This document shows, in pieces, positions 1 to 64,000 of a stretch of 64,000 nt of DNA. Within the stretch, counting starts at the first letter, position 1. Every line of letters starts with the position of its first letter. Both the position numbers and the translations under genes were made by a program. Location of the stretch: NCBI GenBank assembly GCA_963920765.1, contig OY987248.1, positions 5,428,539 through 5,492,538 on the forward strand. Reading direction: 5' to 3'. The notes beneath the pieces were generated by a model, which was not told the origin of the DNA, ran no database searches, and was given only the letters and a program-made list of their open reading frames with translations. The DNA comes from Ulota crispa. Its lineage: Eukaryota > Streptophyta > Bryopsida > Orthotrichales > Orthotrichaceae.

Positions 1-259
1 GGAGCAAACCCAAAGATTTTTAATCTTGTAGGACAGGTAAATAAGCTTATTTTGGCCCTCGTTTGTATAATCGATCTATGAGCTCAACGAGTCTACTGCT
101 CCTTTGTTGAATTTACTGCTCAAGCAAATACGTAAATTTGTGCTAATCTGTATCCTTCAAATGCAGTGTCCCGCAGACTTGGCAGACCCAAATTCTCCAG
201 CCCAGCTCCGGTTGAACGCTGCTGTTGAGAAGCTGAATGCTGAACAAGCAGAAACTTAG
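1..259 (+). CDS. 3' end of an unidentified host gene (two exons)
   Basis: Two exons are readable. Bases 1-36 encode GANPKIFNLVGQ and end at a GTAAAT donor. The intron (37-166) has a TGCTAAT branch-point-like motif at 141-147 and a TGCAG acceptor. The last exon (167-259) continues in phase 0 as CPADLADPNSPAQ, then LRLNAAVEKLNAEQAET, and stops at TAG 257-259. Phase, donor, acceptor and branch point all agree, so a real spliced gene entering from the left edge is likely. The charged Glu/Lys/Ala-rich tail suggests a helical C terminus. I do not recognise the protein family, and most of the gene lies outside the window. The open frame at 259-450 on the same strand is probably just 3' untranslated sequence. 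Confidence 0.5.
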
Positions 260-900
260 TGGCACGTGGATTTTCCTCTACAGTAGCAAGAAACTGCGAG
301 CCTAGTTTTCATGTTGTACATGAAATCAGAGTACCGCAAAATCAGGGTACTTTTTCTGGCTTCTGTATCTGCTATGGAGAAGGAAATGCTACTGGTAAGT
401 TTGTGCTTATTGTATTACAGTGCACGCGTAGAATGCAAGAATTTTCTTAGAGTTTAAGAGTCTAGACTAAAGCACAGCACACTCATTGGTATGAAGTATC
501 CATTGGGTCATTTCACACGTATTTTGTGAGCAATGCGGCTGATTACTTGAGATTTGAGGAGTAGGAATGATTTGGACAAGAAGCGAGTGATATTATTTTT
601 TCGTACCAATTTTGGAATGCACAAAGTTTGTGCTGTTATGACATTGTGAAATGGCTAATGAATCGTGATTTTTCTGGACAGATTGCAGTTCTTACTACAT
701 CTAGTCAAAATTCTCTCAGTTCTTAGAGTGGGTTTGATTGGTGCTTTTACCGCTCTTGAAAATTTGGAAGACATTGGAGTCGTTTTCAACCTGTCACCAG
801 TTCGCAATAACAGTCTCTGATTCCTTCTTTCTAAGGAATTTGTGAGGAGGGTGGTTTAAATAAACAAAAATTCAGCACTCAAATGTGATGTTTTGTGCAT
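260..900 (+). other. probable 3' UTR and downstream flank of the first gene
   Basis: This follows directly after the stop codon at 257-259. It contains no convincing coding exon. An AATAAA hexamer lies at 859-864 and could be the polyadenylation signal, about 600 bases after the stop, which is long but possible. Another intron in the UTR cannot be excluded. Confidence 0.3.
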
Positions 901-1689
901 TTTGCTAGAAATTTCTTGTCAAGCTGATCATCATTACCAAAGACATGTATAGTCAAATATGATATAATTTAGGTTGACTGTACGTTCATAAAAATATAAT
1001 CTGGCTGACCATATGCTTATTGTGCTTTGGTGGAAAATTAAACAAAAATACAAGTCTTGTTGTTTGGAATTGATTAGTTCACCTAACAAATGAAGAATTT
1101 AAACAGAATTAGATCTGTTTTAGATTTTTGAGACACAATCACGAAGTGATTTTCACGTGCAGGTTGCATGGTGAAATTGACTTGTATGATAAGTAAGCTT
1201 AACTTGAGTTTTTGGAGTCCATTGGGAATTGGGAGGATGTAAGTTTGGCTCTCATGGCTTTGGAGCAGTAGGTCTTATTGCAAGGTTGTCCAAATAATGA
1301 AAACTAGTTTTTGTCTTGCCTAGCCTTTATTTTTCTTTTGATTAATTATGACACGTGTATGTGCTAAAGTGTACTCATGAAGCTTCCAATAGCTGATTTG
1401 CTAATAGGCATTTAATTATAAAGCACATCTTGCATTTCTTTGGAAGATGTTCAAATTTGCCACTTTGGCACCTTTATATTAAACTCAACGCAAACAATGC
1501 ATGGCCAATTTTATGGTATTGGTGTTTGCTTGATGCAAGGCTATAGAGGAGATTATAGAAGGGATTACTTTGTATTGCTTTCTTTGGGATTCTTTGGGAT
1601 GTATGATTTAATTGTGTTGAGTTCAATGGCAACTCAATTTATCTCAATTGAAAAGCATGGTTTGGCACCGTTTTTAATGCTTTGATGAA
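901..1689. other. AT-rich intergenic DNA, nothing recognised
   Basis: No terminal inverted repeat, tandem array or coding exon could be seen. An 81-codon open frame at 1440-1685 has no family resemblance and no splice context. Confidence 0.4.
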
Positions 1690-1937
1690 GCCCTAAGCGC
1701 CTAATCAACCATTTTCTGGTTGTAAATTTTGGGAGTCAAAAAGTTTTCAAGGCCCATGGCCAATGTCTAGATGTATGCAATCCCACCAATAGCCAAACTA
1801 ATTTCAACTCATTACCTCCTACTTCACTTTAGGACATGTGGCATGATTTCAATAGTTTCAATCTTGAAAAGGACACAAAACGCATTCCAAAGCACCTTTC
1901 CGTGTTCATGGTGGAAATAGCACACCGCCATACCATA

Positions 1938-2354
1938 AGGTAGAAGCACTTAATTGTGACACCATTTGTTCTCTAACATCTACAATTAATGCATAACTAA
2001 ACATGGTAGACATCCAAATCAAACAAGCATGTTAACTTAAGTTGACACCATAATTGAGTACAAGAACACAAATTGTGTAGGTGGTGATTTAAGATTGCAT
2101 GTTACATGGTCTTTGTGTTGTCGCTTTTTCATTTCAATACAACCATTTCAAATGAGGGTCTAGTGTCCACAGTAGGTAGGTCTAGAGAGTTACCTCCAAC
2201 AATTTGTAGTTTATTCTTACGATCTTAGAAAATTCCAAAAACAAATTTTCAGTTGTCTTTGCTGGTTCCCTAACCCTCCTACAATCTCGAAATCTCCATG
2301 CACACTCCTAGTGAATTGATTTAACAAAAGTGTCACATTTAGGTGCTTCTACCT
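1938..2354 (-). mobile_element. TA-type MITE, family K copy 1
   Basis: The ends are AGGTAGAAGCACTTAATTG and its near-complement at the right, flanked by TA on both sides (1936-1937, 2355-2356). It is 417 bp and non-coding. The interior matches copies at 3157-3567 and 55017-55432 in reverse and 46281-46694 in the same orientation, including the AATTGTGTAGGTGG and TCTAGAGAGTTA blocks. TA duplication and terminal inverted repeats fit a non-autonomous Tc1/mariner-type element. Confidence 0.75.
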
Positions 2355-2359
2355 TACTA

Positions 2360-2535
2360 CAGTAGTGCCTCTTTAAGATGAACCTTTATAAGAAAAAACG
2401 CTTAACTAAGATGAAAAAGATGACTATCCCTGATAGTTGGGATGCTACAAAAAATATGTTTGGTTACAATGAATGCTTTCTTTACACAAAATAAATATGC
2501 TGTCCAGATACCTTCATCTTATCAAGACACCACTA
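2360..2535. mobile_element. mariner/pogo-like MITE
   Basis: The left end CAGTAGTGCCTCTTTAAGAT mirrors the right end ATCTTATCAAGACACCACTA. TA dinucleotides flank both sides (2358-2359 and 2536-2537). It is 176 bp and non-coding. The CAGTRGTGYCTC-like terminus resembles pogo/Tigger-type elements. It sits inside the family L element and next to family K copy 1. Confidence 0.6.
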
Positions 2536-2579
2536 TAGTTGGGTATGGAACATTGGTGAAAATGTGTGCTTCCACCTTA

Positions 2580-3150
2580 GCATGAAAAAGATCGCACCCT
2601 TCATCTCGACGTGTTGCCTTCCGTCACGGATAAGTCAAGGAGTAATCAGTCGGAGCTTCGAGAGAGCTCTTCGACGTGCTTACAGCTTTTCCATTCGGCA
2701 TCAGCATGAAACACGAACTGGGCGGTGGTCAGATACGTGGCAACGGGGCGCCAGAATCGAAGCACCCACCGGAGAGCGTGGCCGACCGCCACGGCAACGT
2801 CGGCCATATCCTCCTCGCACACCATCACCGTCATCTCTCATCCAACCACCGACACCAATGCCACGCCAGTTGCCGGCATTCAAAGTTGTGAAGAAACAAT
2901 AGCAATAAGTAACCCTTGCAAATGCAAAAAAACACAGAATGCCTTGTGGTGAGACATGAAAGAGTATTATTATCATATACCGTCCAACTCAATTCAATTG
3001 GTCCGGAATCGTAACCGTCTCCTCAACCGCCGCTGTGCAACCGCTTGTGTAAATCCAAATCCTAGTTCCTGCGATGTGTCATCCCCTGACTTTGAATTTG
3101 GCGCTGTAAACGAGGCGATCGAATAGAGCTCCACTGTGCTCTGGAATGTT
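2580..3150 (-). pseudogene. GC-rich coding-like patch, possibly a gene fragment
   Basis: This patch is far richer in GC and CpG than its surroundings. On the minus strand, 2834-2646 is open for 62 codons (starts MTVMVCEEDMADVAVAVGHA, ends EELSRSSD) and most third positions are G or C, which is not expected by chance in AT-rich DNA. A second minus-strand open stretch covers about 3147-2994 (contains ELGFGFTQAVAQRRLRRRL). I recognise no family. The patch lies between the right end of a MITE (2577) and another MITE (3157), which may have interrupted the gene. It could be a live exon, a broken gene or a transposed gene piece. Confidence 0.35.
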
Positions 3151-3156
3151 TGTATA

Positions 3157-3567
3157 AGGTAGAAGCTCCCAAATGCGACACTTACCTTAAATGTGGTAAT
3201 TGGGAGGATCTTATGGGAATCAAATGGCATGGGTTTGTTAGGAAATGGGTTTTGATGCAAGGAAAATTGTTTTTGGAATTTTATGAGATCATATGAATAA
3301 ATTATGAATTGTTGAAAATAATTCCCTAAACTTACCTATTGTAAACACTAGACCCCAAAAAAGTAACAGCAAAAAAACCATGTTATGACAACAAAAAGAC
3401 CATGTCACACCCAATCTCAAACCACCACTTACACAATTTTTGTTCTCTTATGTTAGCTTGCATGTCTGATTTGGGTACATGAGTATCTTGTTTGGATGGA
3501 GTGTCTACTTTGAGTTTAATTTTAGATATTGCTAAACAGCTAGTGTTGCATTTGGGTGCTCCTACCT
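3157..3567 (+). mobile_element. TA-type MITE, family K copy 2
   Basis: Ends are AGGTAGAAGCTCCCAAATGC and the complementary GCATTTGGGTGCTCCTACCT, with TA at 3155-3156 and 3568-3569. It is 411 bp, non-coding, and closely parallels 55017-55432, for example in GGCATGGGTTTGTTAGGAAA and the ATGAATAAATTATGAATT block. Open frames inside it are fortuitous. Confidence 0.8.
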
Positions 3568-3862
3568 TACAAATGTCCCGGGGAATCCGGGAAATGAAGT
3601 TGCGTCGAAATGGCATATTTTTTTGGGTGAATTGGCAAAGCCTTTATAGAATTTGGGGACCCTCAATTTTCTTCCAACCCCTGCTAGCTTTCAACGGGGA
3701 AAACAATACAGCGCTGTTACATCTCTTTTTTTTTGGTTTATTCGATTGAAAGTTGCCTTGAGTGCTGAGAGTAGGAGAGCAGTTCCGTTGTTGTGGTGCC
3801 ATTGCCGATTGGGAGCATTGGGAATGGATTTGAATCAATCTGTAATTTTTCCTCACAAGGTA
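3568..3862. other. unclassified sequence between two MITEs
   Basis: It is moderately GC-rich, with an 83-codon frame overlapping it (3653-3904) that I cannot assign. No inverted repeat was found. It may be residual host sequence that adjoined the 2580-3150 patch before family K copy 2 inserted. Confidence 0.25.
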
Positions 3863-4259
3863 AGGTGGGAGCACCATAGCCAACAACATCTCATACCCAA
3901 CTAATGAGGTATGTTATTTCCAATATTAGCAGGAGTAAGTGCATTGGAATGCATTTTTCTATCCATTTCAAGGTTGGGATCACTTAAGTCATGTCACATA
4001 TTTTAAAGTGAAGTAGGAAGTAATGAAGTAGTTTAGTTATTATTGGAATTGCATAAGTTTAGAGGCTGGCAATGGATTTGGAGCACTTTTTGACTCCCAA
4101 AATTCAAAATAATTTCAGTTACAAATAAAAATATGAAAAAATTTGCAATCCCAATATTTCTTATCTTCCTGCATGGGAAAAAGTATTTGTTGAGAGCCTT
4201 GAACTCTTTGTAGTTTGCTGCAAAATTGTTTAAGTTGTTGGATATGGGTGCTTCCACCT
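3863..4259 (+). mobile_element. TA-type MITE, family L complete copy
   Basis: The left end AGGTGGGAGCACCATAGCCA pairs with the right end GGATATGGGTGCTTCCACCT, and the inner CCAACAAC/GTTGTTGG also pairs. Left flank is TA; right flank is TG, one change from TA. It is 397 bp and non-coding. The end motif is shared with families K and G, so the three belong to one TA-targeting superfamily. Confidence 0.65.
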
Positions 4260-4511
4260 TGCCTATACAAACACAACGGGTGTTTGCATTCACTGTAACA
4301 AACACTTCTTGGTAGATAAAATTGTCAAATAAAATATAGAAACAAATAGTCCTCTAAAATGATCAAGATATTTTGCAATGATATTTTGAAGGCTTCATGG
4401 TCAATTGTTAAAACTAATATTTACCGAGAACAACATTACATGCTAGGTCAATACAAATTATAGCTTTCCAAAAAAATTGATTTCTCTTTTATCTTTATGC
4501 CCTTTTACTTC

Positions 4512-4643
4512 AAATACAAGGAAACCATGGTTGAATTTACGTAAAAGTTGACAAAGATTGTGACTTAATCTATAGTGTACTGTAGATTAGGTCACAATCT
4601 TTGTCAACTTTTTTGTAGATTCGACCATGGTTTCCTTGTAGTG
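4512..4643. mobile_element. CACTA-type MITE, 132 bp
   Basis: An almost perfect foldback: TACAAGGAAACCATGGTTGA at the left mirrors TCGACCATGGTTTCCTTGTA at the right, and the arms continue inward through AGTTGACAAAGATTGTGAC. The right end closes with GTAGTG, the complement of CACTAC, the usual CACTA terminus; the left end is mutated to CAAATAC. One arm of a relative lies inside the element at 53882-54265. Confidence 0.6.
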
Positions 4644-4758
4644 AGGATATCCTTCAATATAGCCACTGCTAATTCCATAAAAAGAAAATGTTTTCTAGAA
4701 TTCTTTCAACATTTTTGATGCCTTATCACTTTCATGCATTTCATCTTGTCAACCTCCA

Positions 4759-4910
4759 CACTACAAGGGAAACTGTCCAAAATGACAAAAACATGTCCAA
4801 ATCAACATGGCTAAATCTACATAAATTTTTCAAATCTGATATTCTTTTTGTCATTTTGAACACATTTAGTCAATTTGGATGTGTCAATTAGGACACAATT
4901 TCTAGGGGTA
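4759..4910. mobile_element. CACTA-type MITE, right end damaged
   Basis: It starts CACTACAAGGGAAACTGTCC and ends near 4906 with GGACACAATTTCTAG, which is complementary to a CTAGAAATTGTGTCC variant of that end. ATGACAAAAA inward on the left mirrors TTTTTGTCAT on the right. A TTAA-type element begins immediately after (4911) and has probably disrupted the last bases. Confidence 0.45.
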
Positions 4911-6239
4911 CCCCTAAAGGGCAATTGTTCCCTTAAGGGACAAATGGGATTTTGGGCATGTACCTGCATCTAAACTACTTTGTGTGATTTATTGAAACTT
5001 TTATAGAAAATGGGGACTTCAAAAATCTATGTAGGCATCTAATTTTTTCTTCATTCCAACATTTATTGCAGTAGTTATGCAAGAATTTATCAAAACTAGG
5101 AAATGAGTGGCAATTTGAGTAGGACCTCTTCTTTGTAAGTGGGTGTTAACTCCAAAGAGAGTCAGCCTTTATGGGCACAAGGTATGTACACTTGGACAAA
5201 TGAGAGTGGAGTGAAAGGAGTCCATCTTGGGGGACTCCCAACCCTCCGTTTTTTTTTCCCCTTGTAAAATTTGATACTTCCATTTTTTAAGGGAATTGAT
5301 ATGTGCACACCGGGGGGTTGATAATTGCACACCCCCCTGTGGGATAAATTATAGATTCTTACCATCAGAAAGGTGAATTTGAGAATTATGAATTCAAATT
5401 TGGACTTAGAGACCATGATTTAGTCTAGAACCATTAAAAAAAGTTGCAAATGAACAACTCCTAGTGAAAAAGCTTAGATAGGGGAAAAGTGTTACTTTTA
5501 CTTTATAAAAAAATATAAGCTTTTTGACTAGGTGTTCAATTGAAACATTTTTTTATGGTTCTAGACTAAATCATGGTCATTGAGTCCAAATTTGAATTCA
5601 AAATTCTCAAATTCACCTTTCTGATGGTAGAAATCTATAATTTACCTCCTAGAGGGGTGTGCAAATATCAACCCCCCGGTGTGCACATATCAATTCCCTT
5701 TTTTAAAAGGTTTATGTTTATTTTTTAATTAATTTTTTTTTCCAAATTGTAATGGGCTAAGAGCTCTTGCCTTTCATTGTTTAGATTAATATAACTCAAA
5801 TTTATGAATTTATATAAATCCTCCAATTTTGCCTAGTTTACTTGCAAATTGCAAAACCTTCTGGCATTCAAAGGTTTTTTGAAGTATGTTTTACACCTCC
5901 AATTCATTTGAAAATTGTCCCCTAGATATCTAACTTGGTCTTCTACATGAATAAAATAAACCTCAACTTTGTGTAGAGAATTTTTTTTCTATAAGAGTGG
6001 TCAAAGGCTTCTGAAATATTCGGGCAATAGGGAAAAAAATAAAAATTCTTCTCTTCAAATGTTAATATCTCACTTCTCATCATTTAAAATGACCTAATTT
6101 TTTTCCCACAAGTACCTCCCATGGTCTAGAGCAAGATCCTATGGTTATATTTTCAAAAATACTTTTTTTCCTACATTTCTACTCATTCCCCAAAAGTGGC
6201 AATTTTGGTGATTTTCACATAAAAAAGGGTCTTTAGGGG
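4911..6239 (+). mobile_element. piggyBac-like MITE, family PB-A, with nested hAT-type MITE
   Basis: Ends are CCCCTAAAGGG at the left and GGTCTTTAGGGG at the right; TTAA follows at 6240-6243, while the left flank is GGTA. The body is colinear with the ~0.9 kb family at 42939, 44990 and 56536: GGGCATGTACCT, then AAACTACTTTG, then CTTCATTCCAACATTTATTG, and at the far end AAAAGTGGCAATTTT. The extra 408 bp at 5291-5698 account for the greater length. No coding capacity is seen. Confidence 0.7.
5291..5698. mobile_element. hAT-type foldback MITE, 408 bp
   Basis: A near-perfect palindrome with ends GGGAATTGATATGTGCACAC and GTGTGCACATATCAATTCCC. It is flanked on both sides by the same 8 bases, TTTTTTAA (5283-5290, 5699-5706). 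An 8-bp duplication is the hallmark of hAT transposition. Related PB-A copies (for example at ~56930) lack the insertion, which confirms it as a discrete mobile unit. A relative lies at 60223-60637. Confidence 0.8.
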
Positions 6240-6243
6240 TTAA

Positions 6244-8560
6244 TAAGTGGGAAAAACATACAAACTCCATGCTAAAGACAAAATTCAATGTTTGATAAGA
6301 ATTAAAATTTGAGAGAACAACAAAAGAATTATAAAGCCATGTATGGAGCAAACAACAAATTTAGAACTTGAAAATGGTATTCAAATAATACTTTACAAGA
6401 AACATAAGAATTTTGGGGATTTGAGTTTTTTAAAGTCAAAAAAATGAAAATTCAATCAAACATGGGAATTTGCCCTTAGGCACATTTTATACTTGGCTTG
6501 GGGCTTGATGGAAGGCCATCTTGGTTCAAAGATCTTTTGGCCTTCAATCTAGCCCTAGTTCATGCAATCAACCCTAGTGGGGTTATAAAACCAAGCTTCT
6601 GCATACCTTACCTTGGCCTCCACTAGATTGGACTATAATTCAAGGCTATTTGCATGATGTTAATATTTTCTTACTTTTAGGGTTGCTTAATGCCATGCTT
6701 GCGACGTCAATCAACCAACACAAAAAAGTGACAAATCCATGAAAGAGACAAATTTGGGAGGTTTTGTAAACTTTTGAGTTGAAATGTAGGAAGGTTGCTA
6801 TCATTATGAACAAGGGTTGGTGGCCAATGTTGGGAAAAACATTTACAACAATTTTCCTTTTTTTATTAGAAGGAAATGAAGAAGATTTTTGTTTTGATTT
6901 TTGTGAGTATATTAATTAGCATGTATCAAACTTGAAAGTATGATTAAAAAAAAACATCCATTGAAGAAGTGGTAAAATTGTCTACATACTAACCTTTAAA
7001 GTTCCATTCAAAATTTATGATATTTTCATCTTAGGTACAAATTACAGTTGGATTCACTTTGATATATTTAAAATTTATATGAAGTTTTTAGTTTGAAAAT
7101 TTTGACAAAAAATAAATGGAGGACCAAATTGGCTCTTGATTCATTGAATTGATAATTGCTCTGAATGGTTTTATATTGAGACAAATTTTTAAGCAAAATA
7201 GAAAGTACACTTGATTCTTTTATTTTGTTTGTTCAATAAAAAATCCATATTTTAAAAGTGAAAACTAATTTTGACCAAACCGGGAACATAATGTATCATT
7301 GTGGTCCTTTAGGAATTAAAGGAAATAAGATTTTCATGAAATTTTCTAGCTGGATTTTTTTCATTTGCAAGTTTAATTAGAAATTTTAAATGTTTATTAA
7401 ATTGTTTTGAAAATGAATAGATAAATCAGATTCCACGAAAGTTTCTTAAATCCACCATATTATATTTTAACAAAGTAAGACAAGCTATGAATGATTATAG
7501 TACAATAGGATAAGAACATATTCTCAAATACTAATGAACTGCCAATTTATTGTGAACTTCTATCAATTTTCTTATTGATAAATAGAAAAGGCCACAATAC
7601 TTTTGTTAAGGCACTATACAATGTTTTTTCAAATCATTTGTAATGTGGTAAATAAATTAGTGCTTCCATCCATTTGTCGTGTAAGGTTCAATTAGAAAAG
7701 TCAACATAGAATTAATCTTTACATTTTCATAAATAAGTTGAATATGAATATAACTTCAGTATAACATAACATGACAAATCATTCATTCAAATTATCATCT
7801 TATAACATTTTCATATTTAAGTGACCCTTTTATAAAAATAACGGAATTAAAAGAAAATTATTTTGTTTTATTTTATCTTTTGATTTTTCATTTCTTTATT
7901 TCACTTCCTTTTTAGTTTTCTATTTTTTTGCCTTTTCTAATCTTATTTTAATCTTTTTTAAACTATATTTAATTTAATTTTACCATACTTATTATTATGT
8001 GTCTTCTAGTAGATTTTTTCATCAACTTATTTATACTGAATCTCTTGCCAATTTCTACCTTTGCAATATGGTGAATATTAAAAGGAAAGAGATTGTAGTA
8101 TCAATGGTTTTATTTCTTGCACTCATATTTGGTTCCAATTCCATATTAACAATTATGTAATTGATTATGCTTTCAAACAACTTTTCAATTTTTTTCATGG
8201 TCTTTCTACTATTGCAAAATGATTCAAGGGCATAAGAACGCTCAATTCAAAGATATCAGAAACAATAAAAATTTCTACATAATTAATTATTGAGGCTTTA
8301 TACAAATAAAATATTTAAAGCTCAATTAAGAGTAAATAAAGACACTTTCTACTTCTTATATTAAGTTTTAGAGCCAAGTATAAAAAAATTAGTACTTCAA
8401 TGACTAGAAGTAGCAATTACACTTGCTAGACTTACAAATTACAATTGACAACACGTTATTTATAATTACAAATCTATATGATATAGTTGAAAGTGTTACG
8501 TCTATAATTGTCCAAAGCAGTTGTCAAGCCATAAAAATTTATTTGCTCCCTAAAGTGATA
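6244..8560. other. AT-rich DNA, nothing recognised
   Basis: Long runs of A and T with no clear inverted ends, tandem array or exon. Short open frames here have no coding character. Degenerate transposon flank upstream of the Harbinger relic may be included, since a full transposase would need coding sequence before 8566. Confidence 0.4.
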
Positions 8561-9110
8561 TAAAAATGATTCTCCATAAAATGAAGAAAATGTATGCTAC
8601 GTTTGAGTTTTTAATGGTATGCCTTGCATCATTGGGTGCCCTAAACGATTTCCACATACTCATTGTGGCTCTCAATAAGGACTCTCCAAAACACTGTTGC
8701 CAAAAAGAATTCTACTCAATTTTATTACAAAGAGTAGTATATGCACAAGGTAAATTTTGGAACTTTGATTTTAGATGGGTGGAAAGCTATCACGGTTGGA
8801 TTGCATACCAAAGAAGTAAATTAGACAAAAACGTCATGCAAAATAAATATTTGACTTACAAATTGATAAAAGATGCTGCATATCCAACGAGGCTTTTAAT
8901 TTTCAGTTCATTTAAAAGAATAAAGATGGACTATCAAGGGAAAGTGCTCACTGAAATTACATATAATTTAGTACAAAGATGGTAGTAGAAAGAGCTTTTG
9001 GATGTTCAATGAAGGATTTGATTAGAACAAGTAGACGTATCACAAAAAAAATTATCATATCTAATCTTAGCATGCATTTATTTTCATAACATGTGCATCA
9101 TTCATTTTGG
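8550..9110 (+). mobile_element. decayed PIF/Harbinger-type transposase
   Basis: The open frame 8566-8985 (139 codons) resembles the DDE domain of plant PIF/Harbinger transposases. GALNDFHI (residues 24-31) sits where the family usually has GALDGTHI; FRWVESYHGW (69-78) sits at the usual GWxGSxHD site, with Gly77 in place of the second catalytic Asp; DAAYP (103-107) matches DAGYP. The terminal VERAFG block is present but in another frame (from ~8982), continuing as MKDLIRTSRRI. The N-terminal part is missing. At least one frame change and two altered acidic residues mean the enzyme is inactive. The assignment rests on motif order, not a search. Confidence 0.6.
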
Positions 9111-10206
9111 CTTCAATATGCGTTGGGCAAGAGAAGCATAGAAGGATATTAAAGACTCTTCAAATCAGACTTTGAAAACCCCTAAATTGCAAAACATGAT
9201 ACTACAACACTTTTTTATTTTCAAAGATCCTATAAAGCAAATGAAAACTATATTATAGCCTCCCATAGAAGTTTTTAAATCAGCACTACCACAACATAAT
9301 GGAAATGGTCTGGAATCTTTGGAAGTCAGTATAAGATCTTTAAAATTGAAAAATAAAAAAGAAGACTATATCAAGAAGATGTTGCACAAATTTTTTGGCA
9401 ACTTTATTTAGCAAAAAAAAACAAAAATAACCTTCCTTGGAGCACATGAAAAGGAAAGTGATTCTAAATAGACATATTTTGTGTTTTTAAATTATTTTCA
9501 TAGGTACACTTCAAGTTTATAGTGGTTTTTGTCCAATAAGTTGAATAATTGTATGAAATTTAACATAACTATTATTTCTCTTCTTAAGAGTAGAGAGCTT
9601 TCTTTAAATTAAAAATTAAAAATAAATCAAATAATGTTGCAATGCTTTTACATAAGGAATTTAATTTTTGCTACCATTATGGAACTCATTGTCATTTAGT
9701 CTTTCACAATTTTGACTACTCTTTCCATTATTATTTCATTCTCTTCTCAAATATATTTATACAAAGTTGTGTATCAGTAAATGCCTTTATAATTTTATAG
9801 TCTTTCATGTATTTTCAAATAAGCCTTTCTATGAGCAAAAAAAAGTTGAACATTCATTTATAAAATAATAATTTATTTTTTTAAAATTTATTCGTTTTCA
9901 ATTTTAAAACCATATACACAATTGATATTTTTCATATACAACATTTTTACTTTAGTATTTTTTTTATGATTTGAAGAAACTATGCCATGTGCCACTAACA
10001 ACACTTTTTGTACTTGTTTTTAATTTTAGTCATTGACAATTGATATGTTATTTATTTATTTTAAATTTTTAATCATTTTAGAATAATTTTGATTTTAGGA
10101 GATTATGTTTATTGTTTATATTTACATTTTTCCATTTTGTCAAATTTAATTGTTTGTTAAGGTTTTGTAGAAGGTATTATAGATTATGAGAATTTTTTTA
10201 ATGTTT
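9111..10206. other. very AT-rich DNA, nothing recognised
   Basis: Low-complexity A/T runs, no inverted ends or coding exon found. It may hold the eroded 3' part of the Harbinger element. Confidence 0.35.
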
Positions 10207-10350
10207 TTTCTTAATTAACTAGAAACATATAATTTAGTCCTATTTAATTATTTATAAAAATAAATTGCGTACTTTACAACTTACAAATTATTTTAATTTA
10301 CCCTTTTTATTTTTGCACTTCCAAATATAAAAATTTAATTATTAAATACT
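10207..10350 (+). repeat. left member of direct repeat flanking a Helitron relic
   Basis: About 140 bp here (from AACTAGAAACATATAATTTA) are clearly similar, in the same orientation, to 12252-12400 (GACTAGAAACATGTTAGTC onward, then TTACA.CTTACAAA and TTAATTATTAA). The pair brackets the Helitron coding remains. Confidence 0.55.
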
Positions 10351-10469
10351 AGTATACTACCAGTCATACTAACGAGATTATGTGTGACATGTGCCCCTCA
10401 AATTTTACTTTAATCCATTTTTTACTTTAGTTAAATTTGAACTCTACTCTATTTTTAAGTGGAACTAAA

Positions 10470-12060
10470 GATGGATTTTGCAAAACTGCCATCCTCACCT
10501 ATGGAACCGTCGAGTGTGACCACCGCCTGATATTCAATTATTATATAGATGTATTGCTTCAAGAGACAGCATGCTAGGAATATGTGCTCACTCTAGTCTT
10601 GCGGATGAAGAATGTACACGCAAAATTGCATCTATGTCATGCGCTTGAAGCCACCTCTTTTTTTGATTGCATTGGGTTCATCGTTGATGAAATTTATGCC
10701 ATCAAACTAAAAGCCTTGTAGCGGGATATCCAATGACCGTCCTTGACGTCCATTGGAAAATAAAGGGACATCATGCAATGGAGAATAAACAAAGTGCATA
10801 AAAGATATGCTTTGGAGCGGTTTGTGCAACCTCTTCACAACAATATTGCGATCCAAAATATTGCCGTCGTGACCATCACCTACCAAAATTCCACCGACCT
10901 CGTCTGCAGTAGGCATATTATACTTGCAACAATCTTGCAATTGCAACGACAATAGTCGGAGTTCCAAATTAACCGTAGGTTCAGTAGTCATCCGTTGACA
11001 AACATTTTTGTAAAGTTGTGCATATGAATTGTGTTGTTGCAGCATAAGCTGCAATTGCTTTATTGTGTTGCAATCAAGACTTTCAAAAATACTCATTCAT
11101 CCATTTAAAGATGTGATGTTGTCGGCAATGTACAACTGCAAAAAACTTTGGTTCTCACCCTCAGCTAGCAAGACTTCCCATCCAATGATATAGAGAGCCT
11201 TGAATTTGGAATGTGTCATTCCCTCCTTGTGTAAATTGCTTGTCAATGTTAGCACCAAATTATGCGAACAACAGTGCGCTATTGTATGCATAAATATTAC
11301 CGCGGAACACCTTTGCCTCACGTTTATTGTCTTGCAATAAACTCCTCAACGACTCTAGAGGGACAACCAAAGGTGGAGTATTGACTTTGCCTAGATTGCA
11401 ACATATTATAAAAAAAAGATGCGTTGCGACTATAATATTTCCGTGAACTCATAGATGCTCTTTGAATGAGATGATTCTGTGTACACGTGAAGTCAATCCT
11501 CAAATCCCCATATGTATTAGGTTGATCTTATTAATATTATCATTTCCTCTTTACATCACTTGGATTTCTTGTATCTCACCCCTATTGCTTCTCACATTCT
11601 CTCTTTTATAGTATGGAAGATGGTTCAACTGTTTGATAACTTCCTGTTCTAACCGCTCTTTTCTAATTGATTGTTTACTACTAACATATTCTTGGTTAAT
11701 CTCTATACCTGGTGAACCAAGTTAAATTTCTACGTGCAACAACGCCATGCTGGAGCCTGATCCAGTGATTCGCTCCTCCATCTAGTGTAAAGCTTGGTAC
11801 ATTCTGCATCCTACGCTCATTTGCAATAGTAAGTGACGTATAGAGCCTACAGCAACATTCAAATTTTGACTCGCCAATGGAACTTGCCAAAATTCCGTAG
11901 CGTTCCTAGCACGTTGTTGTTGTCGCATATTGTTTTGCTGCTTGCGCTCATTGTCACTGCGTTCGGCACATTGTTGTCGTCGCATATGATTCTGCCGCAA
12001 GCGCATACAATTCTGCTGCTCACCGCGGACTTCTTCAAGGAAGTTTGGTTGTGACATATT
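10470..12060 (-). mobile_element. decayed Helitron replication-protein N-terminal region
   Basis: Read right to left on the minus strand, the order matches the Helitron-like N-terminal domain. 12057-11782 encodes an Arg/Gln-rich start leading to a cysteine-type CRMYQALH motif. Near 11400, CCNLGKVNTPPL resembles the zinc-finger-like CCxxGKVxLPP block. 11321-11097 contains FKALYIIGWEVLLAEGENQ then SFLQLYIADN. 11096-10707 contains LQQHNSYAQLYKN, YNMPTADEVGG, RNIVVKR and PLQSISFMHFVYSPLHDVPL. About 10680-10520 adds KQYI-like remains. Frames are broken in several places and there may be an inserted stretch at 11460-11690. The HUH nickase and the helicase were not found, so this is a truncated, dead copy. 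Confidence 0.7.
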
Positions 12061-12251
12061 TCCAAATCCTAGTATATACCAAAGAAAGAGAGGATATACA
12101 TAAAAAAATCCTCCTCTACTATTTATCCATGGAAATCTTTACTTAAAGTAGATCTTGTGACTCCCACTATCCCCATGCCCCCCTATCTCCATGCCCTCTT
12201 TAGGCCAAGAAAAAGTTGTGGTGCAACTACCAGTGGCATGTTGTTTTTTTT

Positions 12252-12400
12252 TCATTGACTAGAAACATGTTAGTCTTATTTAATTATTTGTAAAAAAAAT
12301 TCATACTTTACAGCTTACAAAATATTTTGATTTCAAATTTTTCTTTTTCTTTTTATACTTCCAGATGTAAAAAATTAATTATTAATTATTACTTTCTTTT
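12252..12400 (+). repeat. right member of direct repeat flanking a Helitron relic
   Basis: Partner of 10207-10350 in the same orientation. Both pieces have an ACTACCAGT motif close to the Helitron side (10358 and 12226 area). Confidence 0.55.
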
Positions 12401-12603
12401 AGTTACAAAATGTGTGGATTCAATAGAGAAACAATAATGTTTATTTTAGAAAAATTGTACTTAATTTAATCAATATACATTGTCTAGGTGTTTAGAAATG
12501 CATAATATTATGTTGTAAGAAATAAGGAGTTCATTGAATGACTATTCTTCAATTTTGGTTATAATTTCTCATCAAAGCCACTATTTCTTAACCTTATTTA
12601 TTA

Positions 12604-12970
12604 CTCCCTTCGTCCCAAAATGATTTTGTTACACAAAATGTTATAGATTAAGCTAAAAAAGAACCATTTTTCAAATTTTTTTGACCCATGAAAAGAGTTT
12701 AGGGTCCTCCTATTATTCTGAAATTTTGAGATTCCAATTAGTTTTCAAATTAGTTTTCAAAGTGTGGTTTCAAAGTGCTTGACAATTGAATTTTTGAGGC
12801 ATTTTTGAAGAGCACCAATGGCCATTCACTTGATGGCATGGGATAGGTTAGCATGCCCATGATTTTGGATTATGTGCAAGTGTCGCTAGCTCCTTTCCTC
12901 CTTCAACAAGAAGATCATTTTGGGACACTAAATAAAAGTCAACAAGAAGGTCATTTTGGGACAGAGGGAG
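12604..12970. mobile_element. Stowaway-type MITE
   Basis: The left end CTCCCTTCGTCCCAAAATGA pairs with the right end TCATTTTGGGACAGAGGGAG. Both sides carry TA (12602-12603, 12971-12972). The CTCCCTCCGTCCC-like terminus is the classic plant Stowaway (Tc1/mariner) signature. It is 367 bp and non-coding. Near the right end the subterminal AAGTCAACAAGAAGGTCATT block is partly duplicated. Confidence 0.85.
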
Positions 12971-12972
12971 TA

Positions 12973-13344
12973 ATACCCAATCTAAAGCTTTATTTCATAT
13001 TGCATATTATTTAACCTCCTAATGCTTGTGCATTCATGAAATAGATGATGAACAAATTTAGAGTATGATGAACTATAGGCAAAAATCTCTTTTTATTGAA
13101 TTTAAAAGCACAGTAACTCAACATTGACATTACAAAAATTAGTTTGCCATTGCTTACAAAGGTTGGTACATAAAGATGATTGATGTGCAAGCATGCATGC
13201 TAAAAAAATGTTTTTGTGTGCACAATGCATTCATTAGAAGAAGGTACATTGTACATTGACAAATTTAAATGATTCTTCAGCTTTAGACATTAGGTAGGAT
13301 AGTAACCTATAGAAATTACAAGTACCCGTAATGAAAATAACTCA
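12973..13344. other. intergenic, nothing recognised
   Basis: No inverted ends, coding exon or array was visible. Confidence 0.35.
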
Positions 13345-13470
13345 CTTGGATTATATTTTTTCAATCTTTTCACTTCTAGTCATGCACATTATATCTTAGA
13401 GTTTGCTCTTGGATTATATTTTTTCAATCTTTTCACTTCTAGTCATGCACATTATATCTTAGAGTTTGCT
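13345..13470 (+). repeat. 63-bp tandem duplication
   Basis: The unit beginning CTTGGATTATATTTTTTCAA and ending TTAGAGTTTGCT occurs twice, back to back (13345-13407 and 13408-13470), with no difference that I can see. The identity suggests a recent duplication or an assembly repeat. Confidence 0.85.
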
Positions 13471-14590
13471 AAAAAGAGTCTATAAAATCTTGAATAAGAT
13501 TTACCTTAACTACTTTGCTAATATCACAATGCTAAAAGACAAACTTATTGGCTTATAAAAGCCCATATTAAAAAATACAAGCTTTTGTTCAAGCAAATTA
13601 TGTCCAATATCCATTACTCCTAAAGCAAAAGCAACATTAATATTGGTTTATGTAGTTTTTATTTTATTTTATCTTTTATGCACTAAAAATATTTTATGCC
13701 TATATTAGTACATTAAATATTTTTGCTTTTGAATATTAGACCCAAAGCAAAGGTGTACCTACTTACCCAAATTTAAAAAAATGGCTTGGCTTCTATTTTT
13801 GCAAAAACTAATAATATAAAAATTAGCAAGTTGCTTGCAAATATGAATATTCTTTAATAAAAATTTATCTTTGAAAATGTTAAGCCAATTTGCTTAAGTA
13901 ACTACAAAAAAAATCAAGTTTTTTGTTATTACTGGGCATGATACAAACATTATAAACATATGTTTTTTGGATTTTTTGAACAAAGTTGAACATATTTTGA
14001 ATGGTACTCTTGGGTTGTGGCAAAAATTAGGGTATATGTTTTATGTTGTATAGCCAAAAATACTATAAATATACTATGGTTGAAGTAAACAACAAATCAC
14101 CTTTTAAAAAGATTATACCAAGTTTTTCATTTCAAAATCTTTTCAAATAACCTTATTCAATTACTTTGTTGAATTTGGCTCTTTTTCAAAGGAGAAATGT
14201 ATTTTATATCAGATTTATAACATCATTTGTGGTGTTGTTTGAATTCAACTAAAGTAATTTCCTACCCAATATATAGCTATAGGATTTTTTTTAAAGAACA
14301 AAGGGGCAATATGATATGCAAATCAAAAAAAGAAAGCCACAATTTTGTATTTGATAATTGTATTTTACTGTAGAAGAAACTAGTACAAAGAATTCATAAC
14401 ATGTTAATAACACCATATTATGTAAATTGGGAAAAATAGTACATTTTGGGACTTCTGAAGGATTAAGGTGATCACCTTAATCCGAGCTCCAACATTTTTT
14501 TGGGTACTCGTGCCCTCACTTGAGAGGAGGAATTTGCGAGGGAAAAAATCTTAGTGGCACAGACTAAATTTATTACCTTTGAATCTTGTA
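13471..14590. other. AT-rich intergenic DNA with one short palindrome
   Basis: No gene or transposon was recognised. A perfect 24-base palindrome lies at 14460-14483 (arm GGATTAAGGTGA). Confidence 0.35.
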
Positions 14591-14829
14591 CCCCTAAAGG
14601 ATGTTGCCTACCAAAAGTGTTGTATGTATTTGTACAAGAACCATTTAGTACTTGAAGAAATGACTATATGACAAATACAAAAAAATTCTCAAAAAATCCC
14701 AATTGAGTAGAAGTATGTTTATAACATGGGTTGAAATTCACAACTCCAATGGGATTCATGTGCTACCCAATTGCCCCATCTGTATACAACACAAGATTCC
14801 GTATACAAAACAACAACATCCTTTAAGGG
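14591..14829 (+). mobile_element. small piggyBac-like MITE, twin 1
   Basis: Ends are CCCCTAAAGGATGTTG and CAACATCCTTTAAGGG, followed by TTAA at 14830-14833; the left flank is TGTA. It is 239 bp and differs at only a handful of bases from 15371-15607, which lies in the same orientation. Confidence 0.7.
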
Positions 14830-14904
14830 TTAAGGTAACTTTTTGGGTTTAAGGTGGAGTACAAAATGGGACCTCTATTTTTCCCAACTTACCTAATATG
14901 GTAT

Positions 14905-15345
14905 TTAATCTAAATCTTCTCAACAAGCGTTTCTATGTGCTTGTCAAAATTACCCATAAATCTATTAGCAACCTTCATACTACTAGCCATATCTTTGATG
15001 TTGTCTACAAGCTTCAAAATAAACAAAATTTGTTTCTGATATTTCAATTTTCCATTTACATTTTTTTTCTTTAATGTAAATAACGTTTTCAGCTCCAGAT
15101 CTTCTACTTTGACCTTTGTTGGGCCACCCTCTTCATTGTCCAGATTACTAGAAAAAAACATAAACGTATTTCAACACATATCCATTTTAATGATATCAAA
15201 CATCCATTGAGTTGTAGAACATCAGGTGTGGAGTGCTTCTCTAAAAATACTATTTACTTGCTTGTAGTCCTTGTATATCTTGTACACTTTATTGAATTTA
15301 CTCTTACAAGCATTTGAGGCCGTATTCTTAAAATTAGGCTGAAGG
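14905..15345 (-). pseudogene. decayed Myb/SANT-like protein of Harbinger type
   Basis: On the minus strand, about 15345-15200 reads TASNACKSKFNKVYKIYKDY then KQVNSIFREAL, matching the third helix and linker of plant Myb/SANT-like (trihelix-related) domains that accompany PIF/Harbinger transposases. CSTTQWMFDIIKMDM follows after a stop, like the usual W(E)MxxxI segment. The open frame 15161-14910 (83 codons) then gives a Lys-rich tail and a helical end (DNIKDMASSMKVANRFMGN). In-frame stops show the gene is dead. It lies between twin TTAA MITEs. Confidence 0.5.
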
Positions 15346-15370
15346 TATGGGAGCCTAGAGTGTAGCTTAA

Positions 15371-15607
15371 CCCTTAAAGGATGTTGCCTATCAAAAATGT
15401 TGTATGTATTTGTACAAGAACCATTTAGTACTTGAAGAAATGATTATATGACAAATACAAAAAAATTCTCAAAAATTCCAATTGACTAAAAGTATGTTTA
15501 TAACATGGGTTGAAATTTACAACTCTAATGAGATTCATGTGCTACCCAAATGCCCCATCCGTATACAACACAAGATTCCGTATACAAAACAACAACATCT
15601 TTTAGGG
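15371..15607 (+). mobile_element. small piggyBac-like MITE, twin 2
   Basis: Ends are CCCTTAAAGGATGTTG and CAACATCTTTTAGGG, with perfect TTAA flanks (15367-15370 and 15608-15611). It is 237 bp and non-coding. Twin of 14591-14829. Confidence 0.85.
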
Positions 15608-15611
15608 TTAA

Positions 15612-16315
15612 TCCACATGTCGACACTTGTAAACATGAACAATTAAGAATAGTAAGCAATTAATGCAACATATGATCTTTGTAACATAAAGATGTCTAAG
15701 CACTTAGAACTTACAAATATTACGCCTATTGTTAAATCTAAAAATTTGTGTCCAATATAATACTTTTACAACTTACAATATTATAATATTATTTGTCTCA
15801 AAAAGTAGCATACAAACATTATAACATTAGTTATATCAAAAGGCAACATCTGCATCACATCATTTTTGTACCCATTATTATCTAGTAGTATGGTAAAAAA
15901 TTTATGTATGCACTCTCTGAAATATTTCTCTCTTTCTACTACAAAATATAATTATCACAATTGCAATTCAATATGAATCTCACTTACAAAACTTAATGGC
16001 CACAGACACTTTTAGAGTAGCAAGAAGAGCCCGCCTGTACACAATAGTAAACAAACAAGAGTACAACAATCTATAGTAAACACAAATTGCATACTAGACA
16101 TTGGCATTCGGGAATCCCTGGATTTCCAGCAATGGCCATGTTGAAACCACACACTCAAATTTGAAAATGTTGGAGCAATTTTTAATAGCAATTACTTGAA
16201 TTTACACCATCAAGCTAGTTTTGAATACTCTAAATTCCAACATTTAGTAATGTTTGTCTAAGAAATAGGTTTAAATAGTAATTGTTTAGAGTTTTTTTTA
16301 AATCTAAAGGTAGTA
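15612..16315. other. intergenic, nothing recognised
   Basis: AT-rich. No inverted repeat or exon was seen. Confidence 0.35.
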
Positions 16316-16613
16316 ACGTGTTATTTGTTAATTTGGTAAAAATAAAGGTACCATTTTGTACCTCACTTGAATTTGAAAAGGTCTCCTAAAATTGAATTCA
16401 AGAGGTCACCTGAAACTCTATTAATGAAATATGTCCAAAATTTTAACTTTTTGTCCAAAAAGAGTGTATTTTTTGATGATATATATCTCATTTCATTGGA
16501 AAACAATTAACGGATTCCCAATTCAATGAATATGGTGTTCTTTGGAAAAAAAAAAAAAAAAGCCAAAAGTCTCACTTTGTACGCTTTTTACCAAATTAAC
16601 AAATAACATGTTT
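16316..16613. mobile_element. MITE of unassigned superfamily
   Basis: Long inverted ends: GTGTTATTTGTTAATTTGGT at the left mirrors ACCAAATTAACAAATAACAT at the right. It is about 298 bp and non-coding, with an A-rich run at 16546-16560. The target duplication could not be fixed, so the superfamily is open. Confidence 0.55.
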
Positions 16614-16744
16614 AGTGCCTCGATGGCTTTGTCTATGCTCAACAATTGTTTCCTTTCAAATATTGTGCTTTGCATTGAGGAGGAAGTGTTACTTGTGAAA
16701 AAAATATAGCCATATTATAGCATTATCCCTAAATTAGGATTTAA

Positions 16745-17283
16745 TCCCTAAACGCCCGAGGGGTAAGGGGCAAAACATAAATGCATTATAAAATGATACT
16801 TTTGTAACTTTGATGAAGGTTGCTTCTAAAAAGAAAATAAGAATCATGATGTTCAATAATTACTCGTATAGTCAAACATTCAAAAAAAGTTTTGCACTCT
16901 TCTAAATTGAATTTATAAGCATTTACCAATTAATATTCATCAAAATTTTAAAAATTAATTCATAAAGTTTGAAATTTGGTATGATTGGTTAAAAATGGAC
17001 ATTCTATTTGAAAGTTCAAAAATGCAACAATTTTGATGGTGAGAACATCATTAGTTTCCCAAAATAGTAAATTTTGTAACACTAACAAATATTGAAGTGT
17101 TTTTCTTTGAAAAAATCTCCTTGATGGAGTTTAACTTGGATTGACATGATTCAAATTGGGTTCAAAAGTAGACCTACTTTTGTATATGAGGTTTTTTTCA
17201 ATTTTTTCAAAAAACCTTTTTTCATTTCAAGCAGCCTGAAAAAAGGACAGCGACCATAAAATGGTCGATTGGGCGTTTAGGGG
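16745..17283. mobile_element. piggyBac-like MITE, family PB-B
   Basis: The ends TCCCTAAACGCCC and GGGCGTTTAGGGG are complementary, and TTAA flanks both sides exactly (16741-16744, 17284-17287). It is 539 bp and non-coding. The terminus differs from PB-A (ACGCCC instead of AGGACC), so it is a separate subfamily. It abuts a piece of PB-C. Confidence 0.8.
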
Positions 17284-17838
17284 TTAAGCCTTATTAACTT
17301 GCAACCTATAAATTCAAAGTTCTTGAAACTTTTTTTACATATTTCAAATATTTGTCTTTAACTTTTCACTATTCAAATTTCAAACAAAAGACTTCATCAT
17401 TGCACAAGAAATCATGAAAATGACTAGTGTAATGCCAATTCACTTAACTTCCTTACATTGCAGGGTGATTAAAATAAGCTAAATTCTATATTTGCTTTAC
17501 AAAAAACATCATGAGTGAACCTAACATCATGTATGTATGAATGGTCAAAAACTTTGTTTTTGTGTAGAGCAAAAACATTACTCTAGGAGGGCTTGAAGTC
17601 TATTGACCTTAATTTGCAAGAATGAAAAAAAGTTGTTTTCTCACTTCAAACATTATAATCTTACAATCCAGGCAATCAAATAGGCTGAATTTTTTGCACA
17701 TATTGATTTTTTTTTTTAACAGACTTTTGTATAGTTGTAATTTAAAAAGGAAGTTTTTATTTTCAATTATGGGCAATGCAGAAAAAGTTAGCAATTTTTG
17801 AGATTTTTTCTCAAAAAACACCCTCTGACCTTCAAGGG
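17284..17838 (+). mobile_element. piggyBac-like MITE, family PB-C, right part only
   Basis: Colinear with the last ~560 bp of 62971-63930 (CTTGAAACTTTTTTTxACAT, GTGATTxxAATAAGCTAAA, TCATGAGTGAACCTAACATC). The right end GACCTTCAAGGG is followed by TTAA at 17839-17842. The left half is missing where PB-B begins, so it is truncated. Confidence 0.65.
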
Positions 17839-17842
17839 TTAA

Positions 17843-18107
17843 GCTCAAGTGGGTAATTTGGGCTTCTAAAAACCTTATCTCAATTTCATCACATGGACCC
17901 AAAGTATTGGCACCAAAATAATACCACCTAAGATTAGTTGTAACTAAGGCCCAACCCTAGTATAAAGCCCTTGGGTTAGACTTGAAAAATCCAAACAATC
18001 CTAGTTCAATTTAGAAACTTTGGGCCACCCTCAATCCAACCTCAAATACAAAATGGCCCTTACATACGGTGATACCCCTAATTTCCATAATTCATACTAC
18101 CATCATA
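17843..18107. other. intergenic, nothing recognised
   Basis: A short spacer between transposons, with no exon visible. Confidence 0.3.
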
Positions 18108-18340
18108 AGGTAGGAGGCTCATAAACTGACTTCTAAGGATTGAAATTGAATTTTGGGGAGGTGGAACTTCTTGAAATAGTTTTCAGTAAATTTTACTTGA
18201 AAGACAAGAGAAATTGGCATCTAACCCAAGTTTTTTCATATTTTTTGGAGCTTTATGAAATTAGTTATGAAATTTTGAAGTGGAAAGGCCATAGGGCTCT
18301 AAAACCGCCCACCTTTTTAAATGTACGTCCACTATACATT

Positions 18341-18618
18341 AGTGGTAGTCACAGTTGGTCCGAGATTCAGATTTCCATGAAGATTGAGAAAACGCAGAGT
18401 GAAATTATGAGCCAATACGATGGGAGCAACACCGCAAGATAAAACCAGAATTACAGTTCTCTCGCAAAAATCTGAAGGAAGCCATTTCTCCACGCTTGGG
18501 CAAGGATAAATTTTTTTCTCAATCTTCACGGAAAACGTCTCGCACCAATCGTGGATTGAAGGCCACATTGATTTCTATGAAGATTGCGAATGAGAAAATT
18601 CAAAGTGCGACTACCACT
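18341..18618. mobile_element. MITE family H copy 1, nested
   Basis: Inverted ends AGTGGTAGTCACAG and CGACTACCACT. Inside, TTCCATGAAGATTGAGAA and its complement occur again (AATCTTCACGGAAAA, CTATGAAGATTGCGAA). It is similar to 48847-49256 and sits at the same relative place in family G. Confidence 0.6.
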
Positions 18619-18631
18619 ATTACTGAAAGCT

Positions 18632-18723
18632 TATGAATAAGAACATATACTGGCAAAGTTCATTTGGAGAGATGAACTATGAATAAGAACATGTACTGAC
18701 AGAGTTCATTTGGAGAGATGAAC
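18632..18723 (+). repeat. 46-bp tandem duplication
   Basis: TATGAATAAGAACATRTACT through GGAGAGATGAAC occurs twice (18632-18677, 18678-18723) with about three differences. Confidence 0.8.
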
Positions 18724-18823
18724 GGTTTTAGTGCCCGACAGAGTTCGAGCCTCCTACCTTACTTGCCGGGACTCCAGCTCTCCTGGGTTCGGTCATCATG
18801 GGCTACTCCAAGATCAGGCCAAA

Positions 18824-19107
18824 ATGGCTGACTACGTGGATGATAAGGGAGATGACGTTCATTTTTGCTGATCAGAGCAAGTCTCACGTCTCTCACCAAG
18901 TGCTTGGGGCTTGCGTTGAAGAATGATCAGGAATTTGGGGATCGGAATTGGTTTTTGACGGGTTTTTCTTTATTATTCGTGTCGTGTGAGGGTGATTTGC
19001 TTATTTCGGATACAGGTTCTATGGCTACGATGGTGGACGCGTGGCCGCCTTTTTGACAAAGATGATGACGAAATATACCAGTGTATTACGGAGGCGTTGA
19101 TAGAGGT
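18824..19107 (+). pseudogene. possible 5' exon of a host gene, frame disrupted
   Basis: An ATG in very good context (AAAATGGCT, 18824) starts MADYVDDKGDDVHF, then stops after a T-run. Directly after it, other frames stay protein-like: DQSKSHVSHQVLGACVEE, then NDQEFGDRNWFLTG, and after an acceptor-like CAG (19014) GRLFDKDDDEIYQCITEALI up to a GAG|GTGAGC donor at ~19107. The acidic, low-repeat, CpG-containing sequence looks exonic, but at least two single-base frame changes would be needed to read it as one frame. It could be a dead gene, or homopolymer errors in the assembly. Family unknown. Confidence 0.3.
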
Positions 19108-21083
19108 GAGCTCGTGCTGTTGCAATGGAGCTTTCTGCGTTTCCGTGATCGCTCGATGAATCTCTCGATCCTTCAATTGTATGACGTAAGCCCTAGATTG
19201 TGCACGATTACAGGACGCTGTTTGAAGAATCCATAATTGAGTTTTAATGCGTTTAAAGCAAGCCCTGTGGAGGAGATCAGGTTTTCAAATTCAAATGCTT
19301 TGCTTGTGTTACACTCTTGCTTTGAATTTTAGACTCAGAGGAATGATCGGAGGTTTTCATGTGTGCATTATTGCACTTCGACGGAGCTGGTGATGCTGTG
19401 TGGTGTCACTTCCTTTTATACTAATTAATCTAAACCTCTCAATTATGACCCTCTCTGAAATAACATTCTAGAAAATCTTTCGCACTTGCCATCCTTGTCA
19501 CTAACTACAGCACGTTTGTCACATATTCGACCTAAAGTAGGGTGAGTTATTATTGTGTATTTGTGAGGTCTTATTTAGCTTTTGTTACAAAATTAATAAG
19601 TTTAGGTAAACTTCAAGGACAATGTTTGAAGTTTTTTTTGTAAAGTTTATAAGAGTTCAAAGTACAATTGGTGGAATTTCCAAATCCGCGACCGAACTTC
19701 AATATCCTGCATATCATCATGTAATTATTCGGGCACGCTTATTGAGGTACATGCTTCAAGTGAGCTAAATCTGGAACCCAAGGTAAAATTAATAAGTTTC
19801 AGTGTACTGATATGCCTCTTTTTAATTCGTTTCTCTATTTTGATGGGATTAGAGTGAGGTCTGTTTTCTTGTTTAGGAGAAGTTCTTGTGCGGATGTAGT
19901 TTTTGATTCTGGTCAGAAAACAAGGTTGTTTTTTGCAATCACAGATTCTTATTCTGAGTTTTTTAAGTGTGGAAACATTGGAACTAAGCCACCAACTAAA
20001 GCGACAAATTAAGCAAATTTCAAGCATAGTTATTGTTATTAAAGTTCTCACATTTTTGAATAGTATTGTCAGCACATCAAAGAGGATTTCAGCGCACAGT
20101 GGAATGCATTGTTTGAGTATAATAAGTAATAGTTGTAAGTATTCAAAAACTAATAATTAGAGGACGTGAAGCTAACACAATTGTTTATATTGAGGTGACA
20201 AGCATTCTCAAAATGAAAATATATTTGTTGTGCAAGGTTTGGGGATTCATTAGGTACAGGGAAGGCACGTACTTGAGAATAAGGTGTCCCAAGCCTGACG
20301 TGGAGGAGCCCAAAGGTAGAGGCCAGCTTTTGGGATGGATGGAGTGAAGGTGCCTTACATGGCGTGAATAGACCTTCTGCAAATAAGTTGCTTGTATAAA
20401 TCAGGAGCTCCATAAATAAGTTGCCTGCAAAAACAACTAAGGGCTTTAAGGCAAGCAGGTCTATATAGGTGTTGTATGCAACTAGCTACCTCTACTGTAA
20501 AGCAAATTATAGCAAGTAATGTGGATGGTTAGTAATTAAGTTGCATTAATACAATGAACCTGAAACTCACAATAATGTGTACAAAACTACAGTATGTAGT
20601 CCACCCTTGAGGGCATGAAATTATCACATTTTTGTTTTTTTGTTTTTTTGCCCACTGTGTACATACTTATTTCATGCTGAAGTTGTTCTTTATTCTTCTT
20701 ATTTGTACTAAGAACACTGACAACTCTGGGTTAAACCATTGTAGCCAAAAAGGGTGTTCTATCTCTGTTGCTTGATAATGTTAAGGGTCTCAATTTGAAG
20801 TGTTTTATTCAATATTTGATTTCTATATGCTTCTCATGATCATTTAGCTTGTGAGCCTCCTCATGAATATGTAATTCCTTGTTCAGATACATGGAACATT
20901 GAAGGTCATTGATTTCCATCATTAAGGGCTCCTGTTCAAAGGTTAGCGTGGTTAAATTCCGGTATGAAACTAAGTGTCCATCACAAGTTTTACCCGCTGT
21001 TTTGATGCCTCGAAGAATAACTGTTCATGTCACGCGAACAATAACTAAGGTTCTCTCCACATTGTAGTTCTTGAAGTTTTTAG
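19108..21083. other. repeat-poor island, part 1, gene content unresolved
   Basis: This is less AT-rich than the flanks and free of the MITE families seen elsewhere, so it is probably host unique sequence such as introns or an untranslated transcript. One uninterrupted plus-strand frame runs 20127-20346 (contains ILKMKIYLLCKVWGFIRY and RIRCPKPDVEEPKGRGQLL). Its family is unknown and it has no clear start codon context. Confidence 0.3.
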
Positions 21084-21318
21084 ATTCAACCATCTGCTCT
21101 CCCTTGAGATAGCGGTAGTTTTGAAATGATGACTTGGAACTCGAATTATGTGCAGGATGTGGCCCTTCAGTTGCAACATCTGCAAAGTCTCAACACCTGC
21201 AGTGAGTAGCTGGTTGTCAGACGCCCCAAGCTATATCTATTTGCCATAATTGCCATTTTCACAGACTGCAATATCAACGTTACAGCGCCAAAACAGGGGT
21301 TTCAGCTGAAGATTGCAG
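21084..21318 (+). CDS. weak candidate for spliced coding exons
   Basis: Three short pieces keep phase if spliced: 21084-21114 (FNHLLSLEIA), 21156-21201 (DVALQLQHLQSLNTC, with a GTGAGT donor) and 21265-21318 (CNINVTAPKQGFQLKIA, with a GTAAAG donor). Acceptors are TTTTTAG, TGTGCAG and TTTCACAG. The implied introns of 41 and 63 bases are very short for a plant, which is the main argument against the model. No family recognised. Confidence 0.2.
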
Positions 21319-23440
21319 GTAAAGGGAGGGATATTGCAGGAAACCGTGTAAAGTCATGCCTAAGAAACTTACAGAGATTGAGCTGATTATCTGCGCATAC
21401 CCGGTTGAATGAATCCAACACCACGAGGTCTTCAATTAGGCTAACCTTCTACAACTTCGTCTTGATAATATATTCTGTGTACTTGGAACCTGCATCCGCA
21501 GAGGATTTTAAGATAATAGCAATACAGATCATACGGGGTTGCAGGTGCCGTTACAGCATCTCCTATCTACGTTTTGTGGATTTGATTACTGTGCCGTTAC
21601 TGTTATACTGGTCCTGAAGATCAGTATCTTGTCAAGTCCTGTTCTCTGGAAATCACTGTTAATCAGAGGCGAAGTAGAATCACGTGAGAGCCTGCACCTT
21701 GTTGAGATTTTGAGCTTAGGAAATATTAACTATCTGAGGTCAATTGAATGAAAAATCTGAATCCCACTTTCACGTGGCACATTCTGGACCCCGGAATCTC
21801 TGCCTGAACCACCTCTTCCTCTTCCTCTTCCACTTCAGAGTCCTGACACATCCAACGGACGCACGACTTTCGTGGGAATTAGTTCTGAAGTCCTTAACGT
21901 ACCCGCAGAGGCTCAGAAGTCAAGGATTTTGTAGTTGTGGAGGGGCTGTGTCACTGGTCAGAGTTTGAAGAGACAACGTCTGTGCAGTACTCTTATTGGA
22001 GTTTGAGATTACGAACTGTGTGGCTTCAGTTTCACATCAGTTTGACAGCTCTGTATAATAATACGGTCTACAGCGGTGAGCGGCGTTACTGACCATGGCT
22101 GTAGTAAGTGGTCATAAAGCCCCTCAATACCAGTTCGTAGTATTTAAACTACTATCGAAAGCATGCCTACTGTTTCAGGTATTGGTGGAGTCCACACAGA
22201 ACTTGATAAGGTTGCTCGATGCTCAAAACGAAGCTTAAGTTAATGTTTACCGACCTCGAGAAGTGTCGGAAGGTGATATTTCCCCGTTTCAATACCAGAT
22301 ATTTGAAGAAAGTTTCAACCTACGCCACATTGTGTGGCTCAAATCATGATCATCTATTTCCTGCAATGGATGTCGCTCTTCCTTTCAACCACGTCGACAG
22401 ATTCAACTCTCGTTGACCCTGTCTGCAATTACTCTGGATTCCAAAACTTCGGGTTGCAAAGCTCATCCTATCATGTAAGATTTCTCAGATTTTTTCTGGC
22501 TTTATTCCGTATGTGTAGCTTTTTCTGCATTCGTAACATCTTGATGTACTCGTACGGTGCATGACATTTATTCATATGTCCTATTAGTGATGTTTCTTTT
22601 CCTATTTTTTCCTCCTTTTTCTCCCTGCGTGACTCGGGAGTTTTTTGAAAATTTCAAATTCTGCTTTGATTAGGTCAAGTCTTCCAGCACATGGTGATGT
22701 GTGCACGCAAGGACAAGAAAGCGACAATCAGCTCCATGTCAGAAACAGGTGCATGGTTTGAAATCGTTGGATGCGTAGATTACCTTTGACATGAAGTGAC
22801 AACAGAGGTCATTGTCGTATCCCGCACACATTCAGCCACCTTGTCGCCGTTAGACATTCGCAGCTTGAGGCGCTTCTCCACGACTTTCGAGTGTACAACG
22901 CAATGTGAACATCCCCTACACTGCAAACGATAGAGCACCTCAGAAATGTCAATGACTTATTAAACTTTCTCGCATCAAATTAAACAGTGCCAGTATTCTC
23001 GATCAAAAAAGTCGTAGATAGATATTTCTGAGCCGTTCCATGTCTGGCATGCATATTCTAAGCAAAACACCCCCGCACCATTGCAAATTGAAAGAACAAA
23101 TCACGTGGAAACTTAACCTTCGAGAGCCGAGACGCAGAAGAAAGTTAAGATTTCAGGAATAACTGCGAAAAATGCTTCCGAACTTGGACTCGGTATGCTA
23201 ACAGTTTTACGACTACGAGCACATTCCTTCTTTGTCTTCTCTCCTTCTCCGTTTCGAAAACTAACAAACGTGCGCGGAGATTCCAGGGAATAAAATAAGA
23301 AAATTAAAATATACAGCAAAAAATCAGGCAAAAATCGGCTGCAGGAACGGCACAAAACCGAGTGCGAAGGAAGGTTAACTTATCCAGACTTTCAAAAGGA
23401 GGTCAAATGCAGATGCGAACCTCATTCACAGAATTAAAGC
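21319..23440. other. repeat-poor island, part 2, gene content unresolved
   Basis: Host-like unique sequence with several short frames (21405-21617, 21744-21968, 22219-22416) and splice-like motifs (ATCATGTAAG near 22475). None could be joined into a convincing gene or matched to a family. Confidence 0.3.
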
Positions 23441-23441
23441 A

Positions 23442-23984
23442 TCAAATGTGAATCACAGACTCCTTTTTATCTTTGGAGTTCCGTGATAGAAGCTTGCCAC
23501 GTACTGCTAAACCGACTGCGCTCTCTTTATCCTGCAGCCATAAGAAATAAATTAATTGATGTGGTGTGGAAACAAGCGGAATACTGTACCGAAATTGATT
23601 CGTGTGTGAAAGAGGCTGTGACGATGGAATGGCTGTCTGGTGTGATCGTGTGTGCGTGAAGGTGGTGAGTCGAGCCGTAAAGGCAGGGCAGCGGTGCCAC
23701 TCGGCAGCTTTGTAAAGTGCTGCAGACGAATCCTGCGCCAGATGTCCGCGAGAAAAGGAAGAGGAAATGGAAAAAGGGAGGGAAAAGGGAGGGAAATGGG
23801 TGGAGAGGCGAGCGGCTGGCGGGCGGGTAGGTGACTTGGCGGGGGCGGGGCTGGCGTGATGGCGACGGGAGGGCGGGCTTTTCTCGATTTGAAAAAGAGG
23901 ATGCGAACGCTGCGCATAAAAGTGCGGCGTCTGTTGGTCGCCGCACCGACACCGCGTGTATGGGTCAGAGTATCCGCTATGCAC
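23442..23984 (-). other. CpG-rich island, possible promoter and first exon
   Basis: From 23640 to 23960 the sequence is strongly GC- and CpG-rich. A 180-codon minus-strand frame spans 23984-23442 but is Ser/Pro/His-rich and low in complexity, and overlapping frames are open too, so a protein is doubtful. On the plus strand a CATAAAAG box (23916) precedes the CpG-rich GTGCGGCG stretch, as in a core promoter, and the following ATG gives only a 13-codon frame. It most likely marks a transcription start region rather than a coding exon. Confidence 0.3.
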
Positions 23985-24279
23985 CCAGTATCAGTGTTTA
24001 AATTGGAATTTTGTGTTTGGTGCTAATTCGGCGATTGTTTGTTTTTTTGGTGCAAATCTTCTTCTTTCATTTATTTTTTGGTGAAATTCACACACAATCC
24101 TCAACTTTTTAGTGTAAAAAGACATTTAAAGAAAATGATTGTAGTATGACAAGTGGGAAAAGGGGGGTGAAAGCAATCCCTTTGTTGATGCATTCTGGCA
24201 AATTTTGGCAAATCACACTCAATGTTTTCATTGGCTTTGGTGCTAATTTCAAGCTCCTCAAAATGTTTGTAGCTTTCTA

Positions 24280-24507
24280 CACCAAATAGTGCATTTAGGT
24301 TGCCCCGCACTAATTCTCATATCTTACTCTTCTACTATTGTAAAAATTATTTCCATCACTAATTACTGCAAAAAAAAAATTAAAGGGCCTTGCAAGTTGC
24401 AACCACTACAAAGCTGCCAAAAAATAAATTAACAATGTTCAAGTACCATGTGAAATCCAAGCATGGTCAACATATAGTTTGGGGCAACCTAAATGCACTA
24501 TTTGGTG
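24280..24507. mobile_element. TA-type MITE, family J copy 1
   Basis: Ends CACCAAATAGTGCATTTAGG and CCTAAATGCACTATTTGGTG are exact complements, flanked by TA on both sides. It is 228 bp and non-coding. Family members at 27856-28148 and 53882-54265 share both ends. Confidence 0.75.
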
Positions 24508-24509
24508 TA

Positions 24510-24804
24510 GTAGTATATTGCCCAAAACAAAAACACTACTTCCTAGCGACATGTCTGGGTTTTTGAAATATATACAAACTCTACATCTGGCAAAAGGACT
24601 TCTAAAGTAAATAGTTATGGCCACCATAAGTGAAAAAAGAAGGCAAAAGTAATCCTTGGAATAGTGTTTAAATTGGAATTGTGGCAAATTAATTTGATGA
24701 AAACCTTGACATTGGCGCTAAATTCAACCACCATAAAGAAAGATTCGTTTTCTGGCTATATATTGCCTCAACAAAAGCACTGCCCAGTATAGAGGGGGCA
24801 GGGT
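24510..24804. other. spacer between MITEs
   Basis: It holds a degenerate echo (GTGTTTAAATTGGAATT at 24665) of sequence at 23994, on the other side of family J copy 1. Otherwise nothing recognised. Confidence 0.3.
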
Positions 24805-24808
24805 TTAA

Positions 24809-25982
24809 CCCTTAAAGGACGGGCCTACAACCATGGATTTTTCATGGAATTGTAATCATCTTCTAGGAGTTATTTTGGCAATGTAATCAACATCAAAATT
24901 CAATATTGTAATTTTAGTAGAAAGAAGGTATGTGCATACTACATGTATAAAAAAAAAGGAGAAATTACAAATAGGGGCATGAAAATGAAAAATATTACAA
25001 ATAGGGGTTCAATTTCAAAATAATTACAATTAGGGACGCAATTTCAAAATAAATTGTAAATTTATGTAAAAAAAATTTGGTTTGGACATTGGTTGATTTA
25101 GACATATCATATAAAATGTTAGCTAACTTCCAAAGAACTTAAAGGCCTTTCCAAATCAAGCCTAAATAAAGAAATTTTAGTATAGGGGATGGCAATTTTT
25201 GGAAAGGCCTTTAAGTTTTTTGTAAGTTAGCTAACATTTCACGTGATATGTCTAAATCAACCAATGTCCAAACCAAAAAAATTACAAAAATTTCCAATTT
25301 ATTTTGAAATTGCGCCCCTATTTGTAATTATTTTGAAACTGTGCCCCTATTTGTAATATTTTTCATTTTCATGCCCCTATTTGTAATTTCCCCATTAAAA
25401 ATTATTTATAAATTTTGGGGAAAATGGAAATTATTTTAAAATTTTGAAGAAAATGCTAAAGAAATTCATTAATTATAAAATGTGTTCAATTATGCCAATT
25501 TTTTTATTGAGGATGTAAATCATGATGAAGATCATCATGGTGGAATTTTTTTTCCCATGTTGGTAAATTAGAAAAAGTAACCATTCCATGGTAATAGGTA
25601 CTCAACTTGTGACAGTAATAAAATTTTCAAAACTTAAATTTTTTCAAAATCTTAAAGTACAAGGAGAAACTAGATTTGGTAATATTTCTATAGCTTTGTT
25701 ATGCTCAAACTAAAAACACATGATTTTAATAACTCATGTTAAGTTTTGGTAAAAAGATTCTCAAAATTTGAAATACACTACATGGTGGTGCATTTTTACT
25801 ACTCAATTGGCAAGTGTGACTCTTTTGTGAATGTTATACATGCAAAATGTATCTATCTACAAGCTCTAAATTGCACTATTCATATCTCAACGGAATCTTA
25901 GATGAAAAACAATGTTACTCCACTGTCAGAGCACTTTTCAGTCATCCAAAAGCCACAAAATGGTTGCAACAACGTTTAAGGG
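24809..25982 (+). mobile_element. piggyBac-like MITE, family PB-D copy 1, with nested foldback
   Basis: Ends CCCTTAAAGGACGGGCC and AACGTTTAAGGG with perfect TTAA flanks (24805-24808, 25983-25986). Colinear with 55810-57426 after removal of nested elements from both (about 738 and 729 bp). Non-coding. Confidence 0.8.
24958..25393. mobile_element. foldback MITE, family Q, nested
   Basis: Long arms: GAAATTACAAATAGGGGCAT at the left mirrors ATGCCCCTATTTGTAATTTC at the right, with two further ATTACAAATAGGGG units inward. The PB-D copy at 55810 lacks it at the corresponding point (after ACATGTATAAAAA), which is an empty site. A degenerate core copy lies at about 28380-28610. Confidence 0.7.
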
Positions 25983-25986
25983 TTAA

Positions 25987-26262
25987 TTTTTGATTTTGTC
26001 AAGGTAGAGCAACTCACACCCCAGATTGTTGGCAGGTAAGGAAAATCTGGCTGAAATTGGAACAAATGAATGACACACAGAAGTTCATCTAAACAACTGC
26101 TATTATAAGTTGCTTTCATCCAAAATTTGGCGAATTGGAATTCTACTCTCGAAAGGATTTGGCAATTTCATCTTGTTTTTCACACTAATTTCTAAGTGTG
26201 AAGGTCGCCAATGCACTTTCAAGGTAAAATTTAGGCAAACTTTTGCCAAATTATTAAACCCT
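25987..26262 (+). mobile_element. repeat family M copy 1
   Basis: Matches 46010-46720 in reverse (outside its nested element) and 27600-27845 in the same orientation: GATTTTGTCAAGGTAGAGCA, TAAGGAAAATxTGG, GAAGTTCATCTA and the GCCAAATT end. Non-coding, and probably a MITE, but its exact ends and duplication are unclear. Confidence 0.5.
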
Positions 26263-26265
26263 GAT

Positions 26266-26451
26266 CACTAGAAGAAAAACATGTCCTAAACGACTAGTTC
26301 ATGACGACTGCAAATGTTCTAAACAACTAGTTCATGACGACTGCAAATGTCCTAAACAACTATAAAATAACTCAATTACAGTAAAATTGAGTTGTTTAGG
26401 ACATTTGCAGTTGTCATGAACCAGTCGTTTATTACAGGATTTCTTCTAGTG
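26266..26451. mobile_element. CACTA MITE, 186 bp
   Basis: Starts CACTAGAAGAAA and ends TTTCTTCTAGTG. The 3-bp duplication GAT is on both sides (26263-26265, 26452-26454), exactly as CACTA elements make. The body is a foldback around TAGTTCATGACGACTGCAAA, with that segment tandemly duplicated (37-bp unit) in the left arm only. Confidence 0.85.
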
Positions 26452-26470
26452 GATAGAGGCCCGTTATCAA

Positions 26471-26780
26471 GGCCAAGCCACACAGGCCAGAACATGCGTT
26501 CCATACCAATGTTTAATAAAAAACATGTAGCTAAGTTACTAGTTTGCAAAAAAACAATCTCTTTGACTTTCATAGGGCCCACTTTCCTGGTTTGTTCAAA
26601 ACTGTCAGTTTCGAGAGTTTACAAACCAGTGTCTCAAACCTCCTGCCCTAGAATGGTAGAGAGGTTATTTTTAGCTGAACATTAGATGAAAACTTGGAAA
26701 AGTGATCGTCTCCTAGTTTTCCAAAAGTACAAGTTCCTCTTCATCCGTTTCAAACAACTTGTTTTGAGCTTGTGTGGCCC
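26471..26780 (+). mobile_element. MITE family P copy 1
   Basis: GGCCAAGCCACACAGGCC at the left pairs loosely with GCTTGTGTGGCC at the right. Colinear with 52018-52329 (CTCAAACCTCCTGCCCTAGA, TAGATGAAAACTTGGAAAAG). About 310 bp, non-coding, superfamily open. Confidence 0.55.
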
Positions 26781-26830
26781 CAACATTAGCCTTTAAAACT
26801 GGTTTTTTAGTTGGTAGCGCAACAAGCACC

Positions 26831-27590
26831 CATTACACTGATAATGGTATTTAGTGTTATGATACTAATAGTGTTACCTGCACTTTAACTTCACTCACTC
26901 TAAATCTCAACTAGTTTGCATTTAGAGTTACCTTCTTTTTGTGCACACCACTCTTTGTTGCCTTTGTCATATGGAAACTTTGGGAACGTCATGAGGGAAC
27001 TTTGGGATATTCATTGGAAACTTTAGGAATGTAAAATGGAAACTTTGGGAACGTCATGTGGGAACTTTGGGAACTTCATTGGGAACGTTGGGAATGTCAT
27101 ATGGGAACTTTGGGAACTTCATTGTGAACTTTGGGAACATTAGATTATAACATTAAATAAAAAATTTAACCTTTTTTGAAGAAAATAAGTTATGATATTT
27201 TTAAGAAATTACAACAATTTTTTTAAATTTTGGTTTTCAAAATTTTGGATTATTTTGGATTATTTTTATCATTTTTCATCAATGATCGGTGACAATGATA
27301 ATGGACAAACTCAATCCGGCCCAAGTTTGTAGTTTGGGCCAAATAGTTGTTTTGATATTTACTCATGAATATAATTTATATTTTTTTGTTGTAATAAAAA
27401 TGAACCAATTTCTAACACTAAATGTAAACTTGTAAAAAAATTACTCCCAAAAATTACAATAGTTGACAAATAGTGTATAGGTTGAAATTTAGTGTTGGTA
27501 ACATTAAGGGGATTGTTGACATTTAGTGTTGAGGTTTGTAATTAGTGTTGCCAACACTAAATACTATTATTAGTGTAGTGCCACTAGTGC
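26831..27590. mobile_element. CACTA-like element carrying a minisatellite
   Basis: The left end CATTACACTGATAATGGTAT and the right end ATACTATTATTAGTGTAGTG are imperfect complements, extending inward through TTAGTGTT. The CACTAC-type terminus suggests CACTA, but no matching 3-bp duplication was seen. It is 760 bp, with a minisatellite at 26968-27140. Similar ends flank the long-TIR element at 61617. Confidence 0.5.
26968..27140 (+). repeat. imperfect minisatellite (GGAACTTTGGGAAC units)
   Basis: Variants of a ~22-base unit, GGAACTTTGGGAACDTCATN, occur about eight times in a row with substitutions between units. Confidence 0.7.
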
Positions 27591-27599
27591 CACCAGTGC

Positions 27600-27845
27600 A
27601 TGCAAGTAAGGAAAATTTGGATTGAAATGAAAAAATCAACAAAGCGTGCATATTCATCTATAAATTCTACTAATATTAGTATCTTTCATTTGAATTCTAT
27701 TGAATGTAGTGTTAACTTGAGCAAAGATTTGGCAACTTCATCCATTTCTCCACATGATTTTCCCAGTGTAATATAGCTAGTCACTAATCAAGGTAAGATT
27801 TTGACAAAAATTTGTTGGCTTTTTAAACGATGTCTAGTATGTTAA
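27600..27845 (+). mobile_element. repeat family M copy 2, degenerate
   Basis: Parallels 26030-26262 (TAAGGAAAATTTGGATTGAA, CATCTATAAATTCTACTA, AAGATTTGGCAACTTCATC, AAGGTAAGATTTTGACAA). It directly precedes family J copy 2. Confidence 0.45.
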
Positions 27846-27855
27846 ATTTGATTTA

Positions 27856-28148
27856 CACCAAATGGTGCATTTAGATTGCCCCTATACTATTTATTTGACA
27901 TTTTATATTATTTATTTATCAAGATTACAAATAATTTTGTTAATAATTACTATGATAAACAATGGAGGAAGCAAACAGAAGTTGAGCACAGCAACAAGCG
28001 CCAAAACTAAGGAGCAAGGAAGCTATAACTTTACACAAAAGTAGGAATTACTACAATATAAAGAGAGTTTCATGCCCCTCCAAGTTGTCAAGGATGAATC
28101 ATGAGGTAACTTTTCCAAGATAAGGCAACCTAAATGCACTATTTAGTG
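27856..28148. mobile_element. TA-type MITE, family J copy 2
   Basis: Ends CACCAAATGGTGCATTTAGA and CCTAAATGCACTATTTAGTG, flanked by TA. It is 293 bp and non-coding. Its middle (AAGCAAACAGAAGTTGAGC, AAAGAGAGTTTCATGCCCCT) matches family J copy 3. Confidence 0.7.
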
Positions 28149-28150
28149 TA

Positions 28151-29156
28151 GTAAAAGAAAATAAATATAGTGGTGCTTGGATAAGGTCAATGCTTTGGGA
28201 GAGAAAAACTTGTTGATCATATCCAAGCATTGATTTTAAAAAAACACTTCATGCAACTAACATAATACATTAAAAAAAAGTGGGGATCTTGACATTATCC
28301 AAATGTGTCTTTTACAAAGCTTGACTTTATCCGAGCACCACTGTAATAGTATGAAAACAATAACACTGAAGGGCATTGAAAATTTTATAAAGAAGTCACA
28401 AATTAAATTTGGATTTAGATGTTGGTTGATATAAAGACATTTCATCAAACGTTCACCAACTTCAATAGTCTCCGGACGCTCCGGTTTTTCCCCAAGCGGG
28501 GTTTTAAAAGAAACGCTCACCAGCTTCCAAAAAATGATAGAGGGTTCTTCAAGTCGAGCCTATAAAAAAGAAATTATAAGAAACTCAATCAAGGGATGGC
28601 AATCTTAAAATCAAGCTCAAAGAAGGAAAATTCAGCCCAAGGAAAGCATAATTGTCATCCAATGGATTGAATCCTATGGGCTTGACTTGGAAAACTTTAT
28701 TTTATTTTTTGGAACTTGGTTACCATTTGATGGGATGTATCAAACCAATCAATATCTTTTTTCTTTTTTTTTTTCTTTTTTTTCACAACAAAAATATTCA
28801 TGTCCATTGAATTAAAAAAAACATGTTACTTTATATTTTCTATTACAATATCAAGCTTAATCCGTAAAGGATCAAACAATGCTATTTAGCAACAAAGCCA
28901 TTTAGGACAAGCTAGTATTTATAAAATAATGAATATGTCTTCACCAAAAATTTGGAGGATAAGAGCTCAAGGAGCGTCTTTTCAAGGTAATAATTTTCAA
29001 ACCATTTTAATTTGTAAAATGAAAACCATTATGGAATATGCAAAAATTGCTTGCTTGGAGGACATGGACATGCACAATTGTTTAGACTATAACTGAGATT
29101 TTATGACCTTGACTAAAGGTTGAGATGCAAAAAGGACGGATAATGGATTTGAGGTA
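28151..29156. other. spacer with a degenerate family Q core and a solitary TTAA-type end
   Basis: Around 28380-28610 the sequence follows the core of family Q (GTTGGTTGATATAAAGACAT, GGGATGGCAATCTT). At 28857-28873 TTAA is followed by TCCGTAAAGGATC, like the left end of a piggyBac-like MITE, but no matching right end was found. A T-rich run lies at 28750-28785. No gene. Confidence 0.4.
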
Positions 29157-29468
29157 AGGTAGGCGGTTCTAAAATGGTGCATACTCTAAAATGGTGCACC
29201 TCCTCAAATGTATTCAATTTGTATATGTTATTTTTCATGACCCTTCAACAAAATACATGTGATGGACATTTGAGGAGGTGCATCACTTTAGAGACTTATG
29301 GCCTTTCCACTTCAAAATTTCATAACTAATTCCACAAAGCTCCAAAAAATATGAAACATATTGGGTTAGATACCAAGTCCTCTTGTCTTTCAAGGAAAAT
29401 TTAATGAAAATATATTTCAAGAAGTTTCATTTTAGCCCTTAAATGCTCGGTTTTAGAACCTCCTACCT
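29157..29468 (+). mobile_element. TA-type MITE, family G copy 2, without family H
   Basis: Ends AGGTAGGCGGTTCTAAAA and TTTTAGAACCTCCTACCT with TA on both sides (29155-29156, 29469-29470). It is 312 bp and non-coding. At about 29246 it runs straight through the site that carries family H in the copies at 18108 and 48751. Confidence 0.8.
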
Positions 29469-29470
29469 TA

Positions 29471-30271
29471 GGTGCCGTATAAGTCTCCTTCCAAATTTTG
29501 CAAATTAAAGTACTAGGATTTCTTTGTCAAAATTAGTCTTGGCTTCATTCCATGAAGGCAACAAATTTTGCTTATTGCCTATTATTTCAGCTTAGGTGAA
29601 TGTGGCCCTATGTTGATAAAGCTTGTCACAAAAACAATTTTTGGCTAACTTCCTTTTTTCCCTTCCTCCAAAGCTAGCTAAAATCTAAAACTCCATTGTT
29701 CACATTTTGAAAGGATTATTATACATAGAAAACCAAATTTGGTTGAAAAAACAACATTGCATGAGAGTGTTCTTGGTTGATTTCCTATTACAAATATTTG
29801 TATGTATTCCTGAGTTCAAAATGTTATGAGTTTTTTTGGACACATGGATAGTTCTTTTATAAAAAATAATTAAAAAAAGATCAAGCAAGTGAGATTAATG
29901 TGCAAAAGCCTCTCCAAATTAGAGTTGCCTAGGATCTAAATGTTCCCAAAAAAACATCATATTTCACTTCAAACATTATAATTTCACAATCTGAGCAGTC
30001 AGTTTTATTTTATTTTTACTATAGCATAATGAAGTAGTTTACCACTAGATCCTTTGGTAAATAGCACCAGACTATAGTTTTTGCTTTTTTTACTCTTGCC
30101 ACCAAAATAACTCATTTGTAGTGTTTTTTTTGGTAAAACATAGTCAAAGAACTTTGGGGTCAACATATCAGGCCTATATACTAGATGTCTTTAGAGCGTC
30201 TTTAGTCTACCTAGCAAACAAGCCCCATATACCAAGCTAAATTTGATATTCACTGAATTTCAATATAAAAA
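29471..30271. other. AT-rich intergenic DNA, nothing recognised
   Basis: No inverted ends or exon. Short phrases (CACTTCAAACATTATAATxTxACAATC at ~29966) echo the interior of PB-C, so degenerate transposon pieces are likely. Confidence 0.3.
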
Positions 30272-30608
30272 GGGAATTGTTAAAACCACACCCAAAATTG
30301 CTAATGTCACACCATTTGTGAGCATGTAATTTGAGAATTTAATACTTTTTTTTGTCATTCAAGTGGTCCATCATTCATTCAATCACGGTCTACTATATAT
30401 ATATATATATATATATAAATCTTTTGTTGCACCATCACTATTTTTGCTTTAATCAATTCAAAAGTCCTATATTTCTAATTTCAAATTCAAGCACCTCCTA
30501 ATCTTTTGATCATAATCAAAATAATTAGCATTAAATTTGCACACTTCATGCTCAAAGCACACCTTGGGTGTGGTGTTAGCATTTTTGGGTGTACCTTTGA
30601 CAATTCCT
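30272..30608. mobile_element. hAT-type MITE with (AT)n
   Basis: Ends GGGAATTGTTAAAACCACAC and their near-complement ending CAATTCCT. The 8-bp duplication TATAAAAA is exact on both sides (30264-30271, 30609-30616). It shares the GGGAATTG terminus with 5291-5698. 337 bp, with an AT microsatellite at 30394-30418. Confidence 0.8.
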
Positions 30609-30616
30609 TATAAAAA

Positions 30617-31129
30617 TTAAGAAGGTTTTCAAAAATGCCCTCAGGTTCTTTCAAAATATTAAATATACCCCTACATTATATGATGTATTTTTCAATTTAT
30701 TCAAACATTTATGCTTATGAGCATTCTTTAAACAGCATAACAAAAGTTCTTAATAGAATATTATTGAAGTAGCATCATAGTTTTATAAAACTTTACAAAC
30801 AACAACAATTTCTTCCAGAATTGTTTCATTTATTTTATTATTTTTCTATACATGCAGTATTTTATCTACACATACATACTAGTTCTGCATAAAATTTTGT
30901 ATTAGCATTTGTAAGCACATAAATCCATACGACTTATAAGTAATTAAGTATCTGATATTGTATAATACTATGGTTTCTACGCCACAGAACTTAAACATGT
31001 TGAAGGTTATGTTTTATTACAATTTGTTCAGAAAAAAACATTATAAGGATTGAAATGCCAGGTTCAAACTCATTCCAAATAAATCGTATTTTTCTTGGTA
31101 TTTTAGCTACTAATATTTCATGAGGCTTA
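30617..31129. other. AT-rich intergenic DNA, nothing recognised
   Basis: No inverted ends or exon were seen. Confidence 0.35.
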
Positions 31130-31133
31130 TTAA

Positions 31134-31220
31134 CCCTTAAATGCCCATAGGGACAAAAATCGTCCTCGACGAATACATTGGGCCAATGTATTTGCAAATA
31201 TACTCCCAAGCACTTAAGGA
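31134..31220. mobile_element. very short piggyBac-like MITE, 87 bp
   Basis: Ends CCCTTAAATGCCCATAGGG and CCCAAGCACTTAAGGA pair imperfectly, and TTAA flanks both sides exactly (31130-31133, 31221-31224). The smallest member of the TTAA group in the window. Confidence 0.6.
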
Positions 31221-31224
31221 TTAA

Positions 31225-32887
31225 ATTGTTAAACAAGTAGTGGTACTCAAACACTTCACAACTTCACAAAAACTTGAAGTCAACTATGTTAGGTGCAAAC
31301 AATACTGGTGTAATCTTTGCAAAGTAAAATCCCATAAACCACTTGAAATATTTTTCTAGCGAAGAATTTATTTATATTACTAATTTTTTTAATAGAAGCG
31401 AACATGTCATGTTTTAAACATCTAAGTAGAAAAACCCTTAGCTGTAAATGCTTACAAAATAATACGGATTACGATGTTGTTTAAAGGAAACATGAATCTA
31501 TTTTTGATTTCTTTGTGAAATTTTGATGATTATGAGACAATGAGTCACATGAATACTACATGTATCATTCATGGTAATGAATGCAACACATCATAATATA
31601 GATATATTTATTAAAATGATGAAATTTCTCAAATTTGAAATCCCCTAATTTCTACACTTTATTCTACGTCAATGAACTTTGAAAAATTGATTGTTTTAGT
31701 TTTAGTTTTTTTTTTTAAATCCTTAATTTGTCTATCTTGCACAAATTGATAGTCTACAAGTTTGTATTGAAGAATGTAGAAAAGAACTCAACAAAAAGTA
31801 GTAGAACTTGTATTTGGAATAGAAGTAAATAGGCAAATAATCAAGTGTCAAACTATCATAAAGATCAAGTTTGTTAAACGGATTGTCTTGCACTATTAGA
31901 TAGTAGAAACAATCACAATTGTGGTGTCCTATAAGAGTCTTTTGGTGGCCACCAAAATGGATAAATAAATCCCTTAATGTGCCAAAGATTATACTGGCTT
32001 TAATCAAATATTGGCACTAGAATAAAAAAAGATGTGAATGGTGGCATTCATTTATTACAATGATTTTGACATAAATAATAATCAGGATAATTCAAAATTG
32101 TAACAATTTAAACGATGGCCATTGTTGATAAGGATTTAAATGTACCTATTTAAATGAGATTCTATAAACAACGCTTAATACAAGAAAATACTATTTTCTA
32201 AATGATGAACCCTCTACAAGTTAAGGCCCTTAAGTATTGACACTCTTAACATTTATTGAGCTTAAGTTGAGTACATTAGAAGCATGTGAGAACTTGTGTG
32301 AAGTGTCTCTACTTGTATGGCTTTCCTATTGTTGTCCCTATTGCACATCACAAAAATCAAGAATAGAAAATGGCAATTTAGTATTATGTCACAATTTTTT
32401 AATTATTCTCCTACTATTGTACACAATCATAACTAAATGTTACCCTCACAAGTACTAGGTTGAAAATTTTAATATAGAGAAAAATGACCATCATGTAATA
32501 GTGACACACAATGAAAATTGGACATGCCAATGTGAGCCATGATTGTACTCAAAAGGCATAGTAGGGTGTAAGGAATGTTTGTTATCCCAAAGTACAAATT
32601 AAAACAATTAAGGAGACCCCTTGAAAGGGGTTCTTAGGGGCCTTGTGGAGGGCTCATATTTTTTCTAATGAGAGGGCAATTTGCACAAAAAACTCAACCA
32701 TATATGTATTATGTCAGCATAATAAATATGTAATATCACAATATAAGAATACATACAATAATAGTTGTGAATATACATTGTATTTGATTCTTGACACTTA
32801 ACCTTTTATATTTTACTTAAAAGCTGTTGGAGTCATGAAAATCCAAATCTAATGCTACATAATGTATTGTTGTTAACCATCAAAGTT
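31225..32887. other. AT-rich intergenic DNA, nothing recognised
   Basis: Open frames here (for example 31732-32007 minus) lack coding character. No transposon ends found. Confidence 0.35.
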
Positions 32888-33091
32888 CACTAAAAGAAAA
32901 ATGATAATAAACTACTAGGTTACAGCAACTACACAACAATTGAAAAACTATACGACAATCATGTAATGAATCTAAAATAATTCAATTACATTTATATAAT
33001 TGTTGTGCATCTAAAATAATTCAATTACATTTATATAATTGTTGTGCAGTTGTTGTGACCTAATCATTTATTATATGTTTTTCTTCCGATG
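32888..33091. mobile_element. CACTA-type MITE
   Basis: Starts CACTAAAAGAAAAATGAT and ends ATGTTTTTCTTCCGATG, an inverted pair with two changes. Inner arms AATAAAYKAYTAGGTYACARCAAC also pair. A 39-bp unit (ATCTAAAATAATTCAATTAC to GTTGTGC) is tandemly duplicated at 32970-33047. Flanks GTT and ATT are close to a 3-bp duplication. Confidence 0.6.
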
Positions 33092-34044
33092 ATTGTAATA
33101 GAACACACAAGATAGGTTTTTTCCCTTATTGCTGACAGATCTCGGAATACACGGGAAATGGGGAGAATTTTGTACGCTTAGACAACAAGGGGTTATCTTG
33201 AGTTTTGTAATTCGTTTTGTTATCTCCTACTTTACCTTGCTTTTTGCCTCCTCATGTTTCAACATGTAATGGACCTTGATTAATGATGTCGTGTATAAAA
33301 AATTTAGTCTGTTTTGTAAAACTGAAACCTAGCTTTGAGAAAGATATTCATGTGTTAGAGTTGTTTGATCCAAAGATTCACAAAATAAAGAAGTAAATAT
33401 CAAGCACTTAGAAAAAAATGATTTTTCACACAGGACGTTAAATGTTGCCCGAGCCAATGTGGTGCTCAGGGCGGGGCAAGGGCCCAAGTCTGGCCCCATC
33501 GCACGGCTAGTCGACTGTGTTTTGCATCCCATGTTCTGCATCCCGTGTCGTGAATCCCGTGTACTGCATCCCGCGTCTTACATCTTGCGTCTTGCGTCTT
33601 ACAGTTTATACTAAGCCCATTTTATTCAAAAAACTACTTGTAAGGAAGAGAGGGGCGTTTGTCCCATATTGTTTGGAGCTTGGGGTGAACTACTTTGGGT
33701 ATAAGAAGGGCCACTTGAGAGAGAAGAAATACACAACCTCATTTCTTTCTAAGTGAAAAATGAAGGGAAAATACCAAAAATGCCCCTCAATTCATCAAAA
33801 ATATCAAATATAACCCCCAGAGATTTGAAATATATAAACACCCTTGAACACAATATTTGTTAATTTGGAATAAACGCTTTCCCAAAACAAATTTTGGGAT
33901 ACTCAAATTTGCATTTGTGAGAATGTTTTGGAGATCTAAATTGAGTTTTATGATCATTCCTTCAAGATGTTTCATCATTGATGTAAGGTCTTGAAGAAAT
34001 TATAATAAAACTCAATCTAAATCACTTGAAAACTCTAAAAAATT

Positions 34045-34426
34045 AAAATTTCAGAAGTCCCAAAATCAAAAATTTCTCCCAAACTAATGAATATTGCATT
34101 TTGGCTTTGTGTACAAATATCAAAAATACCCTTAGCTTTTTGTAAGAACATCAATTATATCCTTGGTTGTCTTTGAGGATATCATTAACACCCCTTGTTT
34201 TTTTGGAAGAATATAAAAATGCCCCTCCATTAATTTGAAATATCAAATATGCCCTTGTGTTATTTGAAATTTAAAAGCCGCTTTGGTTTATGTAAGAATA
34301 TAAATCTTATAAACTAGACTATACTCTTATTTATCTTTGTAAACATCACAAGTACCCCTAGTTTCTTTGTGATTTTTTATTGAATTTTTTTTGTAAGTAA
34401 TGATATGACAACAAAAATTTCTATGT
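34045..34426 (+). repeat. direct duplication left of the gap
   Basis: This block recurs after the gap at 34627-35009, same orientation, with a single T difference (GAAATTTAAAAG versus GAAATTTTAAAAG). Probably the same DNA assembled twice. Confidence 0.85.
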
Positions 34427-34626
34427 NNNNNNNNNNNNNNNNNNNNNNNNNNNNNNNNNNNNNNNNNNNNNNNNNNNNNNNNNNNNNNNNNNNNNNNNNN
34501 NNNNNNNNNNNNNNNNNNNNNNNNNNNNNNNNNNNNNNNNNNNNNNNNNNNNNNNNNNNNNNNNNNNNNNNNNNNNNNNNNNNNNNNNNNNNNNNNNNNN
34601 NNNNNNNNNNNNNNNNNNNNNNNNNN
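34427..34626. other. assembly gap, 200 N
   Basis: Exactly 200 unknown bases, a placeholder length, lying inside the left arm of the long inverted repeat. Confidence 0.99.
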
Positions 34627-36024
34627 AAAATTTCAGAAGTCCCAAAATCAAAAATTTCTCCCAAACTAATGAATATTGCATTTTGGCTTTGTGTACAAAT
34701 ATCAAAAATACCCTTAGCTTTTTGTAAGAACATCAATTATATCCTTGGTTGTCTTTGAGGATATCATTAACACCCCTTGTTTTTTTGGAAGAATATAAAA
34801 ATGCCCCTCCATTAATTTGAAATATCAAATATGCCCTTGTGTTATTTGAAATTTTAAAAGCCGCTTTGGTTTATGTAAGAATATAAATCTTATAAACTAG
34901 ACTATACTCTTATTTATCTTTGTAAACATCACAAGTACCCCTAGTTTCTTTGTGATTTTTTATTGAATTTTTTTTGTAAGTAATGATATGACAACAAAAA
35001 TTTCTATGTAATATATGCAATGGCTCTAACTTCAATAATTTTACATGCAAAAATCCTTAGCTCAAAGAGCTTGCATTCAACTCTTGTCTAATTTTGTAAT
35101 TTCTATTTTATTCCTAGTACTTACTAAATTTGGCAATAAGAGGCACAAGAGAACTAAGGGCATGTTTGATATTTCAAATAACACAAGGGCATATTTGATA
35201 TTTCAAATTAATGGAGGGGCATTTTTTATATTCTTCCAAAAAAACAAGGGGTGTTAATGATATCCTCAAAGACAACCAAGGATATAATTGATGTTCTTAC
35301 AAAAAGCTAAGGGTATTTTTGATATTTGTACACAAAGCCAAAATGCAATATTCATTAGTTTGGGAGAAATTTTTGATTTTGGGACTTCTGAAATTTTAAT
35401 TTTTTAGAGTTTTCAAGTGATTTAGATTGAGTTTTATTATAATTTCTTCAAGACCTTACATCAATGATGAAACATCTTGAAGGAATGATCATAAAACTCA
35501 ATTTAGATCTCCAAAACATTCTCACAAATGCAAATTTGAGTATCCCAAAATTTGTTTTGGGAAAGCGTTTATTCCAAATTAACAAATATTGTGTTCAAGG
35601 GTGTTTATATATTTCAAATCTCTGGGGGTTATATTTGATATTTTTGATGAATTGAGGGGCATTTTTGGTATTTTCCCTTCATTTTTCACTTAGAAAGAAA
35701 TGAGGTTGTGTATTTCTTCTCTCTCAAGTGGCCCTTCTTATACCCAAAGTAGTTCACCCCAAGCTCCAAACAATATGGGACAAACGCCCCTCTCTTCCTT
35801 ACAAGTAGTTTTTTGAATAAAATGGGCTTAGTATAAACTGTAAGACGCAAGACGCAAGATGTAAGACGCGGGATGCAGTACACGGGATTCACGACACGGG
35901 ATGCAGAACATGGGATGCAAAACACAGTCGACTAGCCGTGCGATGGGGCCAGACTTGGGCCTTTGCGTTGCCCTGAGCACCACGTCAGCTCGGGCAACTT
36001 TCAAGGGCAACATTTAACGTCCTG

Positions 36025-36580
36025 CATTCTTCACGGTCAACAAATTTTCCGCTATCCACAAACACACTGGATACTAGTTAATAATGACAAAATTTCACTT
36101 TTGACAGGTCAATTGCATGTTTTGTATATCAGTTTTAATTTTTTTCAAGATTGTCTTTTTTAACATTTAAAAAAAAAACTCACGTTAACTGCCCGTTCAA
36201 TAGTTAAATGATTGGTATACCTCTTATTTGGAAGATGAAAAAACATTCTCATTGAACCTTATTAGATAGCTCTTAATTTGTATTTTAAATTGAATACTAA
36301 GAGATGGGGAGGAAGACAAAAAGACAATCAAAATGAACCCTTTGAATATTTTTTAAATTTTCATTTGAAATTTCAAACTTGAAGAGGTATAGATTGACAT
36401 GAAAAGACACATAAGTCAAGTCCCTACTTAAAATCTCACCACTATTCATTTACCTTGGTAAATGGGTTTATAAGACTTGTGTATTTATAAGAAAAAAAGC
36501 GTTTTAGATTTATATATCTTAACGTCACATATTAAAACTATAGTACAATTTATTAATCAATGAGTAAAGAGATGCCATAT
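36025..36580. other. intergenic, nothing recognised
   Basis: AT-rich, no exon or transposon ends. Confidence 0.35.
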
Positions 36581-36584
36581 TTAA

Positions 36585-36807
36585 CCCTTGAAGGGCCTTT
36601 GGGCTCTGGAGCTATGGTACCAAACACGGTCACAACCAATATTCAGAAATTTGCATCAGCTAGAAATTAAGTGTTACAACCATATATATTGAAAGGTTGT
36701 ATGATGGTGGGTGCATAAAAAAAATTGGATAGCCCTCAGAGCATCTCAAATACGACTATACATACGGCCATACATATGGCCGCAAAGGGCTTTCGTGACA
36801 TTAAGGA
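36585..36807. mobile_element. small piggyBac-like MITE, 223 bp
   Basis: Left end CCCTTGAAGGGCC, right end ACATTAAGGA, flanked by TTAA (36581-36584, 36808-36811). The terminal pairing is weak beyond seven bases, so the call leans on the flanks and the general form. Confidence 0.55.
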
Positions 36808-36960
36808 TTAACCAAATTTGGACTATTCATGCTATTCTAAATTATGTTTGAAATACTTATAAATTATGTTTGCAAAACATCCATTAATCTCCCAATATTG
36901 AGGAGCATAGATCTCTCAATGATTTGTTTATAACATATGTAAAAAAAACTGAAAATTCAA

Positions 36961-37363
36961 CCCCTAAATGACACAGTGTGCCGTTGTGGCCAAAATAGGG
37001 TGTTTTCCATGTATTTAGAGGTGTTGTTTTTTTGGGTTTTGCTTGGATTTTTGAGGGTTGTGTATTGCTATTCTTCTCCACCTTTTGCAATGTTTGGCAT
37101 GTTTCTGCAATTGTTTTTCTGACTTTGTGAAGCGTTTGTACTAGAGGTGGGCTACAAGTACGTAGCTGGAGCGTATCTGCGACTTACAAAATCCTGCGGT
37201 GGATCCCCAAAATGAACACGCTGCCGGAGCGCTAAGAGCAAGCGCTCTTGTCTAGCCGCTCCGATTCACAATCCACGCCAAAAAAAGAACAAAAACCAGA
37301 TTTGAGTCACAGTAGATTTACAATACAGCCAAGAATCTACAGTTCCATGTGGTCGTTTAGGGG
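36961..37363. mobile_element. piggyBac-like MITE, 403 bp
   Basis: Ends CCCCTAAATGACACAGTG and CATGTGGTCGTTTAGGGG. The right flank is TTAA (37364-37367); the left is TCAA. It contains a CpG-rich patch (37140-37290). Non-coding. Confidence 0.65.
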
Positions 37364-37460
37364 TTAATGTTTTGCATATGTCTCTAAAATATTTTCTTGT
37401 ACAAATATTAATAAATTTATGTGTAGGTGAATTTTTATTGAAATTAAGTGATAAATTATA

Positions 37461-37773
37461 GGGAAAATTTCATGGATACCCTTGAAGTTTGCAATATTTA
37501 CATAGATACCTTTATTTTTTCAGAAATTACGCTAATACCCTTGGACCATAATTTTTAGACATTTATTTGTTGTACTTGTACTTCCTTCATGACCATTGTT
37601 GAAGTAAGGAATGTAATGAAACAAAATAGAAGCTAAAAAGGAAGAAGGGAAGTGACACGCAAAACACAACAAATATCTAAATTTGTTGATTCAAGAATAT
37701 TTGTGTAATTTCTGAAAAAGCAAGGGTATCTATGTAAATATTGCAAACTTAAAGGGTATCCATGAAATTTCCC
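37461..37773. mobile_element. Mutator-type foldback MITE
   Basis: The arms are long: GGGAAAATTTCATGGATACC at the left mirrors GGTATCCATGAAATTTCCC at the right, and pairing continues through TTTGCAATATTTACATAGAT. The 9-bp duplication TAAATTATA is exact on both sides (37452-37460, 37774-37782), the length Mutator-like elements make. 313 bp, non-coding. Confidence 0.8.
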
Positions 37774-38057
37774 TAAATTATATATAATGTGCCTTCTGAG
37801 AATTGATGCCCAGGGGCGGGTCACACCATGTCCCATATTTTTTTGTAGTTCTACATCTCCCAACAATGCTAGATCTCAAATCCGAAATCCTAACTCAATT
37901 GCTTTGAAAAGGGCACAAAGAAACATTGAAATAAACATTTGAGTTTCTATTCTTTGTTTTTTGGATAACATATTCAAAAGCATTTGTTGGAACTTGGCTG
38001 CCAAGTTGGATTTCTGCTAAATTAACTTCTGGAAGCAAAATCACCAGTTCTTTTTAA

Positions 38058-38989
38058 CCCCTAAAGGACTGAGCCATTTTTTCAGTGAAAATCACTCAAA
38101 ACTGCCACTTTTGGAGGGTTGGTAAGAAGGTTTTTATTTATTTTTTAAATTTGGGAAATCCAACTATAGGATCATGCCCTAGATTGGATTAGGTACTTGT
38201 GGAAAAAAAATCAAGTCATTCCGGATGGACATGAGTGAGATATTTACATCTAAAGTGAAAAGAAAAGTTTTTTTTCATGCTACCGCAAAATTTCAGAAGC
38301 CTTTGACCACTCTTACATGAAATAATTGCTCTACGCAACTTAGCGCTTTATTTTTCCCATGTAGGAGATCAAGTTAGCTATGTGCGGAAGAATTTTCAAA
38401 TCAATTGGAACTACACAACACATAGGAAAAATTAGTAAGTAAAAAGAAGTAGAGAATGAGTCAAGTCACTAAATTGTTAAGAATTTAATTATTAAAATGA
38501 AAATTGCAAATCCCAATGGTCATACTATTGTGATAAACAATCTACATCCTTTGGTTTTGTTTTTTTTTTCCAAAATAATAAAAATTGAGTAAAATAAAGG
38601 ACTTCAATGTTTATTTTAGAGTAGAGATTCCATAACTGCCCACAAACAAAAACTCCTTATAACTTTCATGTCATTGATTGAAATTGAATGATTCAAAGCT
38701 TCTCACCTATAAAAAAATCTAAAGAACCAATTTCAATTTTTTTTTTTTTTTATAAAAAATTTAAAGAAGTTTTTAGGCTGCCTGGGCGGGCAATCCTCCC
38801 TTGTTTTTCAGATTTTCATGCATAACTTCTTCAATAATTGTCGGAATGAGGTAAAAATTAGATGGCCGCGTAGATCTTTGAATTCCCCACCTTCAATAAA
38901 AGTTTCAAAAAATCACACAAAGTAGCTTATCCAAAGGTACATGCCCAAACTCCCACCTATCCCTCAAAGGGACAACAGTCCTTTAGGGG
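38058..38989 (-). mobile_element. piggyBac-like MITE, family PB-A
   Basis: Ends CCCCTAAAGGACTGAGCC and ACAGTCCTTTAGGGG, perfect TTAA flanks (38054-38057, 38990-38993). 932 bp, non-coding. Arm A (AAAACTGCCACTTTTGGAGG) comes first and arm B (ACATGCCCAAACTCCCACCT) last, the reverse of 44990-45916. Confidence 0.85.
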
Positions 38990-39059
38990 TTAACACCAAC
39001 ATTTTCAAAGGTGTTGGATTGCATAGATTTTGAAGTGACACAAAATTTTATATTTATAA

Positions 39060-39745
39060 GAGGCTGTTCACACAACATCCCACGTCCCATCTTTGTAAGT
39101 CCCATCTCACCATAAGATCTCATGTTTTGATGAGCTATTCAGCGTAAAAAGTAGTATTGATGAAAGCCATAAATATTTAATGCTAAAATATTGGCTAGAC
39201 TTTGGTTGAAAGGTTAGGTCCAGTGAAAAGGGCAATCCAAATCTTGAGAGAAGTTCCAGCTTCTTTGGTGCCAAAAATTTCAAAAAGTACTACTGTAAGA
39301 TGCAATGTAATGAGACATAGAACTTGCAATTTATTGTGAAGCATCAAGTCCCAACTTTCAACTCTACACCAATCGAATTCTTATATTTCAATCCGACGTG
39401 GGACATGGTACATGAGAGCATCCACACCCACACACACTCAACAACTCCGCAAGAACACTTGGCGCGGTCGCTCTGTTTGACGCGCCTCACCAAAGACGCC
39501 CCAACACCCTATATAAGATAGGACTTGCTCAATTGTAGCTTGAAAATTGGAACAATTTGGGTTTGATAATCATTAGCATGTTCAAATCCAATACAATTGA
39601 AACTTGCTAATTGGTCAACAAAAGAGGCCCATGATTGAAGCTCAACACTTGTCCTCCTTGATACGCTTTGAGTGCTTGCTAGTACTTGCTCAAGGGTAAG
39701 GGTGGGGCATTTGAGATTTAAGCAAACCCGTGGTTGTGGATGCAC
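39060..39745. other. spacer with TATA-like box and weak repeat
   Basis: CATCCCACGTCCCATC near 39076 and CGACGTGGGACATGG near 39393 form loose inverted ends, and a related CCCCACGTTCCAT pair is seen at 57940-58240, so an old repeat is likely. CCCTATATAAGATAGG at 39507 looks like a core promoter TATA box, preceded by CpG-containing GGCGCGGTCGC; no gene could be attached to it. Confidence 0.3.
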
Positions 39746-39749
39746 TTTG

Positions 39750-40055
39750 GATATATGCTTTTAAGGGCTTCAAGGCAAGGGTTGGGAAGAAATTTCATCT
39801 TCACCAGTTAATATTTGGCATTTCCCAATTTCAACTAGATTTTCACTAGCATAGACTGGTTATTACCTATGAAACTTTTAAAAATATACTATAATATTCT
39901 ATGATTAGACTTTTGGAGAAAAATGGCTAATTTTTTCTTCGGTAGTTTCAGTTTTAACCGGTTTTGTTGCAATTTCAAATTTCAACTGGCCAGCAATAAC
40001 TGCCAGTTCACTATTTACCAGTTCTCCTTGATCATTGCTCCAGGGTTGTGATGCT
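39750..40055. mobile_element. repeat related to the Harbinger-type element at 51742
   Basis: Shares a block with 51770-52015 (GATTTTCACTARCATRGACY, GGTTTTGTTGCAATTTCAA) and ends with GGGTTGTGATGCTC, complementary to the GGGCATCACAACC start at 51742. Non-coding. Confidence 0.45.
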
Positions 40056-40075
40056 CTAATGTGAAGCATCCCTAA

Positions 40076-40769
40076 CCCCTAAAGGCCCAAGGGCCCTTTT
40101 GGGGACAAATGGAATTTTGGGCATGTACCTATGACTAAACTACTTTGCGTGATTTTTTGAAACTTTTATTGAAGGTGAGGAATTCAAAGACCTATGTGGG
40201 AATGTAACTTTTTCTTCATTCCGACATTTATTGAAGAAGTTAAAAATGAATAACTTAAAAACAAGGGACTCCATGCAGCCCAAAAACTTCTTTTAAAAAT
40301 TGCGTTTTTTTCAAATAAAAATCTGAAATAGGTTCTTTAGACTTATATGGGGAGCTTTGAATCATTCAATTTTGATAGATGAGATGAAAGTTATGAGAAG
40401 TTTTAGTTCGTGGGTAGGTGAACCATACCTACCCACGAACTAAAACTTCTCATAACTTTCATCTCATTTATCAAAATTGAATGATTCAAAGCTCCCCATA
40501 TAAGTCTAAAGAACCTATTTCAGTTTTTTATTTGAAAAAAACGCAATTTTTAAAAAAGTTTTTGGGTTGCATGGAGTCCCTTGTTTTTAAGTTATTCATT
40601 TTTAACTTCTTCAATAAATGTCGGAATGAAGAAAAAGTTACATTCCCACATAGGTCTTTGAATTCCTCACCTTTAATAAAAGTTTCAGAAAATCACGCAA
40701 AGTAATTTAGCCATAGGTACATGCCCAAAATTCCATTTGTCCCCCAAAAGGACAATGGGCCTTTACGGG
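40076..40769. mobile_element. piggyBac-like MITE, PB-A single-arm foldback
   Basis: Ends CCCCTAAAGGCCC and GGGCCTTTACGGG, flanked by CTAA on both sides (40072-40075, 40770-40773). Both halves are arm B of PB-A in opposite orientation, meeting near 40422 at CGTGGGTAGGTGAACCATAC; arm A is absent. 694 bp, non-coding. The 74-codon frame inside is fortuitous. Confidence 0.8.
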
Positions 40770-40773
40770 CTAA

Positions 40774-42046
40774 TCGAACCAAGACTTTAGACAAAGTGTG
40801 AACTGCCCCCCCTCCAAAGAAACAGATGTTGTTTGTTGAGAAAAATTTCCTGTGGTTGACTTGTAGATTGGGAATGCTAAAGGAGCCAATGCGAATATCG
40901 TTTTGGATTTCCTCAGTTATAGAAACTTGATCATCTGTAATAAAATTACGACACTATTTTAAATTTTACTTTCAAATGTGTGACCCACTACCCCAAGGAG
41001 CCCCTTTTTTTTCCGCCTTCCGAGATTTTCACCTCTTTACATTTTTTCATTTTTTCCCCTTTTTAAAATGGTAGGACTAACTTGCAACCCAAGATATTGA
41101 TTATGTGTACCCAATTTTCTTGAAGTCCATATTTTCCATGCATGTGTGCAGGTGTCCTCTTTATCCTCAGCCCCAGCCACAAAAAATTGTAACTTAAATT
41201 TTGGTCCCACAACTTTTATTCAGTTCTGAAGGTGGTTTTGCAAAAGTAAAAACCAAAAAGTTGAGGAAGAAGTTTACGGCAGTTGAGAATCGTGGCATAG
41301 TGGGTTGCTTGTAGAAATGGTGGAGAAGGAGGATCATAACTTGGTGGTGGATTGTATGGATGAAACACCCCAATCACGTTCCAAGCCATGTGTGATCTAC
41401 GCTCATTGTTCAAAAAAAAAATGTTTTGGATAGAAAGGTTTATTCACCAATGGATAGGGACAATGAGAATGCCCAAAATCATGCAAAACAAAAAAAAACT
41501 AAAGTAAAAGTTATGAGCCAATGTGGTGGGGGTAACAAAGCCCCGTTGGTATTATTTCTTGGGGTGGATGGGGCTTATGAGGTCCTGGCTGAGTTTTGAG
41601 CAAGCAAGGCCACTGTGGCATGAAATCATCACTCCTCAGTTACAAGCTTCTTTTTCATTTGTCTTTTAGAACAAAAGGCTTGAAGGTAACATTTGCAAGA
41701 ACTCTTCTAAAAACATCATGGGTAAAAAATAAAAAAATAAAAAACAAATAAATAGAGAAAAGAGGAGAGGAAGAAGCCCATCTCCTAGTTTTTGCTTTTT
41801 GCACTGCGGCCTATAATCATGTACTTGGCCCTTTGTTGTAAAATGAAATGCAAACGATTGCAATTATATGTTCTTTGAAAAGAAGTAGGAAGTTTAACAT
41901 GAATTGAAAATCTTAAGGAACACACTATTGATTCTAAAACAAAATCTTAAAGAAAAACGTGCTTATACGTATAGATACTTTGAGATATACCTACACAATT
42001 ATAGATACAAAAGTGTAAAAAGGAAGAATTTAAACTCTCAAATTCA
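40774..42046. other. intergenic, nothing recognised
   Basis: Mixed composition, no splice-supported exon. Open frames 41216-41413 and 41666-41863 (minus) are unsupported. Confidence 0.35.
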
Positions 42047-42938
42047 TTAACCCCTAAAGGCTCATTATCCATGCAAGGAGCATGTTTGTTCTATTGGGAT
42101 TTTTGATCAATTTTTTTTTTTTTTAATTTTCTATTTGTGGAGCAAAGTTTTGTAAAGATTATACGGGGATATACTTTTTTTTATTGAACTTGGGTTTACA
42201 GTTCAAAAATTATTGGTGTTTTATGGGTGCATTTTTTCAAGGGGCAAGTTGGGCATACCATTTCCCATTGACTTCTCCCAAGGGCAACCAATGACGGTAT
42301 TGACCCATTATTGGAGTATGTCCAAAGCAACAGTGTCCTAAAGCAATACATTTTTGTGTTACATATATACAAAAGCTTTTGAAATGCAATAGCTACTAAA
42401 GGTTTAGGTTTAATTTTTTTTTTAAGGTTGTTAATAAAGGTTTAGTTTTTCAATCTACCATTTGGATTTCAATCTTTCAAGATTATCCCTCAAAAACTTG
42501 GTTTGCAAAAAACCCCAATGTAGTGTGAATTTCAAGCACATTATTTGCAACAGAAGGCCATGTAGGATGTGTTCCATGTCTCCCTTGCTCCCATAAGAAA
42601 ATTGTGGAGATATGCCTAATATGATTTAGATCGTATTGAACAAAAGTTTACAACACCCATAGTGCAAAAAATGTCCACAACATGTGATCAAAGGGACTTG
42701 AAATTTTAGGCACATGTCAATTAACTTATACACTAACTTTAAATGACCATACCTCTCCATACATATTGTCAAACCTTAAGCAACTTCCATCATGTCATCA
42801 TGTATAAACCTAGTGCAAGATCTTATGGTTAAATATTTACAAAATATAATATAATTTTCTTGGAATCAAATGACTAGAAATGGTAGTTTTGAGTATTTTT
42901 TGAAAAAAAAAGAAAGGGTTTGGGCTTTTGAAAGTTAA
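42047..42938. other. solitary TTAA-type left end and degenerate flank
   Basis: TTAA at 42047-42050 is followed by CCCCTAAAGGCTC, a typical left end, but the right end is uncertain (a weak GGTTTAGG before TTTAA near 42402). From about 42780 to 42938 the sequence again resembles arm A of PB-A in reverse (AGATCTTATGGTTAAATATT, AGAAATGGTAGTTTTGAGTA), so parts of a broken PB-A copy are likely. Confidence 0.4.
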
Positions 42939-43856
42939 CCCCCAAAGGACCATCGTCTCTTTAAAGAACAAATAGGATTTTAAGCATGTACCTATAGTTG
43001 TACTAGTTTATAAGATTTCTAGAAACTTTTATGAAAGGTGGAGAATTCAAAAACCTACAAGGGTGTCTAATCTTTTTCATTATGACATTCAAGAAAGAAT
43101 TTATACAAGAATTCATCAAAACTAGGGGAAGAGGGACATTTCAGGCAATGCCTCTCTTTTGTAAAAGAATGATAACTTCAAAGAGGGTTAGCCTTTAGGG
43201 GCACAAGGTGTGGCCATGTGGATAAAAGAAAGTTGACTAGAAGGGGCTTGTCTTGGAGGATGCCCATCCCTCCATTCCTTCTATTCCTTATAGAGGTTAG
43301 AACTTTGATTTTTTGAGCGCTTTGTTTTTTGTTTCTTGTTTTTTTTCAAAGTTGTTGTAGGCTACAATTCCTTAGTTTTTATTTTTTGGATTAGCATAAT
43401 TCAAATTTTAGAAATGCACATAATGCTTCCAATTTTGCCTAGTGTATTTGCAAATTTCATAAGCTTCTAGCATTGTAAGATTTTAAATAATATGTTGTAG
43501 TCCTCCAATTCATTTGAAAATTCTCCCACACATACCTAGCATGGTCTTCTACATGGAAAAGTTAAACCTCAACTTTGGGTAGAGTGATTTTTTTACTATA
43601 CAAGTGGTCAAAGGCGTGAGAAAGTTTTGGGTACAACAAAAGAAAAGTTATTTCTTAAAAATGAAATGTCAATATCTCACTCTTTTTTCTTCTAAAATGA
43701 GCTCATTTTTTTCCACAAGCACCTCTTGTAGTCTCACACAAAGATCTTGTGGTTGGATTCTTAAAGGATTTTTTTTCCCTTCCTATCTACTTATTCCTAT
43801 AAAAGTGGCAATTTTTATTGACTTTTACAAAGAAAAGTGGGTTTGGTCATTTGGGG
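42939..43856 (+). mobile_element. piggyBac-like MITE, family PB-A
   Basis: Ends CCCCCAAAGGACC and GGTCATTTGGGG, left flank TTAA (42935-42938), right flank TTTA then A. 918 bp, arm B first, arm A last. The frame 43604-43861 is fortuitous. Confidence 0.75.
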
Positions 43857-43860
43857 TTTA

Positions 43861-44468
43861 AACTAAGGCTTGGGACAAGGTTTTGCCATTTTCTTGTATT
43901 TTGGGTTGCTTTTTGAGCCCCACTTGTCCTTTATCGAACCTTGCCTTGCATTTTTAAGTAGATGTACTTTTACTTTTGTTGCTTGGTGTTTAGGCTTCAT
44001 TTGCTGTGGTTGTCTCTAACTTGTCATTGTCAATTATTTTGTGTCATTTTTTGTTTTTAGGGTGCGTTGCAGAAAGGACAGGAAGGGTGTGGATGTTATG
44101 TAGAAGTCCTGTCCACATATTTACCAGTAACATTTAACCGCTAGTTCTTGTTTTTGTCCACGAAGGTGAAGTAGAGATGCTCTTAGGGCAGTTCAATAGT
44201 ACAAGTTGAGGTCGGTTTTGAGCCTCTAACACTACGTTGACTTTTGAAGATTTTTTGAAAAAAGGCCTAAAGGATTTTATAGTAGGAATTAAGACCAAAA
44301 TGTCAAAACATATTTTAATACTTTAAAAAAATTAAAGGCAATTCTAATTCCAAAAGCTGAGTATTCTAAAATTGGGAAGCCAATTCTTGGCCCCAATGTT
44401 ATTGTCAAATTTTCACAAAATACAATGTTTGAACAGAAAGTTTTTTGAGATAGTTAATACCTCAATAG
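43861..44468. other. spacer, nothing certain
   Basis: Moderate GC. AGAGATGCTCTTAGGG near 44174 resembles the end of Harbinger-type MITEs (GAGCATCTC complement), but no partner end was found. Confidence 0.3.
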
Positions 44469-44472
44469 TTAA

Positions 44473-44695
44473 CCCCTCAATGGTCCAAAGGCCCTTTTTG
44501 GCTGTATGTACGAGTTTAATACGGTTCTATCATGATCACATAATGCTTCAATCTCTACTGTGAAATCTTTAATTATCAACCACAATTACACAATGCTTCA
44601 ATCTTTGATGTTGTTTTGCAATTCTTGAAATTTGGTGAAGACAATATTTGATTGATACAACCCCATATCTTCAAAGCCCTAGGGCCGTTCAAGGG
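44473..44695. mobile_element. small piggyBac-like MITE, 223 bp
   Basis: Ends CCCCTCAATGGTCCAAAGGC and GCCGTTCAAGGG, left flank TTAA (44469-44472), right flank TTAG. Inside, CACAATGCTTCAATCT-like phrases occur twice. Confidence 0.6.
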
Positions 44696-44989
44696 TTAGT
44701 ATTGTAGGCTATTCAAGGATTAGTATTGTAGGATGGAGTAAAAATATCAACAGCTCTTCTAGGTTTCTTTTCTTATTCCATTTCTCTTGAAAACTTCAAA
44801 AGTTGCATTAGTGGCCTCAACCTTTTGGCCTTGGGGCCTTTACATGTAAAAGAATTGGCCCCCATTACACCCATATTATAACAGACACTTGGAGTTGTTT
44901 TTGAGGCCATTTGGGCTGAAAATTACACTCATATTATAATGGATGCTTGGAGTTGTTCTTGAGGCCATTTGGACTCAATTTTGTATTAA

Positions 44990-45916
44990 GCCCTAAAGGA
45001 CCAACTGTCCCCTCGAGGGACAGTTGGGATTTTGGGCATGCACTTACAATTAAACTACTTTGTATGATTTTTTGAAACTTTTATGGAAGATGAGGAATTC
45101 AAAGACCTACGTGGGCATCTAATTTTTTCTTCATTCTGACATTTATTGAAGAAATTATGCATGAATTTCTGAAAAAAGGTGGAGGTTGGGCAGCCAAAAA
45201 CTTTTCTAAAAATAACATTTTTTTAAAATAAAAGTCTAAAATTGGTTCTTTAGATTTATACATATGTGGGGAGCTTTGAATCATTTAATTCCAATTTATG
45301 ATTGAAAAGTTTAAGTTTGCGGGCAGGTACAAAACTCCCATACTTCCATTCCCTTTGGTGCTATACTTTTTGTGCTCTTTGTGAATTTGTTTTTTTACTT
45401 TTTTTTTTCCTTGCTGTAGTAGACTAAGATTCCTTGGTTTTCATCATTTGGATCAAAGTAATTCACATTTCACAATTTTACATAAATCCTCCAATTTTGC
45501 CTAGTGTATATGCAAATTTGATGGCCTTATGGCATTGCAGGATTTTACAAAATATGATTCACACCTCCAATTCATTTGAAAATTCTCCCACACTTACCTA
45601 ACTTGGTCTTCTACATGAGAAAAATAAACCTCACATTTGCGTAGAGCATTTTTATTTATTTAGAGGCAATCAAAGGCTTCTGAAATTTTTGGGCAGTAGG
45701 GAAAAAATCTTTTTTTTTCACTTCAAAAGTCAATATCTCACTCCTCTACATCTAGAATGAGCTAATTTTTTTCCCACAATTACCTCCCATAGTGTAGGGC
45801 AAGATCTTACGGTTGGATTTCCAAAAATAATTGTTTTTCCTACCTTTGTACTCATTCCCCCAAAAGTGGCAGTTTTCAGTAACTTTCACTAAAAAAAGGG
45901 CTTGGTCCTTTAGGGG
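44990..45916 (+). mobile_element. piggyBac-like MITE, family PB-A
   Basis: Ends GCCCTAAAGGACC and GGTCCTTTAGGGG, perfect TTAA flanks (44986-44989, 45917-45920). 927 bp. A good reference copy: arm B (GGGATTTTGGGCATGCACTT) first, arm A (AAAGTGGCAGTTTTCAGTAA) last. Confidence 0.85.
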
Positions 45917-46009
45917 TTAAATGACCCCCAAATTTCATATCCTTGAATACTAGTGTAAAGCAGCCCTTAGTTTGCAGCCTTAAGTCCTTATACACCGCAA
46001 ATAGACACT

Positions 46010-46720
46010 TCCTCTCACTCTCAAGGTTTAATTTCTTGACAAAATTTTGCCAAAATCTTACCTGAGATGTGCATTGGCAACCTTTACACTAATAAATCAG
46101 TGTGAAAAATTGGATGAAATTATCAAATTCTTCCTGGAGCAAAATCTCCAATCATCAAATTTTGGATGAAAGTAGCTCATAATAGCAATTATTTGGATGA
46201 ACTTTTGTGTATCATTCAGTTGTTCCAAATTTAACCAAATTTTCCTTACTTGCTAGTAGTCTGGGATGCAGGTTGCTCTAAGGCAGGAGCACCCAATTGC
46301 AACATCAGCTATTCTTCAACATCTGAAATTAAACTTAAAGTAGACAGATTTGCACCCAAACAAGACACAAATGCACCCAAATCAGACACGCAAGTTGAAA
46401 GAAGGGAATAGAAATTGTGTAGGTGGCCGTTTTTGATTGGGTGTGACATGCTCTTTTTGTTGTCATGACATGGTCTTGTTGTTGTTGCTTTTCAGTGGTC
46501 TAATGTTCACAATAGGTGAATCTAGAGAGTTATTTTCAACAATTCATAATTTATTCATACAATCTCAGGATATTCCAAAAACAATTTTGCTTGAATCTGT
46601 ACCCATTTCCTAACAAGCACATGCCATTACATTCTCAAAAGACCGTCTAGATTACCACACCTGAGGTAAGTGTCACATTTGGGTGCTTCTACCTTACCTT
46701 GTCAAAATCAAAAATTAAAC
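46010..46720 (-). mobile_element. repeat family M copy 3 with nested family K
   Basis: Reverse of 25987-26262: TTTTGCCAAAATCTTACCTG, GCATTGGCAACCTTTACACT, ATCATCAAATTTTGGATGAA and, beyond the nested element, CCTTGTCAAAATCAAAAATT. Family K copy 3 splits it at 46281-46694. Confidence 0.65.
46281..46694 (-). mobile_element. TA-type MITE, family K copy 3
   Basis: Ends AGGCAGGAGCACCCAATTGC and CATTTGGGTGCTTCTACCT, TA on both sides (46279-46280, 46695-46696). The uninterrupted family M copy at 26005 reads CAAGGTAGAGCA, the reverse complement of the expected empty site TGCTCTACCTTG, proving a TA duplication. Confidence 0.85.
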
Positions 46721-46829
46721 CCTGCTCACTGTACCCTCCAATTTGACCAGGCTTATTTGAGGATCTTGATTTTATCCCCATTGTGTTTTAAAAAAGAATT
46801 CCATTGTGTAAAGTAGTAATTGTTTAGGA

Positions 46830-47340
46830 AGAAACTAAATAAAGGAAACCCTAATTCTTCGACATCTGGATTGGACGATATTGGCTTAACTGGCAGGTAG
46901 TGGAGGAATTGCAGTACGGGAACGAGGCTGAAATTTCAAAAAACCAGGTCTAAATTCAAACTACTGACGAAATATCGATCAGATTATTCCAAAAAAAAAA
47001 ACCAACTATAGTATGATACACTGGAATTTAGCCGGCGAAGCTCAAATTACTCCCCCGAACGCGGGTTAGGGTTTCCATTGTGTATTCGTTCCTGGAATGG
47101 TTATGCACGAAAACAACATGCCGGTATGTGGTGATCCGAAGAAGCCAATTTGCATTGCAGTGCAGTAGAAATTTGGAATACAAACAAGAAGTACTTCAGT
47201 TCAGCAGCTCCGCAGGAAGAGGACTTTATGAGACCCTGACAAGCGACGACCGAAAAGCGGCACTTGTGGTGTACAAATATATACACCAGAAGGAGCCCAG
47301 CGAAATTAGTTAAATAACAGCCATGCCATACACGGAGCAA
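46830..47340 (+). promoter_or_regulatory. GC-richer island with telo-box motifs, possible gene 5' region
   Basis: AAACCCTAATTC at about 46846 and its complement TTAGGGTTT at 47066 are telo-boxes, common near transcription starts of plant genes. The plus-strand frame 47080-47313 (77 codons, starts MYSFLEWLCTKTTCRY) follows the second box; it is not recognisable and may be a first exon or chance. Confidence 0.3.
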
Positions 47341-47345
47341 GCGGA

Positions 47346-47543
47346 TCATAACTGACAACAGCAAGAACCATCAAGAATTATTAATAGTTCGTCATAAGAG
47401 CAGCGCTGGAAATCCACCGAAACCGTTACGCACAACATTAGAAAAACGATAAAGAAAAGGAAAGAACGCACCGTATGAGAATATAATGCAACGACGATTG
47501 ACGTAAATAGCAGGAATAAAATGAATAATGCGGCATGCTTCAT
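47346..47543 (-). CDS. candidate small secreted peptide gene
   Basis: A minus-strand ATG at 47543 (context GTAAAATGAAG) begins MKHAALFILFLLFTSIVVAL, a textbook signal peptide, then YSHT. ACG|GTGCGT at 47472/47471 is a good donor and TTTCCAG|CGC at 47406/47405 a good acceptor; the 66-base intron has TCTAATG as a possible branch point. The second exon encodes RCSYDELLIILDGSCCCQL and stops at 47346. The intron is also open in frame, so an unspliced 66-codon form is equally possible from the sequence. The mature part would be tiny and Cys-rich at its end. No homologue recognised; a chance hydrophobic frame is possible. Confidence 0.3.
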   Translation of the reverse strand: MKHAALFILFLLFTSIVVALYSHTVRSFLFFIVFLMLCVTVSVDFQRCSYDELLIILDGSCCCQL

Positions 47544-47681
47544 TTTACTTGCCTCGAAACTCGAAAAAGTTGAGTGGCGAGAATATTTCTCTACAACCGA
47601 AACGTGAGATAAAATAGGCAAGACTTGTCTGAACTGCGGTGCTATTCTCCACTACCTGCTGCTGCACTGTATAGAAAATCA

Positions 47682-47702
47682 CCCCCCCCCCCCCCCCCCC
47701 CC
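47682..47702 (+). repeat. poly(C) run of 21
   Basis: Twenty-one C residues in a row followed by GCGG. It stands alone in an AT-rich window. Exact length is likely unreliable. Confidence 0.9.
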
Positions 47703-47764
47703 GCGGCTTTCAAGAATACTCATACAGTACCCTAGCTGGCAGTGGAGCTCACGGACGAGGTTAA

Positions 47765-48676
47765 CCCCTAAAGGATCAAGCAAAGTTTTCACCAAAAACT
47801 CTTCAAAAACTGCCATTTTTAGAGCATCAACCAAATTTGAAAACAAAAACATTTTTATGCATACGTGACCGTAGGATCTTGTAGAAGAATGGTCTTAGAA
47901 TATGTGGAAAAAATTTCAGAGTTTTCCACCATGTGGATTAGAAGTTAGAATGGTTTGAATATTCAAAAACGTCTTGTGAAAAACTAGGCAGCTACCCTTC
48001 AAAAGGTGAAATTCCTAAGGAAAAGGCCATGTAGGTGGTGCTTCTCTAAATTCCTTATTCCACCTAAGTAAAGTACATGTCAAAAAAGTTTCAAATCATT
48101 TGGAATTGTATAACATATGGAAAAAAATTAGTAAGTAAAAAGAAGTAGAGAATGATTCAAAACACTAAATTGTTAAGAATTTAATTATGGAAATGAAAAA
48201 CACTAATCCCAAAGGTCATAATGTTGTCATAAACAATCTTCATCCTTTGGTTTTGTTTTTTTTCCAAAGTGTTGAAAATTGAGTAAAATAAAGGACTTCA
48301 AAATTTATTTTGGAGTAGAGATTCCATAACTGCCTGCAAACAAAAAATCCTCATAGCTTTCATCTTGTTGATCCAAATGGAATGTTTCAAAGCTTCCTAC
48401 ATTCACATAAATCTCCTAAACCAATTTAAAACTTTTGTTTTTGAAAAAAATGATTTTTAAAAATTTGACCATGGTGCTCGCTGAACGTAAAAAGCAACAT
48501 TTTAGGCCATAGCTTTTTACTCATAATTCCAAATATCATGAAATTTAGTGCATATGAAAGACAAGCCTTGTCCCCACATTCTATTAAAATTTTAGCCTAA
48601 AATATGAAAAGCTCCAATCATAGGTACCTGCCCAAAATTGCTATGTTTCTAAAAAAGGTTTCTAGTCCTTTAGGGG
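47765..48676 (-). mobile_element. piggyBac-like MITE, family PB-A
   Basis: Ends CCCCTAAAGGATCAAGC and CTAGTCCTTTAGGGG, perfect TTAA flanks (47761-47764, 48677-48680). 912 bp, arm A first. Its middle (TTAGTAAGTAAAAAGAAGTA, AAGGACTTCAAAATTTAT) matches 38058-38989 closely. Confidence 0.85.
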
Positions 48677-48750
48677 TTAATTCTGGAAGACTAATTGTTC
48701 AAGTTTGGAAGAAAGTGACACTTGAAACTACAAAAGACAACAAACATGCT

Positions 48751-49475
48751 AGGTAGGAGGTTCTAAAATGTTGCATGCTCTAAAATGGTGCACCTCTTCA
48801 AATGTACTCAATTTGTACATGTTATTTTTCATAGCTCTTCAACAATAGGGTAGTCACAGTTGGCCTAAGACTGAATTTTTTGTGTAGATTGAGAAATGGC
48901 TAAGTGAATGTAGGAGCTAGTGGGAGCAATTCTTCATGGAAGGAGGTGTGACACCCCTTTTGTGGGTGATGAAGAATGAAGAATGGAGAATGTTTTACCT
49001 AGGGGAAGGCAACATGGCCACCAATTAGAGGAGCAGAAAAAGCAAGGGTGAAAAGCAATTCACTAGCAGGTAAACAGATGGACCATGGTAAGAATTCTCA
49101 TGCACAAAAATTCCTCAGCCCATTTCTTCATGCCTAGGCACTAAGAATTTTTTTTATCAATCTTCAGAGAACTACGCTCGCGCGAGTCGCAAAAGAAGCG
49201 CCACAGCAGTTTTCCGTGAAGATTGAGAATGCAAAAATGCAACTATGACTACCCCTAATGTATAGGCAATGTATATTTGAAGGGGTACACTATTTTAAAG
49301 AACTATGGTCTTTCTACTTCAAAAATTCATAACTAATTCCACAAAGCTCCAAAAAATAAAAAAACAACTTGGGATAGATGCCAATACCTCTCGTCTTTCA
49401 AGAAATACTCACTGAAAAATACCTCAAGAAGATTCACCTCCCAAAATTCAGTTTCAGCACTTCAATAAGGTAGAA
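48751..49475 (+). mobile_element. TA-type MITE, family G copy 3, with nested family H
   Basis: Begins AGGTAGGAGGTTCTAAAATG and follows 29157-29468 on both sides of the family H insert (CTAAAATGGTGCACCTC before, CTTTCTACTTCAAAAATTCA after). The right end is lost: a fragment beginning AGGTAGAAATACCATAAACG, like one end of the 54268 element, takes over at ~49470. Confidence 0.6.
48847..49256. mobile_element. MITE family H copy 2, nested
   Basis: Ends AGGGTAGTCACAGTTG and CAACTATGACTACCCCT. Subterminal TTCCGTGAAGATTGAGAATG and its inner complement repeat as in copy 1. It contains a CpG-rich patch (GCTCGCGCGAGTCGC, ~49179). Confidence 0.6.
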
Positions 49476-49524
49476 ATACCATAAACGGTTACTACCCGAT
49501 AATGGCAGAGTAGAGTGTTCTTAA

Positions 49525-50403
49525 TCCCTAAACTACCAAGGCCATTTTCTGCCAAAAATCACTCAAAACTGCCCCTATTGCTGTGTTTATCAAAAAAATC
49601 AACAAAATGCTGTTCTTGAAAATCTAACCATAGGATATTGTATTGTACTTGTAGAAGAAGTGGTAAAAAATTTGTGACATTTAACCGTACGGCTTGAAAG
49701 TTATGAGCATTTGAAGGGAATTTTCTTTTTTTTTCCACTGTGCCCAAAAATTTCAGATGGCTTTGACCACCATTTGCTGATTTCTTTTGCACTACAGACC
49801 TTGAAGTTGTAATTTTGCCTTGTAGGTAATCAAGTTAGACCTTTGTACACCAATTTTCAAGGCAATCAAAGACACGGAACACATCCTAAAAAATATTGCA
49901 ATGCCACTATATGACAAGTTTTGCAAATACACTATGACATTTTTGAGTGAAGTTTCCCACCACATGTTCTTAGATATGGAAATCCAAACAGTGGGTTTGA
50001 AGATTCACATGTACTTCAAATGTTGAAAACAAAAAAAGCTAAAAAAAACTCTAAAACTCTAAAATTTAGAAGCTCCCAAAGCCCAATTTGACCTCCTAAT
50101 TGAAAATGAAAGGGGAAATAATGGGGACCGCCAAAGCAACATGTGGCAACTCCTCCTTACTCCCTCCTCTTCAAAGTCAATATTTTCTCCCTTGCCTAAG
50201 CTGCCCCTTGAACTGCTTTTGGCCAAAAAAAGCCCATAACTTGTGCACTGTGTGACATAATTACATGATTTTTTGCATCCCACAAACCTTATACATTTCT
50301 ACACTCTCATAAAAAGTTTCAAAAAATAATGTAAAAAATTGAAATCACAGGAGCCTACCCAAAATCTCGAAAGTCCCCCGAGGGGACTTTGGGACTTTAG
50401 GGG
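49525..50403 (-). mobile_element. piggyBac-like MITE, PB-A relative
   Basis: Ends TCCCTAAACTACCAAGGCC and GGGACTTTGGGACTTTAGGG, perfect TTAA flanks (49521-49524, 50404-50407). 879 bp. Arm A is recognisable (ATCACTCAAAACTGCCCCTA), the centre diverges from other copies. Non-coding. Confidence 0.8.
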
Positions 50404-50750
50404 TTAAAACCAACAAGAGCTAGCTTTGAAAAAGATTTCAGAAAGATGTTCTTTCCGCGCATTTGATTGGTTCAAATTTATTTCAGAATAAGGTTCTAAA
50501 AGTAGCCATTTAAGGTGCACCTATGAAACCATAATTGATCCAACCCTAAATCCACATTTATATTGCACAAATTCTTCATTTTTGAGTTTTTTTTTTATTT
50601 ATTTTTTATTTTATTTTTTTATTTTATTTTTTTTATTCCCTCTTCCTTATCCTTGTTTCTCCTCAGATTGAGTTTAATTTCTCAAGAAATTCCCCATATC
50701 TTCAGGCTAAAGTGAATTATTTTAACCGTTTATGGATATTCTAGAACCTC
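50404..50750. other. spacer with T-rich low-complexity run
   Basis: 50586-50636 consists of T runs broken by single A residues. No gene. Confidence 0.5.
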
Positions 50751-51300
50751 CTACGAGAGTGGAGGAAAATTTCCTAGGCCATGCCAGATTTGCGGACCGC
50801 GCATGCGGACAAAAGCAGCGCAGAAAGCCGGCATGGAGGTGTCCCCTGCGCCCGAGCTAGGGAGGCTGGAAAAGAGGGGAAAAGACAGAGGCCTTTCCAT
50901 TTCCGGAGGTTTGCCCCCTTGGCTCCCGAGTCCCGGCGGCCTTCGCCAGGGGTGCCCCCCGCGGCCCCGCCTTGCCCCCCTTGCCATTCGTCCCTGGGCA
51001 GGCGGGCCATCTGACGCGTTCTGGAGGCTGGCAAGTTGTTTGCTGTGCACGCTCGGTGCCGAGATTTTAGGGTTTGAGGCCGTGCACGTGACAGCTGCCC
51101 TTGGGGCTTGCTCCTTCTGGACCTTCTCGCTCGGGTTGCCACGAGGGCAATGGGACACCGTGATTCCCATCCAAAAACCTACCGGAATTTCTAAATGTGG
51201 CGTGTTTCACAAACTGCCGAGCGGTATAGCCGAGAAGCATCTGGGTGGCACCCCCTGCTCCGGGGTGTTTCAGTTGCATTTCCATTAGTCGAGCGACACG
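50751..51300. other. sharply bounded GC-rich island, coding status unclear
   Basis: GC content jumps well above its surroundings here, then falls again near 51300. Long frames are open on both strands: plus 50803-51288 (161 codons, Pro/Gly/Arg-rich at first, then EAVHVTAALGACSFWTFSLG) and minus 51170-50751 (139 codons). Overlapping open frames on both strands are expected from GC-richness alone, so neither is secure. TTTTAGGGTTTGAGG at 51066 is a telo-box on the minus strand, which would suit transcription to the left. No protein family recognised. Candidates are a promoter/first exon or a captured GC-rich gene piece. Confidence 0.35.
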
Positions 51301-51424
51301 TACTCCTAATACATGTTGGCATTGCGAAAAGGAATCGGTTATAACCATCCGCATTTTTCCTGTTCATCCACCCTACATTATACGCTCCAGCAAGAATGGG
51401 CCTCAAGTTTTTCCACAGCCCTAA

Positions 51425-51738
51425 GGGCATCTCCACCGGTGGCTTGGGCATGCTCAAAGTGGATGAAAAGTAGCCAGGCCCCTCTCAAGACCCTCTCAAA
51501 CTCTCTTATCTAGCGAGTCTACCAAGCCACTCTCCAAATCACTATTCATGCACTATTCACCCTAACTTTAGTAATTTTTATCCTCTACTTTCCTAGATAA
51601 GTGATCAACTGCTTATTTATGGGGTGTGTTGGAGTGTTAAGCCACCTTTTCAAAGAGCATAGGTGGAGACTAAGAGCCTTCAGGCCTCACCACAACAAAT
51701 GGAAAACTTTGAGCGAGTCTGCACCGGTCGAGATGCCC
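51425..51738. mobile_element. Harbinger-type MITE, copy 1
   Basis: Ends GGGCATCTCCACCGGTG and CACCGGTCGAGATGCCC, flanked by TAA and TTA. GRGCATCTCC termini with a TWA target are typical of plant PIF/Harbinger MITEs. 314 bp, non-coding. Confidence 0.65.
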
Positions 51739-51741
51739 TTA

Positions 51742-52620
51742 GGGCATCACAACCGGTGGCTCAAGGCCACGCCTAGGTTTCGGGGAGAAATTTTAGCTTC
51801 ATCGGTTGAATTCTGCAGTGTCTAGTTTCAAGTGGATTTTCACTAACATGGACCGGTTATTTTTTGTAAAACTTCTAAATTTCTATTATAAAAATACTAT
51901 ATTTAGATTTTTTTGGAAAATGAACCGGTTTTTTAGCTGATGGTTTCAAGTTTCAACCAATTTTTTTGCAATTTCAACCGGTTGCCACTACACTAACCAC
52001 CAATTCTCCCTGAACCCTGGCCAAGCCACACAGGCCAAAACTGGCGTTTCCAACTGGCAGTTTATAAAAACAGGTGGCGGATTGCATGTTTGCAAAAAAG
52101 TGGATTCTTTGACTTTCAAGGGTCTACTTTTTTGGTCTACTCAAAACTCTCAATTTTGAGAGTTCACAAACTGCCATCTCAAACCTCCTGCCCTAGAATG
52201 GTGGAGAGGTTATCTTTAGGTGAATAGTAGATGAAAACTTGGAAAAGTAGCTATCTCCCAATTTTCCAAAAATACAAGTTACTTCTCATCCGTTTCAAAC
52301 TGCCAATTTTGTGGCTGTGTGGGCCTGGCATCAAACAAGCTCAAAGTGGATGATAATTGTTGAGGCTCCTCTCAAAACCCACTCAAGACATTTTGTCTTA
52401 CCGTGTATAGTAAGGGCCCTTCATGCCATTATTCATTCACTATTCACCTGCATTTAGCGCTTTATCCTCTACTATCCTTGATAAGTGGTCAATTGCTTAT
52501 TTATGGGACGTGTTGGAGTGTAAGGCCGCCTTTTTAAAGAGCATGGGTGGAGATCAAGAGGCTTGAGGGCCAGTCAAAACAAATGGATTTTTTTGAAGAG
52601 CTTGGACATGTGGAGATGCT
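51742..52620. mobile_element. Harbinger-type MITE, copy 2, with insertions
   Basis: Begins GGGCATCACAACCGGTGGCT right after the TTA that closes copy 1; its tail (AAAGAGCATGGGTGGAGAT ... GTGGAGATGC) parallels the tail of copy 1. About 560 extra bp (51770-52333) interrupt it, made of a block shared with 39750-40055 and MITE family P. Confidence 0.55.
52018..52329 (+). mobile_element. MITE family P copy 2, nested
   Basis: Starts TGGCCAAGCCACACAGGCCA, ends GTGTGGGCCTGGC. Colinear with 26471-26780. Confidence 0.55.
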
Positions 52621-52905
52621 ATAAGGGCTAGGGTGAATTGACCACTTCATTGTCCTTTTCCAAGATGAATGGGTTGGGTGTTCAATCAATTGCTTTACTA
52701 ATTTATGGAGCCAAGGTGGAAAAGCTTTGTTTTTCAAATTTAAAAAATTCCTAGAGTTTGAAAATTTATTGTTAAGAGATTGAATTTGGAAATTTTGACT
52801 TCATATTTGAATTTAGAAACCTTGTTTTTGTCTAAAATTTTGGAGGAGAATATAATTGAGCACTACAAAAATAGGGGACAAACTATATCTTTTACCCTTG
52901 CTAAA

Positions 52906-53831
52906 CCCCTAAAGGATCCAACCATTTTTTTGCAAAAGTCACTAAAAATGCCACTTCTAGGACAATGAGTAGAAAGATAGATATAATTTTCTTTTTGAAA
53001 ACCCAACCATAGGATCTTGCCCTATACTACAAACAGTACTTGTGGGAAAAAAATTAGCTCATTTTGGATGGCAAAGAGTGAGGTATTGACGTCTGAAGTG
53101 ACAAAAAAAAGTTATTTTCTTTCCCTTAAGTTTTTTAGAGGCCTTTGACCATTCCTATAGCAAAAAAATTACTCTACAGAAAATTGAGGTTTTAATTTCT
53201 CCATGTAGAAAACCAAGTTACACATATGTGAAAGAGTTCTCAAATGATTTGGAAGTGTACAACATACTCCAAAAAATCTTTGAATGCCGAAAGGTCTTGA
53301 AATTTGCAAGTACACTAGGCAAAATTGGATGCTTTATGTAAAATTCAGAAATTGGATTACACCAATGTAAATGGTGAAAGGCAAGTACTCTTAGTCCACA
53401 ACAACATGGAAAAATAAATAAATAAATAAATACACAAACCACTCACAAAAATAAACTGCCAAATTTTGATGGGGACAAAAGGAATGAAGGGTTGGAAGTC
53501 TTCCAAGATGGGCTCCTTTGACTCCCCTCCCCTTTGCACAAGTGTCCACACCTTGTGCCCGTAAGGGGCTGACCCTATTTGAAGTTAACACCCACTTACA
53601 ATGGAGAAACCTTGCTTGAATTGCCCCTCCTCCCCTAGTTTTGATAAATTCTTGCATACCAGTACTTTCTTTGTCAAATGTCAAAATGAAGAACAAAATT
53701 AGATGCCCACCGAGATCTTTGAATTCCCCATCTTCAATAAAAGCTTCAAAAATTTACATAAAGTAGTTCAGCCACAAGTATATGCCCAAAATCCCATTTT
53801 GTCCCTTGAGGGGACAACAGTCCATTAGGGG
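52906..53831 (-). mobile_element. piggyBac-like MITE, family PB-A
   Basis: Ends CCCCTAAAGGATCC and AGTCCATTAGGGG. Flanks are CTAAA on both sides instead of TTAA. 926 bp, arm A first. Frames inside (53391-53696) are fortuitous. Confidence 0.7.
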
Positions 53832-53881
53832 CTAAAGTGTTGCTTTTTGAATCACGTACCTTAGTAGAATCATGCAAATTA

Positions 53882-54265
53882 CACCAAATAGTGCATTTAG
53901 GTTTCCCCATACTAATTTCTTGACATTTCATACTCTTTAGATACGAATATTATAACAACTTTTGTCAATAGTTACTAAAAAAAACAATACAAGAAGCAAG
54001 CAGAGGTTAGTCGTGACAAGAAGTGCCAAAGCCAACACTGCAAGGAACCATGGTTGAATCTACAAAAAGTTGACAAAGATTGTGACCTAATCTACAGTAT
54101 TGTAATGCAAAGAGAAAAGAAGTTAGAAGTTTAGACAAAACAAGGAATTATTATATCATAAAGAGAGTTGCATGCCCCTCTAGGCAACTAGTGGTGAGTC
54201 ATGAGGTAACTTTGCCAAGGTAAGGCAACCTAATCGTTAAGGCAACCTAAATGCACTAATTGGTG
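53882..54265. mobile_element. TA-type MITE, family J copy 3
   Basis: Ends CACCAAATAGTGCATTTAGG and CCTAAATGCACTAATTGGTG, TA flanks. It contains one arm of the CACTA-type foldback seen at 4512 (CAAGGAACCATGGTTGAATC, AAAGTTGACAAAGATTGTGA) and a short duplication of AAGGCAACCTAA near the right end. Confidence 0.7.
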
Positions 54266-54267
54266 TA

Positions 54268-54575
54268 AGGTAGGAACACCCATAAGTGTTAGTGTCCCCA
54301 TAACCGTCACCTTTGAAATCTTGGAAGATCTGTGGAAGTAAATAGACGTAATTACAAGGATATACAACATGTGAACATGAAATCTTAAAAGTAATTATGG
54401 GTGCAATGGCAATTTGCTCTTTAAAAATTCACAACTTATTCTCACAGTATCCAGATAATACATTCAAAAGTGCAAACTGATTTTTTTTTTGTTCCTAATA
54501 GGATCTTATAATTTACTAGTTGTTTAGTCATCATGTTCAAAACCCTTAGTTTGACGTTTATGGGTGCTCCTACCT
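54268..54575. mobile_element. TA-type MITE sharing a TA with family J copy 3
   Basis: Ends AGGTAGGAACACCCATAAGT and ACGTTTATGGGTGCTCCTACCT-like complement, TA at 54266-54267 and 54576-54577. The left TA is also the right TA of family J copy 3. 308 bp, non-coding. Confidence 0.7.
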
Positions 54576-54577
54576 TA

Positions 54578-55016
54578 GGTATTCTGAACCTTGCACGCCT
54601 ACCCCCCACAACAGATTGTCAAGTGTGGCAAATATCTCCAGAATGGGTCCCATGATTTTGTCATGAGGCTCACATACGAAGGAGTGGGAGCCATGCATAC
54701 AGCCACCCCTTGCCCTGCCTTGTCCCTGCAAACTCCTTCTGCTCCGCTGCTTGTTTTGTACACAAATAATGTGCCACTGCCTACATTTTTGCTGCAGCAA
54801 AAACCTAATTTTCTCACATGTGGCGGTTAAGAGTGTGGGAATGGGGAGTGAGAAGTTTGCTATATATGTAGATATAGAAATAAACAAATGAATAACTATA
54901 CTACGTTGGTACCTCTCTAAGTTGATCCTTCATAACCTTAGCCTTTGTAAAATTATGTGTATGCATTTTTCTTCTTAAAGGTTGATTGTCGATGAAGGTT
55001 GCAAACTTCATGGGTA
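54578..55016. other. spacer of moderate GC, possible host remnant
   Basis: A 105-codon minus frame (54887-54570) overlaps plus-strand frames and shows no family motif. Nothing certain. Confidence 0.25.
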
Positions 55017-55432
55017 AGGTATGTCCACCCAAAAGTGACACTTACTTTAGATATGGGAATTGGGAGGGTCTTTTGAGAACCTAATGGCATGGGCTTGTTA
55101 GGAAATGGGTGCATATTCAAACAAAATTGTTTTCATAATTTTTTGAATTTGTATGAATAAATTATGAATTATTTAAGGTAACTCCCTAGATTGACCTATT
55201 GTGAACACTAGATCCTTGAAAAAGCGATAACAAAAAGATCATGTCTTGATAATAAAAAAACAATGTCATACCCAATCATAAATCACTATTTCCACAATTT
55301 ATGTTTCCTTATGCCAATTTAAGTGTTTGGTTTGGATACATGTGTGTCTTGTTTGGGTGCAGAAGTGCTTACTGTTGGGTTTAATTTCAGATGTCAATAA
55401 ACGGCTGGTGTGAGTGATGGGTGTACATACCT
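55017..55432 (+). mobile_element. TA-type MITE, family K copy 4
   Basis: Ends AGGTATGTCCACCCAAAAGT and GGGTGTACATACCT, TA on both sides (55015-55016, 55433-55434). 416 bp; closest to copy 2. Confidence 0.8.
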
Positions 55433-55434
55433 TA

Positions 55435-55805
55435 GTGCGAAGTGAGATGGAAATACAACTGACAGACTTTCTACATAAACCTTTGAAAAGTAAAAAAATG
55501 ATTGTTTGCAATCCTTTTGCCCTAATGGTCTCCAAATGTTTTGTCACAGTCCGTTTTTCTTGATATGCTTCATACAAGAAGTTGGGGACTTTCTGTTGTC
55601 ACATACAACAAAAGGCATGATTTACATCAACTGGTCTTTTTTGGGATCTTTCAAACTAAATTTTACAAGCGGAAAGGAAATTTTCATTTTCAGTCTCCTT
55701 ACCCAAACCTTCTTTAGTTGCAATTTTTTGTCCACCAATTCTTAATCCAACACAACAGTACGCATTAGAAAAGGTGGCTTGGCGTCAACGTAAGAAAAAG
55801 AGAGT
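55435..55805. other. spacer, nothing recognised
   Basis: The short frame 55506-55745 has no family resemblance. No transposon ends. Confidence 0.3.
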
Positions 55806-55809
55806 TTAA

Positions 55810-57426
55810 CCCTTGTAGGACGGGCCTACAACCATGGATTTTCTATGGAATTGCAATCATCTTTTAGGAGTTATTTTGGTAATGTAATCAACATTAAAGT
55901 TCAATATTATAATTTTTGTAGAAAAAAGTATGTGCATACTACATGTATAAAAAGTATTTATAAATTTCGGGGGAAAAATGAAAACATTGTAATTTTTTGA
56001 AACAAATGGTAAAGATATTCATAATAATTATAAAATGTACTCAATTATGTAAAGCTTTTTTTATCATGGATGTGAATCATGATGAAGATAATCATGATGG
56101 ATTTTTTCTTCCCATCTTGGTAAAATTAGAAAAAGTAACCATTCCATGGTAGTAGGTACTCAACTTGTGGCAGTAATAAATTTTCAAAACTTAAATTTTT
56201 TCAAAATCTTAAAGTACAAGGAGAAACTAGATTTGCTAAACTTTCTATAGCTAGTTAAGCTCAAACCAAACACACATGATTTTAATAACTCATATTGGGC
56301 TTTGGTAAAAAGATCCTCAAATTTTAAAATAAACTACACAGCGGTGCATCTTTACTACTCAATTGGCAAGTGGGACCCTTTTGTGAACATCGTGCATGCA
56401 AAAGCTATCTATTTACATGCTCTAAATTGCATTCTTCATATCCCAACAAAATCTTGAATGGAAAACAATGTTATTTCACTATAAGAGCACTTTTTAGTCA
56501 TCAAGAAGCCACAAAATGACCACTTTGACCTTTAAGCCCTAAAGGCCCATTGTCCCCTCGGGGGACACATGGGATTTTGGGCAGGTACCTATGGCTAAAC
56601 TACTTTGCGTGATTTTCTGAAACTTTTATTGAAGATGGGGAATTATAAGATCTGCATGGGAATCTAAATTTTCCTTCATTTTGACAGTTATTGAAGAAGT
56701 TGTGCATGAATAATTGAAAAACATGGGAGAATTGGGCAGCAAAAAAAAAAATTTACAACTTTTTTAAATAAAATTTTGAAATTGGTTCTTTAAATTTTTA
56801 TGTATTTGGGAAGCTTTGAATCATTCAATTCTAATAAATGAGATGAAAGTTCTGAGAAGTTTTAGTTATGGGACTCCCAAACCTCCATTCCTTTTCCCCC
56901 TTGTAAAACTTGTTGCTTTACTTTTTTGAGCTCTTTATGTTTTTTTTTTTTTGAATTTTTTTTTTGCAAGTTGTAGTAGACTAAGATTCCTTGGTTTTCA
57001 CCATTTGGATCAAAGTAATTCACATTTCTCAAATTTACATAAATCCTCCAATTTTACCTAGTGTATATGCAAATTTCATGACCTTACGGCATTGCAAGAT
57101 TGATTTGCACTTCTGTTTCATTTGAAAATTCTCCCACATTTACCTAACTTGGTTTTCTACATGGGAAAAATAAACCTCAACTTTGCAAAGAGCAATTTTT
57201 TTGATATAGGAGCCATCAAAGGCTTTTGAAATTTTTGGATAGCAAGGAAAAAACTTTTGTTTTCACTTCAGATGTCAATATCTCACTCCTCTACAACTAA
57301 AATGAGCTGATTTTTTTTCCACAAATACCTCCCATAGTGTAGGGCAAGATTTTCTGGTTGGATTTCCAAAAAACAAATATGACATTTCTCCTCACTCCCC
57401 CAAAAAGGATCCTTAGGGGTTAAGAG
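55810..57426 (+). mobile_element. piggyBac-like MITE, family PB-D copy 2, split by a PB-A element
   Basis: The left end CCCTTGTAGGACGGGCC follows TTAA (55806-55809). The right end is split: ...GACCTTTAA lies before the insert and TTAAGAG then TTAA (57427-57430) after it. Removing the insert and one TTAA restores CCTTTAAGAG, the expected right terminus. Confidence 0.8.
56536..57419 (+). mobile_element. piggyBac-like MITE, family PB-A, nested in PB-D
   Basis: Ends GCCCTAAAGGCCC and GGATCCTTAGGGG, perfect TTAA flanks (56532-56535, 57420-57423). 884 bp, arm B first. The target TTAA belongs to the right terminal repeat of PB-D copy 2. Confidence 0.9.
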
Positions 57427-57430
57427 TTAA

Positions 57431-59462
57431 GCATTAAATGGAGGATCCTCTCCGTGATTTGTGTGACTCCTTATTTCCAAGTCTAGAGTGATATGCCTTT
57501 CGTTTCTATTCACCAAAAGCCACCTACACAGAATTCACCACATAATGTTGACTAGCGCTACAAACCACTACAACAAGCAAGACCTCAAATTTTGAAGGTT
57601 GTGGTGCTAAGAAGCTTGAGTGTGCTTTTGAACTACTTAAATGCAATGTTATTTTGTATTCCTTTAATCCACAATAATTTGCAACAGATACAAATTAGTA
57701 AATATTGTCAAAACATTGTGGTCCGTAACATATGATGATTTTGGTGTAGCCAAACGAGGAAAATCAAACAAAAGTTTATAAAAAACCTTAAAAACATTAT
57801 GTAACATCATACCTTACCTCTTCAATTTCCATAAATAAATTTACCGTGGAGTAGTTGTCACTCGAGCTCAAAAGCCAGTTATGCAGGTGCACTTTGTGCA
57901 GCAAAATAAGTAATTGAGGACCGGTTTGCACTTAGCCCCACGTTCCATTGAAATCTCATAACCTTGTAGGTCAAGAGTTGATAGTTAGGACTTGGCAAAT
58001 CATATGTAAGCTCGTTACATTTGCTTACATGGCATTACTTTTTATAGACCTTTGGCATTGACAAAGTGAGACGGCTCAAAATTTGAGACACCATTTTGCT
58101 CAACTCCATTTTTAGTCCAAGTCCTATGATTTTGCAAAAAACATTTGTGATTTTCTTTGGTGATTTTGTATTTTGTCCTTCATAACTCAACACAATTGGA
58201 ATCTTGCATTGACGTGGGACTTGCATAGATGGAACGTGGGGTTTCAATGACCCTGGGCTATGATGAAAGCATTTGAAGCATTGTGATTGGAGGAGCTCAG
58301 GGACGTTACTCAATTTGTTTTTTGGATATCACGTGTAACCAAGTAAATTTTCCACACCTTATTTATTTTTTAATAAATTTTGATTTAGTTCCAAATTTTT
58401 GGATATTCTCACAAAACCATTATACCTTTTATGTGAAAAAACTTTTGATTCAAATGAATTAAATAAGATATCCGAATGCGCAATTTAAGATTGCACTAAA
58501 ATGGTTGAATTTTCACTTCAAATATTTATCAAGATTGCATTTGAATGACAATTGCATCCAACTTTGGTATGCAAAATATAACCAAGCCTTCATTTATTGG
58601 CAATTCAAAAATGTTTTTTTAAACAATTTTTACAATATAATATAGGGGGTCAAAAAAAATCCAACTATATAGTGTTTTCACTTTCTTCCAAATTTTTTAA
58701 GTAATTATTTAAAATAAAGAAATTTTCAATAATTCACAATGTCAACTTTCAATATAGAAAAACACACTAAATTTTTTTCAAACTATTTAATTGATTTTTT
58801 ACAACATAAGAAAGGGGTCAAAGATTTTGACCGCACGTGTAATCAAACAATAGGGAGTGCACCCCTATGTGGAGGAGATGGGGTCCAAGTTTCATTTTAC
58901 ACTAATCATCAGACAAAAAAGTGACCTAGGCTCAAAATGGAATATAAAATGACTTGGAATCCTATATGCTCTAAAGTAAATAAGGTTTCATGATCACATA
59001 TTTTTTGCTACTATGCAACCTAAGAGGTTCTCTTGCTTGATTTTTAGGGCAACCAAGCTATCCTAAGAATGGTGATTGGTCTTTTTAGCCAATCTATAAT
59101 GCCGCTAACTCTTGCAAATGTTGTTTTATTACTCTTTTATTGCTATGAATATATTTATTATTGTAAAGAAGATTTTTTTGCAATATTTGGAATGTTATTG
59201 CAATAAGCAATATTTGTTGAAATTTCTCTTGTAAAAAGTGATTTTCTTCGACATCATGTTTTATTAGGATTAATTTCATTTTAAAAAAAACAATAAAACA
59301 ATGTCTTAGCTATTCAGATAGTCTGTCTCACTTGCTTCTATTGACTAAAGCTTTGAGAATAAAATTTTGTACACTTCTTGGTTACAGGTTTCTTCATCTA
59401 TTCCACGATTTTTTTATTTTATGTTTTATAAATATATTAGGAGGACAAAATAAAAAAGAAAT
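57431..59462. other. intergenic, weak repeat only
   Basis: A loose inverted pair, CCCCACGTTCCAT at ~57940 and ATGGAACGTGGGG at ~58231, is related to the pair at 39076/39393. AT-rich runs elsewhere. No gene recognised. Confidence 0.35.
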
Positions 59463-59483
59463 TATATATATATATATATATAT

Positions 59484-60193
59484 AGTGTACCCTTGTACCC
59501 GCCATTTTGGCGGAGGGCCATCACGGGAGGGGTCCTTGCAAAAATATTAACATGACCTTCCTCATAATCACCCTCTTCAAGCTTCTTCTCCTTTCCGTCC
59601 AATGAGCTTAAATGTACTATGCCTACCTACACGCTTTGCCTCCTTCTCCAAGCAACACCCCCTATTCCTGTGTATACCCCATCTCCAAAGACGACCATAA
59701 TCGCCAAAAAACCATTGAAATAAGAATATCCACCACATAATTGCCACTTAATCTTCTTGTAGCAACACCCAACTACCCAACTAATAGAATTAAGCTTATT
59801 ATTNNNNNNNNNNNNNNNNNNNNNNNNNNNNNNNNNNNNNNNNNNNNNNNNNNNNNNNNNNNNNNNNNNNNNNNNNNNNNNNNNNNNNNNNNNNNNNNNN
59901 NNNNNNNNNNNNNNNNNNNNNNNNNNNNNNNNNNNNNNNNNNNNNNNNNNNNNNNNNNNNNNNNNNNNNNNNNNNNNNNNNNNNNNNNNNNNNNNNNNNN
60001 NNNACACGGGAATAGGGGGTGTTGCTTGGAGAAGGAGGCAAAGCGTGTAGGTAGGCATAGTACATTTAAGCTCATTGGACGGAAAGGAGAAGAAGCTTGA
60101 AGAGGGTGATTATGAGGAAGGTCATGTTAATATTTTTGCAAGGACCCCTCCCGTGATGGCCCTCCGCCAAAATGGCGGGTACAAGGGTCCACT
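59484..60193. mobile_element. foldback element interrupted by a gap
   Basis: Left arm from AGTGTACCCTTGTACCCGCC, right arm to GGCGGGTACAAGGGTCCACT. The arms mirror each other for at least 190 bp (CCATCACGGGAGGGGTCCTT, GTAGGTAGGCATAGTACATT). AT microsatellites lie at both edges (59463-59483, 60194-60211), which hides any target duplication. Frames across the gap are meaningless. Confidence 0.75.
59804..60003. other. assembly gap, 200 N
   Basis: Exactly 200 unknown bases near the centre of the foldback at 59484-60193. Confidence 0.99.
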
Positions 60194-60222
60194 ATATATA
60201 TATATATATACATATACATATA

Positions 60223-60634
60223 GGGAATTAATATGTGTACTGCACCCTTTCAATTATTGTACCACACCCCAGAGAAAATTTTAGATTTCTACCATCAAAA
60301 AGCTGAATTTGAGAATCTGGAATTTAGATTTGGACTTATAGACCATGATTTAGTTTAAAACCACAAGAGAAGTTGCAATTCAACAACACCCAATGAAAAA
60401 ACTTATCTTTTTTTTACAAATAAAAGTAAAAGTAACACTTTTCTCTCCCTAGCTAAACTTTTTCATTGGGTGTTGTTGAATTGCATCTTCTTTTGTGGTT
60501 CTAGACTAAATCATAGTCTCTAAGTCCAAATTTGAATTCCAAATTCTCAAATTCAGCTTTTTGATGGTTGAAATCTAAAATTTTCTCTAGGGGTGTGGTA
60601 CAATAATTGAAAGGGTGCAGTACACATATTAATT

Positions 60635-60637
<3 letters not shown>
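60223..60637. mobile_element. hAT-type foldback MITE, second copy
   Basis: Ends GGGAATTAATATGTGTACTG and CAGTACACATATTAATTCCC, full-length palindromic arms, and the same inner blocks as 5291-5698 (TGGACTTAKAGACCATGATT). Flanks TACATATA and TATATATA agree at 7 of 8 bases. 415 bp. Confidence 0.8.
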
Positions 60638-60669
<32 letters not shown>

Positions 60670-61182
60670 TCCACGAACCAGCTCTTGATCATTGGTTTAA
60701 AAGGTATTTAGTGGAGGCCTCTTTAATTTGTAGTTTTTAAAAACAAATGCACAAATTAACAAATTAACCCTCAACAATGTGCAAAAATTAAGGCCACTAG
60801 TTCCCTATAAAAAGATTTACACTTGGCATATGCCACATGGTAGTCACTATGCAACTTTTGTGACTATATGGCCACCATGTTCTTTAACATGGCCACAACT
60901 GAATTCAACTTTTATATTCTTAAACTTCTAAAATACGAGCATTCTAAATTGTTGACTAACCTCTCATTTGAGGGGGTGTTGCAATGCAAGCAATTTAATG
61001 CTTTGTCATAATTAATACAATATCAAGTATTTGCATGTAAAAAATGAGTTTGTCAATTAATGATAAAACACAAATTAACTTTCATGATGTGCATAAATTA
61101 GGCTAATTTGTTAATTTTTGACAAAAGGTAACTTAAAGAGTCCTGAATTTTAGTGTAAATCACCTTTGATCCCAATTGGTAT
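60638..61182. other. AT microsatellite and intergenic DNA
   Basis: (AT)n at 60638-60666, then sequence with nothing recognised. Confidence 0.4.
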
Positions 61183-61186
61183 TTAA

Positions 61187-61412
61187 TCCTTAAACAACTA
61201 TAGGGCATAGTGTATATGTTTATGTATAATTGTCATTTGCTACCAATGAGAAATTTTAATTTGGGATCTCAAGTAGCTCACTAGAACCACATTGGTCTAT
61301 TCTCCAATTTCTTTGTTGGTCTCAACTATAGTAGAGGTGTGGATCCATTCCAAATACAAGAAAAATACCACGTATTGTACTAGTCACAAAGGGCCTTTTG
61401 TTCGTTTAAGGG
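61187..61412. mobile_element. small piggyBac-like MITE, 226 bp
   Basis: Ends TCCTTAAACAACTATAGGGC and TTGTTCGTTTAAGGG. Left flank TTAA (61183-61186), right flank TTAG. Non-coding. Confidence 0.6.
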
Positions 61413-61616
61413 TTAGCACAAGTGACTATTATGTGGTTATTGAGATATGTAGCATACCTTAGATTTGGAATTGAGTTCATTTTCTAAGGCATAATTAGTA
61501 GTATTTTGAGCCACCAAAGCTACTAAGGAAAATCACAAGTGGGATTGTCACACTAGTAATAACATTTATTGTTGGCAACACTAATTATTAAGTATAACAT
61601 CATAACACTAAAAACA

Positions 61617-62861
61617 AGTGCGACATTAAATCGTGCCCACAAAAGTGGGCCTGGCCAACATGGCGCGCAAGGCTGGGCATGGACCCAACCGCGACCCGTC
61701 GTCTGGCTGGTTCACCTTATCCTGCATTCTCTCATCTTGCATCCAATGCCTTGCATCCTACGCAATATACTAAGCCCATTCTATTCAAATACCACTTGTA
61801 AGGAAGAATGGGGGGTTTTTTCCATATTGTTTGGCGCCATAGGTGAGTTACTTAAGTTACAAGAAGGACCACTTTAGAGAGAAGAAATACACAACTTCAT
61901 TTCTTTCTTAGTGAAGAGTCTAAAGAAAGTATCAAAAATGCCCCTCAATTCTTTAAAAATATCATATATAACCCTCAAAAGATTTGAAATATCAAAAATA
62001 TGCATGGTTTTTGTGTACAAATATCAAAAATACCCTTGGCTTTTTGTAGGAACATCAATTATGTCCCCAATTATCTTTGAAAATATCATCTACATTCCTA
62101 ATTTTTTGGAAGAATATCCTCTGTCATTTTTAGATTTTAAATGTACCCTTTGGTTATTTGAAATATTAGCATATCCTTACTTCTCTTGTGCCACTTGTTG
62201 CAAACTTCTATAAATACTATATCAAAAAGGGGAATTACAAAATTAGAGAAGAATTGAATGCAAGCTCTTCAAATTCTATAAAGGGTTTTTGCATGTAAGA
62301 ATATTGTGGTTGAAGCCATTGCATTACCTACATAGAAATTTTCATTATCATTTCATTACTTACAAATAAACAAACAATAAGCAACCACAAAGAAAGTAGG
62401 GGTATTTGTGATGTTTGCAAAGATAACCAAGGGTGTAATCTAATTTATATTTGTACAAAAAATGAAAGCGGCTTGTATTGTTTCAAATAACAAAAGGGCA
62501 AGCAAAGCACATCTAATATTTAAAAATGATGAAGGGCCACTTTTGATATTTTCCTTAGATTTTCACCTAGAAAGAAACAAAGTTATGTAATTTTTCTCTC
62601 TAAAGTGGTCCTTCTTGTACCTTAAGTAACTCACCTATGGCACCGAACAATATGGAACAAACCCCCCATTCTTCCTTACAAGTGGTTTTTTGAATAGAAC
62701 GAGCTTAGTGTACTGCGTAGGATGCAGGACATTAGATGCAAGATGCGGGATGCAGGACAAGGTGGACCAGCCAGACAATGGGGTCGCGATTGGGTCCGTG
62801 CCTAGCCCTACGCACCACGTTGGCCAGGCCCACTTTTGTGGGCACGATTTAACATTGCACT
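61617..62861. mobile_element. long-terminal-inverted-repeat element, copy 2, gap-free
   Basis: Ends AGTGCGACATTAAATCGTGC and GCACGATTTAACATTGCACT. Arms of about 480 bp are diverged but plainly paired (ACTTGTAAGGAAGAATGGGG, GTGAGTTACTTAAG). Organisation parallels copy 1: GC-rich outer zone, CTTGTAAGGAAGA zone, inner ATATCAAAAATACCCTT-like motifs, single-copy centre (~62100-62380). AACA on both sides is a possible 4-bp duplication. Flanking GGCAACACTAATTA resembles the ends of 26831-27590, so it may sit in such an element. Confidence 0.75.
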
Positions 62862-62970
62862 AACAACACTACTATTGTTATCAACATTAAATTTCAATAC
62901 AAACACAATTTGCCAATATAATTTCCACCAATTTTTTAAAATAGTACCATAATAGTTTAGCATGCATTAA

Positions 62971-63930
62971 CCCCTAAAGGACCAAGAGGTTGTTCAACAA
63001 CCACTTGAGAACTTGGGTAGGGTCATATGGAGTTAATTTTTATTGGATGTCTCAACATTGTTACACAAGGTGCAAATATGTATTTCCCAAGTGGACATCT
63101 AAATTTTTCCCCAATTGGATGCGTGGTTCAAAAGTTATGTTGCCCAAAAGAAATTGGGCAGTTTGGGCTTTTTGGGCAGTTTGAGCATCTTTGGAAAATC
63201 TTATGCTAAAACTCTCATCAACTTTTGAAATTTGGCAAGTATGTAACTAAAAAAACATAGTGTACAATTGTCAAAAAATAAAATAAAATAAGCTCTCACA
63301 TCACATTTTGAAGGGAGTCAAACTTTGATAACTATGTTTGGGTAGTTTTAAGAAAAAAAATTCCTCTAACTTCAAGCCCTATTATCTTTCATTTTATAAA
63401 TCCAAAGCTCTTGAAACTTTTTTTCACATATTCCAAATGTTTGTCTCCAACTCTTTACCTTTCAAATTTCAAATAAAAGACTTCCACATTGCATAAGAAA
63501 TCATGGAAGAATGACTAATGTATTGCCAATTCACTAAACCTCCTTGCATGGGAGGGTGATTTAGAATAAGCTAAACTCTATATTTGCATCTGAAAATTTT
63601 CATGAGTGAACCTAACATCATATACTTGTGAATGGTCCAAAAGCTCAAATTTATGTAGAGTAAAAATTTTACTCTAGGAAGGCTCAAAGACTGTTGACAT
63701 TGTTTTGCAGGAATGAAAAAAGTTTTTTTCTCACTTCAAATGTTATAATCTTACAATCCGCGTAGTCAGATGGGCTGAATTTCTTTGCACACGTTGGTTT
63801 ATTGGTTTTACAAACTTTTGGTATGGTTGAAAGTGAGAATAAAGGTTTTTGTTTTTGATTTTGGGCAATGCACTAAAAGTTGGCAATTTTTAAGATTTTT
63901 TCTCAAAAAACACCCTTTGTCCTTTAGGGG
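62971..63930 (+). mobile_element. piggyBac-like MITE, family PB-C full copy
   Basis: Ends CCCCTAAAGGACCAAGAGG and CTTTGTCCTTTAGGGG, perfect TTAA flanks (62967-62970, 63931-63934). 960 bp, non-coding. Its right part matches 17284-17838. Confidence 0.85.
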
Positions 63931-64000
63931 TTAAGTATTATTCAACATGAACACTATTTGTCATGATGAACATTAATTTTCACACTAAATGAGAATTAGA

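Follow-up and report, generated by a model that had tools for sequence, protein, structure and literature searches.

TTAA-flanked elements with conserved ends, probably of piggyBac type, in plant-like nuclear DNA

The 64,000-base stretch of DNA analysed here (the window) carries a set of elements that target TTAA, duplicate it, and have ends in common while their interiors differ. We consider them probably to be a non-autonomous, trans-mobilised set of piggyBac type in the nuclear genome of a plant. New beyond the preliminary description of this DNA is a palindrome that 9 of 15 elements carry at a single end, with its centre at bp 24-25.

Results

The word CCCTAAAGG occurs 15 times in the window against 0.44 expected, and when words were chosen blind to their flanks, TTAA lay immediately outside 10 of these 15 exact copies (p 1.8e-18). 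A pattern scan of the window gave 37 ends in which TTAA adjoins a CCCCTAAAGGACC-like sequence, one of which (40104) is internal to an element; with an added CC filter, which 36 of the 37 real ends pass, 20 shuffles produced 0-6 such ends apiece. Ends of the CCC(C)TWAA type could be joined into 15 element pairs, 237-1329 bp long; 27 of their 30 ends are among the scanned ones, and the two ends of an element match at 8-13 of the 13 outermost bases. TTAA stands on both sides of 10 of the 15 pairs, namely 42939-43857 and all nine that had been listed earlier (15371 to 62971; Table 1), which bears out the description of these sequences as TTAA-specific, CCC-ended DNA transposons. A search made without a consensus found 25 inverted 13-mers between TTAA sites, four of which begin with CC, against none beginning with CC in 30 shuffles; the remainder consist chiefly of assembly duplications and palindromes of other kinds.

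The elements are gene-less and most are near 900 bp. The earlier estimate of about 20 elements is fair, given the 15 pairs, the copy at 55810, the fragment at 17286-17838 and the unpaired or weak ends, and the coverage, put at roughly a fifth of the window, was measured as 12,680 of 64,000 bases (19.8%), a figure that includes two nested inserts of a different type and takes 55810-57419 as a single interval. Small elements had been given as 87-540 bp; we recovered those of 237-539 bp, but did not confirm the lower limit of 87 bp.

Table 1. Elements, related copies and the empty site in the window (flanks are given left/right).
Position	Strand	Feature	Flanks	Remarks
4911-6239	+	family A element, ~900 bp plus insert	GGTA/TTAA	nested palindromic insert ~5289-5715
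14591-14829	+	239-bp element	TGTA/TTAA	93.7% identity to 15371-15607
15371-15607	+	237-bp element	TTAA/TTAA	
16745-17283	+	539-bp element	TTAA/TTAA	3'-end palindrome CGACCAT-ttt-ATGGTCG, centre bp 25
17286-17838	+	62971-type element fragment		81% identity to right part of 62971-63930
24809-25982	+	1174-bp element	TTAA/TTAA	nested palindromic insert ~24955-25396; empty site 46695-46733
36961-37363	+	403-bp element	TCAA/TTAA	
38058-38989	-	family A element	TTAA/TTAA	terminal bases match 13/13
40076-40769	.	palindromic element, two family A left ends	CTAA/CTAA	arms 95% identical
42939-43857	+	family A element	TTAA/TTAA	
44990-45916	+	family A element	TTAA/TTAA	5'-end palindrome CCAACTGTCCC-ctcga-GGGACAGTTGG, centre bp 25
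46695-46733	-	paralogous empty site of 24809-25982		39 nt, 89.7% identity, E 3e-9
47765-48676	-	912-bp element	TTAA/TTAA	outer ends and some interior common with family A
49525-50403	-	879-bp element	TTAA/TTAA	ends common with family A; 3'-end palindrome AAAGTCCCC-tcg-GGGGACTTT, centre bp 24
52906-53831	-	family A element	TAAA/CTAA	
55810-56535	+	24809-family copy without nested insert		broken near right end by 56536-57419
56536-57419	+	family A element	TTAA/TTAA	in TTAA within right end of 55810 copy
62971-63930	+	960-bp element	TTAA/TTAA	5'-end palindrome CAAGAGGTTGTT-c-AACAACCACTTG, centre bp 25
7315, 28861, 31134, 36585, 42051, 44473/44695, 61187/61412		unpaired or weak ends		end scan

Duplication of the target is seen at the one clean empty site, a paralogous one, whose alignment is gapless across its single TTAA; another junction, though shorter, is consistent with this. 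The clean site, and the TTAA at both edges of 10 of the 15 pairs, do not show what had been named as evidence against the reading, namely genome copies mostly lacking TTAA at both edges or empty sites with another duplication. Of 36 ends, taken from 18 elements (three placed partly by flank), 31 retain the outer T. The CTAA copies around 40076-40769 form a non-palindromic 4-bp direct repeat, and the rare target duplications reported for piggyBac include CTAA and TAAA (PMC10813416). A further candidate, the site of 16745-17283 as the empty site of a 62971-type copy, was dropped and is uncounted because its left flank lacks the continuation of such a copy: the left part of the fragment at 17286-17838 was not found on the far side of 16745-17283.

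The piggyBac hallmark is given as TTAA with 12-19 bp ends bearing CC[C/T]T (PMC2872659). Because most ends here start CCCCT (CCCCTAAAGG), their fourth base is often off the strict motif; the 14591/15371 and 24809 families have, between them, five ends that start CCCT, and one coral TTAA family is reported to start CCCCT (PMC2872659). A 16-base end pattern matched 10 viral and 39 prokaryotic stretches, hits that we put down to chance, given a 16-mer and sequence volumes of this size; a 20-base interior pattern matched no viral stretch. In the literature 170 papers contain one of four end strings, and among the matches listed, 30 in number, all appeared unrelated by title.

Neither end has a strong palindrome near bp 25 in 6 of the 15 elements. 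In tests picked once hairpins had been seen, the signal at bp 23-26 reached z 6.4 over 21 family-unique ends, a value attained by none of 500 shuffles and by none of 5000 control groups made up of TTAA sites outside the elements. Much of it comes from three ends (z 2.8 over the 18 ends without them), z is 0.2 for the nine further ends that belong to verified pairs, and in a stricter fixed-arm test of the 21 ends a centre at 69.5 outranks 25.0. In an initial test that left the hairpin centre free, 5 of 30 ends reached p<0.05 versus 1 of 60 interior controls, and single-end folding of three ends gave z of -6.25 (strong), -1.97 (weak) and 0.75 (neither). Covariation within family A is weak and suggestive only, since 16 of 500 shuffles reach its score and a one-column slide equals it.

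A Pfam scan of about 85% of the residues in the six-frame translation of the window found neither a piggyBac DDD transposase nor its C-terminal cysteine-rich domain; it covered all but 15001-15500 and 60701-64000 (plus strand), 24701-25000 and 60701-64000 (minus strand), two minus frames of 10001-24700 and one minus frame of 40001-46000. The sole match, NPCC (E 0.36, 11.3 bits against a cut-off of 33.9), is taken as noise. The minus frames of 10001-24700 had no match to solved structures up to E 0.5 with long, insensitive queries; a Helitron piece found with shorter queries in a minus frame of this interval was missed by the long query. The window had no Rfam and no tRNA matches. With no transposase domain in the scanned translation and copies that differ by 6% to >50%, the active transposase proposed earlier finds no support in the window; the element families are mostly old, with no sign of present movement.

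The host is suggested by base composition. No other of the 64 trinucleotide ratios in the window is as low as that of CAG/CTG (0.56), which falls to 0.31-0.34 in 6 of 16 segments and stands at 1.12 in the CpG-rich segment 20001-24000. This depletion follows that of CpG (rho 0.74, p 0.001), as CAC does not, and none of 49 comparison loci, all bacterial or viral and none eukaryotic, has a ratio below 0.56. CHG methylation is made by plant-specific chromomethylases (PMC10952607), and CAG/CTG depletion tracking CpG is the effect expected of it, which points to a plant host and supports the earlier view of the genome as plant-like.

Discussion

In the explanation that we favour, a transposase encoded elsewhere would hold the inverted ends by their outer 13-16 bp, with its C-terminal dimer holding, at one end, the palindrome whose centre lies near bp 24-25; the element would be excised at TTAA and joined to another TTAA, with four bases duplicated. 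That a transposase with these domains exists and moved the elements in trans is deduced. In T. ni piggyBac, whose ends are asymmetric, the C-terminal (CRD) dimer is reported to bind a palindrome at bp 17-33 with its centre at ~25 (PMC7351741), and a palindrome at this position favours piggyBac over Kolobok, Harbinger and mariner. The palindrome signal is uneven here, and the feature, known from T. ni piggyBac, may not define the whole superfamily. That unevenness counts against a piggyBac assignment, as do the ends that often depart from CC[C/T]T and the transposase not found in the residues scanned.

Other superfamilies also offer parts of this pattern. Kolobok likewise makes TTAA duplications, with termini of 5'-RR and YY-3' (PMC9587614); the elements described here start CC, GC, TC or AC, and not one of the 30 ends in the 15 pairs has purines at its first two positions. 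In the accessible portion of the same source, Kolobok is given among plants only for chlorophytes and rhodophytes (PMC9587614). We hold its involvement to be most improbable. PIF/Harbinger and Tc1/mariner are common plant superfamilies (PMC12550479), and since an invariant TTAA target makes 2-, 3- and 4-bp duplications look identical, their MITEs could have produced a shorter duplication that lies by chance within TTAA. A 3-bp Harbinger or 2-bp mariner duplication would, however, free an outer base, which is instead kept at most ends, and the CTAA repeat spans four bases. Tourist and Stowaway MITEs resemble these elements in being non-autonomous with inverted ends, but their duplications are TAA/TTA (PIF/Harbinger) or TA (Tc1/mariner) (PMC10004981), which are not what we find, and we regard this origin as very unlikely.

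An undescribed, different plant transposase that has converged on TTAA and CCC ends would fit a window whose translation yielded no transposase, and piggyBac goes unnamed in the accessible text of curated plant surveys (PMC12550479, PMC9033089). Such convergence would have to account at once for the TTAA target, the CCC ends and a palindrome that lies on one side only, where the CRD binds in T. ni piggyBac; we regard it as unlikely. The DNA might also be non-plant, for example animal, where piggyBac MITEs are ordinary: no gene was identified in the window, so that protein gives no lineage, and corals have similar CCC-ended TTAA MITEs (PMC2872659). The CAG/CTG depletion that tracks CpG, as from plant CHG methylation, speaks against this, and we hold a non-plant source to be very improbable.

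T. ni piggyBac and piggyBac-like MITEs resemble the elements of the window in TTAA duplication, CCC-starting inverted ends, a one-end palindrome at bp ~25 and asymmetric ends (PMC7351741, PMC2872659). The present elements differ in lacking a transposase as scanned, in their land-plant-like host, in the CCCCTAAAGG start of most ends, in a palindrome sequence that varies by family and in their typical length. Acropora CMITEs also have TTAA duplications and comprise several families that differ in their CCC ends, one of which starts CCCCT, but they are ~100 bp long with a conserved interior (PMC2872659), whereas here it is the ends that are conserved. We offer the palindromes as a possible, testable way to connect the sequence of an end with the DNA-binding domain of a transposase. 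Somewhat short of an even chance, in our judgement, is the further proposal that one or more land-plant piggyBac transposases with a diversified C-terminal DNA-binding dimer left MITE families with common outer ends and differing bp-25 palindromes, in which case the plant's own elements would record change in the specificity of that domain.

Piggybac-type transposons are rarely documented in land plants. The earlier statement that they are not a usual part of such genomes agrees with two surveys in whose accessible text the word is absent, a land-plant review naming six TIR superfamilies (PMC9033089) and a 207-genome plant MITE survey naming five superfamilies and one special group (PMC12550479); it does not agree with a review (PMC10004981) and a comparative table (PMC4438587) that list piggyBac for plants. 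If a plant piggyBac were verified, a transposon in wide use for gene delivery would have a broader range of hosts than before, and one would have to ask about horizontal transfer. The 207-genome survey includes a MITE Tracker step of 50-800 bp (PMC12550479), and elements like those described here could be missed or misfiled by it.

TTAA-flanked elements and their families

The exact word CCCTAAAGG occurs 15 times in the window against a mean of 0.44 in shuffles, and scoring for TTAA plus CCCCTAAAGGACC returned 37 sites where 20 shuffles gave 0-6 each; an extra CC filter was applied to the shuffles, and 36 of the 37 window sites satisfy it too. One site (40104) is internal to an element. Fifteen element pairs of 237-1329 bp were assembled, with 27 of their 30 ends among the scored sites. 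All nine pairs that the preliminary description had placed between two TTAA sites were borne out, and the addition of 42939-43857 brings the number to 10 of 15; in the remaining five, one flank or both are altered. Because pairing had partly used the flank, the count was repeated on the exact CCCTAAAGG words alone, and TTAA lies one base outside 10 of the 15 (binomial p 1.8e-18 at the window TTAA frequency). These are genuine DNA transposons with specificity for TTAA. Their intervals total 12,680 bp (19.8%), in agreement with the earlier estimate of about a fifth of the window.

Seven pairs form family A, a family of ~900 bp to which 40076 belongs as a palindrome of two left ends. The elements at 47765 and 49525 resemble family A more in their ends than in their interior (mean identity 0.72-0.81 in the outermost columns, 0.43-0.57 in the middle). 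Divergence among the six core family A copies is 18-41% by global alignment, and no open frame longer than 87 codons was present in the eight-element consensus. The TTAA elements are mostly old and non-coding, and any present-day activity is putative.

Elements and other features of the window (single numbers are element starts)
Position	Feature	Flanks	Remarks
4911-6239	Family A		
38058	Family A	TTAA/TTAA	
40076-40769	Family A	CTAA/CTAA	Palindrome built from two left ends
42939-43857	Family A	TTAA/TTAA	
44990	Family A	TTAA/TTAA	
52906	Family A		
56536-57419	Family A	TTAA/TTAA	
47765	Family A-like ends	TTAA/TTAA	
49525	Family A-like ends	TTAA/TTAA	
14591	One family with 15371		93.7% alike
15371	One family with 14591	TTAA/TTAA	
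24809-25982	One family with 55810	TTAA/TTAA	
55810	One family with 24809		
17286-17838	One family with 62971		
62971	One family with 17286-17838	TTAA/TTAA	
16745	No relatives in window	TTAA/TTAA	
36961	No relatives in window		
5289-5715	Palindromic element of another kind, nested in 4911-6239	TTTTTTAA each side	8-bp repeat (by eye), unlike the TTAA set
60232-60628	Second copy of the nested element		
24955-25396	Palindromic insert within 24809-25982	A-rich site	Duplication length not clear; missing from 55810 copy
3155-3569; 46279-46698; 55013-55434	Repeat, ~420 bp	No TTAA	Complementary GTAAGGTA-type ends
26965-27159	Tandem array		~22-bp units, GGGAACTTTGGGAA type
34427-34626; 59804-60003	Gaps		Each exactly 200 N

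Subterminal palindrome

When three ends were folded singly, one left end formed a strong hairpin (z -6.25; others -1.97 and 0.75), and a first test with free centre gave p <0.05 at 5 of 30 ends and 1 of 60 interior controls. Further tests, selected after hairpins had been noticed, used a family-unique set of 21 ends, one per family, including nine that are weak or unpaired. In this set the highest-scoring stem with its centre at bp 23-26 reached 4.86 against 2.89 in shuffles (z 6.4; 0 of 500 reach 4.86); this bin led a 14-bin profile (z 7.0, runner-up 2.2), and its value was never attained in 5000 draws of 21 from 347 non-element TTAA sites. Much of the signal comes from three ends: z is 2.8 (p 0.006) for the remaining 18, 0.2 for the nine other ends from verified pairs, and 4.3 for the nine unpaired ends alone. 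In a stricter fixed-arm, unoptimised test on the 12 verified-pair ends, centre 25.0 ranked first of 102 (family-wise p 0.002); with all 21 ends it came second (z 3.4) to centre 69.5 (z 3.9), and without the three strongest ends it fell outside the top six.

A palindrome score of at least 6.5 was found at exactly one end in 9 of 15 elements, seven of which are family A members or have ends in common with it, and at neither end in six; the palindrome sequence varies from family to family. With a centre at bp 24-25 and a place at one end only, these palindromes agree with the end plan of the Trichoplusia ni piggyBac, whose asymmetric ends include a palindrome spanning bp 17-33 (centre ~25) to which the dimer of the C-terminal cysteine-rich domain binds (PMC7351741); they are one feature worth genome-wide testing.

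Identity and target duplication

It is mainly from TTAA with CCC ends (PMC2872659), together with the one-sided palindromes, that the elements are called piggyBac-type, a membership that is most likely on these sequence features. Kolobok elements have TTAA in common with them, but their termini begin with RR (PMC9587614), a start found at 0 of 30 ends here.

TTAA alone reads the same for duplications of 2, 3 and 4 bp and cannot separate them. Retention of the outer T at 31 of 36 ends (18 elements, three placed partly by flank) and the CTAA/CTAA flanks of 40076-40769 favour 4 bp over 2 or 3. When the flanks of 24809-25982 are joined, they align with 46733-46695 (minus strand) for 39 nt (89.7%, E 3e-9), and this alignment, GCAGGGTTTAATTTTTGATTTTG, runs gapless across one TTAA. 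The surrounding repeat extends past this match (26005-26264 against 46280-46021, 79%) and is broken in the empty copy by the ~420-bp repeat, in its copy at 46279-46698. Since piggyBac-type excision restores TTAA (PMC8086355), such an empty site may be one that was never filled or one left by excision. A second junction is consistent: 56536-57419 is set in TTAA within the right inverted end of the 24809-type copy starting at 55810, and to its right TTAAGAGTTAA is the counterpart of TTAAGGGTTAA, the right edge of 24809-25982, a comparison limited to the few bases present on that side.

This kind of transposon is known; the host is unusual for it. The word piggyBac is absent from a MITE survey of 207 plant genomes (five superfamilies and one special group; PMC12550479) and from a land-plant review (six TIR superfamilies; PMC9033089). 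One review lists PiggyBac, without detail, among angiosperm MITE superfamilies (PMC10004981), a comparative table has it in all studied groups including land plants (PMC4438587), and piggyBac-like elements in plants are mentioned in passing elsewhere (PMC8086355; PMC10813416); in repeat tables a fern has 1,230 fragments (PMC6890710) and a grass a single one, of 75 bp (PMC8319324). The presence of piggyBac in plants is therefore not new as a claim; a plant family with verified TTAA duplication and these ends was not found in the accessible parts of the literature.

Host signature and coding content

CpG observed/expected is 0.43 in the window, and CAG/CTG, corrected for dinucleotides, is 0.56, the lowest among the 64 trinucleotides, falling to 0.31-0.34 in 6 of 16 segments. 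Over these segments the two ratios are correlated (rho 0.74, p 0.001), and the CAC ratio showed no correlation with CpG. CHG methylation is the work of plant-specific chromomethylases (PMC10952607), and we infer that it caused the CAG/CTG depletion. None of 49 bacterial and viral loci, a comparison set without eukaryotes, fell below 0.56. A plant host is likely. Both ratios are lower in the TTAA elements (CpG 0.24, CAG/CTG 0.40) than in the rest of the window (0.48 and 0.59), and the elements thus appear to have resided long in a methylated genome.

The CpG-rich segment 20001-24000 has a CAG/CTG ratio of 1.12; this GC-rich island, in which no protein was recognised, is perhaps an unmethylated gene start. 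A Pfam scan of ~85% of six-frame residues gave one sub-threshold match only. Only one protein remnant is clear, part of a Helitron at ~11139-11412 (minus; Helraiser matches at E 4.7e-5 and 5.4e-6, the latter in a structure database); it is broken, with a further part at ~11770-12060 (minus).

Near-identical direct and inverted duplications (98.6-99.7%), within 33438-36004, surround the first N gap, and an inverted duplication (98.6%) surrounds the second; both sets are likely assembly artefacts.
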